This document shows positions 1 through 52,649 of a stretch of DNA of 52,649 nt, piece by piece. Numbering within the stretch: position 1 is the stretch's first letter; every line of letters starts with the position of its first letter. The stretch is from NCBI RefSeq assembly GCF_004010105.1, contig NZ_RRYE01000004.1, positions 1 through 52,649 of the forward strand, read 5' to 3'. Made by a program: the position numbers and the translations under genes. Source of the DNA: Microbacterium sp. CPCC 204701 (GTDB lineage: Bacteria; Actinomycetota; Actinomycetes; Actinomycetales; Microbacteriaceae). Below the pieces are notes generated by a model. The model was not told the DNA's origin, ran no database searches, and saw only the letters and a list, made by a program, of their open reading frames with translations.

Positions 1-387
1 CCGGAGGACGCGAGCGCGGAGTGGACGGCGTTGCGCGAATGGGTCGAGTGGTTCACGGTGCGCTACAACGTGGCGGTCAGCGTCGTTCCGGCGTGCTGGT
101 GGAAGCACGGCGCGCTCGTCGAGGAGCTCTCGGCGCTCCACGTCGCCCATGTCGCATCGTTCGATCCGAGCGACAGCGGGGTGGGGCCGATCGCATGGCA
201 CGAACGCCTCTCGCTCGCGCGCACCCGGCTCCAGCACGCGGGAGCCGGATGCTCCAGCGGTCACTTCGAACTCAAGCCCCGCTCGTGGGATGCCGTCACC
301 GACGAAGCGGAATGGAACGCGTGGATCACCCAGAGCCACGCCGGTCGAGACACAGCCGTGTCTCACGAACGAGAGGAAGAAGAATGA
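1..387 (+). CDS. DUF4913-like protein, C-terminal part
   Basis: The reading frame is open from the first base of the window and ends in a TGA that overlaps the ssb start (ATGA), so the N-terminus is missing and at least 128 residues remain. It is rich in tryptophan, with an REWVEWF stretch, then P-x-CWWKH followed by a leucine-rich helix. This pattern is what I know from the DUF4913 family, which is common in actinobacterial plasmids and integrated conjugative elements and has no established role. The tail is acidic (EREEEE). Coupling to ssb and the downstream relaxase support a place in a conjugative backbone. The family assignment rests on pattern memory only. Confidence 0.55.
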   Translation, partial: PEDASAEWTALREWVEWFTVRYNVAVSVVPACWWKHGALVEELSALHVAHVASFDPSDSGVGPIAWHERLSLARTRLQHAGAGCSSGHFELKPRSWDAVTDEAEWNAWITQSHAGRDTAVSHEREEEE

Positions 388-830
388 CCACCAGGATCCC
401 GGTCACCATCGAGGGCAACCTCACCAGTGACCCTGAACACGGTGCCAGTGAGTCGGGCAATGAGTACGCCCGCTTCACCGTCGCCGTCAACGATCGCCGC
501 CTCAACGAGACGACGAACCGGTGGGAGGACGCCGGCACGGTGTTCCACCGCGTCGTCGTGTTCAACCAGCAGGCCCGCCACGTGGCGAGCTCGCTCCGCA
601 AAGGCGACTCGGTGATCGTCGCCGGTGACCTCCGCTTCGGCACCTACACCGACAAGGAGACGGGCAACACGCGCGAAACCCGCGACGTCGTCGCCGACAG
701 CGTCGGCGCCTCACTCAAGTTCGCGAGCGTCGCGGTCCAGCGCGCCCCAAAAGCCACGAGCCCCGGAGCTGACGCTTCGGGGCCGGTGGCGACGCCGGTC
801 TCGTACACCGGCGCCGGGGTTACTCGCTGA
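384..830 (+). CDS. ssb: Single-stranded DNA-binding protein
   Basis: A 148-aa protein with an OB-fold typical of bacterial SSB: a first strand around PVTIEGNLTSDPE, the ARFTVAVND strand, a VFHRVVVFNQQA segment and a KGDSVIVAGDLRFGTY strand. The C-terminal tail is short (ends in GAGVTR) and lacks the acidic DDDIPF-type tip of chromosomal SSB. It therefore looks like an element-encoded SSB that may coat the transferred strand without recruiting host partners in the usual way. The ATG overlaps the previous stop by four bases (ATGA), and a GAGAGGAAG ribosome-binding site lies just upstream. A strong hairpin follows the stop. Confidence 0.9.
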   Translation: MTTRIPVTIEGNLTSDPEHGASESGNEYARFTVAVNDRRLNETTNRWEDAGTVFHRVVVFNQQARHVASSLRKGDSVIVAGDLRFGTYTDKETGNTRETRDVVADSVGASLKFASVAVQRAPKATSPGADASGPVATPVSYTGAGVTR

Positions 831-846
831 CCCATCGCAACAGGAG

Positions 847-880
847 AGCGGCGTGGGAGTTATCGTACTCCCACGCCGCT
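847..880. terminator. Hairpin terminator after ssb
   Basis: There is a perfect 14-bp stem (847-860 with 867-880) with a six-base loop, followed by three T residues. It lies 17 bases past the ssb stop. The stem could also end leftward transcription from the gene at 947-1354. Confidence 0.75.
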
Positions 881-946
881 TTCGCGGATGCGCTGCTCAG
901 CTCACCGATTCCGGCTCGATCCCGGCGGACTCCGCCCGCGCTGCGA

Positions 947-1354
947 TTAGAATCTCGCGCATCTGCTGGACGACGTTGCGACGAGTGCTTCGTCCGCCAA
1001 GAGCGGATCGAGCTCGATCGGTACCCACAAGTTGCCTCCATCAAGTCGCAGGTACGGGCCATATCGAGGGAGATCGCCGAGCAGCTCGCGAATCCGCTTT
1101 ACCGCGACCCCTTCGCCAGTGCGCTTGTTGAATCGGATCCACATCGGAGTCAGTCCCTCGGAGGCAAAGCCGCTGTGCAAACCGACTGAGAAATAGGTGC
1201 CCGGGACAGGGCCAGCGGCCTTGAGGTAGTAGTTCGGAGCAAACGCAACATCTCGTCTACCAACCTGTGGTCCGCGCACGACTCCGAGCGCGTCCGCCAG
1301 CAGTTGAGTCGAGGCGTCCACTAGCGCCACCAAGGCGACAAGTCGCCAATGCAC
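947..1354 (-). CDS. Hypothetical protein, probably frameshifted near its end
   Basis: No family recognised. The 135-aa frame reads like a real protein in its middle (VPGTYFSVGLHSGF, MWIRFNKRTGEG, YGPYLRLDGG). Near the end, after the ALVAT residues, the frame changes into a low-complexity SSSRCARF tail and stops at 947. In the next frame the sequence continues smoothly as VVQQMREILIAARAESAG up to a TGA at 897-899. A one-base loss at about 965-970 would explain this. The start is also uncertain: the GTG at 1354 has its AGGA motif directly against it, and in-frame TTG/GTG codons about 6-12 codons later are alternatives. It could be a decaying gene or contain a sequencing error. Confidence 0.45.
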   Translation of the reverse strand: MHWRLVALVALVDASTQLLADALGVVRGPQVGRRDVAFAPNYYLKAAGPVPGTYFSVGLHSGFASEGLTPMWIRFNKRTGEGVAVKRIRELLGDLPRYGPYLRLDGGNLWVPIELDPLLADEALVATSSSRCARF

Positions 1355-1392
1355 TCCTTAGGCAGGTACGGGACTAGCGAGTGTGGTCTGAC

Positions 1393-2562
1393 TCAGTCGC
1401 CGCGTACGGACCTAGCCGTGGAGACTTGAGGCTCGGTTGGGGCACGCGAAGCGCCGTTGCTTGCGATCTCCGCCTCCTCGGCCTTACGACGTTCGTCCTC
1501 CCGTTCCTCGTCGTACTCCGCTTTGAGTTCCCTGTACCGGAGTTCCCCTTGCAGTACCGCGCTCCTCATCGCTGGAGTCGTTGCCGCCCCGCGGAGCACC
1601 AGGAGATTGAGAATTCGGCCCCGTTCTTCGGACTGGTCGGCGGAGTAGCGAAACAGAAGGATCAGTCCAGCGAGCCCCACGACGACGCCTATTGCCGGAT
1701 TGAATAGAACGCCCAACAGTATGCCGAAAGCAATTATGGGAAAGGACACCGCTAGGCGGACGAGCCTTTCGCTTCGCTCACGGTCGAGTTCGAGGAACAA
1801 CTTCTCGTCCAGTACGCGGAGTGAGTCCAAGGCGTCGGACCCGAGTTCGCTGTGCAATGCGGCTACGGTATCGGGACTCGCGCTGGCCCCCCGAAAGAAC
1901 GGGTCTTGGCTGCGGGACATGCCGTCCTTAAGCACCGCCCCGTCGAACGCTTCCGATGTGATGCGCTGGATGACGGCACCCTCAGCGGTGAGTTCAGTCG
2001 AGCGTCGTTTTCCGACTGCTGCCACGGCGGCCTTGCTCTGCGGTGTATAGATGCGGCGCAACCTCCCGAGAAAACCTGAGAAGTACACGTGGCTGGCTTC
2101 GGTGGCCTTGAGCTTCTGCTCCTCGAAGGCTCTGTTGCTTCGCGGGCCACCCGCCCCGCTGTCGATTTTCTCGATTGCACTCGTAGCGTCACGCCGCTGC
2201 AGTTCGAGCTGCTTCCTCCGTGACCGCACCCAGAATTGCCAGTCCCGAACCTCGCCAACCTTTTTTCCGAATCGGCCAACGAGGTTCGCGATCGGATCAG
2301 TCAACGCAAGGGCCGCGACTCCAATAAGAAATGCTCCGACCCCCACCACTACGGCGATCCCCGCAACGCCGACGGCATCTAGGACACTGTAGGCCTGCGC
2401 AATCCAGCCAGTCGCCTCATCGGGGCTGGGAAATTGATTAGCTAGCAGTACCCACGCGAACAACCCCCACAGGACCCCAGCGAATAGGGGTGGCCTGAGA
2501 CTGCGAAGCCCCGGCATGATGCCTTCCACAAACGCTGACAACATCGTGGCCCCCCGGGTCAT
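1393..2562 (-). CDS. Membrane protein of unknown function
   Basis: No family recognised. From the ATG at 2562 the product is about 389 aa. Two hydrophobic segments near the N-terminus (about residues 26-43 and 64-88) are followed by a charged, probably helical middle region rich in Arg, Glu and Ala. A second hydrophobic pair lies around residues 270-305 (PIIAFGILLGVLF, then VVVGLAGLILLF). The C-terminus is a highly charged EYDEEREDERRKAEEAE-type coil. This layout suggests an inner-membrane protein with a large cytoplasmic domain. Starts at 2544 (GGGGGG about five bases upstream) and at the later Met of GIMPGLRS (GGAAGG upstream) are both possible. It stands alone between unrelated genes. Confidence 0.6.
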   Translation of the reverse strand: MTRGATMLSAFVEGIMPGLRSLRPPLFAGVLWGLFAWVLLANQFPSPDEATGWIAQAYSVLDAVGVAGIAVVVGVGAFLIGVAALALTDPIANLVGRFGKKVGEVRDWQFWVRSRRKQLELQRRDATSAIEKIDSGAGGPRSNRAFEEQKLKATEASHVYFSGFLGRLRRIYTPQSKAAVAAVGKRRSTELTAEGAVIQRITSEAFDGAVLKDGMSRSQDPFFRGASASPDTVAALHSELGSDALDSLRVLDEKLFLELDRERSERLVRLAVSFPIIAFGILLGVLFNPAIGVVVGLAGLILLFRYSADQSEERGRILNLLVLRGAATTPAMRSAVLQGELRYRELKAEYDEEREDERRKAEEAEIASNGASRAPTEPQVSTARSVRGD

Positions 2563-2873
2563 CGCACTTGGCCCCACAGGATACACGGGCGCTTGCGCCC
2601 GCTTGACTCGAATCTGCAACGTAACTCATAACGCATCGCAGGCTCCGGTGGCAACAGATCGCGCAGCGATCCCGCGGCAGCAGAATGACACTGTTGTGAT
2701 TTTCTGTATGACTGTCAGAACCCGACGCCTCAATTTCCGGGAAGGTATCAGTACCGCGCGCTCGAATCGGGATCCGTCCATCTGTTGGAGGGCAAGTCGT
2801 CATCTCCTGTCCCTAACGCGGAGGGGCACTCTCACTACGGTGGTGCCCCGTCTGATGCCGACTGGGGGTAGCG

Positions 2874-4385
2874 ATGTCCGTGCACGGAGTGACGATCGGG
2901 ACCCATCCCGCCCTGCTCGAGCTGTTCGACGCGCTCGCCCGAGAAGGCGGGCTCATCGACAGCGGACCCACCTGGGTGAGTTTCTTGTCCGCCGACGCCG
3001 AGATCCTGGCAACCATCAACGATGGGGGCGCGCGCGTACGCATCCGTGCCTATCTGCTCAATAACGATGAGCGCGTGCCCTCGGACGAGGAGGTCCTCGC
3101 CTGGGTCGCCGCCCAACCGCGGCCAGCTGCGGGTGCGGTCGAGGCATTCTTGGAGGAGTACGACGACGGATCCGAGCGACTGGTCCCGCGTCTTGTCTTC
3201 GAGCGGCCCATCGCCGGCTTCACCGTCGATCACATCGAGAACGTCATCTTCGACTATGCAGAAGCGTGGGAGGGACGAACGATCGCGCCCGAGCGACGTC
3301 CGGCTGCTTTCGAGACGGGTGATCCTACGAAGCTTACGCCGCGGAATGCATGGGTACTGATTGGGGATGACGCGTCGTTCCCGTCCGAAGACGAACTCAC
3401 GGAGGCTCGCAAGGATGCTCAGTTCGGCATCTTCGAGACGCTCTGGACTGCGCCCAAGCACGGCGAGCTCGGAGACCTCGCACTGGTGTACTTCGTCGGC
3501 AAGCGCAAGGCCGCATGCTTCGTGGCCCGTCTCGCTTCGCGCCCGTTCTGGCGCACGGATATCGAGGTCACCGCCGACCACATTGTCAACGACCACCAGT
3601 GGTGGGTCTACCTCACACCCCTCGTTGAGATCGAGCCCATCCCGTTCCGGAAGCTGGCGGCTGCCAACGGAGGCTTTCTGGTGCTTCGAGGCCGATCTGG
3701 CCACTACGCAGGTCCGGCGATGATCGAAGCGTTGACGCTCGTCGCCGCTCGTCCAGCGCAACAGTCTGAACTTCGCGAAGTGGCCGTGGCACCCCGCGGT
3801 CTTGCAGAGCTTCCCGACCCGACGATGCTGACGTTTTCGGACTGGCGGAGAATCCCGAACGGGCTCCTTCCGTTAGAGGCACTGGTCTCTGAGCACGTCG
3901 TCAAGCCCTTGATCCGATTCATTGGCGAAGTCGAGCGGTTCCCGCGAATTGTTCCCACCATGAAGGCGGAGTACAGGACGAGAAACGGAGTGGTGGACTT
4001 CGTGGTTTGCGCTGCCGACATCCCACTGCTCGCGGTCGAGGTCAAACTCGCCACGCGCCGGCCGATATCGACGCTCTGGGCCGACTCGCCGGACATTCAA
4101 CAACTCTGGCGCTATATGGACGCCCTCGAAGTCCCAGGCTTGCTGATCGATGCGCACGGCATCCTCGTCGTGCCGCGTTGCGGTGAAGATCCGGATCTCG
4201 AGATCGTCCGCGCGGATGCAACGTACTCGGACCTCAGAGCATTGCAGGAGTTGCTCTTCGTTGAGGCCCATGAGGCGTTCGGCGGAACAGGAGGCATTCC
4301 CGGCGGCGCGCTCGGTTTCCCGGAACCCGCCTATGGAGGAGTTGCTGCTGCCCCAGCGTTGCGACGGATCGCGAGAAGGGGCTAA
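2874..4385 (+). CDS. EVE/PUA-like domain plus PD-(D/E)XK nuclease motif protein
   Basis: A 503-aa protein with no name I recognise. The segment at about residues 158-262 has the look of an EVE (PUA-superfamily) domain: NAWVLIG, then GDLALVYFVGKRKAACFVAR, then WWVYLTPLVEIEPI. EVE domains read modified bases. Residues 372-391 form a PD-(D/E)XK-type core: D375, then E389-V-K391 inside LLAVEVKLA, with a glutamate-bearing helix ahead of it. Together this suggests a modification-dependent or otherwise base-sensing endonuclease. The C-terminus is Gly/Ala/Pro-rich. The ATG follows GGGGG closely. It is monocistronic. The domain reading is by eye; the nuclease motif is more secure than the EVE call. 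Confidence 0.55.
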   Translation: MSVHGVTIGTHPALLELFDALAREGGLIDSGPTWVSFLSADAEILATINDGGARVRIRAYLLNNDERVPSDEEVLAWVAAQPRPAAGAVEAFLEEYDDGSERLVPRLVFERPIAGFTVDHIENVIFDYAEAWEGRTIAPERRPAAFETGDPTKLTPRNAWVLIGDDASFPSEDELTEARKDAQFGIFETLWTAPKHGELGDLALVYFVGKRKAACFVARLASRPFWRTDIEVTADHIVNDHQWWVYLTPLVEIEPIPFRKLAAANGGFLVLRGRSGHYAGPAMIEALTLVAARPAQQSELREVAVAPRGLAELPDPTMLTFSDWRRIPNGLLPLEALVSEHVVKPLIRFIGEVERFPRIVPTMKAEYRTRNGVVDFVVCAADIPLLAVEVKLATRRPISTLWADSPDIQQLWRYMDALEVPGLLIDAHGILVVPRCGEDPDLEIVRADATYSDLRALQELLFVEAHEAFGGTGGIPGGALGFPEPAYGGVAAAPALRRIARRG

Positions 4386-4592
4386 CCCGCGCCGAGCAGG
4401 TGGCGGGCGCGGGCTCGCCAAATGGCCGCGAATCCGGAGACTGTCGACCCGTGACGCCGCACGGGGATGGTCGAGGAGGCTCCACCCGGCCCCCGCCCGC
4501 GAAATCAGTTTCGACGACGCAGAGCGCACCGGCACCGGAAATGAGCGCGGGCGCGACGTCGTCGGGGCGTGGCGGAGACGAGCCCGGTCCCG

Positions 4593-4853
4593 CTACACGT
4601 ACGTTCGGTGCACGTGCCACTCGGTCTCGGCCTTGAACACATCGAAGACGACAGAGGTGCCGTCATCGTCGGTCGCCTGGAATCGCCAGCCGTACATCCC
4701 GACGGCCGCCCTGGGCTCGCGCTCCCAGATCGAGCCGCGCAGTCTCGTCGGAATGTCGGTGACGCGCCAGCGACGGCCGGCGAAGAACATCCGATCGGGG
4801 ATGTCGTCAGTCATCCATAGGGTGAGTTCGTGTTCCACGGCGGCGTCCGTCAT
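4593..4853 (-). CDS. Small conserved hypothetical protein
   Basis: An 86-aa protein starting at the ATG of MTDAAVEHEL, rich in Trp and Arg, with a MFFAGRRWRVTDIPTR core and a WRFQATDDDG/VFDVFKAETEWHV end. It resembles short hypothetical proteins of actinobacterial mobile elements, but I know no function. The much longer open frame reaching 5114 overlaps the divergent gene at 4929 and has compositionally odd sequence, so the internal ATG is preferred. The gap to the divergent gene (4854-4928) is about 75 bases and should hold both promoters. Confidence 0.6.
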   Translation of the reverse strand: MTDAAVEHELTLWMTDDIPDRMFFAGRRWRVTDIPTRLRGSIWEREPRAAVGMYGWRFQATDDDGTSVVFDVFKAETEWHVHRTYV

Positions 4854-4928
4854 GACATCCAAGAATAGAACGTCTCTTCGATAATGACTAGAGTGGACTG
4901 TCTCACCGGATGAAAGGATGTCCGGACC

Positions 4929-5237
4929 GTGGGCACTAACAAGCGGTACGCGGCACACTACGACCGGATGATGGACGCGCGGATCTTGCAGCGCATTGCC
5001 GACGATTTCCCACTTCAGACGCTGACGCCGCAGGAGTTGCAGAAGGACACCCTCCCGGTCACCCGAGATCCGCAGCCGAAACCGTGCAGGGCGTGGGTGC
5101 GGTTCGGTCCGCACGCGGTGCTTGTGGACGCCGTCGTTGTGGCGTGGAACGACGTCGCGTGCGGAGTCGAGTTCAGCATCGGCGAGAAGCGGTGTCGCTG
5201 CTGGGTATGGGCGAACGCCATCGCCCCCGTCGGCTAG
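4929..5237 (+). CDS. Small conserved actinobacterial mobile-element protein
   Basis: A 102-aa protein beginning MGTNKRYAAHYDRMMDARI. This N-terminus belongs to a family of short hypothetical proteins I have seen repeatedly beside conjugation genes of actinobacterial plasmids and ICEs. The middle carries KPCRAWVRFGPHAVLVDA and the end a Trp/Cys-rich strand (RCRCWVWANA), suggesting a compact beta-barrel. The start is GTG, with an AAAGGA motif somewhat far upstream. It diverges from the gene at 4593-4853 and converges on the gene at 5280-6368. Function unknown. Confidence 0.65.
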   Translation: MGTNKRYAAHYDRMMDARILQRIADDFPLQTLTPQELQKDTLPVTRDPQPKPCRAWVRFGPHAVLVDAVVVAWNDVACGVEFSIGEKRCRCWVWANAIAPVG

Positions 5238-5279
5238 GGCGGCGCGCGCCGGGAAACCCGCTGAACTGAAGCAGCGCGT

Positions 5280-6368
5280 CTAAAGCCACGGGTTCAGGAG
5301 TTCGGTCGTCATCGGGATAAGACGTCGCCCTGCCTTGTCGTAGTCGGCCATCAAGTCGCGGGGCGTCGTGCCGGCGAAGTAGACCCGCCCCTCCATCGAC
5401 ACCATCGCCACCGTCTGATTTCCTCGCAGGAGCGCCCAATAGTGGCTTTGCGGCTCACCGTGTATGCCGAGTCTTGGGATTCCGACCGAATCCGCGATGG
5501 CGGCGGGGAACTTGTCTATCAGCCCTCGTGGCGACGCGTAGTCGGAACTGTCGAGGAACTCGTTCCGCACATCCCACTGGTGCCGGTCGTTCAGCAACAT
5601 AGTCAACGCCGACGCGAAGAACCGGTAGACGAGCGACTTCTCCGTCGTCGCTGGTGCACTGGGTGGGGCGCCCCAGCCCGTCACGGACTCGAGTCGCTTG
5701 ATCACCGTGTGCGGGTTCGGCACCTCAAGGGCCCCGGACCAATCGGAGACGACCACCGCTGCTTCTTCGCCGGTGTGGACCTGGATCGTTCCGACACGAT
5801 TGAGCATCACGCGGGGGCCCTGGTGACGAGGGTTTGGCGAGAACTGGTCGGGCATTGCGACACACAAGACGTCGTACTGCCCGCCGCCGGGATGCATTTC
5901 GTACACCATGAGGTCCGGGTGCCGGCGCACAAGTTCTGAAGCGATCCACCACGATTGCGCAACGGCGATCCTGCTCGCTCCCCAACCCATTGCCGCGGCG
6001 TCCGCGTCTCCCGCGACCGGTGCTGATCGATCAGCGTGCGGAGCATGCGAATGGATCTGGTCGACGAGCGCGCGATACTCCGCATGAACCTCGTCGTAGA
6101 TCGCGGCGGCATCAGGAGAACCGAAGTCGAAGAGAAGCCCGTGGTCGAAGAGTTCCCAATTCGGGGAGCTGTGTGCCTTGTAGATCACCCACTCTTCCAG
6201 AGACGCGACGGGGCGCTCCATGAGCGCCTTGCGAGCGCGTGAGGCGTACTTCTCACGTTCCGGAGTGTAGAAGGCAGAGGCATCGAGTCCATCGATGATC
6301 CAGATACCCACCGGTTCGAGCGGCAAACCCGTGACGGTCCGCGCTTTGTGAATCGCAACGATCGTCAA
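5280..6368 (-). CDS. Hypothetical protein downstream of the relaxase
   Basis: No family recognised. The frame is open from a TTG at 6416. A TTG at 6368 is preceded at good spacing by GGAGG and gives an N-terminal beta strand (TIVAIHKAR), so 362 aa is the better model. The protein is rich in aromatic residues and looks globular, with no membrane segment. Visible stretches include LVYRFFASALTMLL, HYWALLRGNQTVAMVSMEGRVYFAGTTPRDLM and WIIDGLDASAFY. It follows the relaxase on the same strand and may be co-transcribed as an accessory transfer gene. Confidence 0.6.
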   Translation of the reverse strand: MTIVAIHKARTVTGLPLEPVGIWIIDGLDASAFYTPEREKYASRARKALMERPVASLEEWVIYKAHSSPNWELFDHGLLFDFGSPDAAAIYDEVHAEYRALVDQIHSHAPHADRSAPVAGDADAAAMGWGASRIAVAQSWWIASELVRRHPDLMVYEMHPGGGQYDVLCVAMPDQFSPNPRHQGPRVMLNRVGTIQVHTGEEAAVVVSDWSGALEVPNPHTVIKRLESVTGWGAPPSAPATTEKSLVYRFFASALTMLLNDRHQWDVRNEFLDSSDYASPRGLIDKFPAAIADSVGIPRLGIHGEPQSHYWALLRGNQTVAMVSMEGRVYFAGTTPRDLMADYDKAGRRLIPMTTELLNPWL

Positions 6369-6429
6369 TGTCGCCTCCGCCGCCAGTTTGACCCCGCTGA
6401 CACAGTAGCGCTCCAATTGACCGAGACAG

Positions 6430-9400
6430 TCAGGGACGAATCATCGCGCCGCGATCACTTTCCGACTCAATGATCGGCGCTGCCGCGGCCAAACGACCAC
6501 GAGCGGCACCAGGTGCGACGTCTGCCGCCTCCCAACGTCGCATCAAGTCTTTGTACCGACTCACGTCCGACATGTAGCGCGTAGCCAAGCTGTCCCGCAA
6601 TCCGACTACGCGATCGTGCTCAGCAGTCCAGGCTGCCCGACCGTGAACTCGGGCTTCTTCGCTGGCGAGGTGGGCATCGAGGTCACGGAGCGTCTTCCGG
6701 ATTGCGCGTAGCGCCGAGTCCATGGAAGCAAGGTTCTCGGTCACCCTATCCAGAGTTACGCGCGCCGCCCTCCCTAGCTCCCTCCGCGCGGCGCGCATCG
6801 AGTCCTCGATCGTCACCTCGACCACCCCGCGCATCATGCTGTCCGCGATCTGCTCGCGCGCGGCATCCGGGGTCCGTGCGATCGCGATGGCCTCATTGTG
6901 CAGCCGCCCTCGCGTCATACCGACGTATAGGCCGGAGGCATCGACCGCAGGGCCGACGATCGACGCATCCGTCGTCTCACCCTGAATCCCGTGCACCGTC
7001 GACGCGTACGCGAGATGCACGTGCTCGGCCGCGTAATCGAGCGAGACCCTGCGCACGTCGCCGCTGTCGCCGAGCGCGACAAGCGCGAGAGCGTCCGTTC
7101 CGATCCGCCGGATCGTCCAGAGCGCGCGGTTCTCCACATCCGTCGCCCTATCGTTTAGCCGCGTCTGCACAACGTCGCCTTCGAGCAGGCGCTGCTCCCC
7201 CTGTCCAACGGCGAGACGGACCTGGCTCAGCTGTCCGAGTTCGATTCTCCGTTCCTGGATCGCCTCGTTGATTGCGTCCGCCTCGTCATTCGTGCTGGTG
7301 ACGAGCGCGACTCGCTTGCGGGAGGCCGCCCAGCGGAAGTACGCCTCGACCATCACATCGCGGGCGTGCGCGGCATCCGTCACTCGATGAATGTGGCCTC
7401 GCTGGTCGAGGTCCACTGCGACCGCGAGGGCGTGATCCTTGGATGCCGGTTCCCGCATGCGCAGCGTGAGCGCGGCGTAGCTCGGATCCCGGAAGCGATG
7501 CACGGCCGTCAACTCGACGACCGCAGTAGCGCGACGAGTCATGCACGCCATCGCGCCAGCGTGGCCGACCGGCATCGCCTGCAGGTGATCGCCGACCATC
7601 GCGATGCCCGCGCCCGATTCAGCCGCGATCGTCGCGAGAGCGTTAGCGGTGTGGAGGTCGACCATGCCTGCCTCGTCGACGACGACTCGATCGCCGCGCC
7701 GAAGGTTGAACCGACGCGGACCGGCGTAGACCCGTCCGGTGTGCGGATCGATTTCACCTACCTCGAGGCGCGACCACACCTCGGCGCCGGCCTCGTTACG
7801 ACTCCATCTCCACCCGTGGTCAGCGAGCAGAGCGTGCAGACTTGACGCCGGAGCCCCGATCTCCCGGCCTGCGACCGAAGCCGCCTTCTTGGTCGGAGCG
7901 ACAACAACAAGCTGGCGGCGTTGCAACTCGAGCGCGAGACGGGCGACGCGCAGCATCGTCGTCTTCCCAGCGCCCGCCGGGCCCGTTACAGCGACGAGCC
8001 GATCGGTTCCCCCTATCGCTGCGGCAGCTGCGGCTTGTGCCTCGTCGAGGCTGAGTTCGGAATCCAAGACTCGGTCCGCGATGTCGAGGATCGTCGACCG
8101 CCGCAGCGACACACCCGCGCAGGTGATCGCGTCGAACCGCGCAGCGAGTTCGATCTTGAGCCCCGCCGTTGACGACGCCATGAACGCCTTTATGTGTTTC
8201 GGCCGCTCTTCCCCCTCCTCAAGCAGATCAACCGTGTGCGCGAGACTTCTCGCCAGCACGTCGTCGATCAGTTCTTGCAGATCCTCACGGCGGGCGGCGA
8301 CACCAGATGCCGCGACCGCCCGCGTTGCACCGGCCCGCACGTCGTAGCTGCTGAACCGTCCCCCGCACGCAGTCGAGCGGGTGTCGGCATCTACGATGGC
8401 GCGAGCCGCGAGCAACTCGCGATCGATATCTGCGATCGCCACCGCGCTGTGCCGCACTGCCGGGCGCGTGCTCAGGATGTCCGCGTCGATCGCACGAAGC
8501 TCGTCGCAGATGAGCTCCGCCCATTCCGACTCGTCCACGACGCCGGCCTTGTTCGGGCGATTCTTCGCCCACGCCAGCCGGTCGATGTGCTGCAGCACGT
8601 CGTGGTTGGGATGCTGTCCCGGATGCGCCTGCCGCCAGTCGAGCAGCAGCTTGGCGCGGTTCGCCTCGATCTGGTTGGAGCGCCGCGAGAGCGGACGCAC
8701 GGCGTGCGTGAGCTGTGCGATCTCGCCGTGATCGCCGAGCGTGTAGCCGTTGCGGGCGAGCGCCGCGATCCACTCCGGATCCGTGCGCGCCGCGAGCTCG
8801 CCCTCGGCGTTGATGAGGGTGTGCAGCTTCATCGCGACCCGCGAGTCGACGTTCGACCACTTGCCGTCCTGCCCCAACACCTTGACGTTGAGCCAGAGGT
8901 GACGGTGAACATGTGGGTCGAGCGCACGCGAACGGCGGTGCCGCAGCTCGACGACTTCAATCTGCTGGAGAGATTCCCGGATGCAGCCGCCGGCCCCGCG
9001 CCGAGCGTTGAGCTCGCGTTGCCAGGTCATGATGATGCGTGTGCGGAGCCGGTCTTGTAGCGCCTCGAATTCTGCTGCAAGGTCGGCGTTGATGAGTGCT
9101 GCGATGCTGTACGACTTAGGCGCGTTGATCGTGCCGTCGAGGATGAGGTCAGCATTCGGAGACCTCAGCTCGCGGCCGCGCGGGTCGTTGGTCAACGGGT
9201 CGTGGCCGTCGACCCAGCGCCGGAGCCCTTCAGCGTCGAGCGGGTCGGTGACGATAGTGCCGTCTTGGACAGTAAAGCGGGTGACGTGCGCGGCGTCGAC
9301 GGCGCTGTAATCGGCGAGGGCGTCGGCTCCCGTCGCCATGCGCAGGTGCGAGTCGCAACTCCCCTTGAACGCGTAGGCCATCGCCTGCCGAACGCCTTGC

Positions 9401-9441
9401 GAATCGACACCCCGCTTCCAGCGCTCGAGGCCACCGCGCAT
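6430..9441 (-). CDS. MobF-family (TraA/TrwC-like) relaxase-helicase
   Basis: A 1003-aa two-domain transfer protein expected to nick oriT and unwind the transferred strand. The N-terminus MRGGL and the N-terminal domain match actinobacterial TraA relaxases. The metal-binding histidine triad is clear at H177, H179, H181 (DPHVHRH). The helicase half has Walker A GPAGAGKTT at 487-495 and a DEAG Walker B (VVVDEAGMVDL) about 90 residues later, with later SF1 motifs such as STVHGIQGET and GLYVGMTRGR. A coiled C-terminus follows. The place where TraA homologues carry a YY pair reads CDSHL here (residues 29-33). The only tyrosines in the first 60 residues are Y23 and Y45. A ParB-like/helicase operon lies 88 bases upstream on the same strand. 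Confidence 0.88.
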   Translation of the reverse strand: MRGGLERWKRGVDSQGVRQAMAYAFKGSCDSHLRMATGADALADYSAVDAAHVTRFTVQDGTIVTDPLDAEGLRRWVDGHDPLTNDPRGRELRSPNADLILDGTINAPKSYSIAALINADLAAEFEALQDRLRTRIIMTWQRELNARRGAGGCIRESLQQIEVVELRHRRSRALDPHVHRHLWLNVKVLGQDGKWSNVDSRVAMKLHTLINAEGELAARTDPEWIAALARNGYTLGDHGEIAQLTHAVRPLSRRSNQIEANRAKLLLDWRQAHPGQHPNHDVLQHIDRLAWAKNRPNKAGVVDESEWAELICDELRAIDADILSTRPAVRHSAVAIADIDRELLAARAIVDADTRSTACGGRFSSYDVRAGATRAVAASGVAARREDLQELIDDVLARSLAHTVDLLEEGEERPKHIKAFMASSTAGLKIELAARFDAITCAGVSLRRSTILDIADRVLDSELSLDEAQAAAAAAIGGTDRLVAVTGPAGAGKTTMLRVARLALELQRRQLVVVAPTKKAASVAGREIGAPASSLHALLADHGWRWSRNEAGAEVWSRLEVGEIDPHTGRVYAGPRRFNLRRGDRVVVDEAGMVDLHTANALATIAAESGAGIAMVGDHLQAMPVGHAGAMACMTRRATAVVELTAVHRFRDPSYAALTLRMREPASKDHALAVAVDLDQRGHIHRVTDAAHARDVMVEAYFRWAASRKRVALVTSTNDEADAINEAIQERRIELGQLSQVRLAVGQGEQRLLEGDVVQTRLNDRATDVENRALWTIRRIGTDALALVALGDSGDVRRVSLDYAAEHVHLAYASTVHGIQGETTDASIVGPAVDASGLYVGMTRGRLHNEAIAIARTPDAAREQIADSMMRGVVEVTIEDSMRAARRELGRAARVTLDRVTENLASMDSALRAIRKTLRDLDAHLASEEARVHGRAAWTAEHDRVVGLRDSLATRYMSDVSRYKDLMRRWEAADVAPGAARGRLAAAAPIIESESDRGAMIRP

Positions 9442-9528
9442 GGGTTCAGAGTACGCCGCTCAGGTCTAACTAGCGAGTGCTTACACAGAAAGTGCCTGCG
9501 TGCATTGCTATTCGCAATTGACGCCTGC

Positions 9529-11934
9529 TCACTCGCGTCGCGGCGACATCGCCTCTATCGGGGCATCAGTACTTGATAATCGGAGGCGAGCGAGGTCGAG
9601 CGCCTGCGTCTCCCAGGTGGAAGCAGGAAGGAACTGGGCAAAGTGGTCAACCACGACGGCTGCCACCGGCACCGCCGGCAGCCCGCTACGCCAGGCATGA
9701 ACCACTGCAAGATGATCCGCGAGCGACGTGCCACTCAGCCGATCCAGCAGGTCTCCTCGCGCGGCTCGCGTCCACACCGCCTGGCTGTCGCTCAGAAGGT
9801 AAGCAATAGAGCCCGCCAGGGGGAGCCGCACGCGGAGTGCGACAGCCCATGCGCGGGGCTCTGCAACATAGGCGGAGATGACATCATCACGATTGACCGC
9901 GTCCTCCAGGAACCTCTGAAGTTCGACGGGAACCGATGGGCGATAGCGCAACGTGGCATAACGCAGCCACGTTGTATGAGTACCGACTCGGTAAGGCCGC
10001 GATGCTCGCCCTGGGTAGTCGCGACCATGGATCTCTTTGCGCGCGTACTCGGCCGCGTTGATCAGATCCATGTAGGACTTCCAAATGCTGCCGGGCGCCG
10101 AGTCAGGGACGAGGGAGCGACCTAGGTACTGCTGAGCTTCCCGGATGTCCTCTTGACGAAGCGAAAGGTCATTGAAGATGTTTACGAATCGTGCGGACTC
10201 GTCACCGTCCACGAGAATGGCGTTCCACGATGCCAACTGCGAGAAACTGGACACCGCGCCATAGAAGTTGATTCCCGCGAACATGACGCGAACATCCGTG
10301 CCAACTTCCACAGCGAGGAGCTGATCACTGATGCGCTTCCTGACAGGATCCGGGACGTTGGCTTCATCGAGGAGCCGCTCAACTTGCACACTGAGTTCGC
10401 GCACATCGGCGTACTCGAGGTCAACGAGTTCCGGACGAAGTTCGTCGGAGATCTCTTGATACAGCCATCGCTGGTCGAAGTAGTACTGGAGGGCGGACTC
10501 CCGGAGTTGAACTACGTGAGCACGCCGCTTCCCAGGCGCCCAGCGGAGTGCGCGGCCCGCCACCTGCATCAAATGCGCAATGCTAGTTGACGGGTAGGTC
10601 ACAACCGCAGCGTCAATCGAGGGATCGTCATACCCTTCGCCGACGAGGCTTGCTGTGGCGATCAGAATGCCGGAGGGACTACCTGCACTCTCATCAAGCG
10701 CGTCGGACGCGTCGAGCGCCCCATAGCTGTTCCGCCCTCCATGCACGAACGCCACATCCTCAACAGCGAGTGGGTGACCAGGGCGGGCGTCCAACAGCTC
10801 CACCACTGCCTCATGAAGGCGCTCCGCCCGGTCCTGCATCGAAACTGCCACTAGCACCTTGCCGAAGTCCTGCTCGGTGCGGTCGAGCAGATAGTCCGCG
10901 AGTTCTGTCAGACCTTCGGAGGTGGACCAATCGAGGCCAGTCATGTCGAGCGGTGGATCGAACACTGGCTCGATGACGCAGTTCCGCTCGAACAATTCGC
11001 GGTAGGTGATGGCGAACGCGACATGGTCGATGCCGATGGGCAGGTTGTCGGCCCGAACTGGGGTGGCAGTGAGTAGTAGTGCCGGAGCCTCCGATGTGAA
11101 GATGGCCTCGTAAGACGGGGCCGCCGCATGGTGTGCCTCGTCGACGACGATGATGCTGACTTCGCCCTGCAGTTCCTGAAGGGTTCCCGCAAGGTCACCG
11201 ATCATGACGAACTTTATCCGCGATTCGAAGATCGCTGCTGCGTCATCTGGGAGGTGGCCTCGCTCCTTCAGCAACTGTTGCAGGCTCCGGCGAGCCTGCC
11301 TCGCCAGCCCGCGACGGTGCGTGACCCAGATAGCCGTCTTGCCAGCTTGATCGTTTCGGGCGAGTCGCTCGAGGATTACGCGCAGACCGAGACGAGTCTT
11401 TCCACCACCGGTAGGAACGATGAGTCCAACACGGCGCTCCGGTTCGCTCGAAACGGCATCAAGAACGCGCGATACAGCGACATCCTGCCAAGACCAGTCA
11501 GGCGCCCCCGACGAGAACTCCGCGGTCCCCGAGACAGGCTCCGCTAGCCGGGAAGGGAGTGATCGACGGACAACGGCCGCGGGGACTCCGAGGCTGGCGG
11601 AAAGCGTGGAAACTAGATCTTCACCCGAGGGCACAGCAGACGCCGCAGCAGCGATACGCTCATCCAGATCGACATAGCCTGCGGCATTAGATGCGTTACC
11701 GGCATCGAGACCAGCGAGGCCTGCCTCCAGTGCTCCGAGAGTGACGTCGGTGATAGTTCGCGACACGTCCTCCGCGAGCAGTCCATGAATGCGATTGGGG
11801 TAGATCCGTTGCCCCGATACGGCCGATAGTTCCTCAGCGAGTGCGTTGACGCTGCCGTAGCCCCTCAGATGGGTCACGAGGTCGTCGACTACACGTTGAA
11901 CACGTTCCTCGGAAAGATGGTGCCGCTTGGCCAC
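9529..11934 (-). CDS. DEAD/DEAH-box SF2 helicase
   Basis: An 801-aa superfamily 2 helicase. Residues 1-140 form a helical N-terminal region of unknown type. The motor has motif I PTGGGKT (174-180), motif II DEAH (265-268), motif III LLTATPVRA, and motif VI MQVAGRALRWAPGKR, which is the form seen in type III restriction R subunits and UvrB-like/COG1061 helicases. The remaining 300 residues are unassigned, with no obvious nuclease motif. The GTG start overlaps the upstream ParB-like stop by one base (TAGTG), so the two are co-translated. Pairing of a ParB/Srx protein with a helicase suggests DNA defence or DNA modification, but I do not know a named system with exactly this pair. Confidence 0.8.
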   Translation of the reverse strand: MAKRHHLSEERVQRVVDDLVTHLRGYGSVNALAEELSAVSGQRIYPNRIHGLLAEDVSRTITDVTLGALEAGLAGLDAGNASNAAGYVDLDERIAAAASAVPSGEDLVSTLSASLGVPAAVVRRSLPSRLAEPVSGTAEFSSGAPDWSWQDVAVSRVLDAVSSEPERRVGLIVPTGGGKTRLGLRVILERLARNDQAGKTAIWVTHRRGLARQARRSLQQLLKERGHLPDDAAAIFESRIKFVMIGDLAGTLQELQGEVSIIVVDEAHHAAAPSYEAIFTSEAPALLLTATPVRADNLPIGIDHVAFAITYRELFERNCVIEPVFDPPLDMTGLDWSTSEGLTELADYLLDRTEQDFGKVLVAVSMQDRAERLHEAVVELLDARPGHPLAVEDVAFVHGGRNSYGALDASDALDESAGSPSGILIATASLVGEGYDDPSIDAAVVTYPSTSIAHLMQVAGRALRWAPGKRRAHVVQLRESALQYYFDQRWLYQEISDELRPELVDLEYADVRELSVQVERLLDEANVPDPVRKRISDQLLAVEVGTDVRVMFAGINFYGAVSSFSQLASWNAILVDGDESARFVNIFNDLSLRQEDIREAQQYLGRSLVPDSAPGSIWKSYMDLINAAEYARKEIHGRDYPGRASRPYRVGTHTTWLRYATLRYRPSVPVELQRFLEDAVNRDDVISAYVAEPRAWAVALRVRLPLAGSIAYLLSDSQAVWTRAARGDLLDRLSGTSLADHLAVVHAWRSGLPAVPVAAVVVDHFAQFLPASTWETQALDLARLRLSSTDAPIEAMSPRRE

Positions 11935-13196
11935 TACGCCCCCGTCGCGTCGATCATCTTGATGAACATGTCCGACTGATCGCGCAGACGCTCCAATTGA
12001 ACCCGCAGAGCCGTCCCCTCGGTGGCGAGCTTCTCCGCCGTGAGTTCAGCAAGCCTCTTGAGAAGGTCGTCAATAATCGCTTGCGGCTTGCGCTTCGCCT
12101 TGTGGCTAAGCCACTCCGCCTCGATCTCCGCCATCGGGCGCGCAGTGTCCGGAGCAGCTACATCGAAGTTCGCCGCGAAGTCCGTGCCGTTCTGCTGGTC
12201 GTACTTGTGCATGTCGTCCCAGACCTTCACATTCTCGTGCCTAAAGAAGACATTGGGGTTATCGTCTGCCGATCGACCGCGTGGCATCTTGAAGGTCCAG
12301 TCGAACAGCACCTTCTCACTCTCAGGACTGAGGTGGCGGTCGTCCTCCCCGAGGCCGAGCTGTTCACGGATCCACGGCTTACGACTGATCAGTTCGAACA
12401 GGTAGTAGTCCGTCTTCGAGAACGACTCACCCTCGGGCAGTTCATCCTCGTACTCAGCCTTGAAATGTCCAAACCAACTCGCGGCCTTGAGTTGCCGCTT
12501 CAGCGATGTCGCAGTGAGCGACGCTTCCCCTGCGACGAGGCGGATCACGGCAGCGTCCCAGAACCTGCCAGTGTCCGCTCCGTGCTTGTCTTCGAAGAGC
12601 TGCTCATAACGCTCGAGCAACCAGAGGTCCTCAGCGTAGTTGCCCCAGCCCTTGGCGCCGATGATGTGCCGCACAGCGAGGATGCGCGGCAACTTCCTCA
12701 GCAACTCATCCGCTGAGTCAGCATCGATCGGCACAACTGTCAGTTCGTCGGTATCTGCCTTTATCTGGCGGATCTGAGCGACCAAATTGCGCTGAACCTT
12801 GAGTTCCTCCGCAGGGTAAGTGGATGCGCGCTTCTCCATCCGCTCGAGCTTCTTAACCTGCTTGTCCAGTTCGACGGTTCTGATCTTGTAGAGCGAAAGC
12901 AGTCGTCGATTTCCCTCGACCACGACATGCCGCCCCAGGCCGTCGTCTGGGTGATCCCAAGTGATGATGTTGTCGATGGGCATCCACCCCTGGCCCAGGA
13001 CTGCCTGAATGACCTCATCAGTCTCGAAGCTTGGTTCGCCGAGCACAGTCATGATCTGCGTGCGCAGCCCTTCGTCGAACAACTTTTCCGCATCGTGGTA
13101 GCCGGGCTTCTCCGCGACGGCGAGACGTGGGTTATTCGGATCCGGAAACAGGTCATCGAAGGGAACCTTGATATCCGGCAGAAGGTAGTTCTCCAC
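11934..13196 (-). CDS. ParB/Srx-fold N-terminal domain protein
   Basis: A 420-aa protein. The first 110 residues look like the ParB/sulfiredoxin nucleotide-binding fold: FDDLFPDPNNPRL near residues 13-25 and the core VVEGNRRLLSL around 92-102, where GNRR replaces the GxRR/GERR of partition ParB. A central helical bundle follows, with a possible coiled coil at about 330-410 (DDLLKRLAELTAEKL). The usual ParB DNA-binding HTH is not visible. ParB/Srx domains are CTPases in ParB and ATPases in DndB-like and DpdB-like proteins. The GTG start has GGAGG at good spacing, and a set of inverted repeats lies upstream. Confidence 0.65.
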   Translation of the reverse strand: MENYLLPDIKVPFDDLFPDPNNPRLAVAEKPGYHDAEKLFDEGLRTQIMTVLGEPSFETDEVIQAVLGQGWMPIDNIITWDHPDDGLGRHVVVEGNRRLLSLYKIRTVELDKQVKKLERMEKRASTYPAEELKVQRNLVAQIRQIKADTDELTVVPIDADSADELLRKLPRILAVRHIIGAKGWGNYAEDLWLLERYEQLFEDKHGADTGRFWDAAVIRLVAGEASLTATSLKRQLKAASWFGHFKAEYEDELPEGESFSKTDYYLFELISRKPWIREQLGLGEDDRHLSPESEKVLFDWTFKMPRGRSADDNPNVFFRHENVKVWDDMHKYDQQNGTDFAANFDVAAPDTARPMAEIEAEWLSHKAKRKPQAIIDDLLKRLAELTAEKLATEGTALRVQLERLRDQSDMFIKMIDATGA

Positions 13197-13222
13197 AGTA
13201 AGCCTCCGAGATCGGCGCGAGT

Positions 13223-13290
13223 GAACAGGCAGGCTGTTCTATATCTGCGGAACAACATACCAGAGTGTTCCACATTCGTGGAACACTCTG
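13223..13290. promoter_or_regulatory. Inverted-repeat operator cluster upstream of the ParB-like/helicase operon
   Basis: A perfect palindrome with 13-bp arms and a 4-bp centre spans 13261-13290 (TGTTCCAC/GTGGAACA core). Two shorter repeats of the same TGTTC/GAACA words lie toward the gene: 13223-13239 (GAACAG...CTGTTC) and 13235-13254 (TGTTC...GAACA). On the minus strand a TATAGA-like -10 sits inside the second. Binding here would block the promoter of the operon that starts at 13196. The long palindrome has no T-run, so an operator is more likely than a terminator. Confidence 0.55.
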
Positions 13291-13299
13291 GTTGTTGGA

Positions 13300-13868
13300 T
13301 GGAGTGCACAGACGGTGGCGCACCAGTTCCCGGGCGGTTCCAGGACTTCGATCCGCACCCGGAGGACCGGACCGTGTGATGCTGCGGGCGCTGGAACTGC
13401 AGATCGCTGTGCTGCGCCGTGCTCGAAGCCGAGCACGCCGTCGTCGGCGCCGTGAAGTGCGCCGCATGGCCCCGCACTGGCCCCGAGACCGCGTCGGCGA
13501 GGTGCTCCGCACCAGCGGCTAACCCGCCCGGCAGGGGTCCGCCGGCCTGGCGTCCCAACTCCGATCGCAGCGCGATTAACCCCCAATGCAAGGAGCGAGG
13601 CAAGGAGCGGCCTGGCGACTTTGGGCGCTGGGATGCTCGCTTACTGAGGAGTGGATTCTCGTGCCAGCCCGCTTCCGCCCACTTGCGCAGCGCGGTTGTC
13701 GAACCTGAGGTGCGCCGCTGCTTAGCACCAAGCGCCCTCGCGGCGTCGTCACTGTCCGAACCGGGTTCCGTCAGCGCACTGCGCCCAGACCGCTCGTGGG
13801 CTCACGTGTTGATCTTGAAGCAGCCGGCCAGTGAAGCAGTCGAGCACTGACGGGCCCACCAAGGGGGT
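13300..13868. other. Gene-free spacer
   Basis: About 570 GC-rich bases between the ParB-like operon and the end of the preQ0 operon. Several open frames exist, but all have arginine/alanine/proline-rich shadow-like composition and none has a convincing start with a ribosome-binding site. I see no RNA gene or repeat here. It is likely a joint between two separately acquired blocks. Confidence 0.5.
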
Positions 13869-14459
13869 CTACTCGACGGCGCTGCCTATGGGAAGGCTGT
13901 CGCGAAGCAGGTGCCGCTCTCGGCGGACGCGAAGGAGTGCTCGTACGGCAACGTAGATCCCGAGCGGCACGATCGTCGCCCAGAGGATCTTGCCGACCAT
14001 CTGGCCAACGATGCTCTCGAACATGAGCGGGAACCCAGCGATCCAAAGGAAGAGCACCGTGTCGACCGGCGCCGACACACAGTTCGAGATCAGAGCGGCG
14101 CGAACGAAGCCCCGAGGCCGGATCCACAGGAACACCAGCATGTCAGCGAGCTCGGCGACGAGGAAAGCCACCGCGGACGCCATCGCGAGCGCAGGGGTCG
14201 CGAGGAACCACGACAGGATGACCCCCACCGCGATGCCGAGCAGCACGCCCCTAACGCCGAGGTAGGTATGCACGAAGTCCCGCGATAGTAGCGCGAAGCC
14301 AGCAGCGTACGTTCCGGCGGTAACCACAAGGCCAAAACCGACCGGAACGAGGCCGAAGTGGGCCGACAGGATGTTCGCCGCCACAATCGCCCCGATGTAG
14401 ACGAAGAGCGCAATAGCGCCCTTGATCAGGTTTCGACGGTCAGGGGCTTCGGGACTCAT
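13869..14459 (-). CDS. VUT-family (YhhQ-like) preQ0/queuosine-precursor transporter
   Basis: A 196-aa integral membrane protein with about six hydrophobic helices and the hallmarks of the YhhQ/VUT (DUF165) family: a first helix ending AANILS, a TAGTYAAGFALLSRDFVH segment, and a SNCVSAPVDTVLFL motif in the fifth helix. YhhQ imports preQ0 and related 7-deazaguanines in E. coli. As the last gene of an operon otherwise making preQ0, it probably salvages preQ0 from outside. The ATG overlaps the folE2 stop by four bases. Import is inferred from family and context; export cannot be ruled out. Confidence 0.82.
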   Translation of the reverse strand: MSPEAPDRRNLIKGAIALFVYIGAIVAANILSAHFGLVPVGFGLVVTAGTYAAGFALLSRDFVHTYLGVRGVLLGIAVGVILSWFLATPALAMASAVAFLVAELADMLVFLWIRPRGFVRAALISNCVSAPVDTVLFLWIAGFPLMFESIVGQMVGKILWATIVPLGIYVAVRALLRVRRERHLLRDSLPIGSAVE

Positions 14460-15280
14460 GAGGTTTCCTGCTTGCTGGTGTTAGGCGCCCACGACAGAGA
14501 GGCAATCGCGTCGTGGCTGTGGATGCTCTCGAAGTTGCGGACATGGATCGAGTGCCTGAGCCCGCGAGCACGGCATGTCGATGAGAGTTCTCGGACCATG
14601 TCCTCGACAAACGCGGGATGGTCGTATGCCTCCATCGTGATCCATCTCTCATCGGGTCGCTTGATCACCGGATAGATGGGGCAGGAGCCAACCTGGCGCG
14701 CGAGCGAGAACATCTCGCTGAGAGTCAGCGGGTAGAGGTCATTCTGACCACCGGTGATCGATAGCGTCACCGCGCTCCGCTGATTGTGGGCGCCGTAGTC
14801 GCTGATCGCCTTGCTGCAAGGGCACAAGCTCGTCACGTGGGTCGTTAGCGTCGTGGTCATTGCGGCCGACTCGGCCGATCCCTCGACGGAGAAGTTTACG
14901 TCGGCCGCCTGCCAGGCCAGCACGTCAGACACAGGTGCGCGAACCTCGAACGAGACGGGCAGATCGAACGAGATGCGTGCGCTCGCAGCGCCGAGCCGGT
15001 TGGCCGCACCAGCCACCAGCGCAGCCGCTCCCCTGGGGTCGAACTCACGCAACTCCGCGGCAATGGTTTCGACCATTCGGCTCATGTGGGTACCGCGGCG
15101 ATCCGAGTCGAGTGTCACCACGAACTCGGCCGAACCCACGCCGGCAGCATCCACCTCGCCGTCCGTGATCCGGATCGGGGTACGAACGCCGGTCACCCCC
15201 ACCGAGTCGAGGGCGATGCCGCGAGGGTCCTGCTGGTTCTGGATGTCGGGCAGAGCCTGCGTCATCTCCGGCAGCATCAT
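14456..15280 (-). CDS. folE2: GTP cyclohydrolase FolE2 (type IB)
   Basis: A 274-aa type IB GTP cyclohydrolase converting GTP to dihydroneopterin triphosphate, the first step to preQ0. The N-terminal signature LPDIQNQQDPRGIALDSVGV and the active-site CPCSKAIS-x-YGAHNQRS segment are typical of FolE2 rather than FolE. The ATG at 15280 forms an ATGA overlap with queD. The frame stays open to 15580 but that extension lies inside queD, so it is rejected. FolE2 enzymes work without strict zinc dependence. The gene gives the island its own feed into the deazaguanine pathway, separate from host folate synthesis. Confidence 0.93.
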   Translation of the reverse strand: MMLPEMTQALPDIQNQQDPRGIALDSVGVTGVRTPIRITDGEVDAAGVGSAEFVVTLDSDRRGTHMSRMVETIAAELREFDPRGAAALVAGAANRLGAASARISFDLPVSFEVRAPVSDVLAWQAADVNFSVEGSAESAAMTTTLTTHVTSLCPCSKAISDYGAHNQRSAVTLSITGGQNDLYPLTLSEMFSLARQVGSCPIYPVIKRPDERWITMEAYDHPAFVEDMVRELSSTCRARGLRHSIHVRNFESIHSHDAIASLSWAPNTSKQETS

Positions 15281-15660
15281 TCGCCTCCGTTCGATTGGCC
15301 ACGATAGGTGCACCGCGAGCGCGGCGTCTCGCTCACAACGATCGTGTGAAGGAGTGGAAGTTCGCCACTGAGTCGCTCCCACAACCAACGAGCCAGGTGC
15401 TCGCTTGTCGGGTTCTCGAGACCGTCGATCTCGTTGAGGAGGCGATGATCGAGTTGCTTGCCGATGGGAGCGAATGCCGCCGACAGATCGCCGAAGTCCT
15501 GGACGAAGCCCGTGTCCTCGTCGACGGCACCGCGTACCTGCACCTCGACCGTGTAGGAGTGCCCGTGCATGCGACCACACTTGTGTCCCTCGGGGACATT
15601 TGGCAGGTAGTGCGCAGACTCGAAAGAGAACTGTCGCGCCAACTCGGCGTAGAAGGTCAT
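15277..15660 (-). CDS. queD: 6-carboxytetrahydropterin synthase QueD
   Basis: A 127-aa member of the PTPS/QueD family that turns dihydroneopterin triphosphate into 6-carboxy-tetrahydropterin. The zinc histidines are visible in FSFESAHYL and MHGHSY, the catalytic cysteine in HKCGRMHGH, and LDHRLLNE carries the conserved Asp-His pair. The start chosen (MTFYAEL) makes an ATGA overlap with the queE stop; the 15702 start would intrude further into queE. Length is normal for QueD. Confidence 0.93.
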   Translation of the reverse strand: MTFYAELARQFSFESAHYLPNVPEGHKCGRMHGHSYTVEVQVRGAVDEDTGFVQDFGDLSAAFAPIGKQLDHRLLNEIDGLENPTSEHLARWLWERLSGELPLLHTIVVSETPRSRCTYRGQSNGGE

Positions 15661-16292
15661 GCGATTCCTAGGTACTTGTGTGTCTGCAGGCTGAGTTGCC
15701 ACGTCGGGTGGTTTAGGCAGTAGTCGACGGCGAGTGCGGTGTTCGCCGCGGCATCGGGGCCGTCCATCGGTTGAACACGAAACGTGCCGAACTCCAGGTG
15801 TTCGAAACTCGCGGGGTCAACACCCTTCTGCGGATAGACGAACTTGAGCTCATCACCCTGCTTCACAACCAGTTCCGAGCCGATCTTTGGGCTCACACAG
15901 AGCCAGTCGATTCCTGCTGGCGGTACCCGGGTGCCGTTGGTCTCGACCGCGACGTAGAAGCCGCGGCGGTGGAGTGCTTCAATGGCGGGCTCGTCGAGTT
16001 GCAGCAGTGGCTCGCCGCCCGTACAGACGACCATTCGATTCGACGTCCACCCGGACGGCCACGCGGCCTCAACTGCGTCGGCGAGGTCTTCTGGTGTGGC
16101 GAAGTTGCCGCCACCCGGGCCGTCAGTCCCGACGAAGTCCGTGTCGCAGAACTGACAGATGGCACGCGGACGATCTCGCTCGCGCCCGGTCCAGAGGTTG
16201 CAAAGGCTGAACCTGCAAAAGACAGCGGGGCGCCCGGCGTGTGTTCCCTCTCCCTGAAGGGTGTAGAAGATTTCCTTGACCTTGTAGGACAT
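15657..16292 (-). CDS. queE: 7-carboxy-7-deazaguanine synthase QueE
   Basis: A 211-aa radical SAM enzyme that contracts carboxytetrahydropterin to 7-carboxy-7-deazaguanine. The N-terminal YTLQGEGTHAGRPA motif is diagnostic. The Fe-S cysteines are C31, C46 and C49, a C-x14-C-x2-C arrangement characteristic of one QueE subfamily in place of the usual CxxxCxxC. The GGEPLLQ motif follows. The ATG of MSYKVKEI overlaps the queC stop by one base (TAATG). Upstream in-frame Met codons lie in queC and are rejected. Confidence 0.93.
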   Translation of the reverse strand: MSYKVKEIFYTLQGEGTHAGRPAVFCRFSLCNLWTGRERDRPRAICQFCDTDFVGTDGPGGGNFATPEDLADAVEAAWPSGWTSNRMVVCTGGEPLLQLDEPAIEALHRRGFYVAVETNGTRVPPAGIDWLCVSPKIGSELVVKQGDELKFVYPQKGVDPASFEHLEFGTFRVQPMDGPDAAANTALAVDYCLNHPTWQLSLQTHKYLGIA

Positions 16293-16987
16293 TAGGCCGC
16301 TTGGTAGGCGACCGGGTCGCTCGCCCCAGCCTCCTGGAATCCTCGAATGCGCAGCAGGCAGGAATCGCAGTGCCCGCATGATCGGCCGGATTCGTCGGGG
16401 TCGTAGCAGGACAACGTCAGTGAGTAATCGACGCCGAGTTCGGTGCCCGCCCGGACGATGTCTGCCTTCGTCATGGAGATCAGCGGGGCGTGGATCTTCA
16501 GACGCGCGCCCTCAACGCCGGCGCGAGTGGCGAGGTTCGCCATGGTCTCATACGCCTCGATGTACTCCGGCCGACAGTCGGGGTAGCCGGAGTAGTCAAG
16601 TGCGTTGACCCCGATAAAGATGTCAGCTGCACCCACAACCTCGGCGAATGCGAGGGCGAAGGAAAGGAAGATCGTGTTTCGTGCCGGCACGTACGTGACC
16701 GGAATCTCCTCTGCGGCGAGTTCCTCGGCGCTGTCATGCTTGGGCACGTCGGTCTCGGAGGTGAGCGCCGACCCTCCAAACGTCCTCAAGTCGATGTCGC
16801 AGACGACGTGTTGCGCAATGCCCTGTGCTTGCGCGACGCGCTTTGCCGCTTCGAGCTCCACGACGTGGCGCTGACCGTACCGGAAGCTCAGGGCGTACGG
16901 TTCGTAGCCCTGGCTCTTTGCGATGGCGAGAACCGTCGTGGAGTCGAGGCCACCGCTGAGGAGAACAACTGCCTTGCGCTGGGACAT
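16292..16987 (-). CDS. queC: 7-cyano-7-deazaguanine (preQ0) synthase QueC
   Basis: A 231-aa PP-loop ATPase that converts CDG to preQ0 with ammonia and ATP. The PP-loop SGGLDS sits at residues 11-16. The middle has FRYGQRH and [15 protein letters not shown], and the C-terminus has the zinc site [10 protein letters not shown] preceded by another Cys in LSCYDPDE. The ATG at 16987 is preceded by GGAGG at ideal spacing; the longer frame to 17323 crosses the divergent promoter and is rejected. First gene of the operon queC-queE-queD-folE2-transporter. No QueF is present, so the pathway stops at preQ0, the substrate expected for DpdA. Confidence 0.95.
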
Positions 16988-17087
16988 GTGAGCCTCCGCC
17001 CTTTCTGAGGATTGCACGCACCGCAATGATAGACGGAAACTGCGGGGTGCAGTAGCATCGAAACACACGCAGTTAGGTGGTGTCACG
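16988..17087. promoter_or_regulatory. Divergent promoter region between queC and the dpd modification operon
   Basis: A 100-base gap separates the two divergent operons. It contains two short inverted repeats, ATTGC-x7-GCAAT (17011-17027) and ACTGC-x5-GCAGT (17039-17053), and AT-richer hexamers (TGATAG, TAGCAT) that could serve as -10 boxes in either direction. The repeats could be operators that co-regulate preQ0 supply and DNA insertion. I see no preQ1-type riboswitch fold here. Confidence 0.4.
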
Positions 17088-17969
17088 TTGTCGCAGAAAC
17101 TCACGATCGTCGTGACCTGCACCGACCGCAAGTCCCTCGCTGTGCCTGAACTGAGGATGCGGCGCTCGCTACCCGACTCACCCTCCGCGGTGTCTACCTG
17201 GACTAAACGCATCGAGTCTGCTGAGCCTGTAGTTCCGCTGCGGATGCTGTACCAGGGCGATGCATGGTCGCAACTCCCTCGACTAGAGGCAGCGTCGCGC
17301 ATGGCCGGGTTCGAGCCCACCACCTACGTCGCATCCGCTGGACTCGGCCTGCGCAGGGTTTCAGCTGTTGGACCAGCCTACGGGGCAACGTTCACACCAA
17401 ACCAACCCGACTCGATCCCAGGTCCTGTAGAGCAGCAGAGGGCGTGGTGGGACGGGTTGAACGAGTGGAATGGATCCCGGGGCGAGATCCCCGAAGGAAC
17501 TCCCACGCTCTTTGTCCTCTCTCAGCGCTATGCAGATGTGCTCGCTCCGTTAGTAGCCAAGGCGGCTGTCGCGAACTCCGTGCTCGTCGTTGGCGGGTCG
17601 AGCGCCATCGCCCCTTCGCTGAGGCTCCCGGCCGACGCGAAGCTCCGATCCGCACTTGGCGGCACGCTTGGTGCGCTGAATATGCGTACCGCCGTCGCCT
17701 GGATGGAGCGACTGACGGGCCCCGTCATTGACTCGCCTCGAAATCGGGCGGCGTGGAGCACGTGGGCGGAGGGCGCTAGACGAGATGAACAGTACCGGCG
17801 CACGCCGCTCGGTGACGATGAGGTCCTTGAAGCGGTCCGGCTTATCAGAACTCAACAACCGACCATCAGTCGGACTCGCGCGCTCCGCATCCTTCGGGAC
17901 AACGGCTTCGCGTGCGAGCAAAAGCGCTTCGCGCAACTCTTCGAAAGCGCCCATGGAGGAGCATCGTGA
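17088..17969 (+). CDS. YaaA/DUF6884-like protein at the head of the dpd modification operon
   Basis: A 293-aa protein. The N-terminus [12 protein letters not shown] is the strand-then-Cys/Lys motif of YaaA/DUF6884-type proteins. Further on, [23 protein letters not shown] matches their SA-x-x-GL ... P-Y-x-x-T pattern, and [13 protein letters not shown] resembles the later strand-helix. A C-terminal helical part ([15 protein letters not shown]) resembles a small HTH. It starts at a TTG with AGGTGG upstream and ends in a GTGA overlap with the next gene. Characterised dpd clusters need a third gene, dpdC, to convert preQ0 in DNA to the amide. By elimination this gene is a candidate for that step, but I cannot confirm homology. 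Confidence 0.5.
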
Positions 17970-19096
17970 CTCAGGAGTGGATTGAGCGACGCGCGCTGCG
18001 GGTCCTTCAGGGCGAGATCCCGCTTTACCTCTTCACGCTCGCCGCTGAGGAAGTTGATCAGGTCGCCGATGTGGCGCGCATCTCGCGTGACAAGGCCGGC
18101 AAACTCATCGGCTACCAACGACCCGAGAAGCGAAAGCACGTCAACCAGATTCAGGAGTATCTCGATGGGGATGATGTGCTCTTCCCCAACGGTTTGATCC
18201 TCGCGCTCCCACCAGAGGTGCGATTCAAGTCGAGTCGCGGGCCCGGCGTGAACGACGGGCTTGCCGTCGCAGGCACACTCGAGATACCCATCGTCAACGG
18301 GGAAGGTGGCCCCCGACCTGCATGGATTGTTGACGGTCAGCAGCGAAGCCTCGCGCTCGCGCGCACTCGCAATCGCCGCCTGCCTGTACCCGTCGCCGGG
18401 TTCGTCACCGAAGATCTCGAGATTCAGCGCGAGCAGTTCCTCCGCGTGAACACCGTGCAGCCGCTCCCCGTTGGGTTGGTGACGGAGCTTCTGCCGGAGA
18501 TTGCACGCGTCCCGTCGGCGCGTCTTTCCACCAGACAACTGCCGTCCGCACTCGTGGACATGCTCAATATGGACCCCGAATCACCCTTCTTCGGCTTGAT
18601 CCGCCGTGCGTCGACGGCGACCGAGGACCGGCCCAACGCCGTGGTGACGGACACAGGGCTTGTTGAGGCGCTGCGTGAGTCGGTCGAGTCTCCGTCTGGC
18701 GTGCTGTTCCCCTACCGGAACATCGCGGCCGGCACCACCGACACTGAAGGCATCCGGCGTACCCTTCTCGTCTACTGGACGGCAGTTAGGGAGACATTCC
18801 CTTCGGCATGGGGCAAGAGCCCGTCAGAGTCCCGCCTCATGGGGGGCGTCGGCATTCGGGCAATGGGGCGCTTGATGGAGCGCGTCATGGCACACGTCGA
18901 TGTGAACTCGGAGGATGCCGCGGCGCAGACTCGGCTCGAGATTGGACGAATAGCGCCCCAATGCCACTGGACGAGTGGCACGTGGACGGACCTCGGGCTC
19001 CCCTGGGACGAACTCCAGAACACCCCCCGACACATCAGCGCACTCTCGAACTTCCTCGCTCGCGCATATCTCGCGGAAAGGTCGGCCGCGCGATGA
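17966..19096 (+). CDS. dpdB: DGQHR-domain protein, DpdB-like (copy 1)
   Basis: A 376-aa DndB/DpdB-type protein. GYQRPEKRKHV at residues 49-59 and VDGQQRSLA with DGQQR at 123-127 form the ParB/DGQHR nucleotide-binding core; REQFLRVNTVQPLP follows. DpdB is an ATPase needed with DpdA to put preQ0 into DNA in Salmonella. The GTG at 17966 has GGAGGAG upstream and a GTGA overlap; the longer frame from 17912 is rejected. Its stop overlaps dpdA (ATGA). A second protein of identical length and identical motif positions lies just after dpdA. Which of the two is the functional DpdB cannot be told here; both may be required. Confidence 0.82.
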   Translation: MTQEWIERRALRVLQGEIPLYLFTLAAEEVDQVADVARISRDKAGKLIGYQRPEKRKHVNQIQEYLDGDDVLFPNGLILALPPEVRFKSSRGPGVNDGLAVAGTLEIPIVNGEGGPRPAWIVDGQQRSLALARTRNRRLPVPVAGFVTEDLEIQREQFLRVNTVQPLPVGLVTELLPEIARVPSARLSTRQLPSALVDMLNMDPESPFFGLIRRASTATEDRPNAVVTDTGLVEALRESVESPSGVLFPYRNIAAGTTDTEGIRRTLLVYWTAVRETFPSAWGKSPSESRLMGGVGIRAMGRLMERVMAHVDVNSEDAAAQTRLEIGRIAPQCHWTSGTWTDLGLPWDELQNTPRHISALSNFLARAYLAERSAAR

Positions 19097-20331
19097 AGTT
19101 CTTCTTCCCCGACAGCCAAGATCTCGTCAGCCCGACATACGACTTTGAGCACGATGAGTACCTTCCGACCCGTGTGAGGCAGCGCGACGACCGCTATGCG
19201 CACGAGGTCCTCGACTCCCCGCCCTATCACGGCATCCTTGTCAGCAAGGCAATCGTCGATGGAAGCGTCTCAGGGTCCGGCAAGTACACCTCGTCGCAGA
19301 GGGCGCGGCTCTACCGAATGGGTGTCCGGCGGTTCTTCCGTCTTCCCGCCGGGATCGAGACGCTCGGCGACAACGGAGCCTTCAATTACGTCGCTGAGGA
19401 GGTTCCCCCGGTAACCGTGGACGAGACCCTCGACTTCTACGAGGAGTGTGGTTTCGACGCCGGAGTGAGCGTCGACCACATCATTTTCGGCTATGAGAGT
19501 GCGGCGGGTTTGGACGACGTCGACCCCGCCTGGAGCAACCGGCGTGAACTCACACTGCAGTTGGCTTCCGACTTCCTCCGGCGCGTGGAAGAACGCGGCT
19601 CCCAGATTCAGCCTGTCGGCGCCGCGCAGGGTTGGAGTCCTGTGAGCTATGCCGACAGCGTGGCCCGTCTGCAGGAGATGGGTTACACGCGTATCGCGCT
19701 CGGAGGCATGGTCCCACTCAGAACGAAAGACGTTCTTGAGTGCCTTCAAGAGATCGACAGAGTACGCAACCCGTCAACGGAACTGCACCTGCTTGGATTG
19801 ACGCGTGTCGACGCGATGGACGAGTTCGCGAAACTCGGCGTGACGAGTTTCGACAGCACCTCACCCTTCCGACAAGCGTTCATGGACGATCGGAACAACT
19901 TCCATACACCGAACGGTGCGCACGTCGCTCTCCGCGTGCCGCAGGTGGATGGCAACCCGACTCTCCGCCGTGCAATCCTCGCGGGAACCGTCTCACAGCA
20001 AGACGCGATCGCGGCTGAGCGAAGCACACTGAAGGCGCTTCGCGCCCTGGACGGATCACGCATCGCGATCGACCGCGCTCTCGACGCCCTCGGTCATTAT
20101 GAGACTGTCGTGGGAGGCTCAAAGAAGAGCTACCTACCCGCGTATGAGCAGACGCTGGTGGCTGCTCCCTGGGAAGACTGTCGTTGCCGACTGTGCCGCA
20201 CGCACGGGGTCGAGATCGCGATCTTCCGCGGGACCGAACGCAACAAACGTCGCGGCTTCCACAACCTGACCGTCCTCGCCGCAAAGGTGGCGGCCCTCAC
20301 CGACCGGAGTTCGTCCCCTTCCCATGCCTAA
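19093..20331 (+). CDS. dpdA: DpdA, TGT-like DNA 7-deazaguanine transglycosylase
   Basis: A 412-aa homologue of tRNA-guanine transglycosylase that acts on DNA, exchanging guanine for preQ0. The first active-site Asp lies in DNGAFNY (D93, equivalent to the DSGGFQ motif of TGT), GGM at 204-206 matches the base-binding GGL loop, and the nucleophile Asp is D254 in FDSTSPFR, replacing the FDCVLPTR of tRNA enzymes. The zinc site is C363, C365, C368 and H390 (CRCRLC ... H). A DndB-like gene on each side and the preQ0 operon make the DNA role much more likely than a tRNA role. The ATG overlaps the previous stop by four bases; the frame open from 18808 is rejected. Confidence 0.92.
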   Translation: MKFFFPDSQDLVSPTYDFEHDEYLPTRVRQRDDRYAHEVLDSPPYHGILVSKAIVDGSVSGSGKYTSSQRARLYRMGVRRFFRLPAGIETLGDNGAFNYVAEEVPPVTVDETLDFYEECGFDAGVSVDHIIFGYESAAGLDDVDPAWSNRRELTLQLASDFLRRVEERGSQIQPVGAAQGWSPVSYADSVARLQEMGYTRIALGGMVPLRTKDVLECLQEIDRVRNPSTELHLLGLTRVDAMDEFAKLGVTSFDSTSPFRQAFMDDRNNFHTPNGAHVALRVPQVDGNPTLRRAILAGTVSQQDAIAAERSTLKALRALDGSRIAIDRALDALGHYETVVGGSKKSYLPAYEQTLVAAPWEDCRCRLCRTHGVEIAIFRGTERNKRRGFHNLTVLAAKVAALTDRSSSPSHA

Positions 20332-21454
20332 GCAGACCATCGTTCTCCCCGCGATCCGGATCCGACAGGGAAACCAGTTCATCTTCGCCTTCGGCATTGA
20401 TGGAAAGCGCGTGCACGAGTTCGCCGCCGTCAGTCGCGTGCACCGTACCGATCAGACGCTAGCCGGATACCAGCGACCCGAGGTTCTTTCCCACATCCGC
20501 GCAATTCGGCGATACCTCGAGACGGATGCTGCGATCCTCCCCAACGCGATCGTTCTGGCGTTCGACGATCGCGTCGAATTCAGGCCACTGGATGCCGGCG
20601 CGTCGGAGGCCGCGTACTCGACGGTTGGCCACTTGATCATTCCGGTCGATACCGGTCTTGCCGATGACGAAAAGCCCGCTTGGCTCGTCGATGGACAGCA
20701 GCGAAGCGCCGCGATTCGTGACGCTGACGTCGACGAGTTCCCCGTGGCAGCCGTCGGTTTTATCGCCAAGGACGAGGCCGAACAGCGGTCGCAGTTCATC
20801 CTGGTGAACAACACCAAGCCACTTCCGAAGGGCCTGATCCACGAACTCCTGCCGGCGACGTCGGCTGAACTCCCCGCGGCGTACGCACGTCGCCGTCTAC
20901 CGGCATCCGTGCTAAACATCCTGAACTTTGGGGTAGGCGGCGGCGAAGGCCCCTTCACCGGTCGGATCAGCACCCCAACGATGGCCACCGGCTACATTCG
21001 CGACAACAGCGTTCTCAAGATGATCGAGAACAGCCTCTACGAGGGTGCGCTCTACCAGTACCGCAACCCCGAGGACGGCACGGGCGACATTCCGTCGATC
21101 CTGATGCACCTGAATCACTTCTGGGGAGCGGTGGAGCGGGTCTTCCCACTCGAGTGGCGCCTTCCCCCGACGAAGTCGCGCCTCACCCACGGCGCTGGAA
21201 TCCAGTCTCTGGGCTATGTCATGGATTCGTTGACCGAGGGCGTACCAGCGGCGGAACTCCCAGGCCTTGGCATCGAAGAGATCCTGGTGGATCTGCGAGA
21301 GCACTGCGCCTGGACCGACGGCACGTGGAACTTCGGCCCCGACCAGGTTCGCCGATGGAACGGCATCCAGAACACCCCGAACGACGTGCGCCTGTTGACG
21401 AGCCACCTCTTGCGCGTTGTGCGGACGTCAGGATCGCTTGCTGCTCAGCGATAG
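20324..21454 (+). CDS. dpdB: DGQHR-domain protein, DpdB-like (copy 2)
   Basis: A 376-aa paralogue of the gene at 17966. GYQRPEVLSHI (residues 49-59), DGQQR (123-127) and QFILVNNTKPLP lie at the same places. The shared C-terminal pattern is CAWTDGTW ... IQNTPNDV against CHWTSGTW ... LQNTPRHI in copy 1, so the two arose by duplication. Surface sequence differs widely between them, as expected for an old duplication with division of labour, for example a heteromeric ATPase. The ATG overlaps the dpdA stop by eight bases. The stop is only 16 bases from the stop of the convergent dpdD. Confidence 0.82.
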   Translation: MPKQTIVLPAIRIRQGNQFIFAFGIDGKRVHEFAAVSRVHRTDQTLAGYQRPEVLSHIRAIRRYLETDAAILPNAIVLAFDDRVEFRPLDAGASEAAYSTVGHLIIPVDTGLADDEKPAWLVDGQQRSAAIRDADVDEFPVAAVGFIAKDEAEQRSQFILVNNTKPLPKGLIHELLPATSAELPAAYARRRLPASVLNILNFGVGGGEGPFTGRISTPTMATGYIRDNSVLKMIENSLYEGALYQYRNPEDGTGDIPSILMHLNHFWGAVERVFPLEWRLPPTKSRLTHGAGIQSLGYVMDSLTEGVPAAELPGLGIEEILVDLREHCAWTDGTWNFGPDQVRRWNGIQNTPNDVRLLTSHLLRVVRTSGSLAAQR

Positions 21455-21470
21455 GCACAGTCCCGAAGTC

Positions 21471-23597
21471 CTAGCTCGTGAGTTCGCTGATGCCAGCAGC
21501 GACCGTTCGCATCATCGACGCCGATCCGGCGCCGTCGGGGTACCTCACCAGGGCCGGTCCCGCGTTGTCCGCAATGCAACCCGTCGCCGCATGGGCCGCA
21601 CGCCGTGTCGCGACCACGATGAGATCTGAGTTTCTCGCGTGCTGCTTCAGCATCGGGCTCCCGTCCTTCTCCGATGAGGTACGAACCGTCGCTGCCGGCC
21701 ACCGCTGCGCGATCGCCTTCTCAACCCGCGCGAGAGTTCCCTCGTCCAGGCTGTAGAGCAGGATCCGAACAGCGATCGATGAATCGAGTTCGACTGCGGC
21801 GCTGTCGGGCGGGACCGGAACTGACCAGTCGAAGTCGAGTCCGACATCCGCTGTCACGAGCGCAGCGAGGTCACGGAGCGTGCCGTCGAGTCGACGCTTC
21901 TGCTGGTTCAGCGGCGAAATCAAAGTCGCGACGAAGTCGGCTCGCGCGCTGGGATCAACGGCCGGTCCCAGCGCCACGGTGTCGGCGAGGTCGAGTGCGC
22001 GCGAAGCAGTCGCGATTGCGACCCACCGCTCGGATGACGCGCGGACGTCCCCCAGGACTTCTCGATACCTCTCTGCGCTCGGTGCACCGCGAAGGAAGAC
22101 CTCTAGCAACGCACAGATCGCTGCAAGGTCGGCTGGCGCGTATCGCTCGGAGATTAGATACCGGCGAAGCAACGCTTCGGCGCTTCGAGGAGCCGGCCGC
22201 TCGAAGTCGTCCGCGTCGAGAAAACACGCGATGCCAAGGAGGAGATCATCGGTGGCCATCAAGTCGACATCGTCGATTGCGTCGGCAAACGCTCCGTCGA
22301 TAGTCGCCACGGGCGGCCAAGATGCGGCTTGATCTTGGCTGATGGCGACCGGTGCGCCAGGTCCGATCGCACGCGCCCAGTCGATCCAGGAATTGAGCGC
22401 CGGGTGTGTCTCTACCTCGACTTCAACGTCAACCTCAATCGCGGACTCGTCGTCGGCATCCGTGGCGACGCCGTCAGGCTCCGCGACACCCGCCCCGACC
22501 GCCGAGTCAGCGACTTCTTCGGCCCCTTTAGGCGGATGCGCAACCGTGGCCTCCTGTATCACGGCCACTGGCGATTCCGTCTGATCCAGATGGTTGTCCT
22601 GCTTTGCGCTCGCCAGAGGAATCGAACCGAGGATCTGCTGCAGCCGTCGTTGGACAGAATCATCGACGAACTCGTTCGACGCGAACGCGGTGATCAGGTC
22701 TGCGTCTCCACGTGCGAGGGCAACCAACCCGCCGGACGTGACCGCATCCTGATCGTGGGATCTTGCGAGTCTCGAGTCGACGAGCATAGCCACGTCAGGG
22801 TTCGCCTCACGAATCCGTTCGATGGCGTCGTCGATCCGATCCTCCGCGATCGGTGGGCCAACGTTCACTCGGGCCCAGGCCCCGAGGATGCCTTCTCGGA
22901 CGAGCCGAGGTGGCTCGGCGTACACGAGGGTTGGCAAAGAGCCATGCGCGAGGAGTTCGACATCCCTCCCCAGCCGCGCCAGCCGACGGATCTGAAGGAA
23001 TGCGACGTTCTCGTGCGAGATCCCTCCTAACGTCTCGATCTCCTGAAGGAGACGGGCGGAAGTCTCGGCGGCACCGACTGCCAACGCAAGGTCGAACTCT
23101 CGAAGCATCCGACCGATTGGCCGCGGAGGGGTCGGGTTTCGCAGAGGGATCTCATCGAGTGTTCGAACAAGGCGCCCAAGTGCCCTGTATGTCGGGCTAG
23201 CTGTCGCTGGATCCGGGCGCAGGACAAAAGTCGTGCCGTCCCCCACCAACTCGAGCACGGCTGCATCGACGGGATCCTCTGGGTTCAATCGGGCGACCCG
23301 ACCATCAAAGGGCGTCCAATTCGTCGCGGTTGCGGCCTCGAGCAAGGGCCTGATCCGGCCAGCGTGAGCGGTATCCCAGCAGATCACGTAGTAGCACGCG
23401 GCTCGCCAGGAGGCCTCTCTGCGGGGCAAGACAAGCGGGCATTCACCGCGCTTGGTCAGCGCGGCTAAGAATGGCTGGAGGGCAGCCGCGACTGCCGCAT
23501 TTGGATCTTGCCCCGGCCACGTGGTGTTCGGATCGGCGAAGAACCGGGCGGTGAACTCGTCGCCGCCAATCGGACTCACGCTGATCCGCCGATCCAT
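21471..23597 (-). CDS. dpdD: DpdD-like protein
   Basis: A 708-aa protein with no enzyme motif I can identify. It starts MDRRISVSPIGGDEFTARFF, runs through a helical, Ala/Leu/Arg-rich middle, an acidic linker near residues 380-400 (ESAIEVDVEVEVETHP), and ends with a strand-rich domain containing SDLIVVATRRAAHAATGCIAD. It is the last gene of the dpdE-F-G-H-I-J-K operon and is assigned as DpdD by synteny and elimination, since it is the one member not otherwise accounted for. The start at 23597 gives a 22-base overlap with dpdK; a GTG six codons later is an alternative. DpdD has been linked to the restriction side of the system. Confidence 0.6.
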   Translation of the reverse strand: MDRRISVSPIGGDEFTARFFADPNTTWPGQDPNAAVAAALQPFLAALTKRGECPLVLPRREASWRAACYYVICWDTAHAGRIRPLLEAATATNWTPFDGRVARLNPEDPVDAAVLELVGDGTTFVLRPDPATASPTYRALGRLVRTLDEIPLRNPTPPRPIGRMLREFDLALAVGAAETSARLLQEIETLGGISHENVAFLQIRRLARLGRDVELLAHGSLPTLVYAEPPRLVREGILGAWARVNVGPPIAEDRIDDAIERIREANPDVAMLVDSRLARSHDQDAVTSGGLVALARGDADLITAFASNEFVDDSVQRRLQQILGSIPLASAKQDNHLDQTESPVAVIQEATVAHPPKGAEEVADSAVGAGVAEPDGVATDADDESAIEVDVEVEVETHPALNSWIDWARAIGPGAPVAISQDQAASWPPVATIDGAFADAIDDVDLMATDDLLLGIACFLDADDFERPAPRSAEALLRRYLISERYAPADLAAICALLEVFLRGAPSAERYREVLGDVRASSERWVAIATASRALDLADTVALGPAVDPSARADFVATLISPLNQQKRRLDGTLRDLAALVTADVGLDFDWSVPVPPDSAAVELDSSIAVRILLYSLDEGTLARVEKAIAQRWPAATVRTSSEKDGSPMLKQHARNSDLIVVATRRAAHAATGCIADNAGPALVRYPDGAGSASMMRTVAAGISELTS

Positions 23598-24097
23598 CGA
23601 GTCCGAAGCTCGAGCCGTTGCTTCGCCGCCTCGGCCAATCCCACCTCGAACTCAAGACTCTCTTCATTTCGCTGAACGCCGTTCCAGGTGAAATTCATAG
23701 ATCCTTTCAGCACCCAGGACCAGCCGACCATCATCTTCTCGTGCAGTTCAGCGCTGGAATAGACATGGAGCGCATCGCTCACGCTGACCCGCGAGAGCCG
23801 ATCGACGAAGAGTTGGTTGTGATCTTCCTGCCGAAGCGCAACGTGCAACTGCGTCCCGCGCCTCGTGAGCGCCCCGAGCGCCTCACTAAGGGTCATCTGC
23901 GACCGTGGCTCGGCCCCCATCACGGCATCGAATTGGCGATCCGCATTGTTCAGCACCGGAATGTCTGTGACCCACCCGGAGACCAGCCAGAGCTCTTCAC
24001 TCGGCCAGCACAACTCGGAAACGATAGCCGCCGTAAGTACATCGCTAATTGCCAGGCCGTTGCGCGGCCGCGTCCGCACCATTCTCCGTCCGCTCAC
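23576..24097 (-). CDS. dpdK: DpdK, phospholipase D-like nuclease
   Basis: A 173-aa protein with a single HKD motif: H119-x-K121 (ELHEKMMVG) followed by G132-S133-M-N135 (KGSMNFTWNG), the layout of PLD-superfamily nucleases such as BfiI and Nuc, which dimerise to build one active site. Its size fits a minimal PLD nuclease. In Dpd systems DpdK is the clearest candidate for the DNA-cutting component. The ATG overlaps the dpdJ stop by four bases. Confidence 0.82.
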   Translation of the reverse strand: MSGRRMVRTRPRNGLAISDVLTAAIVSELCWPSEELWLVSGWVTDIPVLNNADRQFDAVMGAEPRSQMTLSEALGALTRRGTQLHVALRQEDHNQLFVDRLSRVSVSDALHVYSSAELHEKMMVGWSWVLKGSMNFTWNGVQRNEESLEFEVGLAEAAKQRLELRTRWIGGSA

Positions 24098-27000
24098 TGC
24101 AACTCCTCCGCGAGCGACATCTCCGCGAGCACGATGCCGTGTTTCTGACGCAGCGCGGTGACCCGCGCGTACGTCCTCAGTCCGTTTCGCTCCACCGGGG
24201 TCACGACCGCGGTCCGGACCCCCGTCGCGAGATGCGTTCGGGAGGCGTAGGGCGAACTCAAGATGACACGACCCTGTTCCTCCATCGCCCGCGAGTAGTC
24301 GTCGATCCAGTTTGGTCTCGTCACGTCGACGGTGAGCACATCTTGGGTCGTGAGTTTCTCAAGAACTCGTCGCTCGACGGTGACGTCGGATCGGTACGGA
24401 TGCCAGTGCTCGAGGCGCTGGCTGCGCGCATGCGGGCCCCGCAGCCACAGAAGCGAGAATGCTGAGTCCGCGCTCATCGCTCCGAGATCCACGCCGAGTT
24501 GGCGTTGCGAGGCGTGGTAGGCAATCGTTCTCGCGTCGATCTCAATTCCGAGCCTGGACTCCTCGCGAATCCACGCTTGGATGAGTCCGGTTACGATCTG
24601 GTCGATCCCCGGCGAGGACCCCGGTCGCAGCATCCGCGCCGCAAGCGTGGACACGAGAAGGTGAGACGGGGGTCCCTCAGACTCTGTCCACGACTCGAGC
24701 AAGTCGTGGAGCGCAGCATCCATCGCATCGATTCCGCTCGCTGCTCGGAATTCAAGGACTCCACGCGCGATGGCGCTACCAGGGGTTACCAGGGCCGCGA
24801 CGATCGTTTGCATCGCTTCGTCGACGTCCTCGGCCTCGGTCGAACCGGTTGCGCGGGTGACCGTATCCCAGAACTGACGGGGATCCTGTGCGTAGTCGCG
24901 ATGCAACTTCTCCATTAGCCCGAGGCCGCCGATCGAGGTTTCGGACACGAAGATCTGGAACTCTCGCGTTGTCGGCGAGAACTCCACGTCGACCGCAAGA
25001 TCGCCATCTTGAGCGTCCGACAGGGCTTCGGTGGTCGCGGTGAGGATGGCGTTCGCGACGGTATCCAGGAACACACGATCAAGGAGTTCTGCGGTTGCGG
25101 TCAGCGCATCATCGACGACCAGCAGGCTCGCATGCTCCTCGACGACTGACTGAACGAGCGGAGTCGCAGCCAACGCCGTCAAGGCATCGAGCGTCCTTGA
25201 TTGACCAAGCTGACCAGCATCATCGGCTCGGTACGCAACTGCGAGGAACCGCTGTAGGTCAGTCGCCCACCGCCCACGGGTGAGCCCGGTGGGAATCGAA
25301 CGGACGTCATTCGTCGCGAGGCCGGCTTGCACGAACGCGTGGAGGTACGCCTCCGTGAGCCACTGCCTCTGGAACGAGTTGGCTACATCGTCGAGGCGCG
25401 GGTCTTCCAATACGAGTCGGCGGAACAGCAACGTGCGTCCTGCAGGCGACTCCGGGAAGTCTCCGAGATAGCTGCGGCGATCAACTGGAAGCGACCCGGT
25501 AACCACCATCGCGTCGACGTCCAACTCAAACCCGAGGGCAGCAGGGCGACCTTGATGCTCATACCGCACATGCACCGGAATTCTCGAGCCATCACGATTT
25601 GTCAGTTCGCCGTCCGAACCGATAGCCATTCGGCGAACCTTGAGCGGGCCTCCCCCGACATGGAGCGCAAAGGCGCAGCGGGTGATGAGACTCGACCACA
25701 CCGAGGGTACGGGCAAGTCTGCGGGGTAGAGACTGTCCTGTGAGAACTCGAACGCCGAGCGCCACAGCGGTTGGGCGTTCGAAGTGTCGGATACTGTGTT
25801 GGGTGGAGCCACGAGTTTCAGCGCCAGTGGACGAACGACTGTGTACGTGTCGCCACTGGATGTCGACCACTCACCCAGAGCGTGGCCTTTTGACACGACG
25901 TCAGTAAGTGGGAGGTCGTTTCCGGCGGCAGGGACGGGCAGCCAGGTGCTCAAGGTGGCGTGCGCGTACCCATACCGGCGACTCACCCGCCCGGGAACAG
26001 CTTCCCGCAGAGCCTGACTGATCGGCATCGACGGCTGATCGTCTGCGAAGTTGGGCGGTAGGTCGAATGTGACATCGGGGGTGTTCAGTGCACCGAATAG
26101 CGTGTCCGTCATGAACTCTGGAAGCGGTGTCCACGGCAGTGCGCCGGCGTCACTTTGCCCCGGTAGTGGCCTCCAGTTGGACTCGAGGCGACGAAGCGCA
26201 GTGGGGATGACCGAGAGCATCAGTGAGCGGGGCTCTTCCCACAGCGCGGCATCTACCTCATCGGTTGGGAGTCGCAGAGCGCGCGAAAGATGTTCGCCAA
26301 GCTCCTCCCGCGTCGCTACGTCCTCTACGACAGCCGCAAGGAGTGAGCGAACGTCATCCGTCTTGAACCACGGCGAGTCCTTAGGCGGCGTCAGCACTTG
26401 CCGCGCGTCGGCGCCGGTCTTGCGCGATAACCAGTCGACAAGGGCATGGGTCGCCTGCATCTTGATGACAAAGCGATTGTTTATCGGCAGCGATCGTGCG
26501 TCGATTTCGGGGTCGAGGAGTTTTTCGTACGTCTGATACGCGATCCGGTCGCGACCGTAATCCGACAACACGACGACGGTCATCGGACGCATTGCGAGTC
26601 GCCGCCCTGCTCGACCGCGCCGCTGGAGAAAGGAGGCGAGATCCCGAGGGGCTTTGTGCTGGATGATTGCCCCCACTCGGGGATCGTTGAATCCAACTTC
26701 CAGGGAGGACGTCGCGACCACCACGTCGGCACCGGCATCGACCCCCGTGTCCTGCGAGGTCGTCCGCGCCACGTTGAGGGCGCGGTCCATACGGTGCAAC
26801 TGTGCGGGGAGGTCCCACGACTGACCGTCGATGTAGCGAGGACCCGCTTGCGGCGCGCCGGGTGACCGAAGACCCGCTAGCACCGCGCCTCGTGCTCTGC
26901 CTCGCGGCGCGTGTCCCTCCGCGTCGCGGAGGTTGTCATACAGACGGTTGATCGAATCGAGATCGTCTGTGAAGGCGAATGTCACGGAACCATAGGTGCC

Positions 27001-28476
27001 TGGCGTGGTGTCCAGTGTTCTGGCAACAAGCATCGCGGTCTGGATCGAGGTCGACAACAGGGCTGCGCCGGAGACGGGATCACCGCGGAGGACAATCCCA
27101 TATTCACGACTGATGGCGTTGAGTTCTTCGGGTGCCGGCGCAATGACTTCGACGTCACTGCGATCAGCCCCCGTGAGATGAGCAAAGAAGTCACCGGCAT
27201 CGCGGAGAGTTGCCGAGAGGCCGACAACGACCGGACTGTCGGTGCCCCACTGGCGGTTGGCATGCCTCCACCGGCGAAGCATCAGCGCGACCTGAGCGCC
27301 ATGCACATCCGAATAGGTGTGTGCTTCGTCGAGCAAGACCATCCGGGTGCCTGTCGGACCACGCCACCCCAGCACCTTTCCCAACGCACCGCTCGTGGCT
27401 TGCTTGCTCAGCATCTCCGTGGAACTGAACAGGATATCGGGCGGGGTCTGACGAATGGACTCGCGCGTCATCGCTAGCGCGCCTCGCGGCGTCTCAGCCG
27501 CACATGTGTCGCACTTCAGTTGTTCGATTCCTGCGCGACGGTCGGAGTCGAGCCACACCATCTTTCCGAGGCAACCGTCGGTGAGGCATGGAAAGTACGG
27601 CGCCGCCCACCCGACCGCGAGTCTCGTCCACCCCACTCGTCCACGAACTTCTAGATCATGGGTGGTCGGAGTGCTCCCGTACAGCAACCCAATACGCAGA
27701 TGCCTGGTTCCGGGTCCGTTGAGACCCCCGATACGACGGGCCAACAGGAGAGTTTCGCGAGCCTGATCGCGGAGGAGTTCGTTGCGCGGATACAGGGCGA
27801 GTGTGTGAGGCCCGGATCGCTTCACATCGGTGGTAGCCGCGATGTCTATGATCGCTGGGATGTAGAAGGCGAGTGTCTTTCCGGAACCGGTGCCGGCTGT
27901 CACGATGCGCGCAGTCAGACGAGGGGCGTCGAGACCCTCCAGGATCGCTTTCGTCGCGTCCACCTGGAACTTGGCGAGGCGTCCGTCCCCGATGACTCGA
28001 TTGAGAACATCGGCGCTGCCGGGCGCCCAGGCCGGCACGGTGGTGAGTGACGCGACAACCTCACTCGCCCCGATTTCTCGCCGCGGATACCGCCGTGGCG
28101 CGACACGCAATCGATAATCGGCCACGAGCGGACTGGAGTTTCTCCACCACCCAGGAACGGCGGTGTCGGTCGGCCACAACTGTCGTAGTGTCCGAAGCAG
28201 TCGCAGTGTCTCTGCGAGACGGGTCCGGAACTTCGGCACCGTGTCTGGGATGCGGTGGAGCAGGCCCGTGTCGAGCAGATGCTGCAAGTAGTCATCAGAC
28301 GAATGAAGAGAGGCGTCAGGCGAAGCCGCATCGATATCGAGTTGTGCATCGATTGCGTCCTCGACGTCGCGCTCGCTCAGGAACCCGTCAACAATGCCCC
28401 ACGAGAGGAGTGGGAGCTCGCGGTCCTCAAGTCGGCTGAGGATGTCAGGGACGCTACGCCACGGATCAACGCTCAT
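24094..28476 (-). CDS. dpdJ: DpdJ, large DEAD/DEAH helicase
   Basis: A 1460-aa SF2 helicase of the Lhr/DrmA-like large type. From the chosen start, motif I AGTGSGKT lies at about 194-201 (TARIVTAGTGSGKTLAFYI). A four-cysteine cluster follows (a CLTDGC pair, then CDTC), probably a zinc ribbon. Motif II is DEAH in VLLDEAHTYSDVHG, motif III GLSATLRDAG, and motif VI QRRGRAGR after an SLEVGFNDPRV stretch. The last 600 residues are unassigned. The ATG at 28476 makes an ATGA overlap with dpdI; the frame to 28644 is rejected because it lies inside dpdI. Expected to translocate on target DNA for the restriction arm. Confidence 0.85.
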   Translation of the reverse strand: MSVDPWRSVPDILSRLEDRELPLLSWGIVDGFLSERDVEDAIDAQLDIDAASPDASLHSSDDYLQHLLDTGLLHRIPDTVPKFRTRLAETLRLLRTLRQLWPTDTAVPGWWRNSSPLVADYRLRVAPRRYPRREIGASEVVASLTTVPAWAPGSADVLNRVIGDGRLAKFQVDATKAILEGLDAPRLTARIVTAGTGSGKTLAFYIPAIIDIAATTDVKRSGPHTLALYPRNELLRDQARETLLLARRIGGLNGPGTRHLRIGLLYGSTPTTHDLEVRGRVGWTRLAVGWAAPYFPCLTDGCLGKMVWLDSDRRAGIEQLKCDTCAAETPRGALAMTRESIRQTPPDILFSSTEMLSKQATSGALGKVLGWRGPTGTRMVLLDEAHTYSDVHGAQVALMLRRWRHANRQWGTDSPVVVGLSATLRDAGDFFAHLTGADRSDVEVIAPAPEELNAISREYGIVLRGDPVSGAALLSTSIQTAMLVARTLDTTPGTYGSVTFAFTDDLDSINRLYDNLRDAEGHAPRGRARGAVLAGLRSPGAPQAGPRYIDGQSWDLPAQLHRMDRALNVARTTSQDTGVDAGADVVVATSSLEVGFNDPRVGAIIQHKAPRDLASFLQRRGRAGRRLAMRPMTVVVLSDYGRDRIAYQTYEKLLDPEIDARSLPINNRFVIKMQATHALVDWLSRKTGADARQVLTPPKDSPWFKTDDVRSLLAAVVEDVATREELGEHLSRALRLPTDEVDAALWEEPRSLMLSVIPTALRRLESNWRPLPGQSDAGALPWTPLPEFMTDTLFGALNTPDVTFDLPPNFADDQPSMPISQALREAVPGRVSRRYGYAHATLSTWLPVPAAGNDLPLTDVVSKGHALGEWSTSSGDTYTVVRPLALKLVAPPNTVSDTSNAQPLWRSAFEFSQDSLYPADLPVPSVWSSLITRCAFALHVGGGPLKVRRMAIGSDGELTNRDGSRIPVHVRYEHQGRPAALGFELDVDAMVVTGSLPVDRRSYLGDFPESPAGRTLLFRRLVLEDPRLDDVANSFQRQWLTEAYLHAFVQAGLATNDVRSIPTGLTRGRWATDLQRFLAVAYRADDAGQLGQSRTLDALTALAATPLVQSVVEEHASLLVVDDALTATAELLDRVFLDTVANAILTATTEALSDAQDGDLAVDVEFSPTTREFQIFVSETSIGGLGLMEKLHRDYAQDPRQFWDTVTRATGSTEAEDVDEAMQTIVAALVTPGSAIARGVLEFRAASGIDAMDAALHDLLESWTESEGPPSHLLVSTLAARMLRPGSSPGIDQIVTGLIQAWIREESRLGIEIDARTIAYHASQRQLGVDLGAMSADSAFSLLWLRGPHARSQRLEHWHPYRSDVTVERRVLEKLTTQDVLTVDVTRPNWIDDYSRAMEEQGRVILSSPYASRTHLATGVRTAVVTPVERNGLRTYARVTALRQKHGIVLAEMSLAEELQ

Positions 28477-29141
28477 GACAGCGAGAGGTACAACTGGTCG
28501 CGTAGCGTCTCGTCCGCCCGCAGCAACTCGAGTTCTTCGTCGGTGATGTCGGAAAGGCGGATTCTGCCCTGAACGAAGCGATTCAGCACAGCGTTTGCTC
28601 CCGCGCTTTCGATCTCCGCGAGGTCGTCCCTCACACGACGCCAAAGAGCCTGGAACTCATCGATGGCCGCAAGACTTGGAGGCTTACCAGCGCTCTTCTG
28701 CAGGGTCAGCACGCGAGCCTCGGTGTTACGGCGATCAAACCCGAGCATGGGGATCAGAGTCGTGGCCAGGTTTGAGATCTGGCCGTCTGCCCAGGAGGCC
28801 CAAGCCTGAGTATCTGCTGCTGCTAGTTCGCTGTTGACGCGTTCGAGTCGGATGACACGCGCATTGATGTGCCGCCAAGTCGGACGACCAGTGCGATTGA
28901 TCTGGTCACGAAGGTCACGCGGAGCCGAGCCTAGGTCTGGCAGGTTGTGGACGGGTGCGCCGATCTCCCCCAGACGACGATGGATCTCGAGAGCCGCGCC
29001 GAGCTTCGTGAGTTCCACGCTCAATTTGTCGATCTGAGCCTGAAGGCGACGCTGTTCTTGCGAATCGGTTTCCGATTCCCGCTTCGCCCTAGCGATGGCC
29101 GCCAATCGTCGTGCGTCGTCGGCGAGCGTTGTTTCACTCAC
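28473..29141 (-). CDS. dpdI: DpdI-like protein
   Basis: A 222-aa, strongly helical protein with no enzyme motif. Residues 1-60 (ARRLAAIARAKRES, QAQIDKLSVELTKLG) should form a coiled coil, and the rest is charged helices with a RIRLSDITDEELELL end. It lies between the ATPase DpdH and the helicase DpdJ and is assigned by synteny. A GTG at 29141 has GGAGG eight bases upstream and overlaps the dpdH stop; the ATG at 29147 has the same GGAGG almost against it, so the GTG is preferred. Possibly an adaptor between the two motors. Confidence 0.6.
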   Translation of the reverse strand: MSETTLADDARRLAAIARAKRESETDSQEQRRLQAQIDKLSVELTKLGAALEIHRRLGEIGAPVHNLPDLGSAPRDLRDQINRTGRPTWRHINARVIRLERVNSELAAADTQAWASWADGQISNLATTLIPMLGFDRRNTEARVLTLQKSAGKPPSLAAIDEFQALWRRVRDDLAEIESAGANAVLNRFVQGRIRLSDITDEELELLRADETLRDQLYLSLS

Positions 29142-32133
29142 TGGCATCGCCTCCCGTGATCTCGAACCAATCTGCCAGGACGGACTTGAGCCTCTCGTCC
29201 ACATCCTCAACTGCCCCGCCGCTGATCTCAGCCTGCCTCAAGCCGGCCGCGACCCACCGCGCGCTGTAGTCGAGATAGTCCGCAATAGCCTGAAGATCGG
29301 CTCCCGCGGTCCCACCCGCAATCATCGCCAGGTCTGTGCCCGCACAGGATGCCGCTGCGGCAAGCAGTTTCTCAATCTGGGCAATCGACTTCGCGTCCAG
29401 CTCTCGCGCCGCGCTGTTTCGAGCAGCCAGATCCGCCAGGTCGGCGACCGGAACTAGGCCTTCCGTTTGTCCATCACGAACTGCGGACTCGATGGCATCG
29501 ATCGTGTCGGTGAAGGATCCGTGCGGCAGATGGACACGCACGCGATCGAGGAGGGACTGCCAGTGGGATACTTGACGGCCCCCGAGCGCGACTAGTGTCT
29601 TGAGTTTCCGCTCGGAATCGCGACACCAGTCGGGAACTTCGTATTCGGAATCGCCAAGCGCCAGTTTTCGAGCCTTGCGGGTAATGGCGGCGAATCGAGC
29701 GAAGTCGATCGCGTGAACCGCCCCCGTCGAGCCCTGTGCCGTCCCAATGCCACCGAGGAGGCGCTCGATGACTGCGGATCTCGATGCGACGTACGCCTGG
29801 TAGGCATTGGCCCACTCCGCCGAGCGAGAACCGGCATCGGTTCGGCGGGCCGTGTCTCGCCAGAGAGACGCGGCAACGAAGTCAAGATCTGACTTCGGTT
29901 GAACCACTCCGCAGGACAGGGCCCCGCGGATGAGCGACGCGGTCGCGCCAACAAGGTCGGTTTCTGACACTCGGAGTTCGGCAATTATCCGTGCTTTGGC
30001 GGCATGCACCGCGGGCGCGACAAGGCCATCCAAGCGTGGAAGGGCGTCGCCAGCCCGCTCGGGAAAGCCCTCCGTCAGCATCACGAGTCCTTTGAACGTA
30101 ACGGCCATTCGCGCGGAACGCTCTAGACGGATAAGCGGCGCCGAGCCAAGCGCCAAGTTCTCGTTCGCGCCCTCGATCGACACGCTTCGCGCACCAACCG
30201 GCACCGCCTTCGTGACCGTGGCGGCGTCCGGTTCTTTGATGACGACGTCGAACCAGTCGATCCGCGCCAAGAGAGCCTCCCGAATCACGGTCCGGAGTTC
30301 ATTGGCGAGGGCTTGAGTCAGTGGCTTTCCTTCTGACCAGGCATCAATCGAGTCAAGTTTGCTCTGGACAGACCGCGGCATCCCATTGTCCGATCGCTCC
30401 CGTCTCGAGGTCAACTCACTCTCACTTGGCAAATCCGACACGGTCGACTCGTAGATCGACGCGGGAACTGGAGGATGCGAGAACGCGCTCAGAATCTCGC
30501 CCGAAATCGGTTGAGTGCCGACGCTCCCCCAGAACGTGACGAGCGCTTCGAGTCGCCCCGCCTCCTCGTCCGCGAGCGATCCTTCGATTTGCTCTCGGAT
30601 GTAGATCGGTAGCCGTGGAAGCCGCATCTCCGCAGCTTCCTCCGAGAGGAAGTTTGAGGGCGGGAACTCGCCATTCCGAATAATCGAGGCGTTATCGGTA
30701 AGTACATTCCGAACTGCGCGGGACAACACCTTGCGGGGGTTGAAGTAGGCGTGGTCGAGCCCGGGATCTTTCTCCGCGCAAGCCCTGATCGCACGGAGCA
30801 CAGCTGCCTTGTTGTACGGATAGAGCCCGAAGTTTTGCCGCGATGCTCCGAACGTGTCGTGACACGAGGTCTGGAACTGACACGAGAAACACGCGTTCGG
30901 AACGTTCGGCGACTCACTCTCGAGTTTCGCCTTGCCAACGCGCGCCGCGTTCAGATAGCGACCCACAAAGTCGACGAGGTCGTCCTCGCTCTCGCTGCTT
31001 CCATCCAACTCAACGTCGACCGCATAGATCGGCGAAGTCGCTTCTGAGCGCCGACGGAAAGTCTCTGGCAGCGACTCGCGGTAGTAGCCAGGGGTGACGG
31101 CCATGAGAGTGCGGACTGTCGCGTAGCGCTCGACGCCTTGAACGACGCCGACCTCGATCATCGCGTCAAGCAGATCGCGTCGCACACCCTGGATCAGAGC
31201 GACGTCCTCAACGAGAAGGATGATCTCGTCGCCGACCAGTTTCTCGCGGATCTTCTTGAAGGCTTGCCCGATGTCACCTACCGCGAGACTCGCGGCCTTC
31301 ATCACTGCGATGTCGAGGTTCTCGTTGATCAGACGCGCAGCCTCCGCTTGCATTGCCGGTTGCGCGATCAGTCGGCGGAAGAGTTTCTGGGTCGCGGCAG
31401 CAGCCTCCTGAACGTTCGCATAGTCGCCGATGTCCGTGGGCAGTTCGGCCGCCGTGAACTCCAACGGAATGTCACCCTCATCCGCGTCCCTCCCACGGAG
31501 CGCGTGCTCTGCGCGTCGGCGGATGAATGAACCGTCTCTCAATAGATGCTGTTCGAAGAGGGGATCGGTGAAGAACAGCCGAAGCCCGTTCTCCCCAACA
31601 AGGGCCTTTCCGTAGGCACTGTCTGCCTCAGCGGTTCGGAGCGCCTCTGCGAGTTCCGCGAGCAACTTGTGCTCCATCTCGTCGACGCTCATCCCGCTCC
31701 CGAGAGTCGACACCTTCCGCCGGAGCTCTTCGAACTCCGGATCCCGTTGGTTGACGAGCAATGCCTCGACGACGTCCTTGAGGCTCGTCTCGGTCTTCTG
31801 GAGGTAGACAACATGTCGTCGCGGCGTGCGCGGTATGGTCGCGTTGACCCAACGCACGAGGTGAGATTTTCCTGCGCCAGATTCACCGATAACCGTTGCC
31901 ACAAGCACACCGTTGTTCGGCGCTGCGCCGAGAAATTCGTCAAGTACCTGCTGCTCACTGACGAGCTCGGACGCTTGGTGTCCTCCATGACCCCCTCGCC
32001 TTGTGATTCGCAGCGGTGCGTGGGTTGCCAGAAGGACCTCGTCAGACGGTACAGCGGCTTCGGTGGGGATGGTAGAGATGACATCTTCCGGCGTCCAGCA
32101 GACGAAATTGACCTGTGCACTCATTCTCGTCAT
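29134..32133 (-). CDS. dpdH: DpdH, AAA/P-loop ATPase
   Basis: A 999-aa ATPase. Walker A GESGAGKS lies at 83-90, and a Walker B-like strand IILLVEDVALIQG appears about 230 residues later. A small cysteine cluster (ACFSCQFQTSCHDTFG) in the middle may bind metal. The C-terminal half is helical. Size, P-loop position and order match DpdH of known dpd loci; large STAND/ORC-like ATPases of this kind often sense foreign DNA in defence systems, though that is inference here. The ATG overlaps the dpdG stop by four bases. Confidence 0.75.
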   Translation of the reverse strand: MTRMSAQVNFVCWTPEDVISTIPTEAAVPSDEVLLATHAPLRITRRGGHGGHQASELVSEQQVLDEFLGAAPNNGVLVATVIGESGAGKSHLVRWVNATIPRTPRRHVVYLQKTETSLKDVVEALLVNQRDPEFEELRRKVSTLGSGMSVDEMEHKLLAELAEALRTAEADSAYGKALVGENGLRLFFTDPLFEQHLLRDGSFIRRRAEHALRGRDADEGDIPLEFTAAELPTDIGDYANVQEAAAATQKLFRRLIAQPAMQAEAARLINENLDIAVMKAASLAVGDIGQAFKKIREKLVGDEIILLVEDVALIQGVRRDLLDAMIEVGVVQGVERYATVRTLMAVTPGYYRESLPETFRRRSEATSPIYAVDVELDGSSESEDDLVDFVGRYLNAARVGKAKLESESPNVPNACFSCQFQTSCHDTFGASRQNFGLYPYNKAAVLRAIRACAEKDPGLDHAYFNPRKVLSRAVRNVLTDNASIIRNGEFPPSNFLSEEAAEMRLPRLPIYIREQIEGSLADEEAGRLEALVTFWGSVGTQPISGEILSAFSHPPVPASIYESTVSDLPSESELTSRRERSDNGMPRSVQSKLDSIDAWSEGKPLTQALANELRTVIREALLARIDWFDVVIKEPDAATVTKAVPVGARSVSIEGANENLALGSAPLIRLERSARMAVTFKGLVMLTEGFPERAGDALPRLDGLVAPAVHAAKARIIAELRVSETDLVGATASLIRGALSCGVVQPKSDLDFVAASLWRDTARRTDAGSRSAEWANAYQAYVASRSAVIERLLGGIGTAQGSTGAVHAIDFARFAAITRKARKLALGDSEYEVPDWCRDSERKLKTLVALGGRQVSHWQSLLDRVRVHLPHGSFTDTIDAIESAVRDGQTEGLVPVADLADLAARNSAARELDAKSIAQIEKLLAAAASCAGTDLAMIAGGTAGADLQAIADYLDYSARWVAAGLRQAEISGGAVEDVDERLKSVLADWFEITGGDASE

Positions 32134-32981
32134 CCCTTGACTGTCACTGTCGAGACGTAGCGGCTACGACCGAAATCCTGCGCATCCGGTAGGGCCATGA
32201 CGCCGGATGGATCAGATTGATAGGCCATGGTCAGCACGCCCCTTTGTTCGGCGCTCGACAGTGCCAGACCGAGCACCCTCAGACTGGACTCATCATCTGC
32301 TGCCATACCGTCATACGTCGCGCTTGGATGGCCGGGCAGCACGGGCAGCTCGGCCCGCAGAAAGCTCAGCAACTCTCCGATGGGGAGCTGCTCCCCGCGT
32401 GGGAGCGGGTCGCCAAACGGAGCACGGATAGCATCGATGACTGCCTCCGTCGGGTCGGGAACAATCTTCGCCCGCTGACTCGCGTTCTTTGACAGCGCTG
32501 CCAACGCCGGCCGACTGAAGCCCAGTGCCTGACTCCACAGCCGAAACCCGTTCCACCGGGTGTCGTTGACGAACGGATTTCCAGTCGCCTCCGTCTGAAC
32601 CGTGTCGTAGTCGAGTGGAAGCATCGGGGCCTGCCGCATCAGCCACACGAGTCCGGCACGCAGGTCCGGTGCACCAACATAGTCAGGGCCTTCATCCGAC
32701 GGGGCGACAACGGCACGGCGACGAAGGAGACGCACGAACTGCGAAGCACCGTCAATGGACTCTGCCGACAGAGCCCCGCTCTCGTCTTGCTGTACCAAGC
32801 GGAAGTCACGCAATCCAGACAGGGCTCGCTTGCCGTGCTGCGTTTGCGATGCGAGCCCCTCGGGCACGACCATCGCAATGACCTCGTCCGGGCCTAGCCC
32901 GGGCGAGGTCATGATCACCTGGTAGGTCAGCCACATGGTTTGTGGCAGGCAGAGCGCAGGGCTCGGGTTCAGGACATCCAC
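32130..32981 (-). CDS. dpdG: DpdG-like protein
   Basis: A 283-aa protein without a recognised catalytic motif. The N-terminal part looks like a winged-helix arrangement (GPDEVIAMVVPEG, HGKRALSGLRDFRLV), followed by ATGNPFVNDTRWNGFRLWSQALGF and a mixed C-terminus ending SRYVSTVTVKG. It starts at a GTG with AAGGA upstream, immediately after dpdF, and overlaps dpdH. Assigned as DpdG by position between the RecQ-like helicase and the ATPase. A DNA- or protein-binding role is plausible. Confidence 0.62.
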   Translation of the reverse strand: MDVLNPSPALCLPQTMWLTYQVIMTSPGLGPDEVIAMVVPEGLASQTQHGKRALSGLRDFRLVQQDESGALSAESIDGASQFVRLLRRRAVVAPSDEGPDYVGAPDLRAGLVWLMRQAPMLPLDYDTVQTEATGNPFVNDTRWNGFRLWSQALGFSRPALAALSKNASQRAKIVPDPTEAVIDAIRAPFGDPLPRGEQLPIGELLSFLRAELPVLPGHPSATYDGMAADDESSLRVLGLALSSAEQRGVLTMAYQSDPSGVMALPDAQDFGRSRYVSTVTVKG

Positions 32982-32982
32982 G

Positions 32983-35532
32983 TCAGAGTTCCTTCATAAG
33001 TGCGCGTACTGAGATCGAGTCTTGGGCGTCGCGTCGCGACCAGCCTGGCCGATCCGGGTTGGGAGTTTCCTTTGGTCCCAAGATGTATGACACGTCTCCC
33101 AAGTTATTGCGCTCCAGCGCCGCGTCAGGTATCTGGGGTTCGTCGAGGATGAACGCGACTGGCCCGGAGTACGACTGTGCGAGAGGCGCTACGGAAGTCG
33201 GGTCATCCAGCACGATCGGCGTATGCGCTGCGGCGCGCTGCAACTTCACGCCCGCTTGCGCGTTCAACCCGGCGAAAACGCGAACCTCACGTTGCGCCAT
33301 CCGCACCAAGAGTGGTTCAACGTCTTCCCCGTCGTCATACCAGACAAACAGCGTCGGATTGTCTCCCCGCCACCTCGCCAATGGATCCGGCCGAGTCGAA
33401 GGCTCAGGCAGACTCGGAACCGGTTCGGCTGGATTGGGCGGGGCCGATGACGGATCACGGCGACAGGACGGACAACCCCTGCACGACGGCTGCGTGATGA
33501 GCAGGCCACCGCCGTGTGAGACCCGATAGTGCTTCGCGATTCGCCGGCCTACGCACTCTGCACCCGACGCGAGCCCTTGCGACGATGTCAGTGCATGGCG
33601 TTGTGCCTCTCTCACCTGGTCGCGAACCTTGCCCATCGCTGAAGTCCACCCGCTGTGGCTGAGGTGCTCGCCGTTCTTCAACTCAAACTCGATGTAGTCC
33701 TCGACCTGCTCGAAGAACTTGGCGCGAGCCTCCTCCACCTCGTCCACTGAGGCGAGAGGATCCGGAGTGAACTGGGGTACCCGCAGTTCGATGATGCCCG
33801 CCTGGGCCATGAGTGTGAGAGTCCTGACGTTCCATGCCGCGCTACGCCCGTATCCCTGGTCGAGGTGCTCCGGCAACTCGCTCTTTCGTACTCGGAAGCG
33901 AAGTTCAGTGAGGGCTACGCTGCCTCGACGCAGTTGCTCCCACCGCTTCCAGCCCACCTCGTCGCCAATCATCGTGACGTCACTCAGTCGTTCAGCGAGC
34001 CGATGGTCACCGGGGCCGATTGAGAGGTACGCGACGGAGGGCCTTCCATCCCGTCCCGAACGACCCACCTCCTGGTAGTAACGGTCAATCGTCTCGGGTA
34101 GACACGCATGGATAACAGTTCGGACGTTCGGCATGTCAAGTCCGAGACCAAACGCGGAAGTCCCGACCACGATGTCGTACCCGGTCGCGGCGCCTTCCGA
34201 GCCGCGCCACTGCTCCATTACTTTTCGACGCTGTTCGTCAGACGACTTACCCGTCACAGCACCGACTCGGTTGAAGCCGGCGTCGTTCAATCGTCGAAGC
34301 CATGCAGTGGCATCTTCGACCCTGGTGACGTAAAGAACCAGTGGGCGCGGAAGGCAACTGACTGCCTTGAGGACCGCTGCGAGTCGTGAGTCTTCCTCTG
34401 TATGCGAGTCGATGAAGTAGGCCGGCTCTGTACGGAGTTCCGAACCCCACACCACTTGCGCACGCGAGTCTCCGACAGAGAAGAGTGTCGTCAGCAGGTC
34501 GACCGGGCGTTGAGCGAGGGTTGCGCTCAGAAGGAGGACCGACGGCTTACGTCCCTGAGGCGCGTTGGCGTATGCGTCGCGAATTAGGCCCGGCATGGTC
34601 TGAAACTCTGGCCGGAAGTCGGTACCCCATTGATCGACGAGGTGAGCTTCGTCAATGACGACCTGTTGCAGCAATCCCGCTTCAGCACATGCGAGCATCG
34701 CCGGAGCGAGCCCCGACACGAACGCTTCGGGAGACGTGTAGAGAAGTCGCTGACTGCCCGATCGCACCGCCTCACGCAACTGAGCCTTGGTGTCGGCATC
34801 GAGCGAGCCGACGTAAGCGTACCGGCCGAGGGGGCTGAGGTGGATGCCCCGCTCGCGCGCCAATTCTTGGGTTCGGCGTTCCATGTCGAGAGCAAGCACG
34901 ACGGTTGGAACGACGATGACTGTAACTCCGCTTGTGGACAGGAGAACTTTGCTCCACGCAACTGCTGTCTTGCCCCGACCGGTGGGGAGACAGATGACGA
35001 GCGAACCTTCGTCGTTCAGTACCGCTGCTCGGGCGGCCTGCCTCTGCGGCTCACCACGATACGTCGGATAGCGGTGAGCTTCCTTCCAGAAGGGATCGGC
35101 TTCGATGAGGCGTAACTCGTTAGGCTCGACGTCCTTATACACGTCCCGGACCTGACGCCGAGCGGCGTCCCGGCCGACGTTGCCGCCTTCGGGAGTTGCG
35201 GGGGGCTCCCAATCCAGAGCCCGGATGGACAGACGACCGTCCGCCAGTCTCGTCGCTTGACATTCAAGGTCTTCCCACTGAACCGCCGTGGGCCAAAGAG
35301 GAGAGTTTGGTACCGCAAGAACGCGATCGCCGCCATAAGTCTCCTCCGCAATGAGAAGCACCTGTCGGACGAGCGCCGCGACGTCGCGCCAACCGGACCT
35401 GCCGACCTCGAAACCGCTGAGCGCGTCCAGCAGGCGCCTACAGGCATCCGAGATGTCGAGGCCGCTTGCGGATACGACTTCGGGCCACCGTTCAAGTGCG
35501 GATTGTGCGGCCGAAATGTCATCGCTCGACAT
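32983..35532 (-). CDS. dpdF: DpdF, RecQ-like helicase
   Basis: An 849-aa helicase. A 150-residue N-terminal extension precedes motif I PTGRGKT (183-189), motif II DEAH (294-297) in the RecQ-style VVIDEAHLVDQWGTDFRPEF, motif III LLLSATL and motif VI RYYQEVGRSGRDGRPS. A C-rich spot, CRGCPSCRR, may be a zinc site. A C-terminal domain of about 150 residues follows. It overlaps dpdE by 14 bases and abuts dpdG. The RecQ-type core and the operon position identify it as DpdF. Confidence 0.85.
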   Translation of the reverse strand: MSSDDISAAQSALERWPEVVSASGLDISDACRRLLDALSGFEVGRSGWRDVAALVRQVLLIAEETYGGDRVLAVPNSPLWPTAVQWEDLECQATRLADGRLSIRALDWEPPATPEGGNVGRDAARRQVRDVYKDVEPNELRLIEADPFWKEAHRYPTYRGEPQRQAARAAVLNDEGSLVICLPTGRGKTAVAWSKVLLSTSGVTVIVVPTVVLALDMERRTQELARERGIHLSPLGRYAYVGSLDADTKAQLREAVRSGSQRLLYTSPEAFVSGLAPAMLACAEAGLLQQVVIDEAHLVDQWGTDFRPEFQTMPGLIRDAYANAPQGRKPSVLLLSATLAQRPVDLLTTLFSVGDSRAQVVWGSELRTEPAYFIDSHTEEDSRLAAVLKAVSCLPRPLVLYVTRVEDATAWLRRLNDAGFNRVGAVTGKSSDEQRRKVMEQWRGSEGAATGYDIVVGTSAFGLGLDMPNVRTVIHACLPETIDRYYQEVGRSGRDGRPSVAYLSIGPGDHRLAERLSDVTMIGDEVGWKRWEQLRRGSVALTELRFRVRKSELPEHLDQGYGRSAAWNVRTLTLMAQAGIIELRVPQFTPDPLASVDEVEEARAKFFEQVEDYIEFELKNGEHLSHSGWTSAMGKVRDQVREAQRHALTSSQGLASGAECVGRRIAKHYRVSHGGGLLITQPSCRGCPSCRRDPSSAPPNPAEPVPSLPEPSTRPDPLARWRGDNPTLFVWYDDGEDVEPLLVRMAQREVRVFAGLNAQAGVKLQRAAAHTPIVLDDPTSVAPLAQSYSGPVAFILDEPQIPDAALERNNLGDVSYILGPKETPNPDRPGWSRRDAQDSISVRALMKEL

Positions 35533-38500
35533 ATGCCCCCCATGGCTGAGCCGAGACCACGACGCACGTCACGCCGCTCAGCCGGATGACGGGACTGACA
35601 ACTCCCGCTTCGAGTGCTTGCCCAATCGCAACCTCAAACTCGAGTGCTGAAGGATCGCCCACCAGACCAGTGGCCTGCGCACGAGCCCGACTCTGCGCGA
35701 TGACTATCTCGGTCTCGCGTCGCACCTTCAGCGCGGCTTGCTCGGAAACGACGGTGACGTCGTCGAGAGCCACGACGTAGCGCTGAGCCGCCTCGAAGCA
35801 TGCTGTCGCGATGGGAGCGAGATTCTGCTCGCCACCAAGAATAGAGTGAAGCGCTGGAATCCGCTTGTAGTTCAGATTCTGATCCGGTCCGAGTTCGAAG
35901 GGGCGGTCCAAGTAGGCGATGAAGTTAAGGCTCGTTATGGGCTCCTGTGTGTTGACAGGAACCCACACCCGCCGGCGCTGCGGGGGAAACGCGGCATCCG
36001 CACGTCGACGCGCGACCGGTTCAACGATGGGGTCGCCTTCCAGCACCTGAAGCATCGGGTCGAGGTCCGCCTCAATAAGAAAGTCGAAGCCAAAGAACGT
36101 GAATGGATCGTTCGGCCAGCGCGGATCGAGTCTCCACATCGCCACCGCCTGCCCCCGGTCGTCCAGGTTAAGAAGGCTTTCGATGCCGTCAACGAATGGA
36201 TTGCCGCGGCGGAAGAGTCTTTCGCCGGGATGCAAACGCCATCTGTCGAAGGAGCCCGTCCGCGCCGCATCGACAGACATCAATCGGGCAAGCAGACGCG
36301 GGCTGAACAGCGGTTGCTCCATCGGGTCCCGACCAAAGGTGAGGGTTCCGCCCTTGTCGCGCGACGCCGTCAGCCGGAAACCCTCTGCGCTCGTCACTAA
36401 CCGAAGGTAGGCATCCTCGAGGTCGCGCGGACTCTCCTCGTACCGCGCGATCGACGCCGCGATCGACTCCCCATCGGAGTGGGTCCCGAAGCTCGACTCT
36501 AGAGCGTCCAGTTCGTTGATTCGACTCCGCTCCTTCTGGAGTTGATTCCGGATCCCGTCGCTTCGTTCGAGGAACGCCTCAACTCCGTCGGTCGCGCAGG
36601 CAGCCCATGTATCGAGCGCAATCTCGTCGGCTGCCTCCTGGAGAGCGGAGATCGAGTTGCTGAATATCTCGAATCCTGATGCGAGGAGTCGTAGCCAGGA
36701 GTCAAGGATCTCGCCGCGCTCACCCGCGACCACCACGTACTGCTGGGCGGGAGCGCTGTCGCCGTAGCGATCCACGCGACCGATCCTCTGCTCCAGCGCG
36801 TTCGGACTCCACGGCATCCGCGCGTGGAAGACGAAAGCCGCGTCCTGAAAGTTCTTACCGACTTCACCACTTTCATCGACAACCAGGAGCCCGCCCGAGG
36901 TGCGCCACTGAAACACCGCATGTTCACGTTGAGCCTCGGTTTGATCGCTAACGTGCGCGTGCACTCGGGATGCCCATCCGGAAGCATTGCGAACTGCCCC
37001 GACGAGATTCTCGGCCAGCGACCCACGCCCGCAGAATACGACCGCGCGAGAAGTTGAGTTCATACGGCCAACGAAGGCGCCAACGAGGGCGCCGAGGCCG
37101 TCGGAGATACTCAACGCCTTGAGTTGATCCAATACATGCGACTCAAACTCGTGGACGGGGGCAGCGTTCAGAATCGCGCGTTCTACCGGGTCCAGTGCAG
37201 AGTCGTCAAGGGCCGCCCCATGGCGATACTCCAGGATCGCGACGAGGTCGTTGACAGGCCCACCAACTCGCGAAGCCAATACTCCCAGCACGTGGCCGTA
37301 GAGCGCTGCGTCGATGCTGTCGTCAAGAATCGCGGCGGCACAGCCGGCCGCCCAATCTGCGACTGCCCGCGCGCCGGCCGTGTCCTCCATGCTCTCCTCG
37401 AGGCGGATAGCCTTCGGACGCGTCCGGCCGGTGAACTCGAACGGTGTCAGGAGTCCGTCATCGTCCAACTTCTGGCGAGCGATCTCATGACGCCGATTGC
37501 GAATCACACGGTGATGAAGTCGATAAGTCTCTGAGATGTGAGTGCGGACTGTCTCCACGGCTGTGCGGAGCGCATCTTCATCAACCTGCTGCGTGACATC
37601 GCCGTTCCTTTCGAAAACGGCCATCGCGCGTGCCATCGCCTCCCGCAGGACTTCGTCCCCGGGAATCAGTGAGCGAATCTCGTCGAACTGGAGCTCGAGC
37701 AACTCCGGGTTATCTGGGTCCGGGTCCGGGTCCAGGCCAAAGACGGCGAACGCGAGTTCGCGCCGCGCCGACAACAATTGCTCGAAGTGCTCCCGCTCCT
37801 CCCATCGAAACAACTGCGGATCCAGCAGGTGCAGCAGTGCGAGGTGCGTGGTGGCGCTACGAGCGAACGGGGTCGCAGAGAGCATAAGCACTCGAGGTGC
37901 GGCATGTGCGAGCCTTGCGAGTTCGGCGTATGGCCGCGTGTCCGGCGAGTTTGTGTTCGCCAGGAGGTGCGCCTCGTCGACCACCAGAAGTTCGACGTCC
38001 TGAAGGTCGTGCCAACGTGAGACTTCGGAGTGCCCCAAAATCTCGTACGGCGACCCACCGCGCCCAGTTGGGAAATCATCGAGATGGAACTTGCCCCGGA
38101 GTTCCGAGCGCCACTGGGCCATCAGCGCGTCCGGCACGATCAGTCCGATGCGTCGCCCGGGTTGGTCGATGAGCAACTGCCGCATGACAAGGCCGGCTTG
38201 AATGGTCTTACCCATGCCTACCTCGTCAGCAAGCAGGTAGCGCTGGACGGGGTCACGAATAATGCGAAGTGCGGCGCTGACCTGGTGAGCGTGAATCCGT
38301 ACACCGGCCGACATGATCCCCGTAGCAGAGGCCGTCGCAGCCCGCTCCTCCAGCAGTAGACGTCGCACGGGCTCGCGGGCGTCCCGGTAACGGGGTGTCT
38401 CATTGGCTCCGCTCAGCAGAACCTGCAGCGGATCACGGGGCGTCTTGTCCCATCGCGTGTACAGGTGTCGTTCGTCGATCTCCACCCGCCCATCGACGTT

Positions 38501-38761
38501 CGGGACCTTGACGTAGTAGAACCCATCCCTCGCCCCGATCACTCGGCCGGCGCGCCAGCGTTCATCCCCATCCCGAAAGAAAACGCGGGTCTCCTCCTCA
38601 AGTTGGACCCTCCGAACGAGAGATATCGGCTTCCACACAGATTCTGCGCGAGGTTCGGCGGCCGACTCGAAGAAGTCAACCCTGACTTGCGAGTCCTCAG
38701 TCTGGCCAACCCGGCCGATGCCCGGTGCACCTGCGAAGGTGACGAAGCTTCCAACCCTCAC
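35519..38761 (-). CDS. dpdE: DpdE, SNF2-family helicase
   Basis: A 1080-aa SNF2/RapA-like translocase. The N-terminus has two small beta-barrel-like segments (RVGSFVTFAGAPGIGRV, WRAGRVIGARDGFYYVKVPN) reminiscent of the Tudor-like domains in RapA. Motif I is DEVGMGKT (179-186), motif II DEAH (262-265), motif III LMLSATPFA and motif VI EQRIGRVDRYG. A GTG start with GGGGAG upstream opens the eight-gene operon dpdE-F-G-H-I-J-K-D. The C-terminal 350 residues have no known motif. The family and lead position fit DpdE. Confidence 0.87.
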   Translation of the reverse strand: MRVGSFVTFAGAPGIGRVGQTEDSQVRVDFFESAAEPRAESVWKPISLVRRVQLEEETRVFFRDGDERWRAGRVIGARDGFYYVKVPNVDGRVEIDERHLYTRWDKTPRDPLQVLLSGANETPRYRDAREPVRRLLLEERAATASATGIMSAGVRIHAHQVSAALRIIRDPVQRYLLADEVGMGKTIQAGLVMRQLLIDQPGRRIGLIVPDALMAQWRSELRGKFHLDDFPTGRGGSPYEILGHSEVSRWHDLQDVELLVVDEAHLLANTNSPDTRPYAELARLAHAAPRVLMLSATPFARSATTHLALLHLLDPQLFRWEEREHFEQLLSARRELAFAVFGLDPDPDPDNPELLELQFDEIRSLIPGDEVLREAMARAMAVFERNGDVTQQVDEDALRTAVETVRTHISETYRLHHRVIRNRRHEIARQKLDDDGLLTPFEFTGRTRPKAIRLEESMEDTAGARAVADWAAGCAAAILDDSIDAALYGHVLGVLASRVGGPVNDLVAILEYRHGAALDDSALDPVERAILNAAPVHEFESHVLDQLKALSISDGLGALVGAFVGRMNSTSRAVVFCGRGSLAENLVGAVRNASGWASRVHAHVSDQTEAQREHAVFQWRTSGGLLVVDESGEVGKNFQDAAFVFHARMPWSPNALEQRIGRVDRYGDSAPAQQYVVVAGERGEILDSWLRLLASGFEIFSNSISALQEAADEIALDTWAACATDGVEAFLERSDGIRNQLQKERSRINELDALESSFGTHSDGESIAASIARYEESPRDLEDAYLRLVTSAEGFRLTASRDKGGTLTFGRDPMEQPLFSPRLLARLMSVDAARTGSFDRWRLHPGERLFRRGNPFVDGIESLLNLDDRGQAVAMWRLDPRWPNDPFTFFGFDFLIEADLDPMLQVLEGDPIVEPVARRRADAAFPPQRRRVWVPVNTQEPITSLNFIAYLDRPFELGPDQNLNYKRIPALHSILGGEQNLAPIATACFEAAQRYVVALDDVTVVSEQAALKVRRETEIVIAQSRARAQATGLVGDPSALEFEVAIGQALEAGVVSPVIRLSGVTCVVVSAQPWGAYVER

Positions 38762-39251
38762 TCAGCATCTCCCCAACCTGCAATGCGGCAGACGACCCGC
38801 CGACTCCACGCTCCCTCGCGTACTTGTGCCGCACCCAACGCTGGACTCTCTCCATCATCGTGCTATAAGCGCAAGCGCTTCCCCGACGCGAGCCTATACA
38901 ACCGGATGGACATCCGTCCTCGCGGTGGTGCGTGAGTTGGCATTCGGGTCGCCAGAGTACGTGTGGGCCCTTGACGGCGAGAAGGACGTGCGTGAGTCGA
39001 ACGAGCACACCTTCACCAAAATCGTCGGCGTCGCTGCCGGAGCCGTTGTCGGGCTGTGGTGCTCGGGTACCTCGCCAAGGATGGCAAGTTGCCGCTTACC
39101 CCCCCATCAGCTTGAACACTGCTTAGCCCGTCGCGCCTCGGTGCGTGTCAGCAGTGAGCGCTCGCCTTTGAGTCCTCCGGATGTCGTCGGTCGGAGCGGC
39201 TATATCCCACTGGGGTTGCGGCGCTTCGATGCTCGTGATCGAAACTCGATA
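38762..39251. other. Spacer upstream of dpdE
   Basis: About 490 bases between the dpdE start and tRNA-Arg. It should hold the promoter of the restriction operon. A palindrome AAGCGC-AA-GCGCTT at 38867-38880 overlaps a possible minus-strand TATAGC -10 box and may be an operator. No convincing gene is seen; a 53-codon minus-strand frame from 38858 runs into dpdE out of frame. Confidence 0.4.
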
Positions 39252-39326
39252 TGGTGCCCCCGGAGGGATTCGAACCCCCGACCCGCTCCTTAGGACGGAG
39301 TGGCTCTTCCACTGAGCTACGGAGGC
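39252..39326 (-). tRNA. tRNA-Arg (anticodon CCU)
   Basis: A complete 75-base cloverleaf read leftward from 39326. It has a 7-bp acceptor stem (GCCTCCG with CGGGGGC, one T-G wobble), a D stem GCTC/GAGC, anticodon loop GTCCTAA giving CCU, a TTCGAAT T loop and an encoded CCA (39252-39254). The top pair of the anticodon stem is an A-C mismatch. It lies between the dpd block and the zeta-toxin module, so it is either chromosomal and an old insertion point or a passenger of the element. Confidence 0.93.
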
Positions 39327-39339
39327 CAGTCCTTCGATC

Positions 39340-39720
39340 TTACCGCTGAGTGTTTGACTCGATGAAGGCCGCCAGCGACGCTCTCGAGATGTACTTGCCT
39401 GAGCCAACCTTGGTGTACTCGATGCCGCCGTCCTTCATTAGGGCGTGCAGCGTGCCGTAGGAGATACCCAGTTCCATCGCGGCGTCTTTCAGCTTGAGCA
39501 GCATGGGCCCCGATGTGGACGTCTGGTTCGGATTCGACCCGCCAGATTCCGGCTGGGCGTCGACTACCTGCACCTCCGTCGCCTTCGTATCCCACCGGCC
39601 GGCGTAGGACCAGGGCGTGATCAGCTCATCCTTGACTTTCTGCGCGGCGGCTTCCTCGTCGGTGGCCCGCACCCAGAGTTCAGCCACCTCCACCTTCGTC
39701 ACTACAACTTTGTAGCGCAT
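39340..39720 (-). CDS. Excisionase-like helix-turn-helix protein
   Basis: A 126-aa protein. Residues 1-45 form a small strand-helix domain (MRYKVVVTKVEVAELWVRATDE...). The C-terminal half is an excisionase/MerR-type HTH: LKLKDAAMELGISYGTLHALM, then IEYTKVGSGKYISRASLAAFIE, the HTH_17 pattern used by Xis proteins. GGAGG precedes the ATG at good spacing. It sits 13 bases from tRNA-Arg. It might be the directionality factor for an integrase or a plasmid-type regulator; the integrase in the window is 4.5 kb away. Confidence 0.72.
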   Translation of the reverse strand: MRYKVVVTKVEVAELWVRATDEEAAAQKVKDELITPWSYAGRWDTKATEVQVVDAQPESGGSNPNQTSTSGPMLLKLKDAAMELGISYGTLHALMKDGGIEYTKVGSGKYISRASLAAFIESNTQR

Positions 39721-39916
39721 GAGTCCTCCTGAGAACGGTGGCGGGCCCCGGGTTCGCCCCAGGGCCCGAGCAGCTCCGTCCTGCAAGCATGGTACTCCTC
39801 CGAGCGGTAGCGCACATCGGTGGACCACGTTCTGGGCGCGAGAAGCGTTCCACCTGTCGACCAGACTCGTAGCGGCCGTCCGAGGGAGCAGAAGTAGACT
39901 CGCGACCGGAGGTGCA

Positions 39917-40174
39917 GTGACGGACGAGCGATCGGCATGGCGGGCGAACGACATCGTCACGTACGACGCTGTCCGCGAGGCCGCGAACGCGGCGATCGCC
40001 GCGGTTCTCCGCCTGGCAGACGATGGCGCGATCCTGCACGAGAACGCGATCGCCGAGGCATCCGCAATCCGCCGTGAGCTTCTCGAAGTCGATGCCTATG
40101 ACCGAACGGCGCTCGACGCGCTGCTCGTGCGGTTCAGTAGCCGCGCGGCGGAGCACTCGGGGTTGCCATTGTGA
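39917..40174 (+). CDS. Putative antitoxin of the zeta-type toxin
   Basis: An 85-aa, all-helical acidic protein starting at a GTG with GGAGG upstream (VTDERSAWRAN), ending in a GTGA overlap with the downstream toxin-like kinase. The arrangement small helical protein then zeta-like kinase with overlapping genes is that of epsilon/zeta and PezAT operons. Sequence similarity to epsilon is not obvious to me, so the antitoxin role is inferred from position and size. Confidence 0.6.
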   Translation: MTDERSAWRANDIVTYDAVREAANAAIAAVLRLADDGAILHENAIAEASAIRRELLEVDAYDRTALDALLVRFSSRAAEHSGLPL

Positions 40175-41175
40175 CAGAGCCCAGGCCGGACGACGCCGCA
40201 TTAGAGATGCTGTTCGAGAGAACGGTTGCCCCGAGCATATTCGGGGACACCTCTCCCGAGGATCGGCCGACGTTGACGCTCGTCTTGGGGCAGCCCGGAT
40301 CCGGTCCGGGGCGCACCGCCCGCGGATTGCTTGCCGAGCCTCCAGCCACCGCGATCTTGAGTGCAGACGGTCTGCGGGCGTTTCATCCTTACTACATCGA
40401 GCTGTCGCGGTCGCGGTCAGACGAGGCGACGCAGATCCTGGCGGAGGCGACTGCGGCATGGCTGCGGGCCGGTCTGGCCTGCGCGCGGGCAGGTCGCCGG
40501 TCGCTGCTGCTCGAGGGCTCGTTCCAGTCGGCCCAGGTCGCATCTGCCACTGTGGAGCTATTCCAGCGGGAGGGGTATCGCACGCATCTCGCGGTGGCCG
40601 GCGTGCCGCGCGCGGTGAGTCTGCTGTCCGAGACCTCCCGCTTTCTGCTCGCTGACCTTGCCGGGAGGGCCGCCCGCTTCACCGACCGGGCAGCGCACGA
40701 TGCGGCCCTCGAAGCGAACCGCGCGCTAGTCGCCGACCTCGAGGACGAGGCATCCGTCGACCGTCTTACCATTGTCGGGCGCTCGGGCGAGTGGGTCTTC
40801 GACTCGCGCCAGGTCGACGGGTTCGCGGGCGCGAGTCGTGCTCTCGCGCGTGAGCACGTCACTCCGCTGACGGGATCTGAAGGGATGCAGTGGCTGTCGG
40901 AGTTGCGCGCGTCGACGGATTATGCGCTCGAGGCCCGACGATTTCCGGCAAAGGTCGCGGAGATGCTGGCCACGCTGCACGAGATTGCGATTGCAGACGT
41001 GCTCCCTCGCCTTCCCCTGCCCGAGGAGTCGGTGGCCCGCTCGGGGGCGGAGGAGACTCTGAAGCGCCGGTTGGATGCGCTCCGCGCCGCGGCGCTGGCG
41101 GAGCGCACGCCGATCGACGTCGCCACGCCGAACGTCACGCCGCCGACGCCCGGCCCGGCCCTCGAGATTCGGTGA
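40171..41175 (+). CDS. Zeta-toxin-like P-loop kinase with altered Walker A
   Basis: A 334-aa zeta/PezT-like protein. These toxins phosphorylate UDP-N-acetylglucosamine. The family context is clear from LTLVLGQPGSG near residue 35-45, LSADGLRAFHPYY (D66, the catalytic-base region) and SLLLEGSFQS. The P-loop, however, reads GQPGSG-PG-RT (40-49): the invariant Lys is absent and two residues are inserted, leaving an Arg in its place. This suggests reduced or lost phosphotransfer. The GTG overlaps the antitoxin stop. Zeta-like genes are frequent in actinobacterial conjugative elements, where they aid maintenance. Confidence 0.75.
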   Translation: MTEPRPDDAALEMLFERTVAPSIFGDTSPEDRPTLTLVLGQPGSGPGRTARGLLAEPPATAILSADGLRAFHPYYIELSRSRSDEATQILAEATAAWLRAGLACARAGRRSLLLEGSFQSAQVASATVELFQREGYRTHLAVAGVPRAVSLLSETSRFLLADLAGRAARFTDRAAHDAALEANRALVADLEDEASVDRLTIVGRSGEWVFDSRQVDGFAGASRALAREHVTPLTGSEGMQWLSELRASTDYALEARRFPAKVAEMLATLHEIAIADVLPRLPLPEESVARSGAEETLKRRLDALRAAALAERTPIDVATPNVTPPTPGPALEIR

Positions 41176-41221
41176 TTGGTCCTCGAGCGTTATGTCTCGT
41201 CAACTGCGGATCGACCCGTAG

Positions 41222-41440
41222 CTAGAACAACGTCGAGACGTAGGCCGACGCATTTCCGACGACAGCCGCGACGGCGATCGCGACCGCGGCGGCGATTGTA
41301 GTCACGACCCCGAGCCGAAGGGCACCACGAAGATTGGCGCGCGCGGCTGCCAGCGCCGTCGCCGGCAGAGTTACGACGACGATGACGCTGCAGACCGCGA
41401 CGACGACGAGCGCGACGGTCAGAGCGATCTGCCCGGTCAT
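41222..41440 (-). CDS. Small two-helix membrane protein
   Basis: A 72-aa protein with two hydrophobic helices (residues about 5-30 and 45-66) joined by an RANLRGALRLG loop. The ATG follows GGAGG by seven bases. No family known. It may be a conjugation-module membrane peptide, as such genes are common near the integration end of these elements. The longer frame to 41653 has shadow-like composition and is rejected. Confidence 0.6.
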   Translation of the reverse strand: MTGQIALTVALVVVAVCSVIVVVTLPATALAAARANLRGALRLGVVTTIAAAVAIAVAAVVGNASAYVSTLF

Positions 41441-41835
41441 ATCCGCACCTCCCTTCGCGAACCTGGCTTCAGTGTGATCCGGGGCGCCGACATCGCCCAC
41501 TCCGCCGCTGATTGGGACGGGCTGCGAAGGGACAGCGGCGGTACCGCGCGGTTCGTCCTCCCGCGCGAACCGCAGCGCAACTCCGACCCCGCCTCGCCGG
41601 CACAGACCCCGCTTGTAAGCCCGCTCTTCACCATCCCTCCGACAGCGGCGCACAGAGCGGTCGGGGTCGGCGCAGTGCCGGGACGTGGAGTAGCGGAGGG
41701 AGCGCAGCGAGTGAGCATACGCCGCGAAAGCCCGGAACGGAGCCGATCGCGACCGCTACACTCACGGCCTTCGGAGGGTTGGCCGATCGTGTCGCGGTAT
41801 TCGCGCCGCTGTGCGATGCGCGCCCAGCTATTGCA
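41441..41835. other. Gene-free spacer with a hairpin
   Basis: About 395 GC-rich bases with no frame that has both a start signal and protein-like composition. An inverted repeat with 8-bp arms (GCGGTTCG 41548-41555, CGAACCGC 41566-41573) and a 10-base loop could be a regulatory or transfer-related hairpin. Nothing else is seen. Confidence 0.4.
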
Positions 41836-42114
41836 CTACTCATCGGCGAGCGCACTGAGGGACCGCACGAGCTCAGCCCGGTGCCGCGAGGGGTCGAGGA
41901 TCGTCGCAGCGACAAGCACACGGACCGGCAGCCCAGGGTCTACTCCGTCTAGCGGCGCTAGGCACCACCGGTGGTCGTCCTCGACGCGGTAACCGGGATC
42001 GGCATCCGTCTTGCCGGGATGCCAGGTGAGGGCGCAGATCGCAACCCGGTAGAGCACGGCCTCGGTCTGTGACCGATCGATGAGCGGCGTGCTGGTTTCG
42101 CTGACGGTGTTCAT
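41836..42114 (-). CDS. Small hypothetical protein
   Basis: A 92-aa protein starting MNTVSETSTPLIDRSQ, with DADPGYRVEDDHRWCLAPLDG in the middle and a helical end (RHRAELVRSLSALADE). No family recognised. Its ATG overlaps the stop of the basic repeat protein upstream (ATGA), so it belongs to the four-gene leftward operon 43512 to 41836. Confidence 0.6.
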   Translation of the reverse strand: MNTVSETSTPLIDRSQTEAVLYRVAICALTWHPGKTDADPGYRVEDDHRWCLAPLDGVDPGLPVRVLVAATILDPSRHRAELVRSLSALADE

Positions 42115-43016
42115 CGGTTCATTCCCATCTGGTCTTGCCGGAGTAATTGCGGGTGCGGCGCGGCGGGGTCGAGGTGGTGAGTGCGCCGCGGTGGTTCACG
42201 GTGCCGAAGCCGCTCGTTGATCTGGCGGCCAATCGCATCGAGTCGTGCTTCCTCGATCTCTTCGGGCGTCATGGGGGGCTTGGGTTTCGGGCCTGGCCGG
42301 ACTCGAGCGAGTTCCTTCTCGAGGCGCCCGAGTTCGTACTTCTGCACGGAGAGGTGATGTGCGGCGCGGGCCCTCAGGCAGTCCCGCTTCCAAGCCGCCA
42401 GCAGCTCGGGAGGCGTCTCGATTGACCCGAGGGCAGCCTTCAGCTCGGCATCCGTCCACTCCCGACCGAAGAACGCGTCGGCGGCCGCGCTGTTGGCGAA
42501 GCGCTCGTCATCGTCGACGCGATGCAGCCGTCGCACAGGAAGACCGGCTTCGACGCGGCGTTTCTCGCGGTCCCTCCACCGTTGCTGCGCGGCGAGCTGC
42601 TTCTCCTTGTTCGCCGCGTAGTAGGCCCGTCGGCGGGACCGTTGCTCCTCGGGGTTCCGAGCGTATGCCTCTCGTCGCCGTTGACGACGCTCCTCTGCAT
42701 CGGCTCGGTACTTCTCGCGGAGGCGGGCATTCACCTCGTCCCGATGCTTGTCTCGCCATCGCTTGGTGCGGGCACGCTTTCCCTCGCGGTAGGCGTCGGG
42801 ATCCCTCTCGCGCTGTGCCGCTCGATATTGCCGCTGGTACTCGAGCAGCTCCTCACGGTGCTGCGCGTAGTAGTCGCGCTGGTACTGGCGCCGCGCCTCT
42901 CGGTGCTGCTTCTCGCGGTTGTAGAGCCGCGCCTGGGCGCGCGCGATCTGGAGGCGCACCTCCTCTGCCTCCTGCGCAAGGCGGTCGGCGGGGTCGTCCG
43001 ATGGAGTGCCGCTCAT
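42111..43016 (-). CDS. Highly charged basic repeat protein
   Basis: A 301-aa protein dominated by degenerate repeats of about 14-20 residues with an RRxYYxxxxEE/K rhythm between residues 35 and 145 (for example RDYYAQHREELLEYQRQYR and RRAYYAANKEKQ). The region is lysine/arginine/glutamate-rich and should form a long single helix or coiled coil that could coat nucleic acid. The last 120 residues are less repetitive (WTDAELKAALGSIETPPELL). Similar tyrosine-rich basic repeats occur in phage and plasmid proteins of unknown role. The start overlaps the glutaredoxin stop. Confidence 0.65.
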   Translation of the reverse strand: MSGTPSDDPADRLAQEAEEVRLQIARAQARLYNREKQHREARRQYQRDYYAQHREELLEYQRQYRAAQRERDPDAYREGKRARTKRWRDKHRDEVNARLREKYRADAEERRQRRREAYARNPEEQRSRRRAYYAANKEKQLAAQQRWRDREKRRVEAGLPVRRLHRVDDDERFANSAAADAFFGREWTDAELKAALGSIETPPELLAAWKRDCLRARAAHHLSVQKYELGRLEKELARVRPGPKPKPPMTPEEIEEARLDAIGRQINERLRHREPPRRTHHLDPAAPHPQLLRQDQMGMNR

Positions 43017-43267
43017 CGCGCGCTCGCGATCCGTTCGGCGAGTTCCTTTATCTTGAGCGGCTGGAATCCCGACCAGTGGTGGTGATCGTCGATGACCACC
43101 ACCGGCGCCCGCGAATAGCCGAGATCGTCGGTGACGTACTCGCGGGCGGCGGAGTTGGCAGGGTCGGCGAGATCGACATCCGAATGAGGGATGCCGGCGG
43201 CATCAAGAACCCGCTTCGTCATCGTGCACTGCACACACGCGGATCCTGTCGTGTAGACCGTGATCAT
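43013..43267 (-). CDS. Glutaredoxin/NrdH-like redox protein
   Basis: An 84-aa thioredoxin-fold protein: MITVYTTGSACVQC with active-site C11 and C14, then the cis-Pro region RAPVVVIDDHHHWSGFQP and a C-terminal helix. The CVQC site and length fit NrdH redoxins. NrdH reduces ribonucleotide reductase, which could support DNA synthesis after transfer, but no nrd gene is nearby. It overlaps the HTH gene upstream and the repeat protein downstream by four bases each. Confidence 0.85.
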   Translation of the reverse strand: MITVYTTGSACVQCTMTKRVLDAAGIPHSDVDLADPANSAAREYVTDDLGYSRAPVVVIDDHHHWSGFQPLKIKELAERIASAR

Positions 43268-43512
43268 CGGCGGAACCCTCGCGGAAGGGTGTCCCCGGTG
43301 CTCCGGTGCGTCTGCGCTTCCATCCATGCGTTGACGTCGGAGAGCTTGTAGACGACGGTGCGACCGAACTTCAGATACTTCGGGCCGTCGCCGGTGCGCC
43401 GCCACGAGCCAAGTCGGCTGAGTGGGATGCCAGGCAGCGCATCGGCGAGTTCCTGCGGCGTAAGGAAGGTGTGCTCGGGATCGTCCGAGTGCACCTGCAT
43501 GATTGTGACCAT
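43264..43512 (-). CDS. Small helix-turn-helix (excisionase-type) protein
   Basis: An 82-aa protein with the HTH_17 pattern: FLTPQELADALPGIPLSRLGSWRRTG, then GPKYLKFGRTVVYKLSDVNAWME. This is the form of AlpA/Xis-like DNA-binding proteins found near integrases. The ATG at 43512 has GGAGG at good spacing. It leads the operon with the glutaredoxin and the repeat protein, and diverges from the gene that precedes the integrase. It is a good candidate for the element's excisionase or for a regulator of the shared promoter. Confidence 0.78.
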   Translation of the reverse strand: MVTIMQVHSDDPEHTFLTPQELADALPGIPLSRLGSWRRTGDGPKYLKFGRTVVYKLSDVNAWMEAQTHRSTGDTLPRGFRR

Positions 43513-43541
43513 CGTCCACCTCCAGCTGCGCATGGTCCACG

Positions 43542-43585
43542 TTGTTGAACATGAGTGAAGCACTATATGCTACTCTTGGCAAGAG
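43542..43585 (+). promoter_or_regulatory. Promoter with overlapping palindrome
   Basis: A TTGTTG (43542-43547) and a TATGCT (43566-43571) with an 18-base spacer make a plausible promoter. Directly after it CTCTTG-G-CAAGAG (43573-43585) is a perfect 6-bp-arm palindrome at the expected transcription start. A repressor bound there would block the integrase operon; the HTH protein encoded divergently is a natural candidate. Confidence 0.5.
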
Positions 43586-43637
43586 GTTGGTGCGAAAGTG
43601 CCGCGCGGTTAGACAGACTGAGGGGGTGAAGGTCGAC

Positions 43638-44228
43638 GTGACAACTCTCGAAGGCGCACCCGTCGCGGCACAGGATGCGACGCAGCCCATCGGGTCCGCG
43701 CTGCGCATTGCCCCGGGATTCATCGCGACGACGGTCGATGCCGATCTCGGCGTATCGACAGCCGTGACGGCCCGCTACGTGGAGAGCGAGGGCCGCTACG
43801 TCATCAAGGGCGTCACAAACACAGCCATCCGTGAGGACGTGGAGCTGAACTATCCAACGGTGGCGAAAGTCGGTATGCAGGCGATCGTGCAGTCGGCGGC
43901 GCCGCGCTGCATCTTCCTGACCCTCGACGACGAGTCCGATCCGCTCGCCCGATGGATCTCAGTCGACGAACTGACAACGTCGAAAGGACGGATGCTGCCA
44001 CCCCAGCTCGCGGCGGAGGTCGTGCGTCGCGGGTCGAGCGAAGCGCGGATGCAGGTCATCGAACTGCTGTACGGATCCGCGGCGCTTGCTGGCCTGCCGC
44101 CGGCGAAGCTGATCCAGGCGGAGCTCGGCGTCCCGCACCGGACGGCGTCGTCGTGGATCATCGCGGCTCGCGCAGCGGGGCGCCTCGCGGGTATGAACTA
44201 CAACGCCGGTCGACCGGCCGGTGGGTAG
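43638..44228 (+). CDS. Hypothetical protein upstream of the integrase
   Basis: A 196-aa protein from a GTG at 43638 (GAAGG just upstream). The frame is open from 43542, but that part is covered by the predicted promoter and operator. The N-terminal 110 residues look like a strand-rich domain (IAPGFIATTVDADLGVSTAVTARYVES, YVIKGVTN). The C-terminus has an HTH of resolvase/ParB style (GLPPAKLIQAELGVPHRTASSWIIAAR), the form found in short actinobacterial regulators. It ends eight bases into the integrase gene, so the two are co-transcribed. It probably regulates or assists integration. Confidence 0.65.
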   Translation: MTTLEGAPVAAQDATQPIGSALRIAPGFIATTVDADLGVSTAVTARYVESEGRYVIKGVTNTAIREDVELNYPTVAKVGMQAIVQSAAPRCIFLTLDDESDPLARWISVDELTTSKGRMLPPQLAAEVVRRGSSEARMQVIELLYGSAALAGLPPAKLIQAELGVPHRTASSWIIAARAAGRLAGMNYNAGRPAGG

Positions 44229-45348
44229 CGTTCGCCCGTACACAACCGTAAAGGGCAAGCGGTACGAGGTCCGCTACAAGAAGCCCGACGGGTCGCATGG
44301 CGGCAAGCGCGGCTTCCAGCGCAAGCGGGATGCCGAGCTGTGGCTTGCCGAGATCGAGTCATCCCGTGCCAAGGGTGCGTACATCGACCCTCAAGCCGCG
44401 AAAGTCACGGTCGGAAGCCTGGGGCCAGCGTGGCTCGAGGCCAAGCGCGCAATGATGAAACCCTCGTCGTTCGCACCAATCGAGACGGCCTGGCGGCTGC
44501 GAGTGGAGCCGACATGGGGCCGGTGGGAAGTCGCGGCCATCAGGCACACGGACGTTCGCGCGTGGGTGGCGAAGTTGTCTAGCGAGATCGGAGCCACCGT
44601 CACGATCCGGACTTTCGGGGTGCTGGCCAGCGTCCTCGACGATGCGGTCTTTGATGGGCGCATCTCCTCGAACCCTGCGCGCGTCGGACGGATCGGTCTG
44701 CCTAAGAAGACTAGAGGCCGTCACGGGTACCTGACCCACGATGAGGTCCTGCGACTCGCCCAGCACTCGGGCGATCGCGCGTTGCTCGTTCTCCTGCTCT
44801 CCTACACGGGCATTCGGTGGGGAGAGGCGACCGCGCTTCGCGTCGGCGACATCGATGCGGCGAAGGGACGTCTCCACATCCACGCGAACGCGGTGGAGGT
44901 GCAAGGAAAGATCCATGTCGGCACGACGAAGTCGCACAAAGGACGGCTCGTGCCTGTGCCGGCCTTCCTCGTTGAGGAGTTGCTCGCGGCCACTGCGGGT
45001 CGTTCTCGTGATGCTCTCGTGTTCTCCGCGCCCGATGGCGGTTACATGCGCCGGACCCGCGCCAGCGATGGATCGAAGTCCTGGTTCAAGACCGCGCTGA
45101 CGAAAGCTGAGCTGCAGCCGATGACGGTGCACGATCTGCGCCATACAGCAGCGTCGCTGGCAGTGCAGTCCGGCGCGAACGTGAAGACCATTCAGCGGAT
45201 GCTCGGGCATACGTCGGCCGCGATGACGCTCGACGTCTACTCGGACCTGTTTGAAGACGACCTGGATGCCGTGTCGGCGGCGCTAGATCGTGCAGCCGCG
45301 AAGGCCGGCGTGCGGGCACTGTTTGACAGCAAGGCGCCGACGGCCTGA
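44221..45348 (+). CDS. Tyrosine-type site-specific integrase
   Basis: A 375-aa tyrosine recombinase. An AP2-like arm-binding N-terminus (KGKRYEVRYKKPDG, residues 11-24) is followed by a core-binding SAM-like domain and the catalytic domain. Active-site residues: R199 (SYTGIRWGEA), Lys at 237 or 240, H304 and R307 (HDLRHTAAS), H330 (LGHTS) and nucleophile Y340 (LDVYSDL). All are intact. GTG start inside the previous gene. It points toward tRNA-Ser(GCU) 1.5 kb downstream, the likely attachment site, with two cargo genes in between. Confidence 0.93.
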   Translation: MGSVRPYTTVKGKRYEVRYKKPDGSHGGKRGFQRKRDAELWLAEIESSRAKGAYIDPQAAKVTVGSLGPAWLEAKRAMMKPSSFAPIETAWRLRVEPTWGRWEVAAIRHTDVRAWVAKLSSEIGATVTIRTFGVLASVLDDAVFDGRISSNPARVGRIGLPKKTRGRHGYLTHDEVLRLAQHSGDRALLVLLLSYTGIRWGEATALRVGDIDAAKGRLHIHANAVEVQGKIHVGTTKSHKGRLVPVPAFLVEELLAATAGRSRDALVFSAPDGGYMRRTRASDGSKSWFKTALTKAELQPMTVHDLRHTAASLAVQSGANVKTIQRMLGHTSAAMTLDVYSDLFEDDLDAVSAALDRAAAKAGVRALFDSKAPTA

Positions 45349-45444
45349 CGCGAAAGCGACGCTCGAGTAAATGTCGGCGGATGGTTCAAGGCTTCGCATG
45401 AGGAGTGATCGAGAGACGGCCCGAATCAGGCAAACTTGTCGGCG

Positions 45445-46383
45445 TTAGCTGTTGCTCGCGTTATCACCTCCCGATGCAAGGGCTTCTGGCAGTCCGAGGC
45501 TCGGACGCACTGGATACCACGTCTGCAACTCAACACGCTGCGGTTGCGTCCTCCGGAACCAGCTCGGCGGACGCCCTGCACTTCTAGCTCGTTGCCAACC
45601 GACGAGCGACCCCACTATCGCTCCGGCAGCCACTGCTACGGGGAACGCCCTCATCCCCCCGCCGAGGGCCGCAATCCCTGCGCTCACCCCGACATACTTC
45701 GGGTCCCAGTTGTTCGCAATGCCCGAGGGCTCTGCCCCAAGCACGCCCGCAACCCTATCGATGAAGGCCGCCTGCGTTGAGCGTTGGACATCCGCGCTGT
45801 CCTGCTCTGCGACGACAGGTTCTGCATCGACGTCCCGCGCCGACAACAGCCATCGCTGAAAGTTCGCGTCCTGCTGATCTTCGCCCCAGACCGACGAGTA
45901 CACCGCGCGCACTTGCGATATCGGGAAGAACTCGGGAAGAAAGTCGAAGGCGGCAGTAGTCCGCACGAGCTGCTGGCGCCAATACCCCAGCAACGCAGAC
46001 ACCTCAGCTTCCGGTGGGTGGGTCCTCGCGTCGGCACGACCTTGTACCAGGCGCGTCCACCGATTGGCTCTTCCGTCCAACTCAGAGGCGGCGATCGGAA
46101 GAACAGCGCTGAATAGTAGATTCGGCGCACCTGCCGAGTACTCGACGCCGACGTTCTCGAGTCGCTGGACGCGACGCCTCAGAACCGGATCCTGATCGAT
46201 CTCTCGCGGCAAGACCCCGGCGAGCATCCGACGCACTTGCGGGATGACGTGCTCAGCGTCTTCGACTTCCTCGGACAACAGCCCCCGCTCAGAACAGAGG
46301 ACCGAGACCGCCATTGGCGACAGCGCAGCGTCTCCTTCTGGTCGCAGGGCGACGGGCAAGAGGGTCACTCGCAACTTCGCCAC
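45445..46383 (-). CDS. Hypothetical cargo protein between integrase and tRNA-Ser
   Basis: A 312-aa protein, no family recognised. The N-terminus (RVTLLPVALRPEG, then PMAVSVLCSERG) is strand-rich. The middle is helical (VRRMLAGVLPREIDQDPVLRRRVQRLENVGV). A hydrophobic glycine-rich stretch (VGVSAGIAALGGG, AVAAGAIVGSLVGW) near residues 230-265 may be membrane-associated. Convergent with the integrase and divergent from the small gene at 46485. The AT-rich promoter region beside it differs from the chromosome, consistent with acquired cargo. Confidence 0.6.
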   Translation of the reverse strand: MAKLRVTLLPVALRPEGDAALSPMAVSVLCSERGLLSEEVEDAEHVIPQVRRMLAGVLPREIDQDPVLRRRVQRLENVGVEYSAGAPNLLFSAVLPIAASELDGRANRWTRLVQGRADARTHPPEAEVSALLGYWRQQLVRTTAAFDFLPEFFPISQVRAVYSSVWGEDQQDANFQRWLLSARDVDAEPVVAEQDSADVQRSTQAAFIDRVAGVLGAEPSGIANNWDPKYVGVSAGIAALGGGMRAFPVAVAAGAIVGSLVGWQRARSAGRPPSWFRRTQPQRVELQTWYPVRPSLGLPEALASGGDNASNS

Positions 46384-46404
46384 GGGCGCTATGGTACTCC
46401 TTTA

Positions 46405-46432
46405 TTGCGAATCTGACTCATTGGTGTATATA
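46405..46432 (+). promoter_or_regulatory. Promoter for the small gene at 46485
   Basis: TTGCGA (46405-46410) and TATATA (46427-46432) are separated by 16 bases in an unusually AT-rich patch. The next gene starts about 50 bases downstream with an AAGGAG site. The same patch probably also serves the divergent gene starting at 46383. Confidence 0.55.
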
Positions 46433-46484
46433 TTTGTCACATCGACAAGATTGATGATTCAAATCTCAAGATCAAGGAGCAGAC

Positions 46485-46700
46485 ATGTCGAACACGGGAA
46501 AGCTTGCGGTCGCGTTTCTTGGCGCCGGCGGCGCCCTCGGTCTGGCGGCGATCGCGGAGTCGCCGACAGGTCGGCAAGCCCTGATCGGCATGATCGAGCG
46601 AGCGGGGATCCGCGAGGCACTCCAGACCGTCGCGGAGAAGGTCGCCCTCGAGTTGGTGGCCGCCGCGTTCGGAGGCCGACCGGGAACCATCTCGGCCTGA
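46485..46700 (+). CDS. Small Ala/Gly-rich hypothetical protein
   Basis: A 71-aa protein starting MSNTGKLAVAFLGAGGALGLAA, one hydrophobic helix, then an amphipathic end (REALQTVAEKVALELVAAAFGG). The ATG has AAGGAG at good spacing and a recognisable promoter upstream, so it is likely real despite its size. Function unknown; a membrane peptide is possible. It is the last gene before tRNA-Ser. Confidence 0.6.
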   Translation: MSNTGKLAVAFLGAGGALGLAAIAESPTGRQALIGMIERAGIREALQTVAEKVALELVAAAFGGRPGTISA

Positions 46701-46866
46701 CCGCTGCGGTGACCCTCCGGAGCCGCCCCCAAGGCGCTCACCCCAGGCGCGGTGCTGTGACGCGAAGCGCGCGCACGTTTACGCGTTCCTTACGCAAACC
46801 GCGAGTTCTGGGAGAATGCCACGGCCGCGATCCCAGTGTTTCCAAGGGATCGAGGGGGAGAACTTG

Positions 46867-46958
46867 TGGCGGAGACGGAGGGATTTGAACCCTCGGTCCC
46901 CTTACGGGGACTCCACCTTAGCAGGGTGGTGCACTAGGCCTGACTATGCGACGTCTCC
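46867..46958 (-). tRNA. tRNA-Ser (anticodon GCU)
   Basis: A 92-base class II tRNA read leftward from 46958, with acceptor GGAGACG/CGTCTCC, anticodon stem CCACC/GGTGG and loop CTGCTAA (anticodon GCU), a long variable arm (GTCCCCGTAAGGGGAC) and an encoded CCA at 46867-46869. Its 3' end faces the integrase side, the standard orientation for an element integrated into a tRNA 3' end. Confidence 0.95.
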
Positions 46959-47036
46959 AGGCGTCCGAACGGCCGTGGCCGACGAACACACCTGGCAATC
47001 ATAGCCGCTGCGCGCGCGAGCGCAGAACCGACGGGA

Positions 47037-48362
47037 TCAGTTCTCGGGCAGGGTGCAGGTGGTCTGCTTCGCCGTCTGGCCGGCGATCTCGGACGGCAGT
47101 TCGACGCGCTGCTCGGGAGCGGGAGCGGCCGGGTCTGTCGGAGCGGCGGCATCCGCCGAGCCCTCGGCAGCACCGGTCGCCTCGGGCGCCGGCGTCGCGA
47201 CGGGTGCGGTCTCCTGCGCGACCTCCCCTGTCACCTCGACGCCGAAGCCCTGGCTCGCATCTCCGGTCAGCGTCAGCGGCTGGTTGGCGGCGAGCGCGGC
47301 GAAGAGAGAGTCCGCGGCATCCCGAACCGGCATCACCCGGGTGCCGCCGTCATCGGAGGCGTACCGCGTCGGGTACTGCACGAACACGATGTCTTCGAAC
47401 GGCACGTCCTTGACGGCCATCGCGATCTGCACCATGAGCGTGGGGTTCGTCAGGCCTGAGCTCAGCACGAGCTGGCCCTGCTGCACCTGGCTGATCGCGG
47501 TGGTCGCAAGATTGAGCAGCCGGCCCGGGTCGGCGAGCACCGAGTCGGACTGCAGCTTGCGCACCATCGACGACATGAACTGCTGCTGGTTCGAGATGCG
47601 GCCGAGGTCGGAGCCGTCGCCGATGCCGTGCCGGATGCGCAGGAACTGCAACGCCTCGACGCCCTGGAGCGTATGCGTACCGGCGGTGAGGTTGAGGCCT
47701 GTGTGCCGGTCGCTGATGTCACCCGCGACGCAGACGTCGACGCCGCCGATGGCGTCCGACATGTTGATGACGCCGGTCCAGCGGATCGCCGCGGCGAAGT
47801 GGATCTTCTCGCCGGTCAGCTCCTCGACGGTGAGCACGGTGCACGCGAGCCCGCCGTACATGTATGACGCGTTGATCATCTGCGACGACATCGCCGAGTG
47901 GTTGCCGCCGCCATCCTCCCGGGGGCACGACGGGATCGGCACGAGCATGTCGCGCGGGAACGAGACGACGGTCACGCGCCGCGGCTCGTCCGAGATGTGC
48001 ACGAGCATCGTCACGTCGCTGCGCTCGCCCGGCGAGTCGTCGTCGGCGCACCGCGGGAAGAGGGCGACGTCCTGCCCCTCGCACGAGTCGGAGCCGACCA
48101 CCAAGATGTTGACGCCGCCTTCGATCGCGCCGAGCGACGGCGGGAGCGGCTTGTCTTCGTCGAGCACCACGGCGTTCGCGGTGACTGTCTCTGCGGCGTT
48201 CCAGACGCTGTACGCCGCGATGCCCGACGCGCTGAGGCCCACCACGCCGAGCACGACACCCAGCATGGCCAGCATCGTGACGAACGGATGCCGCGTCGGC
48301 AGTACGCCGTGACGCGCGAGCGGTGCGCGGTCCTCGCTCGAGGACCGGTTCTGCTCCGCCAT
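47037..48362 (-). CDS. LytR-CpsA-Psr (LCP) family cell-wall ligase (1)
   Basis: A 441-aa membrane-anchored LCP protein that attaches glycopolymers to peptidoglycan. One transmembrane helix lies near residues 28-52. The extracellular LCP domain contains NILVVGSDS, RSDVTMLVHI, RVTVVSFPRDMLVPI, AIGGVDVCVAGD and LQFLRIRHGIGDGSDLGRISNQQ with the conserved Arg/Asp set that binds pyrophosphate lipids. The C-terminal 80 residues are Ala/Pro/Thr-rich. The ATG overlaps the upstream LCP stop by one base. Housekeeping chromosome. Confidence 0.92.
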   Translation of the reverse strand: MAEQNRSSSEDRAPLARHGVLPTRHPFVTMLAMLGVVLGVVGLSASGIAAYSVWNAAETVTANAVVLDEDKPLPPSLGAIEGGVNILVVGSDSCEGQDVALFPRCADDDSPGERSDVTMLVHISDEPRRVTVVSFPRDMLVPIPSCPREDGGGNHSAMSSQMINASYMYGGLACTVLTVEELTGEKIHFAAAIRWTGVINMSDAIGGVDVCVAGDISDRHTGLNLTAGTHTLQGVEALQFLRIRHGIGDGSDLGRISNQQQFMSSMVRKLQSDSVLADPGRLLNLATTAISQVQQGQLVLSSGLTNPTLMVQIAMAVKDVPFEDIVFVQYPTRYASDDGGTRVMPVRDAADSLFAALAANQPLTLTGDASQGFGVEVTGEVAQETAPVATPAPEATGAAEGSADAAAPTDPAAPAPEQRVELPSEIAGQTAKQTTCTLPEN

Positions 48363-49639
48363 CAGCCGTCGGCCCTGAGGTTTCCGGCCGAGCACGTCTG
48401 GTCGGCGGCGGACTGGCCGGGGATGTCGTCGAGCGGCACGGCCGTCTCGGTCGGCGCCGGGGTGCCGGTCGCGGACGGATCCGGCGCGGTCTCGACGGGC
48501 TGCTCGGTCGGCTGCGGGTCGACCGTCACGACACCGCCCGTGTTGTTCTGGTCGTTCGTGAGCTCGATGGGCTCGTTCGCGGCGAGCGCCGCCCACAGCT
48601 TGTCGGCGAGCTCGTAGTGGGGCACCACTCGGTTGGGGTCGGCAGGGTCATCGACCACGGGATACTGCACGAAGTTGATGTCTTCGAACGGCACACCCCG
48701 CACTGCCATCGCGATCTGCACGAGTGTCGACGCGTTGGCGAGCGACTGGCTCGGGGTGATGTTGTCGACGGCAGTCGTCGCGAGCCGATACAGCGCGGCG
48801 GGGTCGGAAAGGACCTCTTCGCTCACGAGCTTGCGGGCGAGGCTCGACATGTACTGCTGCTGGTTCGAGATGCGCGCGAGGTCGCTGCCGTTCTCGAGAC
48901 CGTGGCGCGTGCGGAGGAACTGCAGCGCCTCGACGCCCGAGATGGTCCTCGGTCCGGCGGGCCAGTCGATCGCGGTGTGGGGATCCCGGATGCCCCCGTT
49001 GCCGATGCAGACGTCGACGCCGCCGATCGCCTCGGTGATGTTGATGACGTTGCCGAAGCTGACCTTGGCGGCGAACGGGATGTTCTCGCCGCTGAGGTCG
49101 GAGATCGTCTTCGCGGCGCATGACAGGCCGCCGCGACTCCACGCCTCGTTGATCTGCGATTTCGACGTCTCGGGGCTCACCGACCCGTCCTCGCGCGTGC
49201 ACGACGGCAGCGGGATCATGAGGTCGCGCGGGAACGACACCACCGTGACACGCCGCGGGTTGTCGGCGATGTGCACGAGCATGTTGACGTCGTTGAGCTG
49301 GCCCTCGGCGTCAGGGCCCTTGCAGCGGTCGCCGAAGATCGATGCGTACTCCGGTTCGCACTCGTCGGTGCCGACGAGCAGCAGGTCGACGCCGCCCTCG
49401 ATCGCGCCGATGTCGGGCGGGACGGCGCCCTGGCCCTCGAGCTCGACGCCGCCGTCGGCGAAGCTCGCGGCGAGGTCGTACGCGGCGTACGCGGCGACGC
49501 CGAGACCCGACACGAGCGCGACGGCGATCACGACGCCGAAGATCTTGAGGATCGTTCCGAACGGATGCGGAGACGAGAGCTCACCGTGGCGTGCCACCGT
49601 GCGGCGGCTGCGCCTGGGGTGCCTGCTCGTCTCGCTCAC
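48362..49639 (-). CDS. LytR-CpsA-Psr (LCP) family cell-wall ligase (2)
   Basis: A 425-aa paralogue of the next gene, co-transcribed with it. One transmembrane helix near residues 34-55 is preceded by a basic cytoplasmic tail (RHPRRSRRTVARHG). The domain shows LLLVGTDE, RRVTVVSFPRDLMIPL, AIGGVDVCIGNGG and ALQFLRTRHGLENGSDLARISNQQ. The C-terminus is Pro/Thr-rich. A GTG with GAGAGGA upstream is chosen; the frame to 49735 would enter tRNA-Ser(UGA) and is rejected. The pair probably act on the same cell-wall polymer. Confidence 0.92.
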   Translation of the reverse strand: MSETSRHPRRSRRTVARHGELSSPHPFGTILKIFGVVIAVALVSGLGVAAYAAYDLAASFADGGVELEGQGAVPPDIGAIEGGVDLLLVGTDECEPEYASIFGDRCKGPDAEGQLNDVNMLVHIADNPRRVTVVSFPRDLMIPLPSCTREDGSVSPETSKSQINEAWSRGGLSCAAKTISDLSGENIPFAAKVSFGNVINITEAIGGVDVCIGNGGIRDPHTAIDWPAGPRTISGVEALQFLRTRHGLENGSDLARISNQQQYMSSLARKLVSEEVLSDPAALYRLATTAVDNITPSQSLANASTLVQIAMAVRGVPFEDINFVQYPVVDDPADPNRVVPHYELADKLWAALAANEPIELTNDQNNTGGVVTVDPQPTEQPVETAPDPSATGTPAPTETAVPLDDIPGQSAADQTCSAGNLRADG

Positions 49640-49693
49640 TCGGTTCCTCTCGGGATGCTCTCGCGTGGTCCACCCCTCCGGACTCGTCTTCAG

Positions 49694-49778
49694 CGGAGGG
49701 TGTGGGATTCGAACCCACGGGACATCACTGCCCACTGGTTTTCAAGACCAGCTCCATCGGCCGCTCGGACAACCCTCC
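49694..49778 (-). tRNA. tRNA-Ser (anticodon UGA)
   Basis: An 85-base class II tRNA read leftward from 49778: acceptor GGAGGGT/ACCCTCC, anticodon stem CTGGT/ACCAG with loop CTTGAAA (anticodon UGA) and a long variable arm. The CCA end is not encoded. It lies upstream of the LCP pair. Confidence 0.95.
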
Positions 49779-49941
49779 CGACCGATCCCACCCAGAGGGC
49801 GGCATCCGTCGAACAGGCGTCGAGTCTAGCCGACAGCACTGTCGGCCCATTCTTCCAACCACGGCTGTGCAAGCTCTGAAAGGCGCACCGGATGCCGCTG
49901 AACGCGCGCGTCGACAGGCTCAGCGACGGAACCTCGGTCTT

Positions 49942-49969
49942 GAGCGAGCGAGACGAAGGGCGCTCGCTC
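49942..49969. repeat. Hairpin after the HAD gene
   Basis: Perfect 9-bp inverted repeat GAGCGAGCG (49942-49950) and CGCTCGCTC (49961-49969) with a 10-base loop, 15 bases beyond the end of the HAD gene. No T-run follows on the minus strand, so it may act as a weak or Rho-assisted terminator or an mRNA-stabilising hairpin. Confidence 0.45.
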
Positions 49970-49983
49970 GACGACCGGACGGG

Positions 49984-50928
49984 TCAGAGGGCGCGGAGCA
50001 CGGCTGCGACTCCGCCGGCCTGCACCGACGCGGTGGTCTCGCCCGCGGCGTCCCGCACCTCCTGCGGGCCCTGCTCCATCGCGATCGCGCGCCCGCCGTT
50101 GTCGAGGGCCCAGCGGAACATGCCGAGGTCGTTGCGGCCGTCGCCGATCACGAGGACGTGCGCCGGGTCGATGCCGAGCTCGGTGCGCACGCGCTCGAGG
50201 CCGGTGCTCTTGTCGACGCCCTGCGGGGCGATGTCGAGCCACGCCGTCCAGCCGACGGCGTACGACACCTGGTGCAGCCCGATGCGCGCGACGAGGTCGA
50301 CGAAGTCCTGCTCCTCCTGCTCGGGCGCGACGACGACCACGCGGCACACGCGCTGCGCGCCGAGCTCTTCGAACGGCACCAGTCGTGCGGAGCTGAGGTT
50401 CCAGTCGTCGAGGTGCTCGGTGTACAGGCGCGCGCCGTCGGGGAGCTCGACGAGGTACCGCGCGTCGGGCAGGTGCTCGCGCAGCAGCGTGAGCACCTCG
50501 TGCGGGTCGAACGTCTCAACGTGCCAGCGCTCGTACTGCGGCTCGCCGCCGGGGTTCGCGGCGCCGATGCGCTTGAGCACGACCGCCCCGTTGGAGCACA
50601 CCACGAACTCGGGTGCGATGTTGAGCGCGAGCAGGATGCCGTGCGTGCCCTCCCAGCTGCGCCCGGTCGCGAACATGACCTCGTGACCGGTGCGGTGCGC
50701 GTGCTCGACGGCCTCCACGACCCCGGGGCTCAGGGACTCGTCCTCGAGGATGACGGTGCCGTCGATGTCGAGCGCGATCAGCAGCCGCGCGACGACCGTC
50801 GGGGCCGCGGAGGTGTCGCGAGCGAGCTCCTCGACGACATCGGCCGCATCGTCGCGTTCGACGAGATCGATCTCGCCGGTGTCAGGCAGGCGCGCCTCGG
50901 CGGACGAGTCCGCGGCAGCCGGCGTCAC
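49984..50928 (-). CDS. HAD-superfamily (Cof-type) hydrolase
   Basis: A 314-aa Cof/type IIB HAD phosphatase. Motif I is [12 protein letters not shown] with the D-x-D nucleophile pair, motif II lies in MFATGRSW, and the late motif [12 protein letters not shown] carries the Mg2+-binding acidic residues. It probably dephosphorylates a sugar phosphate or similar small metabolite. The GTG overlaps the serS stop (GTGA); an N-terminal stretch of about 50 acidic residues before the first strand may be a poorly conserved extension or the true start may be later (near VVARLL). Confidence 0.88.
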
Positions 50929-52190
50929 GCGGTCGGCTCCATGACCTCGAGGCCGCCGAGGAAGGGCCGCAGCACCTCCGGCACGGCGACGGATCCGTCC
51001 GCGCGCTGGTGCGTCTCGAGCATCGCGACGATCCACCGCGTGGTCGCGAGGGTCCCGTTGAGGGTCGCGACGGGCTGTGTCCTGCCCCCGTCGGGACGGT
51101 GGCGGATGTCGAGCCGACGCGCCTGGTAGGTCGTGCAGTTCGACGTCGACGTCAGCTCCCGGTAGGCGTTCTGCGTCGGCACCCAGGCCTCGACGTCGTA
51201 CTTGCGGGCCGCGCTCGACCCGAGGTCGCCGGCGGCCACGTCGATCACGCGGTAGCTGAGGCCGAGGTCCTGCAGCATGCGCTCCTGCAGCGCGACGAGT
51301 CGCAGGTGCTCGGCCTCGGCATCCTCCGGAGTCGTGTACACGAACATCTCGAGCTTGTTGAACTGGTGCACGCGGATGATGCCGCGCGTGTCTTTGCCGT
51401 ACGAGCCCGCCTCGCGGCGGTAGCAGGTCGACCACCCGGCGTAGCGCTTCGGGCCGCGCGACAGGTCGAGGATCTCGCCCATGTGATACCCGGCCAGCGG
51501 CACCTCGCTCGTGCCCACAAGATAGAGGTCGTCTTCTTCGAGGTGGTAGACCTCGTCGGAGTGCTGGCCGAGGAAGCCGGTGCCCCGCATGACCTCGGGC
51601 CGCACCAGCGTGGGCGGGATGAGCGGGGTGAATCCGGCCTGCAGCGCGCGATCGAGCGCGAGGTTCATGAGCGCGATCTCGAGGCGCGCGCCGATGCCGG
51701 TGAGGAAGTAGAAGCGGCTGCCCGACACCTTCGTGCCGCGCTCCGTGTCGATCGCGCCGAGAAGCTCGCCGAGCTCGAGGTGGTCACGCGGCTCGAACGA
51801 GAACGCCGGCTTCTCACCGTGGGTGCGCAGGGTCACGAAGTCGTCTTCGCCACCCGCGGGAACCCCGTCGATGACGATGTTCTCGATCCTGGCGAAGGCG
51901 GCGTCGGATGCCTCTTCCGCCGCGGTCACCGCGTGCTGAGCCTGCTTGACCCGCTCGCTGAGCTCCTTGGCCTCGGCGACGAGCGCCGCCTTCTCTTCTT
52001 TGGGCGCCTGCGCGACACGCTTGCCGTGCGCGTTCTGCGTGGCGCGGAGCTCTTCGAACTCCGTGATCGCGGCCCGCCGCGCGCGGTCGGCCTCGAGGGC
52101 GGCGTCGACGGTGTCGGGCGACTCGCCCCGCGCCGCCTGCGAGCGCTTGACCAGCTCGGGATGGTCGCGGAGAAGCACGGGATCGATCAC
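50925..52190 (-). CDS. serS: Seryl-tRNA synthetase
   Basis: A 421-aa class II aminoacyl-tRNA synthetase of normal length. The N-terminal tRNA-binding coiled coil spans about residues 27-105. The catalytic domain shows [29 protein letters not shown], motif 2 [21 protein letters not shown] and motif 3 in [16 protein letters not shown]. It charges tRNA-Ser, and two tRNA-Ser genes lie within 6 kb. It is transcribed with the HAD hydrolase by overlap. Confidence 0.96.
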
Positions 52191-52263
52191 CCTGCAAGCC
52201 TAGTCGGCGCCTGCGGAGCGGCGTCCGGCCGAATGCGGTGAAGCGCGTCACGCGACGGGCCGA

Positions 52264-52649
52264 TCACTGGGGGTTCATCGCTTCCAGCAGCACCGTGAGA
52301 TCCGCCAGCTGCGCCTCGACCTCCGCGCGCCGGGTCTGCGCCTCCGCCTCCGCTGTCTCCAGCGCGGATCGGCGGGTGGCGTGCGACGCCCGGGCTGCGT
52401 CGAGCGCGGCCAGACGCTGCGCGAGGACCTCGCCCAGCAGGCCGCTGAACGTCGTGCCGTCGGCCTGGGTCCAGGTGCCCGTCCACTGCCCCCGCTCCGA
52501 TTCGGGGATGGCGTTGTAGTGGTCGGCGTCGGCGTTGTACGCCGTCCGCGCCATCTCGTGGGCGCGCATGTCCGCGTCGAGCTGCGCGCGCTCCGCCGCG
52601 TTGGCGGCCTCCGCTGCGGCGAGCGCGTCGCGCGCCGCGACCGCCTCCG
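52264..52649 (-). CDS. Coiled-coil protein, C-terminal part
   Basis: The frame is open to the right edge of the window, so the N-terminus is missing and about 127 residues remain. Both ends are Ala/Arg/Glu-rich helices (AARDALAAAEAANAAERAQ, AEAEAQTRRAEVEAQLADL) around a central YNAIPESERGQWTGTWTQAD segment, suggesting a long coiled coil with an insert. No family recognised. Upstream of serS on the same strand. Confidence 0.6.
   Translation of the reverse strand, partial: EAVAARDALAAAEAANAAERAQLDADMRAHEMARTAYNADADHYNAIPESERGQWTGTWTQADGTTFSGLLGEVLAQRLAALDAARASHATRRSALETAEAEAQTRRAEVEAQLADLTVLLEAMNPQ

Follow-up and report, generated by a model that had tools for sequence, protein, structure and literature searches.

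A 52,649-nt stretch of the Microbacterium sp. CPCC 204701 genome (GCF_004010105.1, contig NZ_RRYE01000004.1, positions 1-52,649, forward strand; hereafter the window) very probably carries an intact Dpd modification-restriction system with its own preQ0 supply, borne on an integrated element, from which a dADG mark and restriction are predicted. The island lies at 13869-38761 and none of its 17 genes has a broken frame. It consists of a supply block on the minus strand (VUT-folE2-queD-queE-queC), a modification block on the plus strand (dpdC-dpdB1-dpdA-dpdB2) and a restriction block on the minus strand (dpdE-F-G-H-I-J-K-D). The Dpd reading follows from what was observed here, namely the gene content and order, the motifs that could be checked, family membership and the lack of a competing use of preQ0 in tRNA. 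Each enzymatic step, dADG as end product and a restriction phenotype are in turn predicted by analogy with the relatives named below.

An initial annotation of this DNA had proposed a Dpd island on an integrated element, and the family matches, the gene order and the DpdA tree all support that reading. The observation is real, if slightly under-described: the parts that it named lie where they were placed, in open reading frames, and its gene list overlooked one gene, dpdC. Profile searches (PADLOC, NCBIfam, Pfam) gave family matches for DpdA-F, H, J and K and for the preQ0 genes, with DpdG below cut-off and no DpdI family match for the protein in the dpdI position. The further claim that key catalytic residues are present holds for DpdA, QueC, QueE, the helicases DpdE, DpdF and DpdJ, the P-loop of DpdH, and DpdK; DpdD, DpdG, DpdI and DpdC offered no checkable motif.

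DpdA, DpdC and the predicted mark

The gene for the DNA-guanine transglycosylase, dpdA (19093..20331, plus strand), matches NF041059 with an E-value of 6.2e-178 and its PADLOC model with 8.5e-180. The only solved relative found by phmmer is the DNA-guanine transglycosylase of PDB 7UI4 (E = 6e-119 over residues 1-399). The two proteins differ by a few small indels, and both Asp motifs (GDxGAF and DST(S/T)P), CxCxxC and GFHN align in register. In a tree of 21 DpdA and 15 TGT rows, the latter being weak matches to the DpdA model that were called TGT by motif (SGGFQ in 14 of 15, CxCxxC in all 15), the two sets fall on opposite sides of one branch with support of 100/100. DpdA is thus set apart from the tRNA TGTs, a grouping with which had been named beforehand as a result that would speak against a Dpd island. 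Helped by the DpdB ATPase, DpdA would replace guanine with preQ0 at particular sites in DNA.

The overlooked gene, dpdC (17088..17969, plus strand), matches PADLOC PDLC02817 with an E-value of 5.3e-92, and its SAGLG motif is kept in all seven rows of an alignment with six relatives, including that of Enterobacter. According to the available portions of PMC11888242, the islands of S. Montevideo and Kineococcus radiotolerans modify DNA, and in S. Montevideo dpdC is needed for dADG. The presence of dpdC narrows the earlier prediction, which was dPreQ0 or dADG, to a mark that is predicted to be mainly dADG, made via dPreQ0. DpdC would turn dPreQ0 into dADG, the self mark, an activity suggested by its full-length family match and its conservation. 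We consider it improbable that the island stops at the cyano form, dPreQ0, with DpdC inactive or acting on something else. It is true that dpdC is conserved less well, with 34-87% identity to the window in other loci where dpdA has 64-94%, and that the same portions of PMC11888242 describe some validated islands from which dADG is absent. However, the gene is intact, the family match spans nearly its whole length, the protein keeps residues common to the Enterobacter gene at the equivalent place, and tblastn finds dpdC in 11 of 11 actinobacterial loci (partially in the cut contig L016), with a further copy in G446.

The restriction genes

All eight restriction genes are on the minus strand. 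In the order of their coordinates they begin with dpdD (21471..23597; PADLOC PDLC02839, 1.8e-231) and dpdK (23576..24097; PADLOC PDLC02901, 5.1e-62), which encodes a PLD-type nuclease and probable cutter whose HxK and GSMN motifs are kept in 9/9 aligned proteins, that of Enterobacter among them. The YprA-type helicase DpdJ (24094..28476; PDLC02896) has Walker A, DEAH and motif VI; the P-loop ATPase DpdH (29134..32133; PDLC02891) has GESGAGKS; and the DEAD/DEAH helicase DpdF (32983..35532; PDLC02872) and the SNF2-type helicase DpdE (35519..38761; PDLC02843) have intact motifs, the E-values of all four being printed as 0 by PADLOC. The dpdG gene (32130..32981) is in the expected place, with a weak match to NF041064 (3.8e-16; 59.3 bits, where the cut-off is 80) and one of 7.2e-5 to PDLC02874.

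The gene between dpdH and dpdJ (28473..29147) is presumed to be dpdI on the basis of its position. It has a tblastn match in 9 of the 11 actinobacterial loci, the window counted, and the AlphaFold model of its product is all-helical with a mean pLDDT of 77.4. The NF041066 profile picks up the protein in the equivalent Enterobacter position, though below cut-off (4.4e-31), and misses the window protein, and the two proteins align weakly in hhalign (E = 0.0023, probability 12.7%). Together, DpdE, F, G, H, I, J, K and D would act on incoming DNA that lacks the mark; the three helicases would load or translocate, and the PLD nuclease DpdK would be the likeliest cutter.

The carrying element

The island looks to be sited on an integrated mobile element whose right end is at a tRNA-Ser(GCT) gene beside a tyrosine integrase. 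The integrase (44221..45348, plus strand) matches Pfam Phage_integrase (1.5e-21) and phrog_1 (5.2e-62). The tRNA gene (46867..46958, minus strand, found by ARAGORN) has a 3' end that is the probable attachment site and the element's right edge, and similarity to two genomes of the same genus, G407 and G409, begins at 46868/46869, at that 3' end. A search of the window for a further exact 14-18-base copy from its tRNAs, as an attachment repeat, came up empty, the left end being beyond the contig. A tRNA-Arg(CCT) at 39252 was dropped as a candidate edge because there is a second copy on C590, and the tRNA is all that either neighbourhood has in common with the one in G409.

The initial annotation had placed the island next to conjugation and integration genes. 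This stands for the integrase, for a TrwC-type relaxase/helicase (6430..9441, minus strand; Pfam TrwC, 1.1e-29) and for an excisionase-like HTH protein (39340..39717, minus strand; HTH_17, 1.3e-8; phrog_66 excisionase, 3.5e-7), while no secretion-apparatus gene was found among the proteins scanned, a subset of the frames of an element whose left part is off the contig. In the nearest island, L018, a relaxase 70% identical to that of the window is likewise beside dpd genes.

An inactive or decaying island, carried as passenger DNA only, might be suspected from its sporadic occurrence: DpdA is above cut-off in 2 of 398 genomes of the family and 2 of 396 of the phylum, the genome studied being counted in both. 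We think this very improbable, as the frames of all the genes are unbroken, the motifs are intact wherever they could be checked, and the same genes recur in L018, where they are 80-98% identical in the part read.

Supply of preQ0

The genes for preQ0 synthesis are all on the minus strand, and profile matches, by Pfam in the case of FolE2 and VUT, confirm the proposal that the island holds queC, queE, queD, folE2 and a VUT transporter. The VUT/YhhQ-type transporter (13869..14459), for probable uptake of preQ0 or a precursor, is above cut-off for Pfam Vut_1 (1.1e-10) and below it for NCBIfam TIGR00697 (33.8 bits; cut-off 50.95). FolE2 (14456..15280), the GTP cyclohydrolase of the first step to preQ0, behaves similarly: it is above the Pfam cut-off (GCHY-1, 1.1e-67) and just short of the NCBIfam one (214.1 vs 215), its start having been picked from the SD and the profile start. 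QueD, QueE and QueC are all above their NCBIfam cut-offs. These are a 6-carboxytetrahydropterin synthase (15277..15660; TIGR03367, 1.2e-30; PTPS, 125 bits), a 7-carboxy-7-deazaguanine synthase of the Cx14CxxC type with the motif present (15657..16292; TIGR04508, 2.9e-102) and a 7-cyano-7-deazaguanine (preQ0) synthase with SGGLDS and a Cys cluster (16292..16987; Pfam QueC, 1e-79). FolE2, QueD, QueE and QueC would build preQ0, and VUT may bring it in.

A profile search of the host genome (98.4% complete, 641 contigs) gave DpdA as the sole TGT-fold match, the island queC as the sole QueC match, the island queE as the sole match to the one QueE model used, and no match for QueA with the models searched. 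Since no TGT, QueA, QueC or QueE was found outside the island with these models, its preQ0 pathway looks dedicated to DNA, although the absence of a gene from the rest of the host is less than certain because the assembly is in 641 contigs. In a host without queuosine genes outside the island (for the models searched), cellular 7-deazaguanine would be traceable to DNA marking. It is scarcely credible that the preQ0 genes are beside dpd by chance and work for tRNA queuosine or a secondary metabolite: the host genome has a second PTPS-fold match, at C501, but neither a TGT besides DpdA nor a QueA match to the models searched, and the neighbour of the preQ0 genes is dpdC in 10 of 11 actinobacterial loci (the remaining one being a cut 7.7-kb contig) and dpdB2 in all five two-DpdB alphaproteobacterial loci.

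Two DpdB proteins and related loci

Both of the DpdB-like proteins reported beside DpdA match the DpdB family. The genes are on the plus strand, with dpdB1 upstream of dpdA (17966..19096; NF041060, 390 bits against a cut-off of 300; PDLC02811, 5.3e-141) and dpdB2 downstream (20324..21454; PADLOC PDLC02811, 8e-144). In a tree of these DGQHR/DpdB proteins the B1 clade of 16 rows has support of 100/100 and the B2 side 89/71. The two are old paralogues, with dpdA between them in 12 of 12 actinobacterial loci and in 5 of the 10 plasmid loci opened. By phmmer DpdB2 has no solved relative up to an E-value of 0.1. The predicted model of DpdB1 (mean pLDDT 78.2, pTM 0.53) has no Foldseek match in the PDB at E ≤ 0.001; its weaker matches include ParB and SspE chains (best ParB 0.19). 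A third DGQHR protein exists besides DpdB1 and DpdB2 in N. PD653. According to the parts of PMC12839542 available to us, some clusters may be able to do without DpdB.

A similarity search located the dpdC-dpdB1-dpdA-dpdB2 block in 10 further actinobacterial loci, one of them cut at a contig end, and a family search located it in G446. Over the parts read, the islands of Microbacterium sp. B35-30, Agromyces humi, A. ramosus and Leifsonia flava agree with that of the window in gene content and layout, down to VUT and folE2, and their DpdA proteins are 86-94% identical to that of the window. In A. ramosus and L. flava, however, the restriction module is clearly divergent, dpdD/K/J/I being 28-52% identical to the window. 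Between islands, the modification and the restriction cassettes appear to have been swapped separately. A tentative reading, to which we give somewhat less than even weight, is that actinobacterial and alphaproteobacterial Dpd is a distinct two-DpdB machine, in which old paralogues would have non-redundant jobs, combined with a modification cassette that is traded independently of the restriction cassette; different restriction modules would then read the same mark. A mixed DpdB1-DpdB2 ATPase that fixes the target site would be one example of such a machine. The conserved DpdB1-DpdA-DpdB2 set raises the matter of the second DpdB's role, to which a single-DpdB system gives no answer. A. humi and A. 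ramosus, whose marking genes hardly differ while their restriction genes do, form a natural pair that is useful for studying how the mark is read.

Comparison with known systems

Published work already includes Dpd islands, among them actinobacterial ones, and also describes additional copies of dpdB and preQ0 genes alongside; the present island is one more of this known kind. The island of Enterobacter cloacae plasmid pPOL9A (NZ_CP086409), presumably a member of the S. Montevideo/enterobacterial kind, likewise carries dpdA, dpdB and a dpdC-type gene on a shared strand, and has the same restriction order, D-K-J-(I)-H-G-F-E, and orientation towards dpdA-dpdB. Its DpdA is 46% identical to that of the window. 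It differs in having a single dpdB where the window has two, and no preQ0 genes were found by annotation or tblastn in the 41-kb stretch read.

The alphaproteobacterial plasmid loci (Sinorhizobium, Agrobacterium, Methylobacterium, Skermanella and Bradyrhizobium) share dpdB-dpdA-dpdB followed by queE-queD-queC, the Skermanella queC being found by tblastn only; VUT is annotated in three, and dpdC is listed by tblastn in 3/5. In contrast to the window, their preQ0 genes come after dpdB2 on the same strand, DpdA is 39-41% identical, and tblastn over 8-12 kb on each side listed no restriction genes save dpdF and dpdH in Methylobacterium. BRIGADE of halophilic archaea, as far as the accessible portions of PMC12458937 describe it, also combines 7-deazaguanine genes with a helicase of the YprA type and typically with a PLD nuclease as well; it usually has two YprA helicases and is confined to haloarchaea, whereas the window island has the dpd set of bacteria, with a single helicase of the DpdJ type.

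Layout of the island

The initial annotation had placed a complete Dpd island at 13869-38761. This span was confirmed, and its interpretation as a Dpd modification–restriction island is now both supported and more specific. The window is contig C334 in full (52,649 bases), and the host genome assembly is 3.62 Mb in 641 contigs and 98.4% complete. All 17 island genes, whose starts were refined by profile starts and ribosome-binding sites, are open with no internal stop. VUT, folE2, queD, queE and queC lie on the minus strand; dpdC, dpdB1, dpdA and dpdB2 lie on the plus strand (dpdB1 and dpdB2 being the DGQHR/DpdB genes upstream and downstream of dpdA); and dpdD, K, J, I, H, G, F and E lie on the minus strand, with D nearest dpdB2 and transcription running from E to D. 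Since the queC–dpdC gap is only ∼100 bases, the two synthesis operons, on the queC side and the dpdC side, probably have a common divergent promoter region. The genes listed initially lie at the stated places, dpdI being presumed from its position, and dpdC, at 17088-17969 on the plus strand (PADLOC 5.3e-92, residues 3-287), had been overlooked. VUT was found by tblastn in 5 of 11 actinobacterial loci, and is thus no fixed part of the island. The nearest named islands are those of Microbacterium (DpdA 94% identical), Agromyces (88-89%) and Leifsonia (86%), which probably places the host in the Microbacteriaceae.

DpdA and the use of preQ0

DpdA matches NF041059 at 6.2e-178, and scores 19.9 bits against the Pfam TGT model, below its cut-off of 26.3. 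Its sole solved relative by phmmer is 7UI4, a ‘DNA-guanine transglycosylase’ (E 6e-119, residues 1-399), with which the GDxGAF, DST(S/T)P, CxCxxC and GFHN motifs align; from work on TGTs, we take these to hold the catalytic and zinc residues. Grouping with tRNA TGTs had been named initially as one result that would refute the Dpd reading. In the tree, a single branch (100/100, recovered in 100% of 200 bootstrap trees) splits 21 DpdA rows from 15 TGT rows, the latter being weak matches of the DpdA model, labelled as TGTs from SGGFQ (14/15) and CxCxxC (15/15). On these sequence grounds, the island DpdA is assigned as a DNA enzyme.

The only TGT-fold match in the host genome is DpdA, QueC is matched nowhere but on the island, and the only QueE match, a weak one to a model of a different QueE subtype, is also the island's. 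A second PTPS-fold match lies on another host contig, C501. QueA gave no match in the host genome, in a search that was positive in 9 of 14 control genomes. These results suggest that preQ0 serves DNA, and make it unlikely that the host itself makes queuosine, as judged from TGT, QueC, QueE and QueA.

DpdC and the predicted mark

SAGLG, S261, T263, L266, R270, E277, R280 and F281 are invariant in an alignment of seven DpdC rows, picked from a larger set of loci and including the positional counterparts from the Enterobacter island and two alphaproteobacteria. In S. Montevideo, dADG requires dpdC, and among validated islands not all yield dADG (excerpts of PMC11888242). The presence of dpdC, taken with the S. 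Montevideo requirement, narrows the predicted mark from dPreQ0 or dADG to dADG, made from dPreQ0.

In the scheme that we consider most likely, by analogy with studied islands, FolE2, QueD, QueE and QueC would convert GTP to preQ0, DpdA with DpdB would insert preQ0 into DNA, and DpdC would convert the nitrile to the amide, yielding dADG as the self mark; DpdE-K and D would then act on unmarked DNA, with DpdK as the probable nuclease. The parts of PMC12839542 covered here describe DpdB as an ATPase and DpdC as a hydrolase. Part of PMC12707154 states that transformation drops with the eight associated genes and that little work has been done on the restriction activity.

Restriction genes

DpdE, F, H and J give near end-to-end PADLOC matches, with E printed as 0, and DpdD and DpdK match at 1.8e-231 and 5.1e-62, respectively. 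Helicase motifs are present in DpdE, F and J, and a P-loop in DpdH. The HxK and GSMN motifs of DpdK are kept in 9/9 aligned proteins, Enterobacter included, and a Trp occupies the position where Asp often follows the motif; this conservation is consistent with an active PLD nuclease.

DpdG scores below its NCBIfam cut-off, and no DpdI family model matches the presumed DpdI. The NF041066 model matches the same-position Enterobacter protein (4.4e-31; 108.7 bits, cut-off 150), and matches neither the presumed DpdI nor four actinobacterial relatives; profile comparison was likewise weak (E 0.0023, probability 12.7%). By tblastn, the presumed DpdI occupies the same position in 9 of the 11 actinobacterial loci, counting the window, the other two being L016, a cut contig, and L012, where the restriction block is arranged differently and the stretch stops within dpdH.

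Two DpdB proteins

The order dpdC-dpdB1-dpdA-dpdB2, on one strand, is found in 11/11 actinobacterial loci (the window, Microbacterium B35-30, two Agromyces, Leifsonia flava, four Nocardioides and two Nocardia), with dpdC present only as a tail in L016; as these loci were found by similarity of their DpdA to that of the window, the sample is not unbiased. The order recurs in G446, the only other one of the 396 phylum genomes searched by family model with a DpdA above the cut-off (DpdA 52% identical), giving 12/12. A DpdA match was found in 25 plasmid records, of which 10 were opened: five alphaproteobacterial plasmids have dpdB-dpdA-dpdB, an Enterobacter plasmid has a single dpdB, two cyanobacterial plasmids carry a distant DGQHR/DndB gene on the opposite strand, and Paenibacillus and Acetobacter plasmids have no dpdB by annotation or tblastn. 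DpdB is possibly dispensable in certain clusters (PMC12839542, in part), which counts against a strict need for it.

In a tree of 37 DpdB rows, from which G446 is absent, a branch at 100/100 sets apart 16 B1 rows from both phyla, and another at 89/71, seen in 91% of 200 bootstrap trees, sets apart 16 B2 rows. The one DpdB of Enterobacter attaches basally to the B1 side through a long branch, a placement flagged as unsure by the program, and is nearest to B2 by tblastn (46%). DGQQR is kept in 16/16 B1 and 16/16 B2 proteins, and the two DpdB proteins of the window share 34% identity. Together, the clades, the retained motif and the low identity argue for an old, maintained duplication and no recent copy.

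Several other arrangements were seen. The Paenibacillus plasmid island (L049, 15001-18132) carries two TGT-fold genes, dpdA and one annotated as queuine tRNA-ribosyltransferase, with no DpdB detected. The Acetobacter plasmid (L054, 8001-9359) has dpdA and an upstream hypothetical gene, with no DpdB or preQ0 gene in the stretch by annotation or tblastn. Myxococcus phage Mx4 and a derivative (OK085710, OR576728; 6377-7414) encode a DpdB-like protein (36.8%), and were not returned by the DpdA search of the phage collection. The only DpdA match among its 50,697 records was an unverified faecal ‘Bacteriophage sp.’ (MT835580; L057, 11078-24002) with a dpdC-like piece, dpdB1-dpdA-dpdB2, queE, queD, queC and a DpdJ-like helicase; this record may be a mislabelled bacterial island.

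Exchange of cassettes

The islands of A. humi and A. ramosus have 7,474 bases in common at 97.0% identity by blastn, from inside VUT to inside dpdB2, the remaining pieces being at most 1,049 bases long at 67-88%. Their modification proteins (dpdB1, A, B2, queC, queE) are 98% identical, against 49% for dpdD, K and J; for Nocardioides Yes46-02 and N. jensenii, the values are 97% for modification and 56% for restriction. In N. caeni, dpdE-F-G-H directly follow dpdB2 on the same strand, the reverse of the window arrangement, at 28-34% identity. These contrasts and this arrangement indicate, at the level of sequence, that modification and restriction cassettes have been exchanged relative to each other. 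The two identity measures still correlate (Spearman 0.62 over 36 pairs of 9 loci, the pairs not being independent, and with L012 and L016 excluded for want of some compared genes), which points to occasional exchange.

The carrying element

The 3′ end of tRNA-Ser(GCT), at 46868/46869, is where synteny with two genomes of the same genus (G407 and G409) starts, extending rightward over genes resembling, by eye, LytR and seryl-tRNA synthetase. To the left lie a tyrosine integrase (44221-45348), an excisionase-like gene (39340-39717), a TrwC relaxase (6430-9441) and, at the left edge of the window, SSB; the left end of the element is off the contig. In G410, another genome, pieces of the tRNA 3′ end are repeated further out, as expected for an integration hot spot. 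The relaxase (70% identical) also adjoins the dpd genes in Microbacterium B35-30, and had no match in the regions covered from the eight further actinobacterial loci. Over the island the G+C content runs at 0.61-0.64, compared with 0.65-0.71 beyond 40 kb. A DpdA above the family cut-off occurs in 2/398 bacterial-family genomes and 2/396 phylum genomes, the host itself counting in both, a rarity that fits a sporadic, transferred island.

Other features of the element were noted. Between relaxase and island, a ResIII-type helicase (801 aa) is paired with an unassigned 420-aa protein on the minus strand (9529-13196); the latter has weak matches to candidate defence families (PDC-M38A, 2.6e-9; PD-Lambda-5_A), and the pair is possibly a second defence system. 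A tRNA-Arg(CCT) adjoins dpdE (39252-39326, minus strand), a second host copy on C590 being 88% alike, and a Zeta-toxin-like kinase (40171-41175, plus strand; Pfam 8.9e-26) lies in the right part. The sequence at G000:C1:24038-24135 is 82% alike to 46793-46890, which spans the tRNA-Ser 3′ end and the element side, and may be a remnant of a related element.

Comparison with known systems

Neither a fixed B1-A-B2 layout nor two DpdB clades were met in the portions of PMC11888242, PMC12839542 and PMC12458937 covered, or among the titles and abstracts listed; as the main Dpd papers lie outside this literature scope, novelty is not claimed for the two-DpdB layout. Extra dpdB copies in Dpd islands have already been published (801; PMC11888242, in part). 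The island is a known kind of system, and the interest is slightly higher in its two-DpdB layout and the exchange of cassettes than in the island as such.
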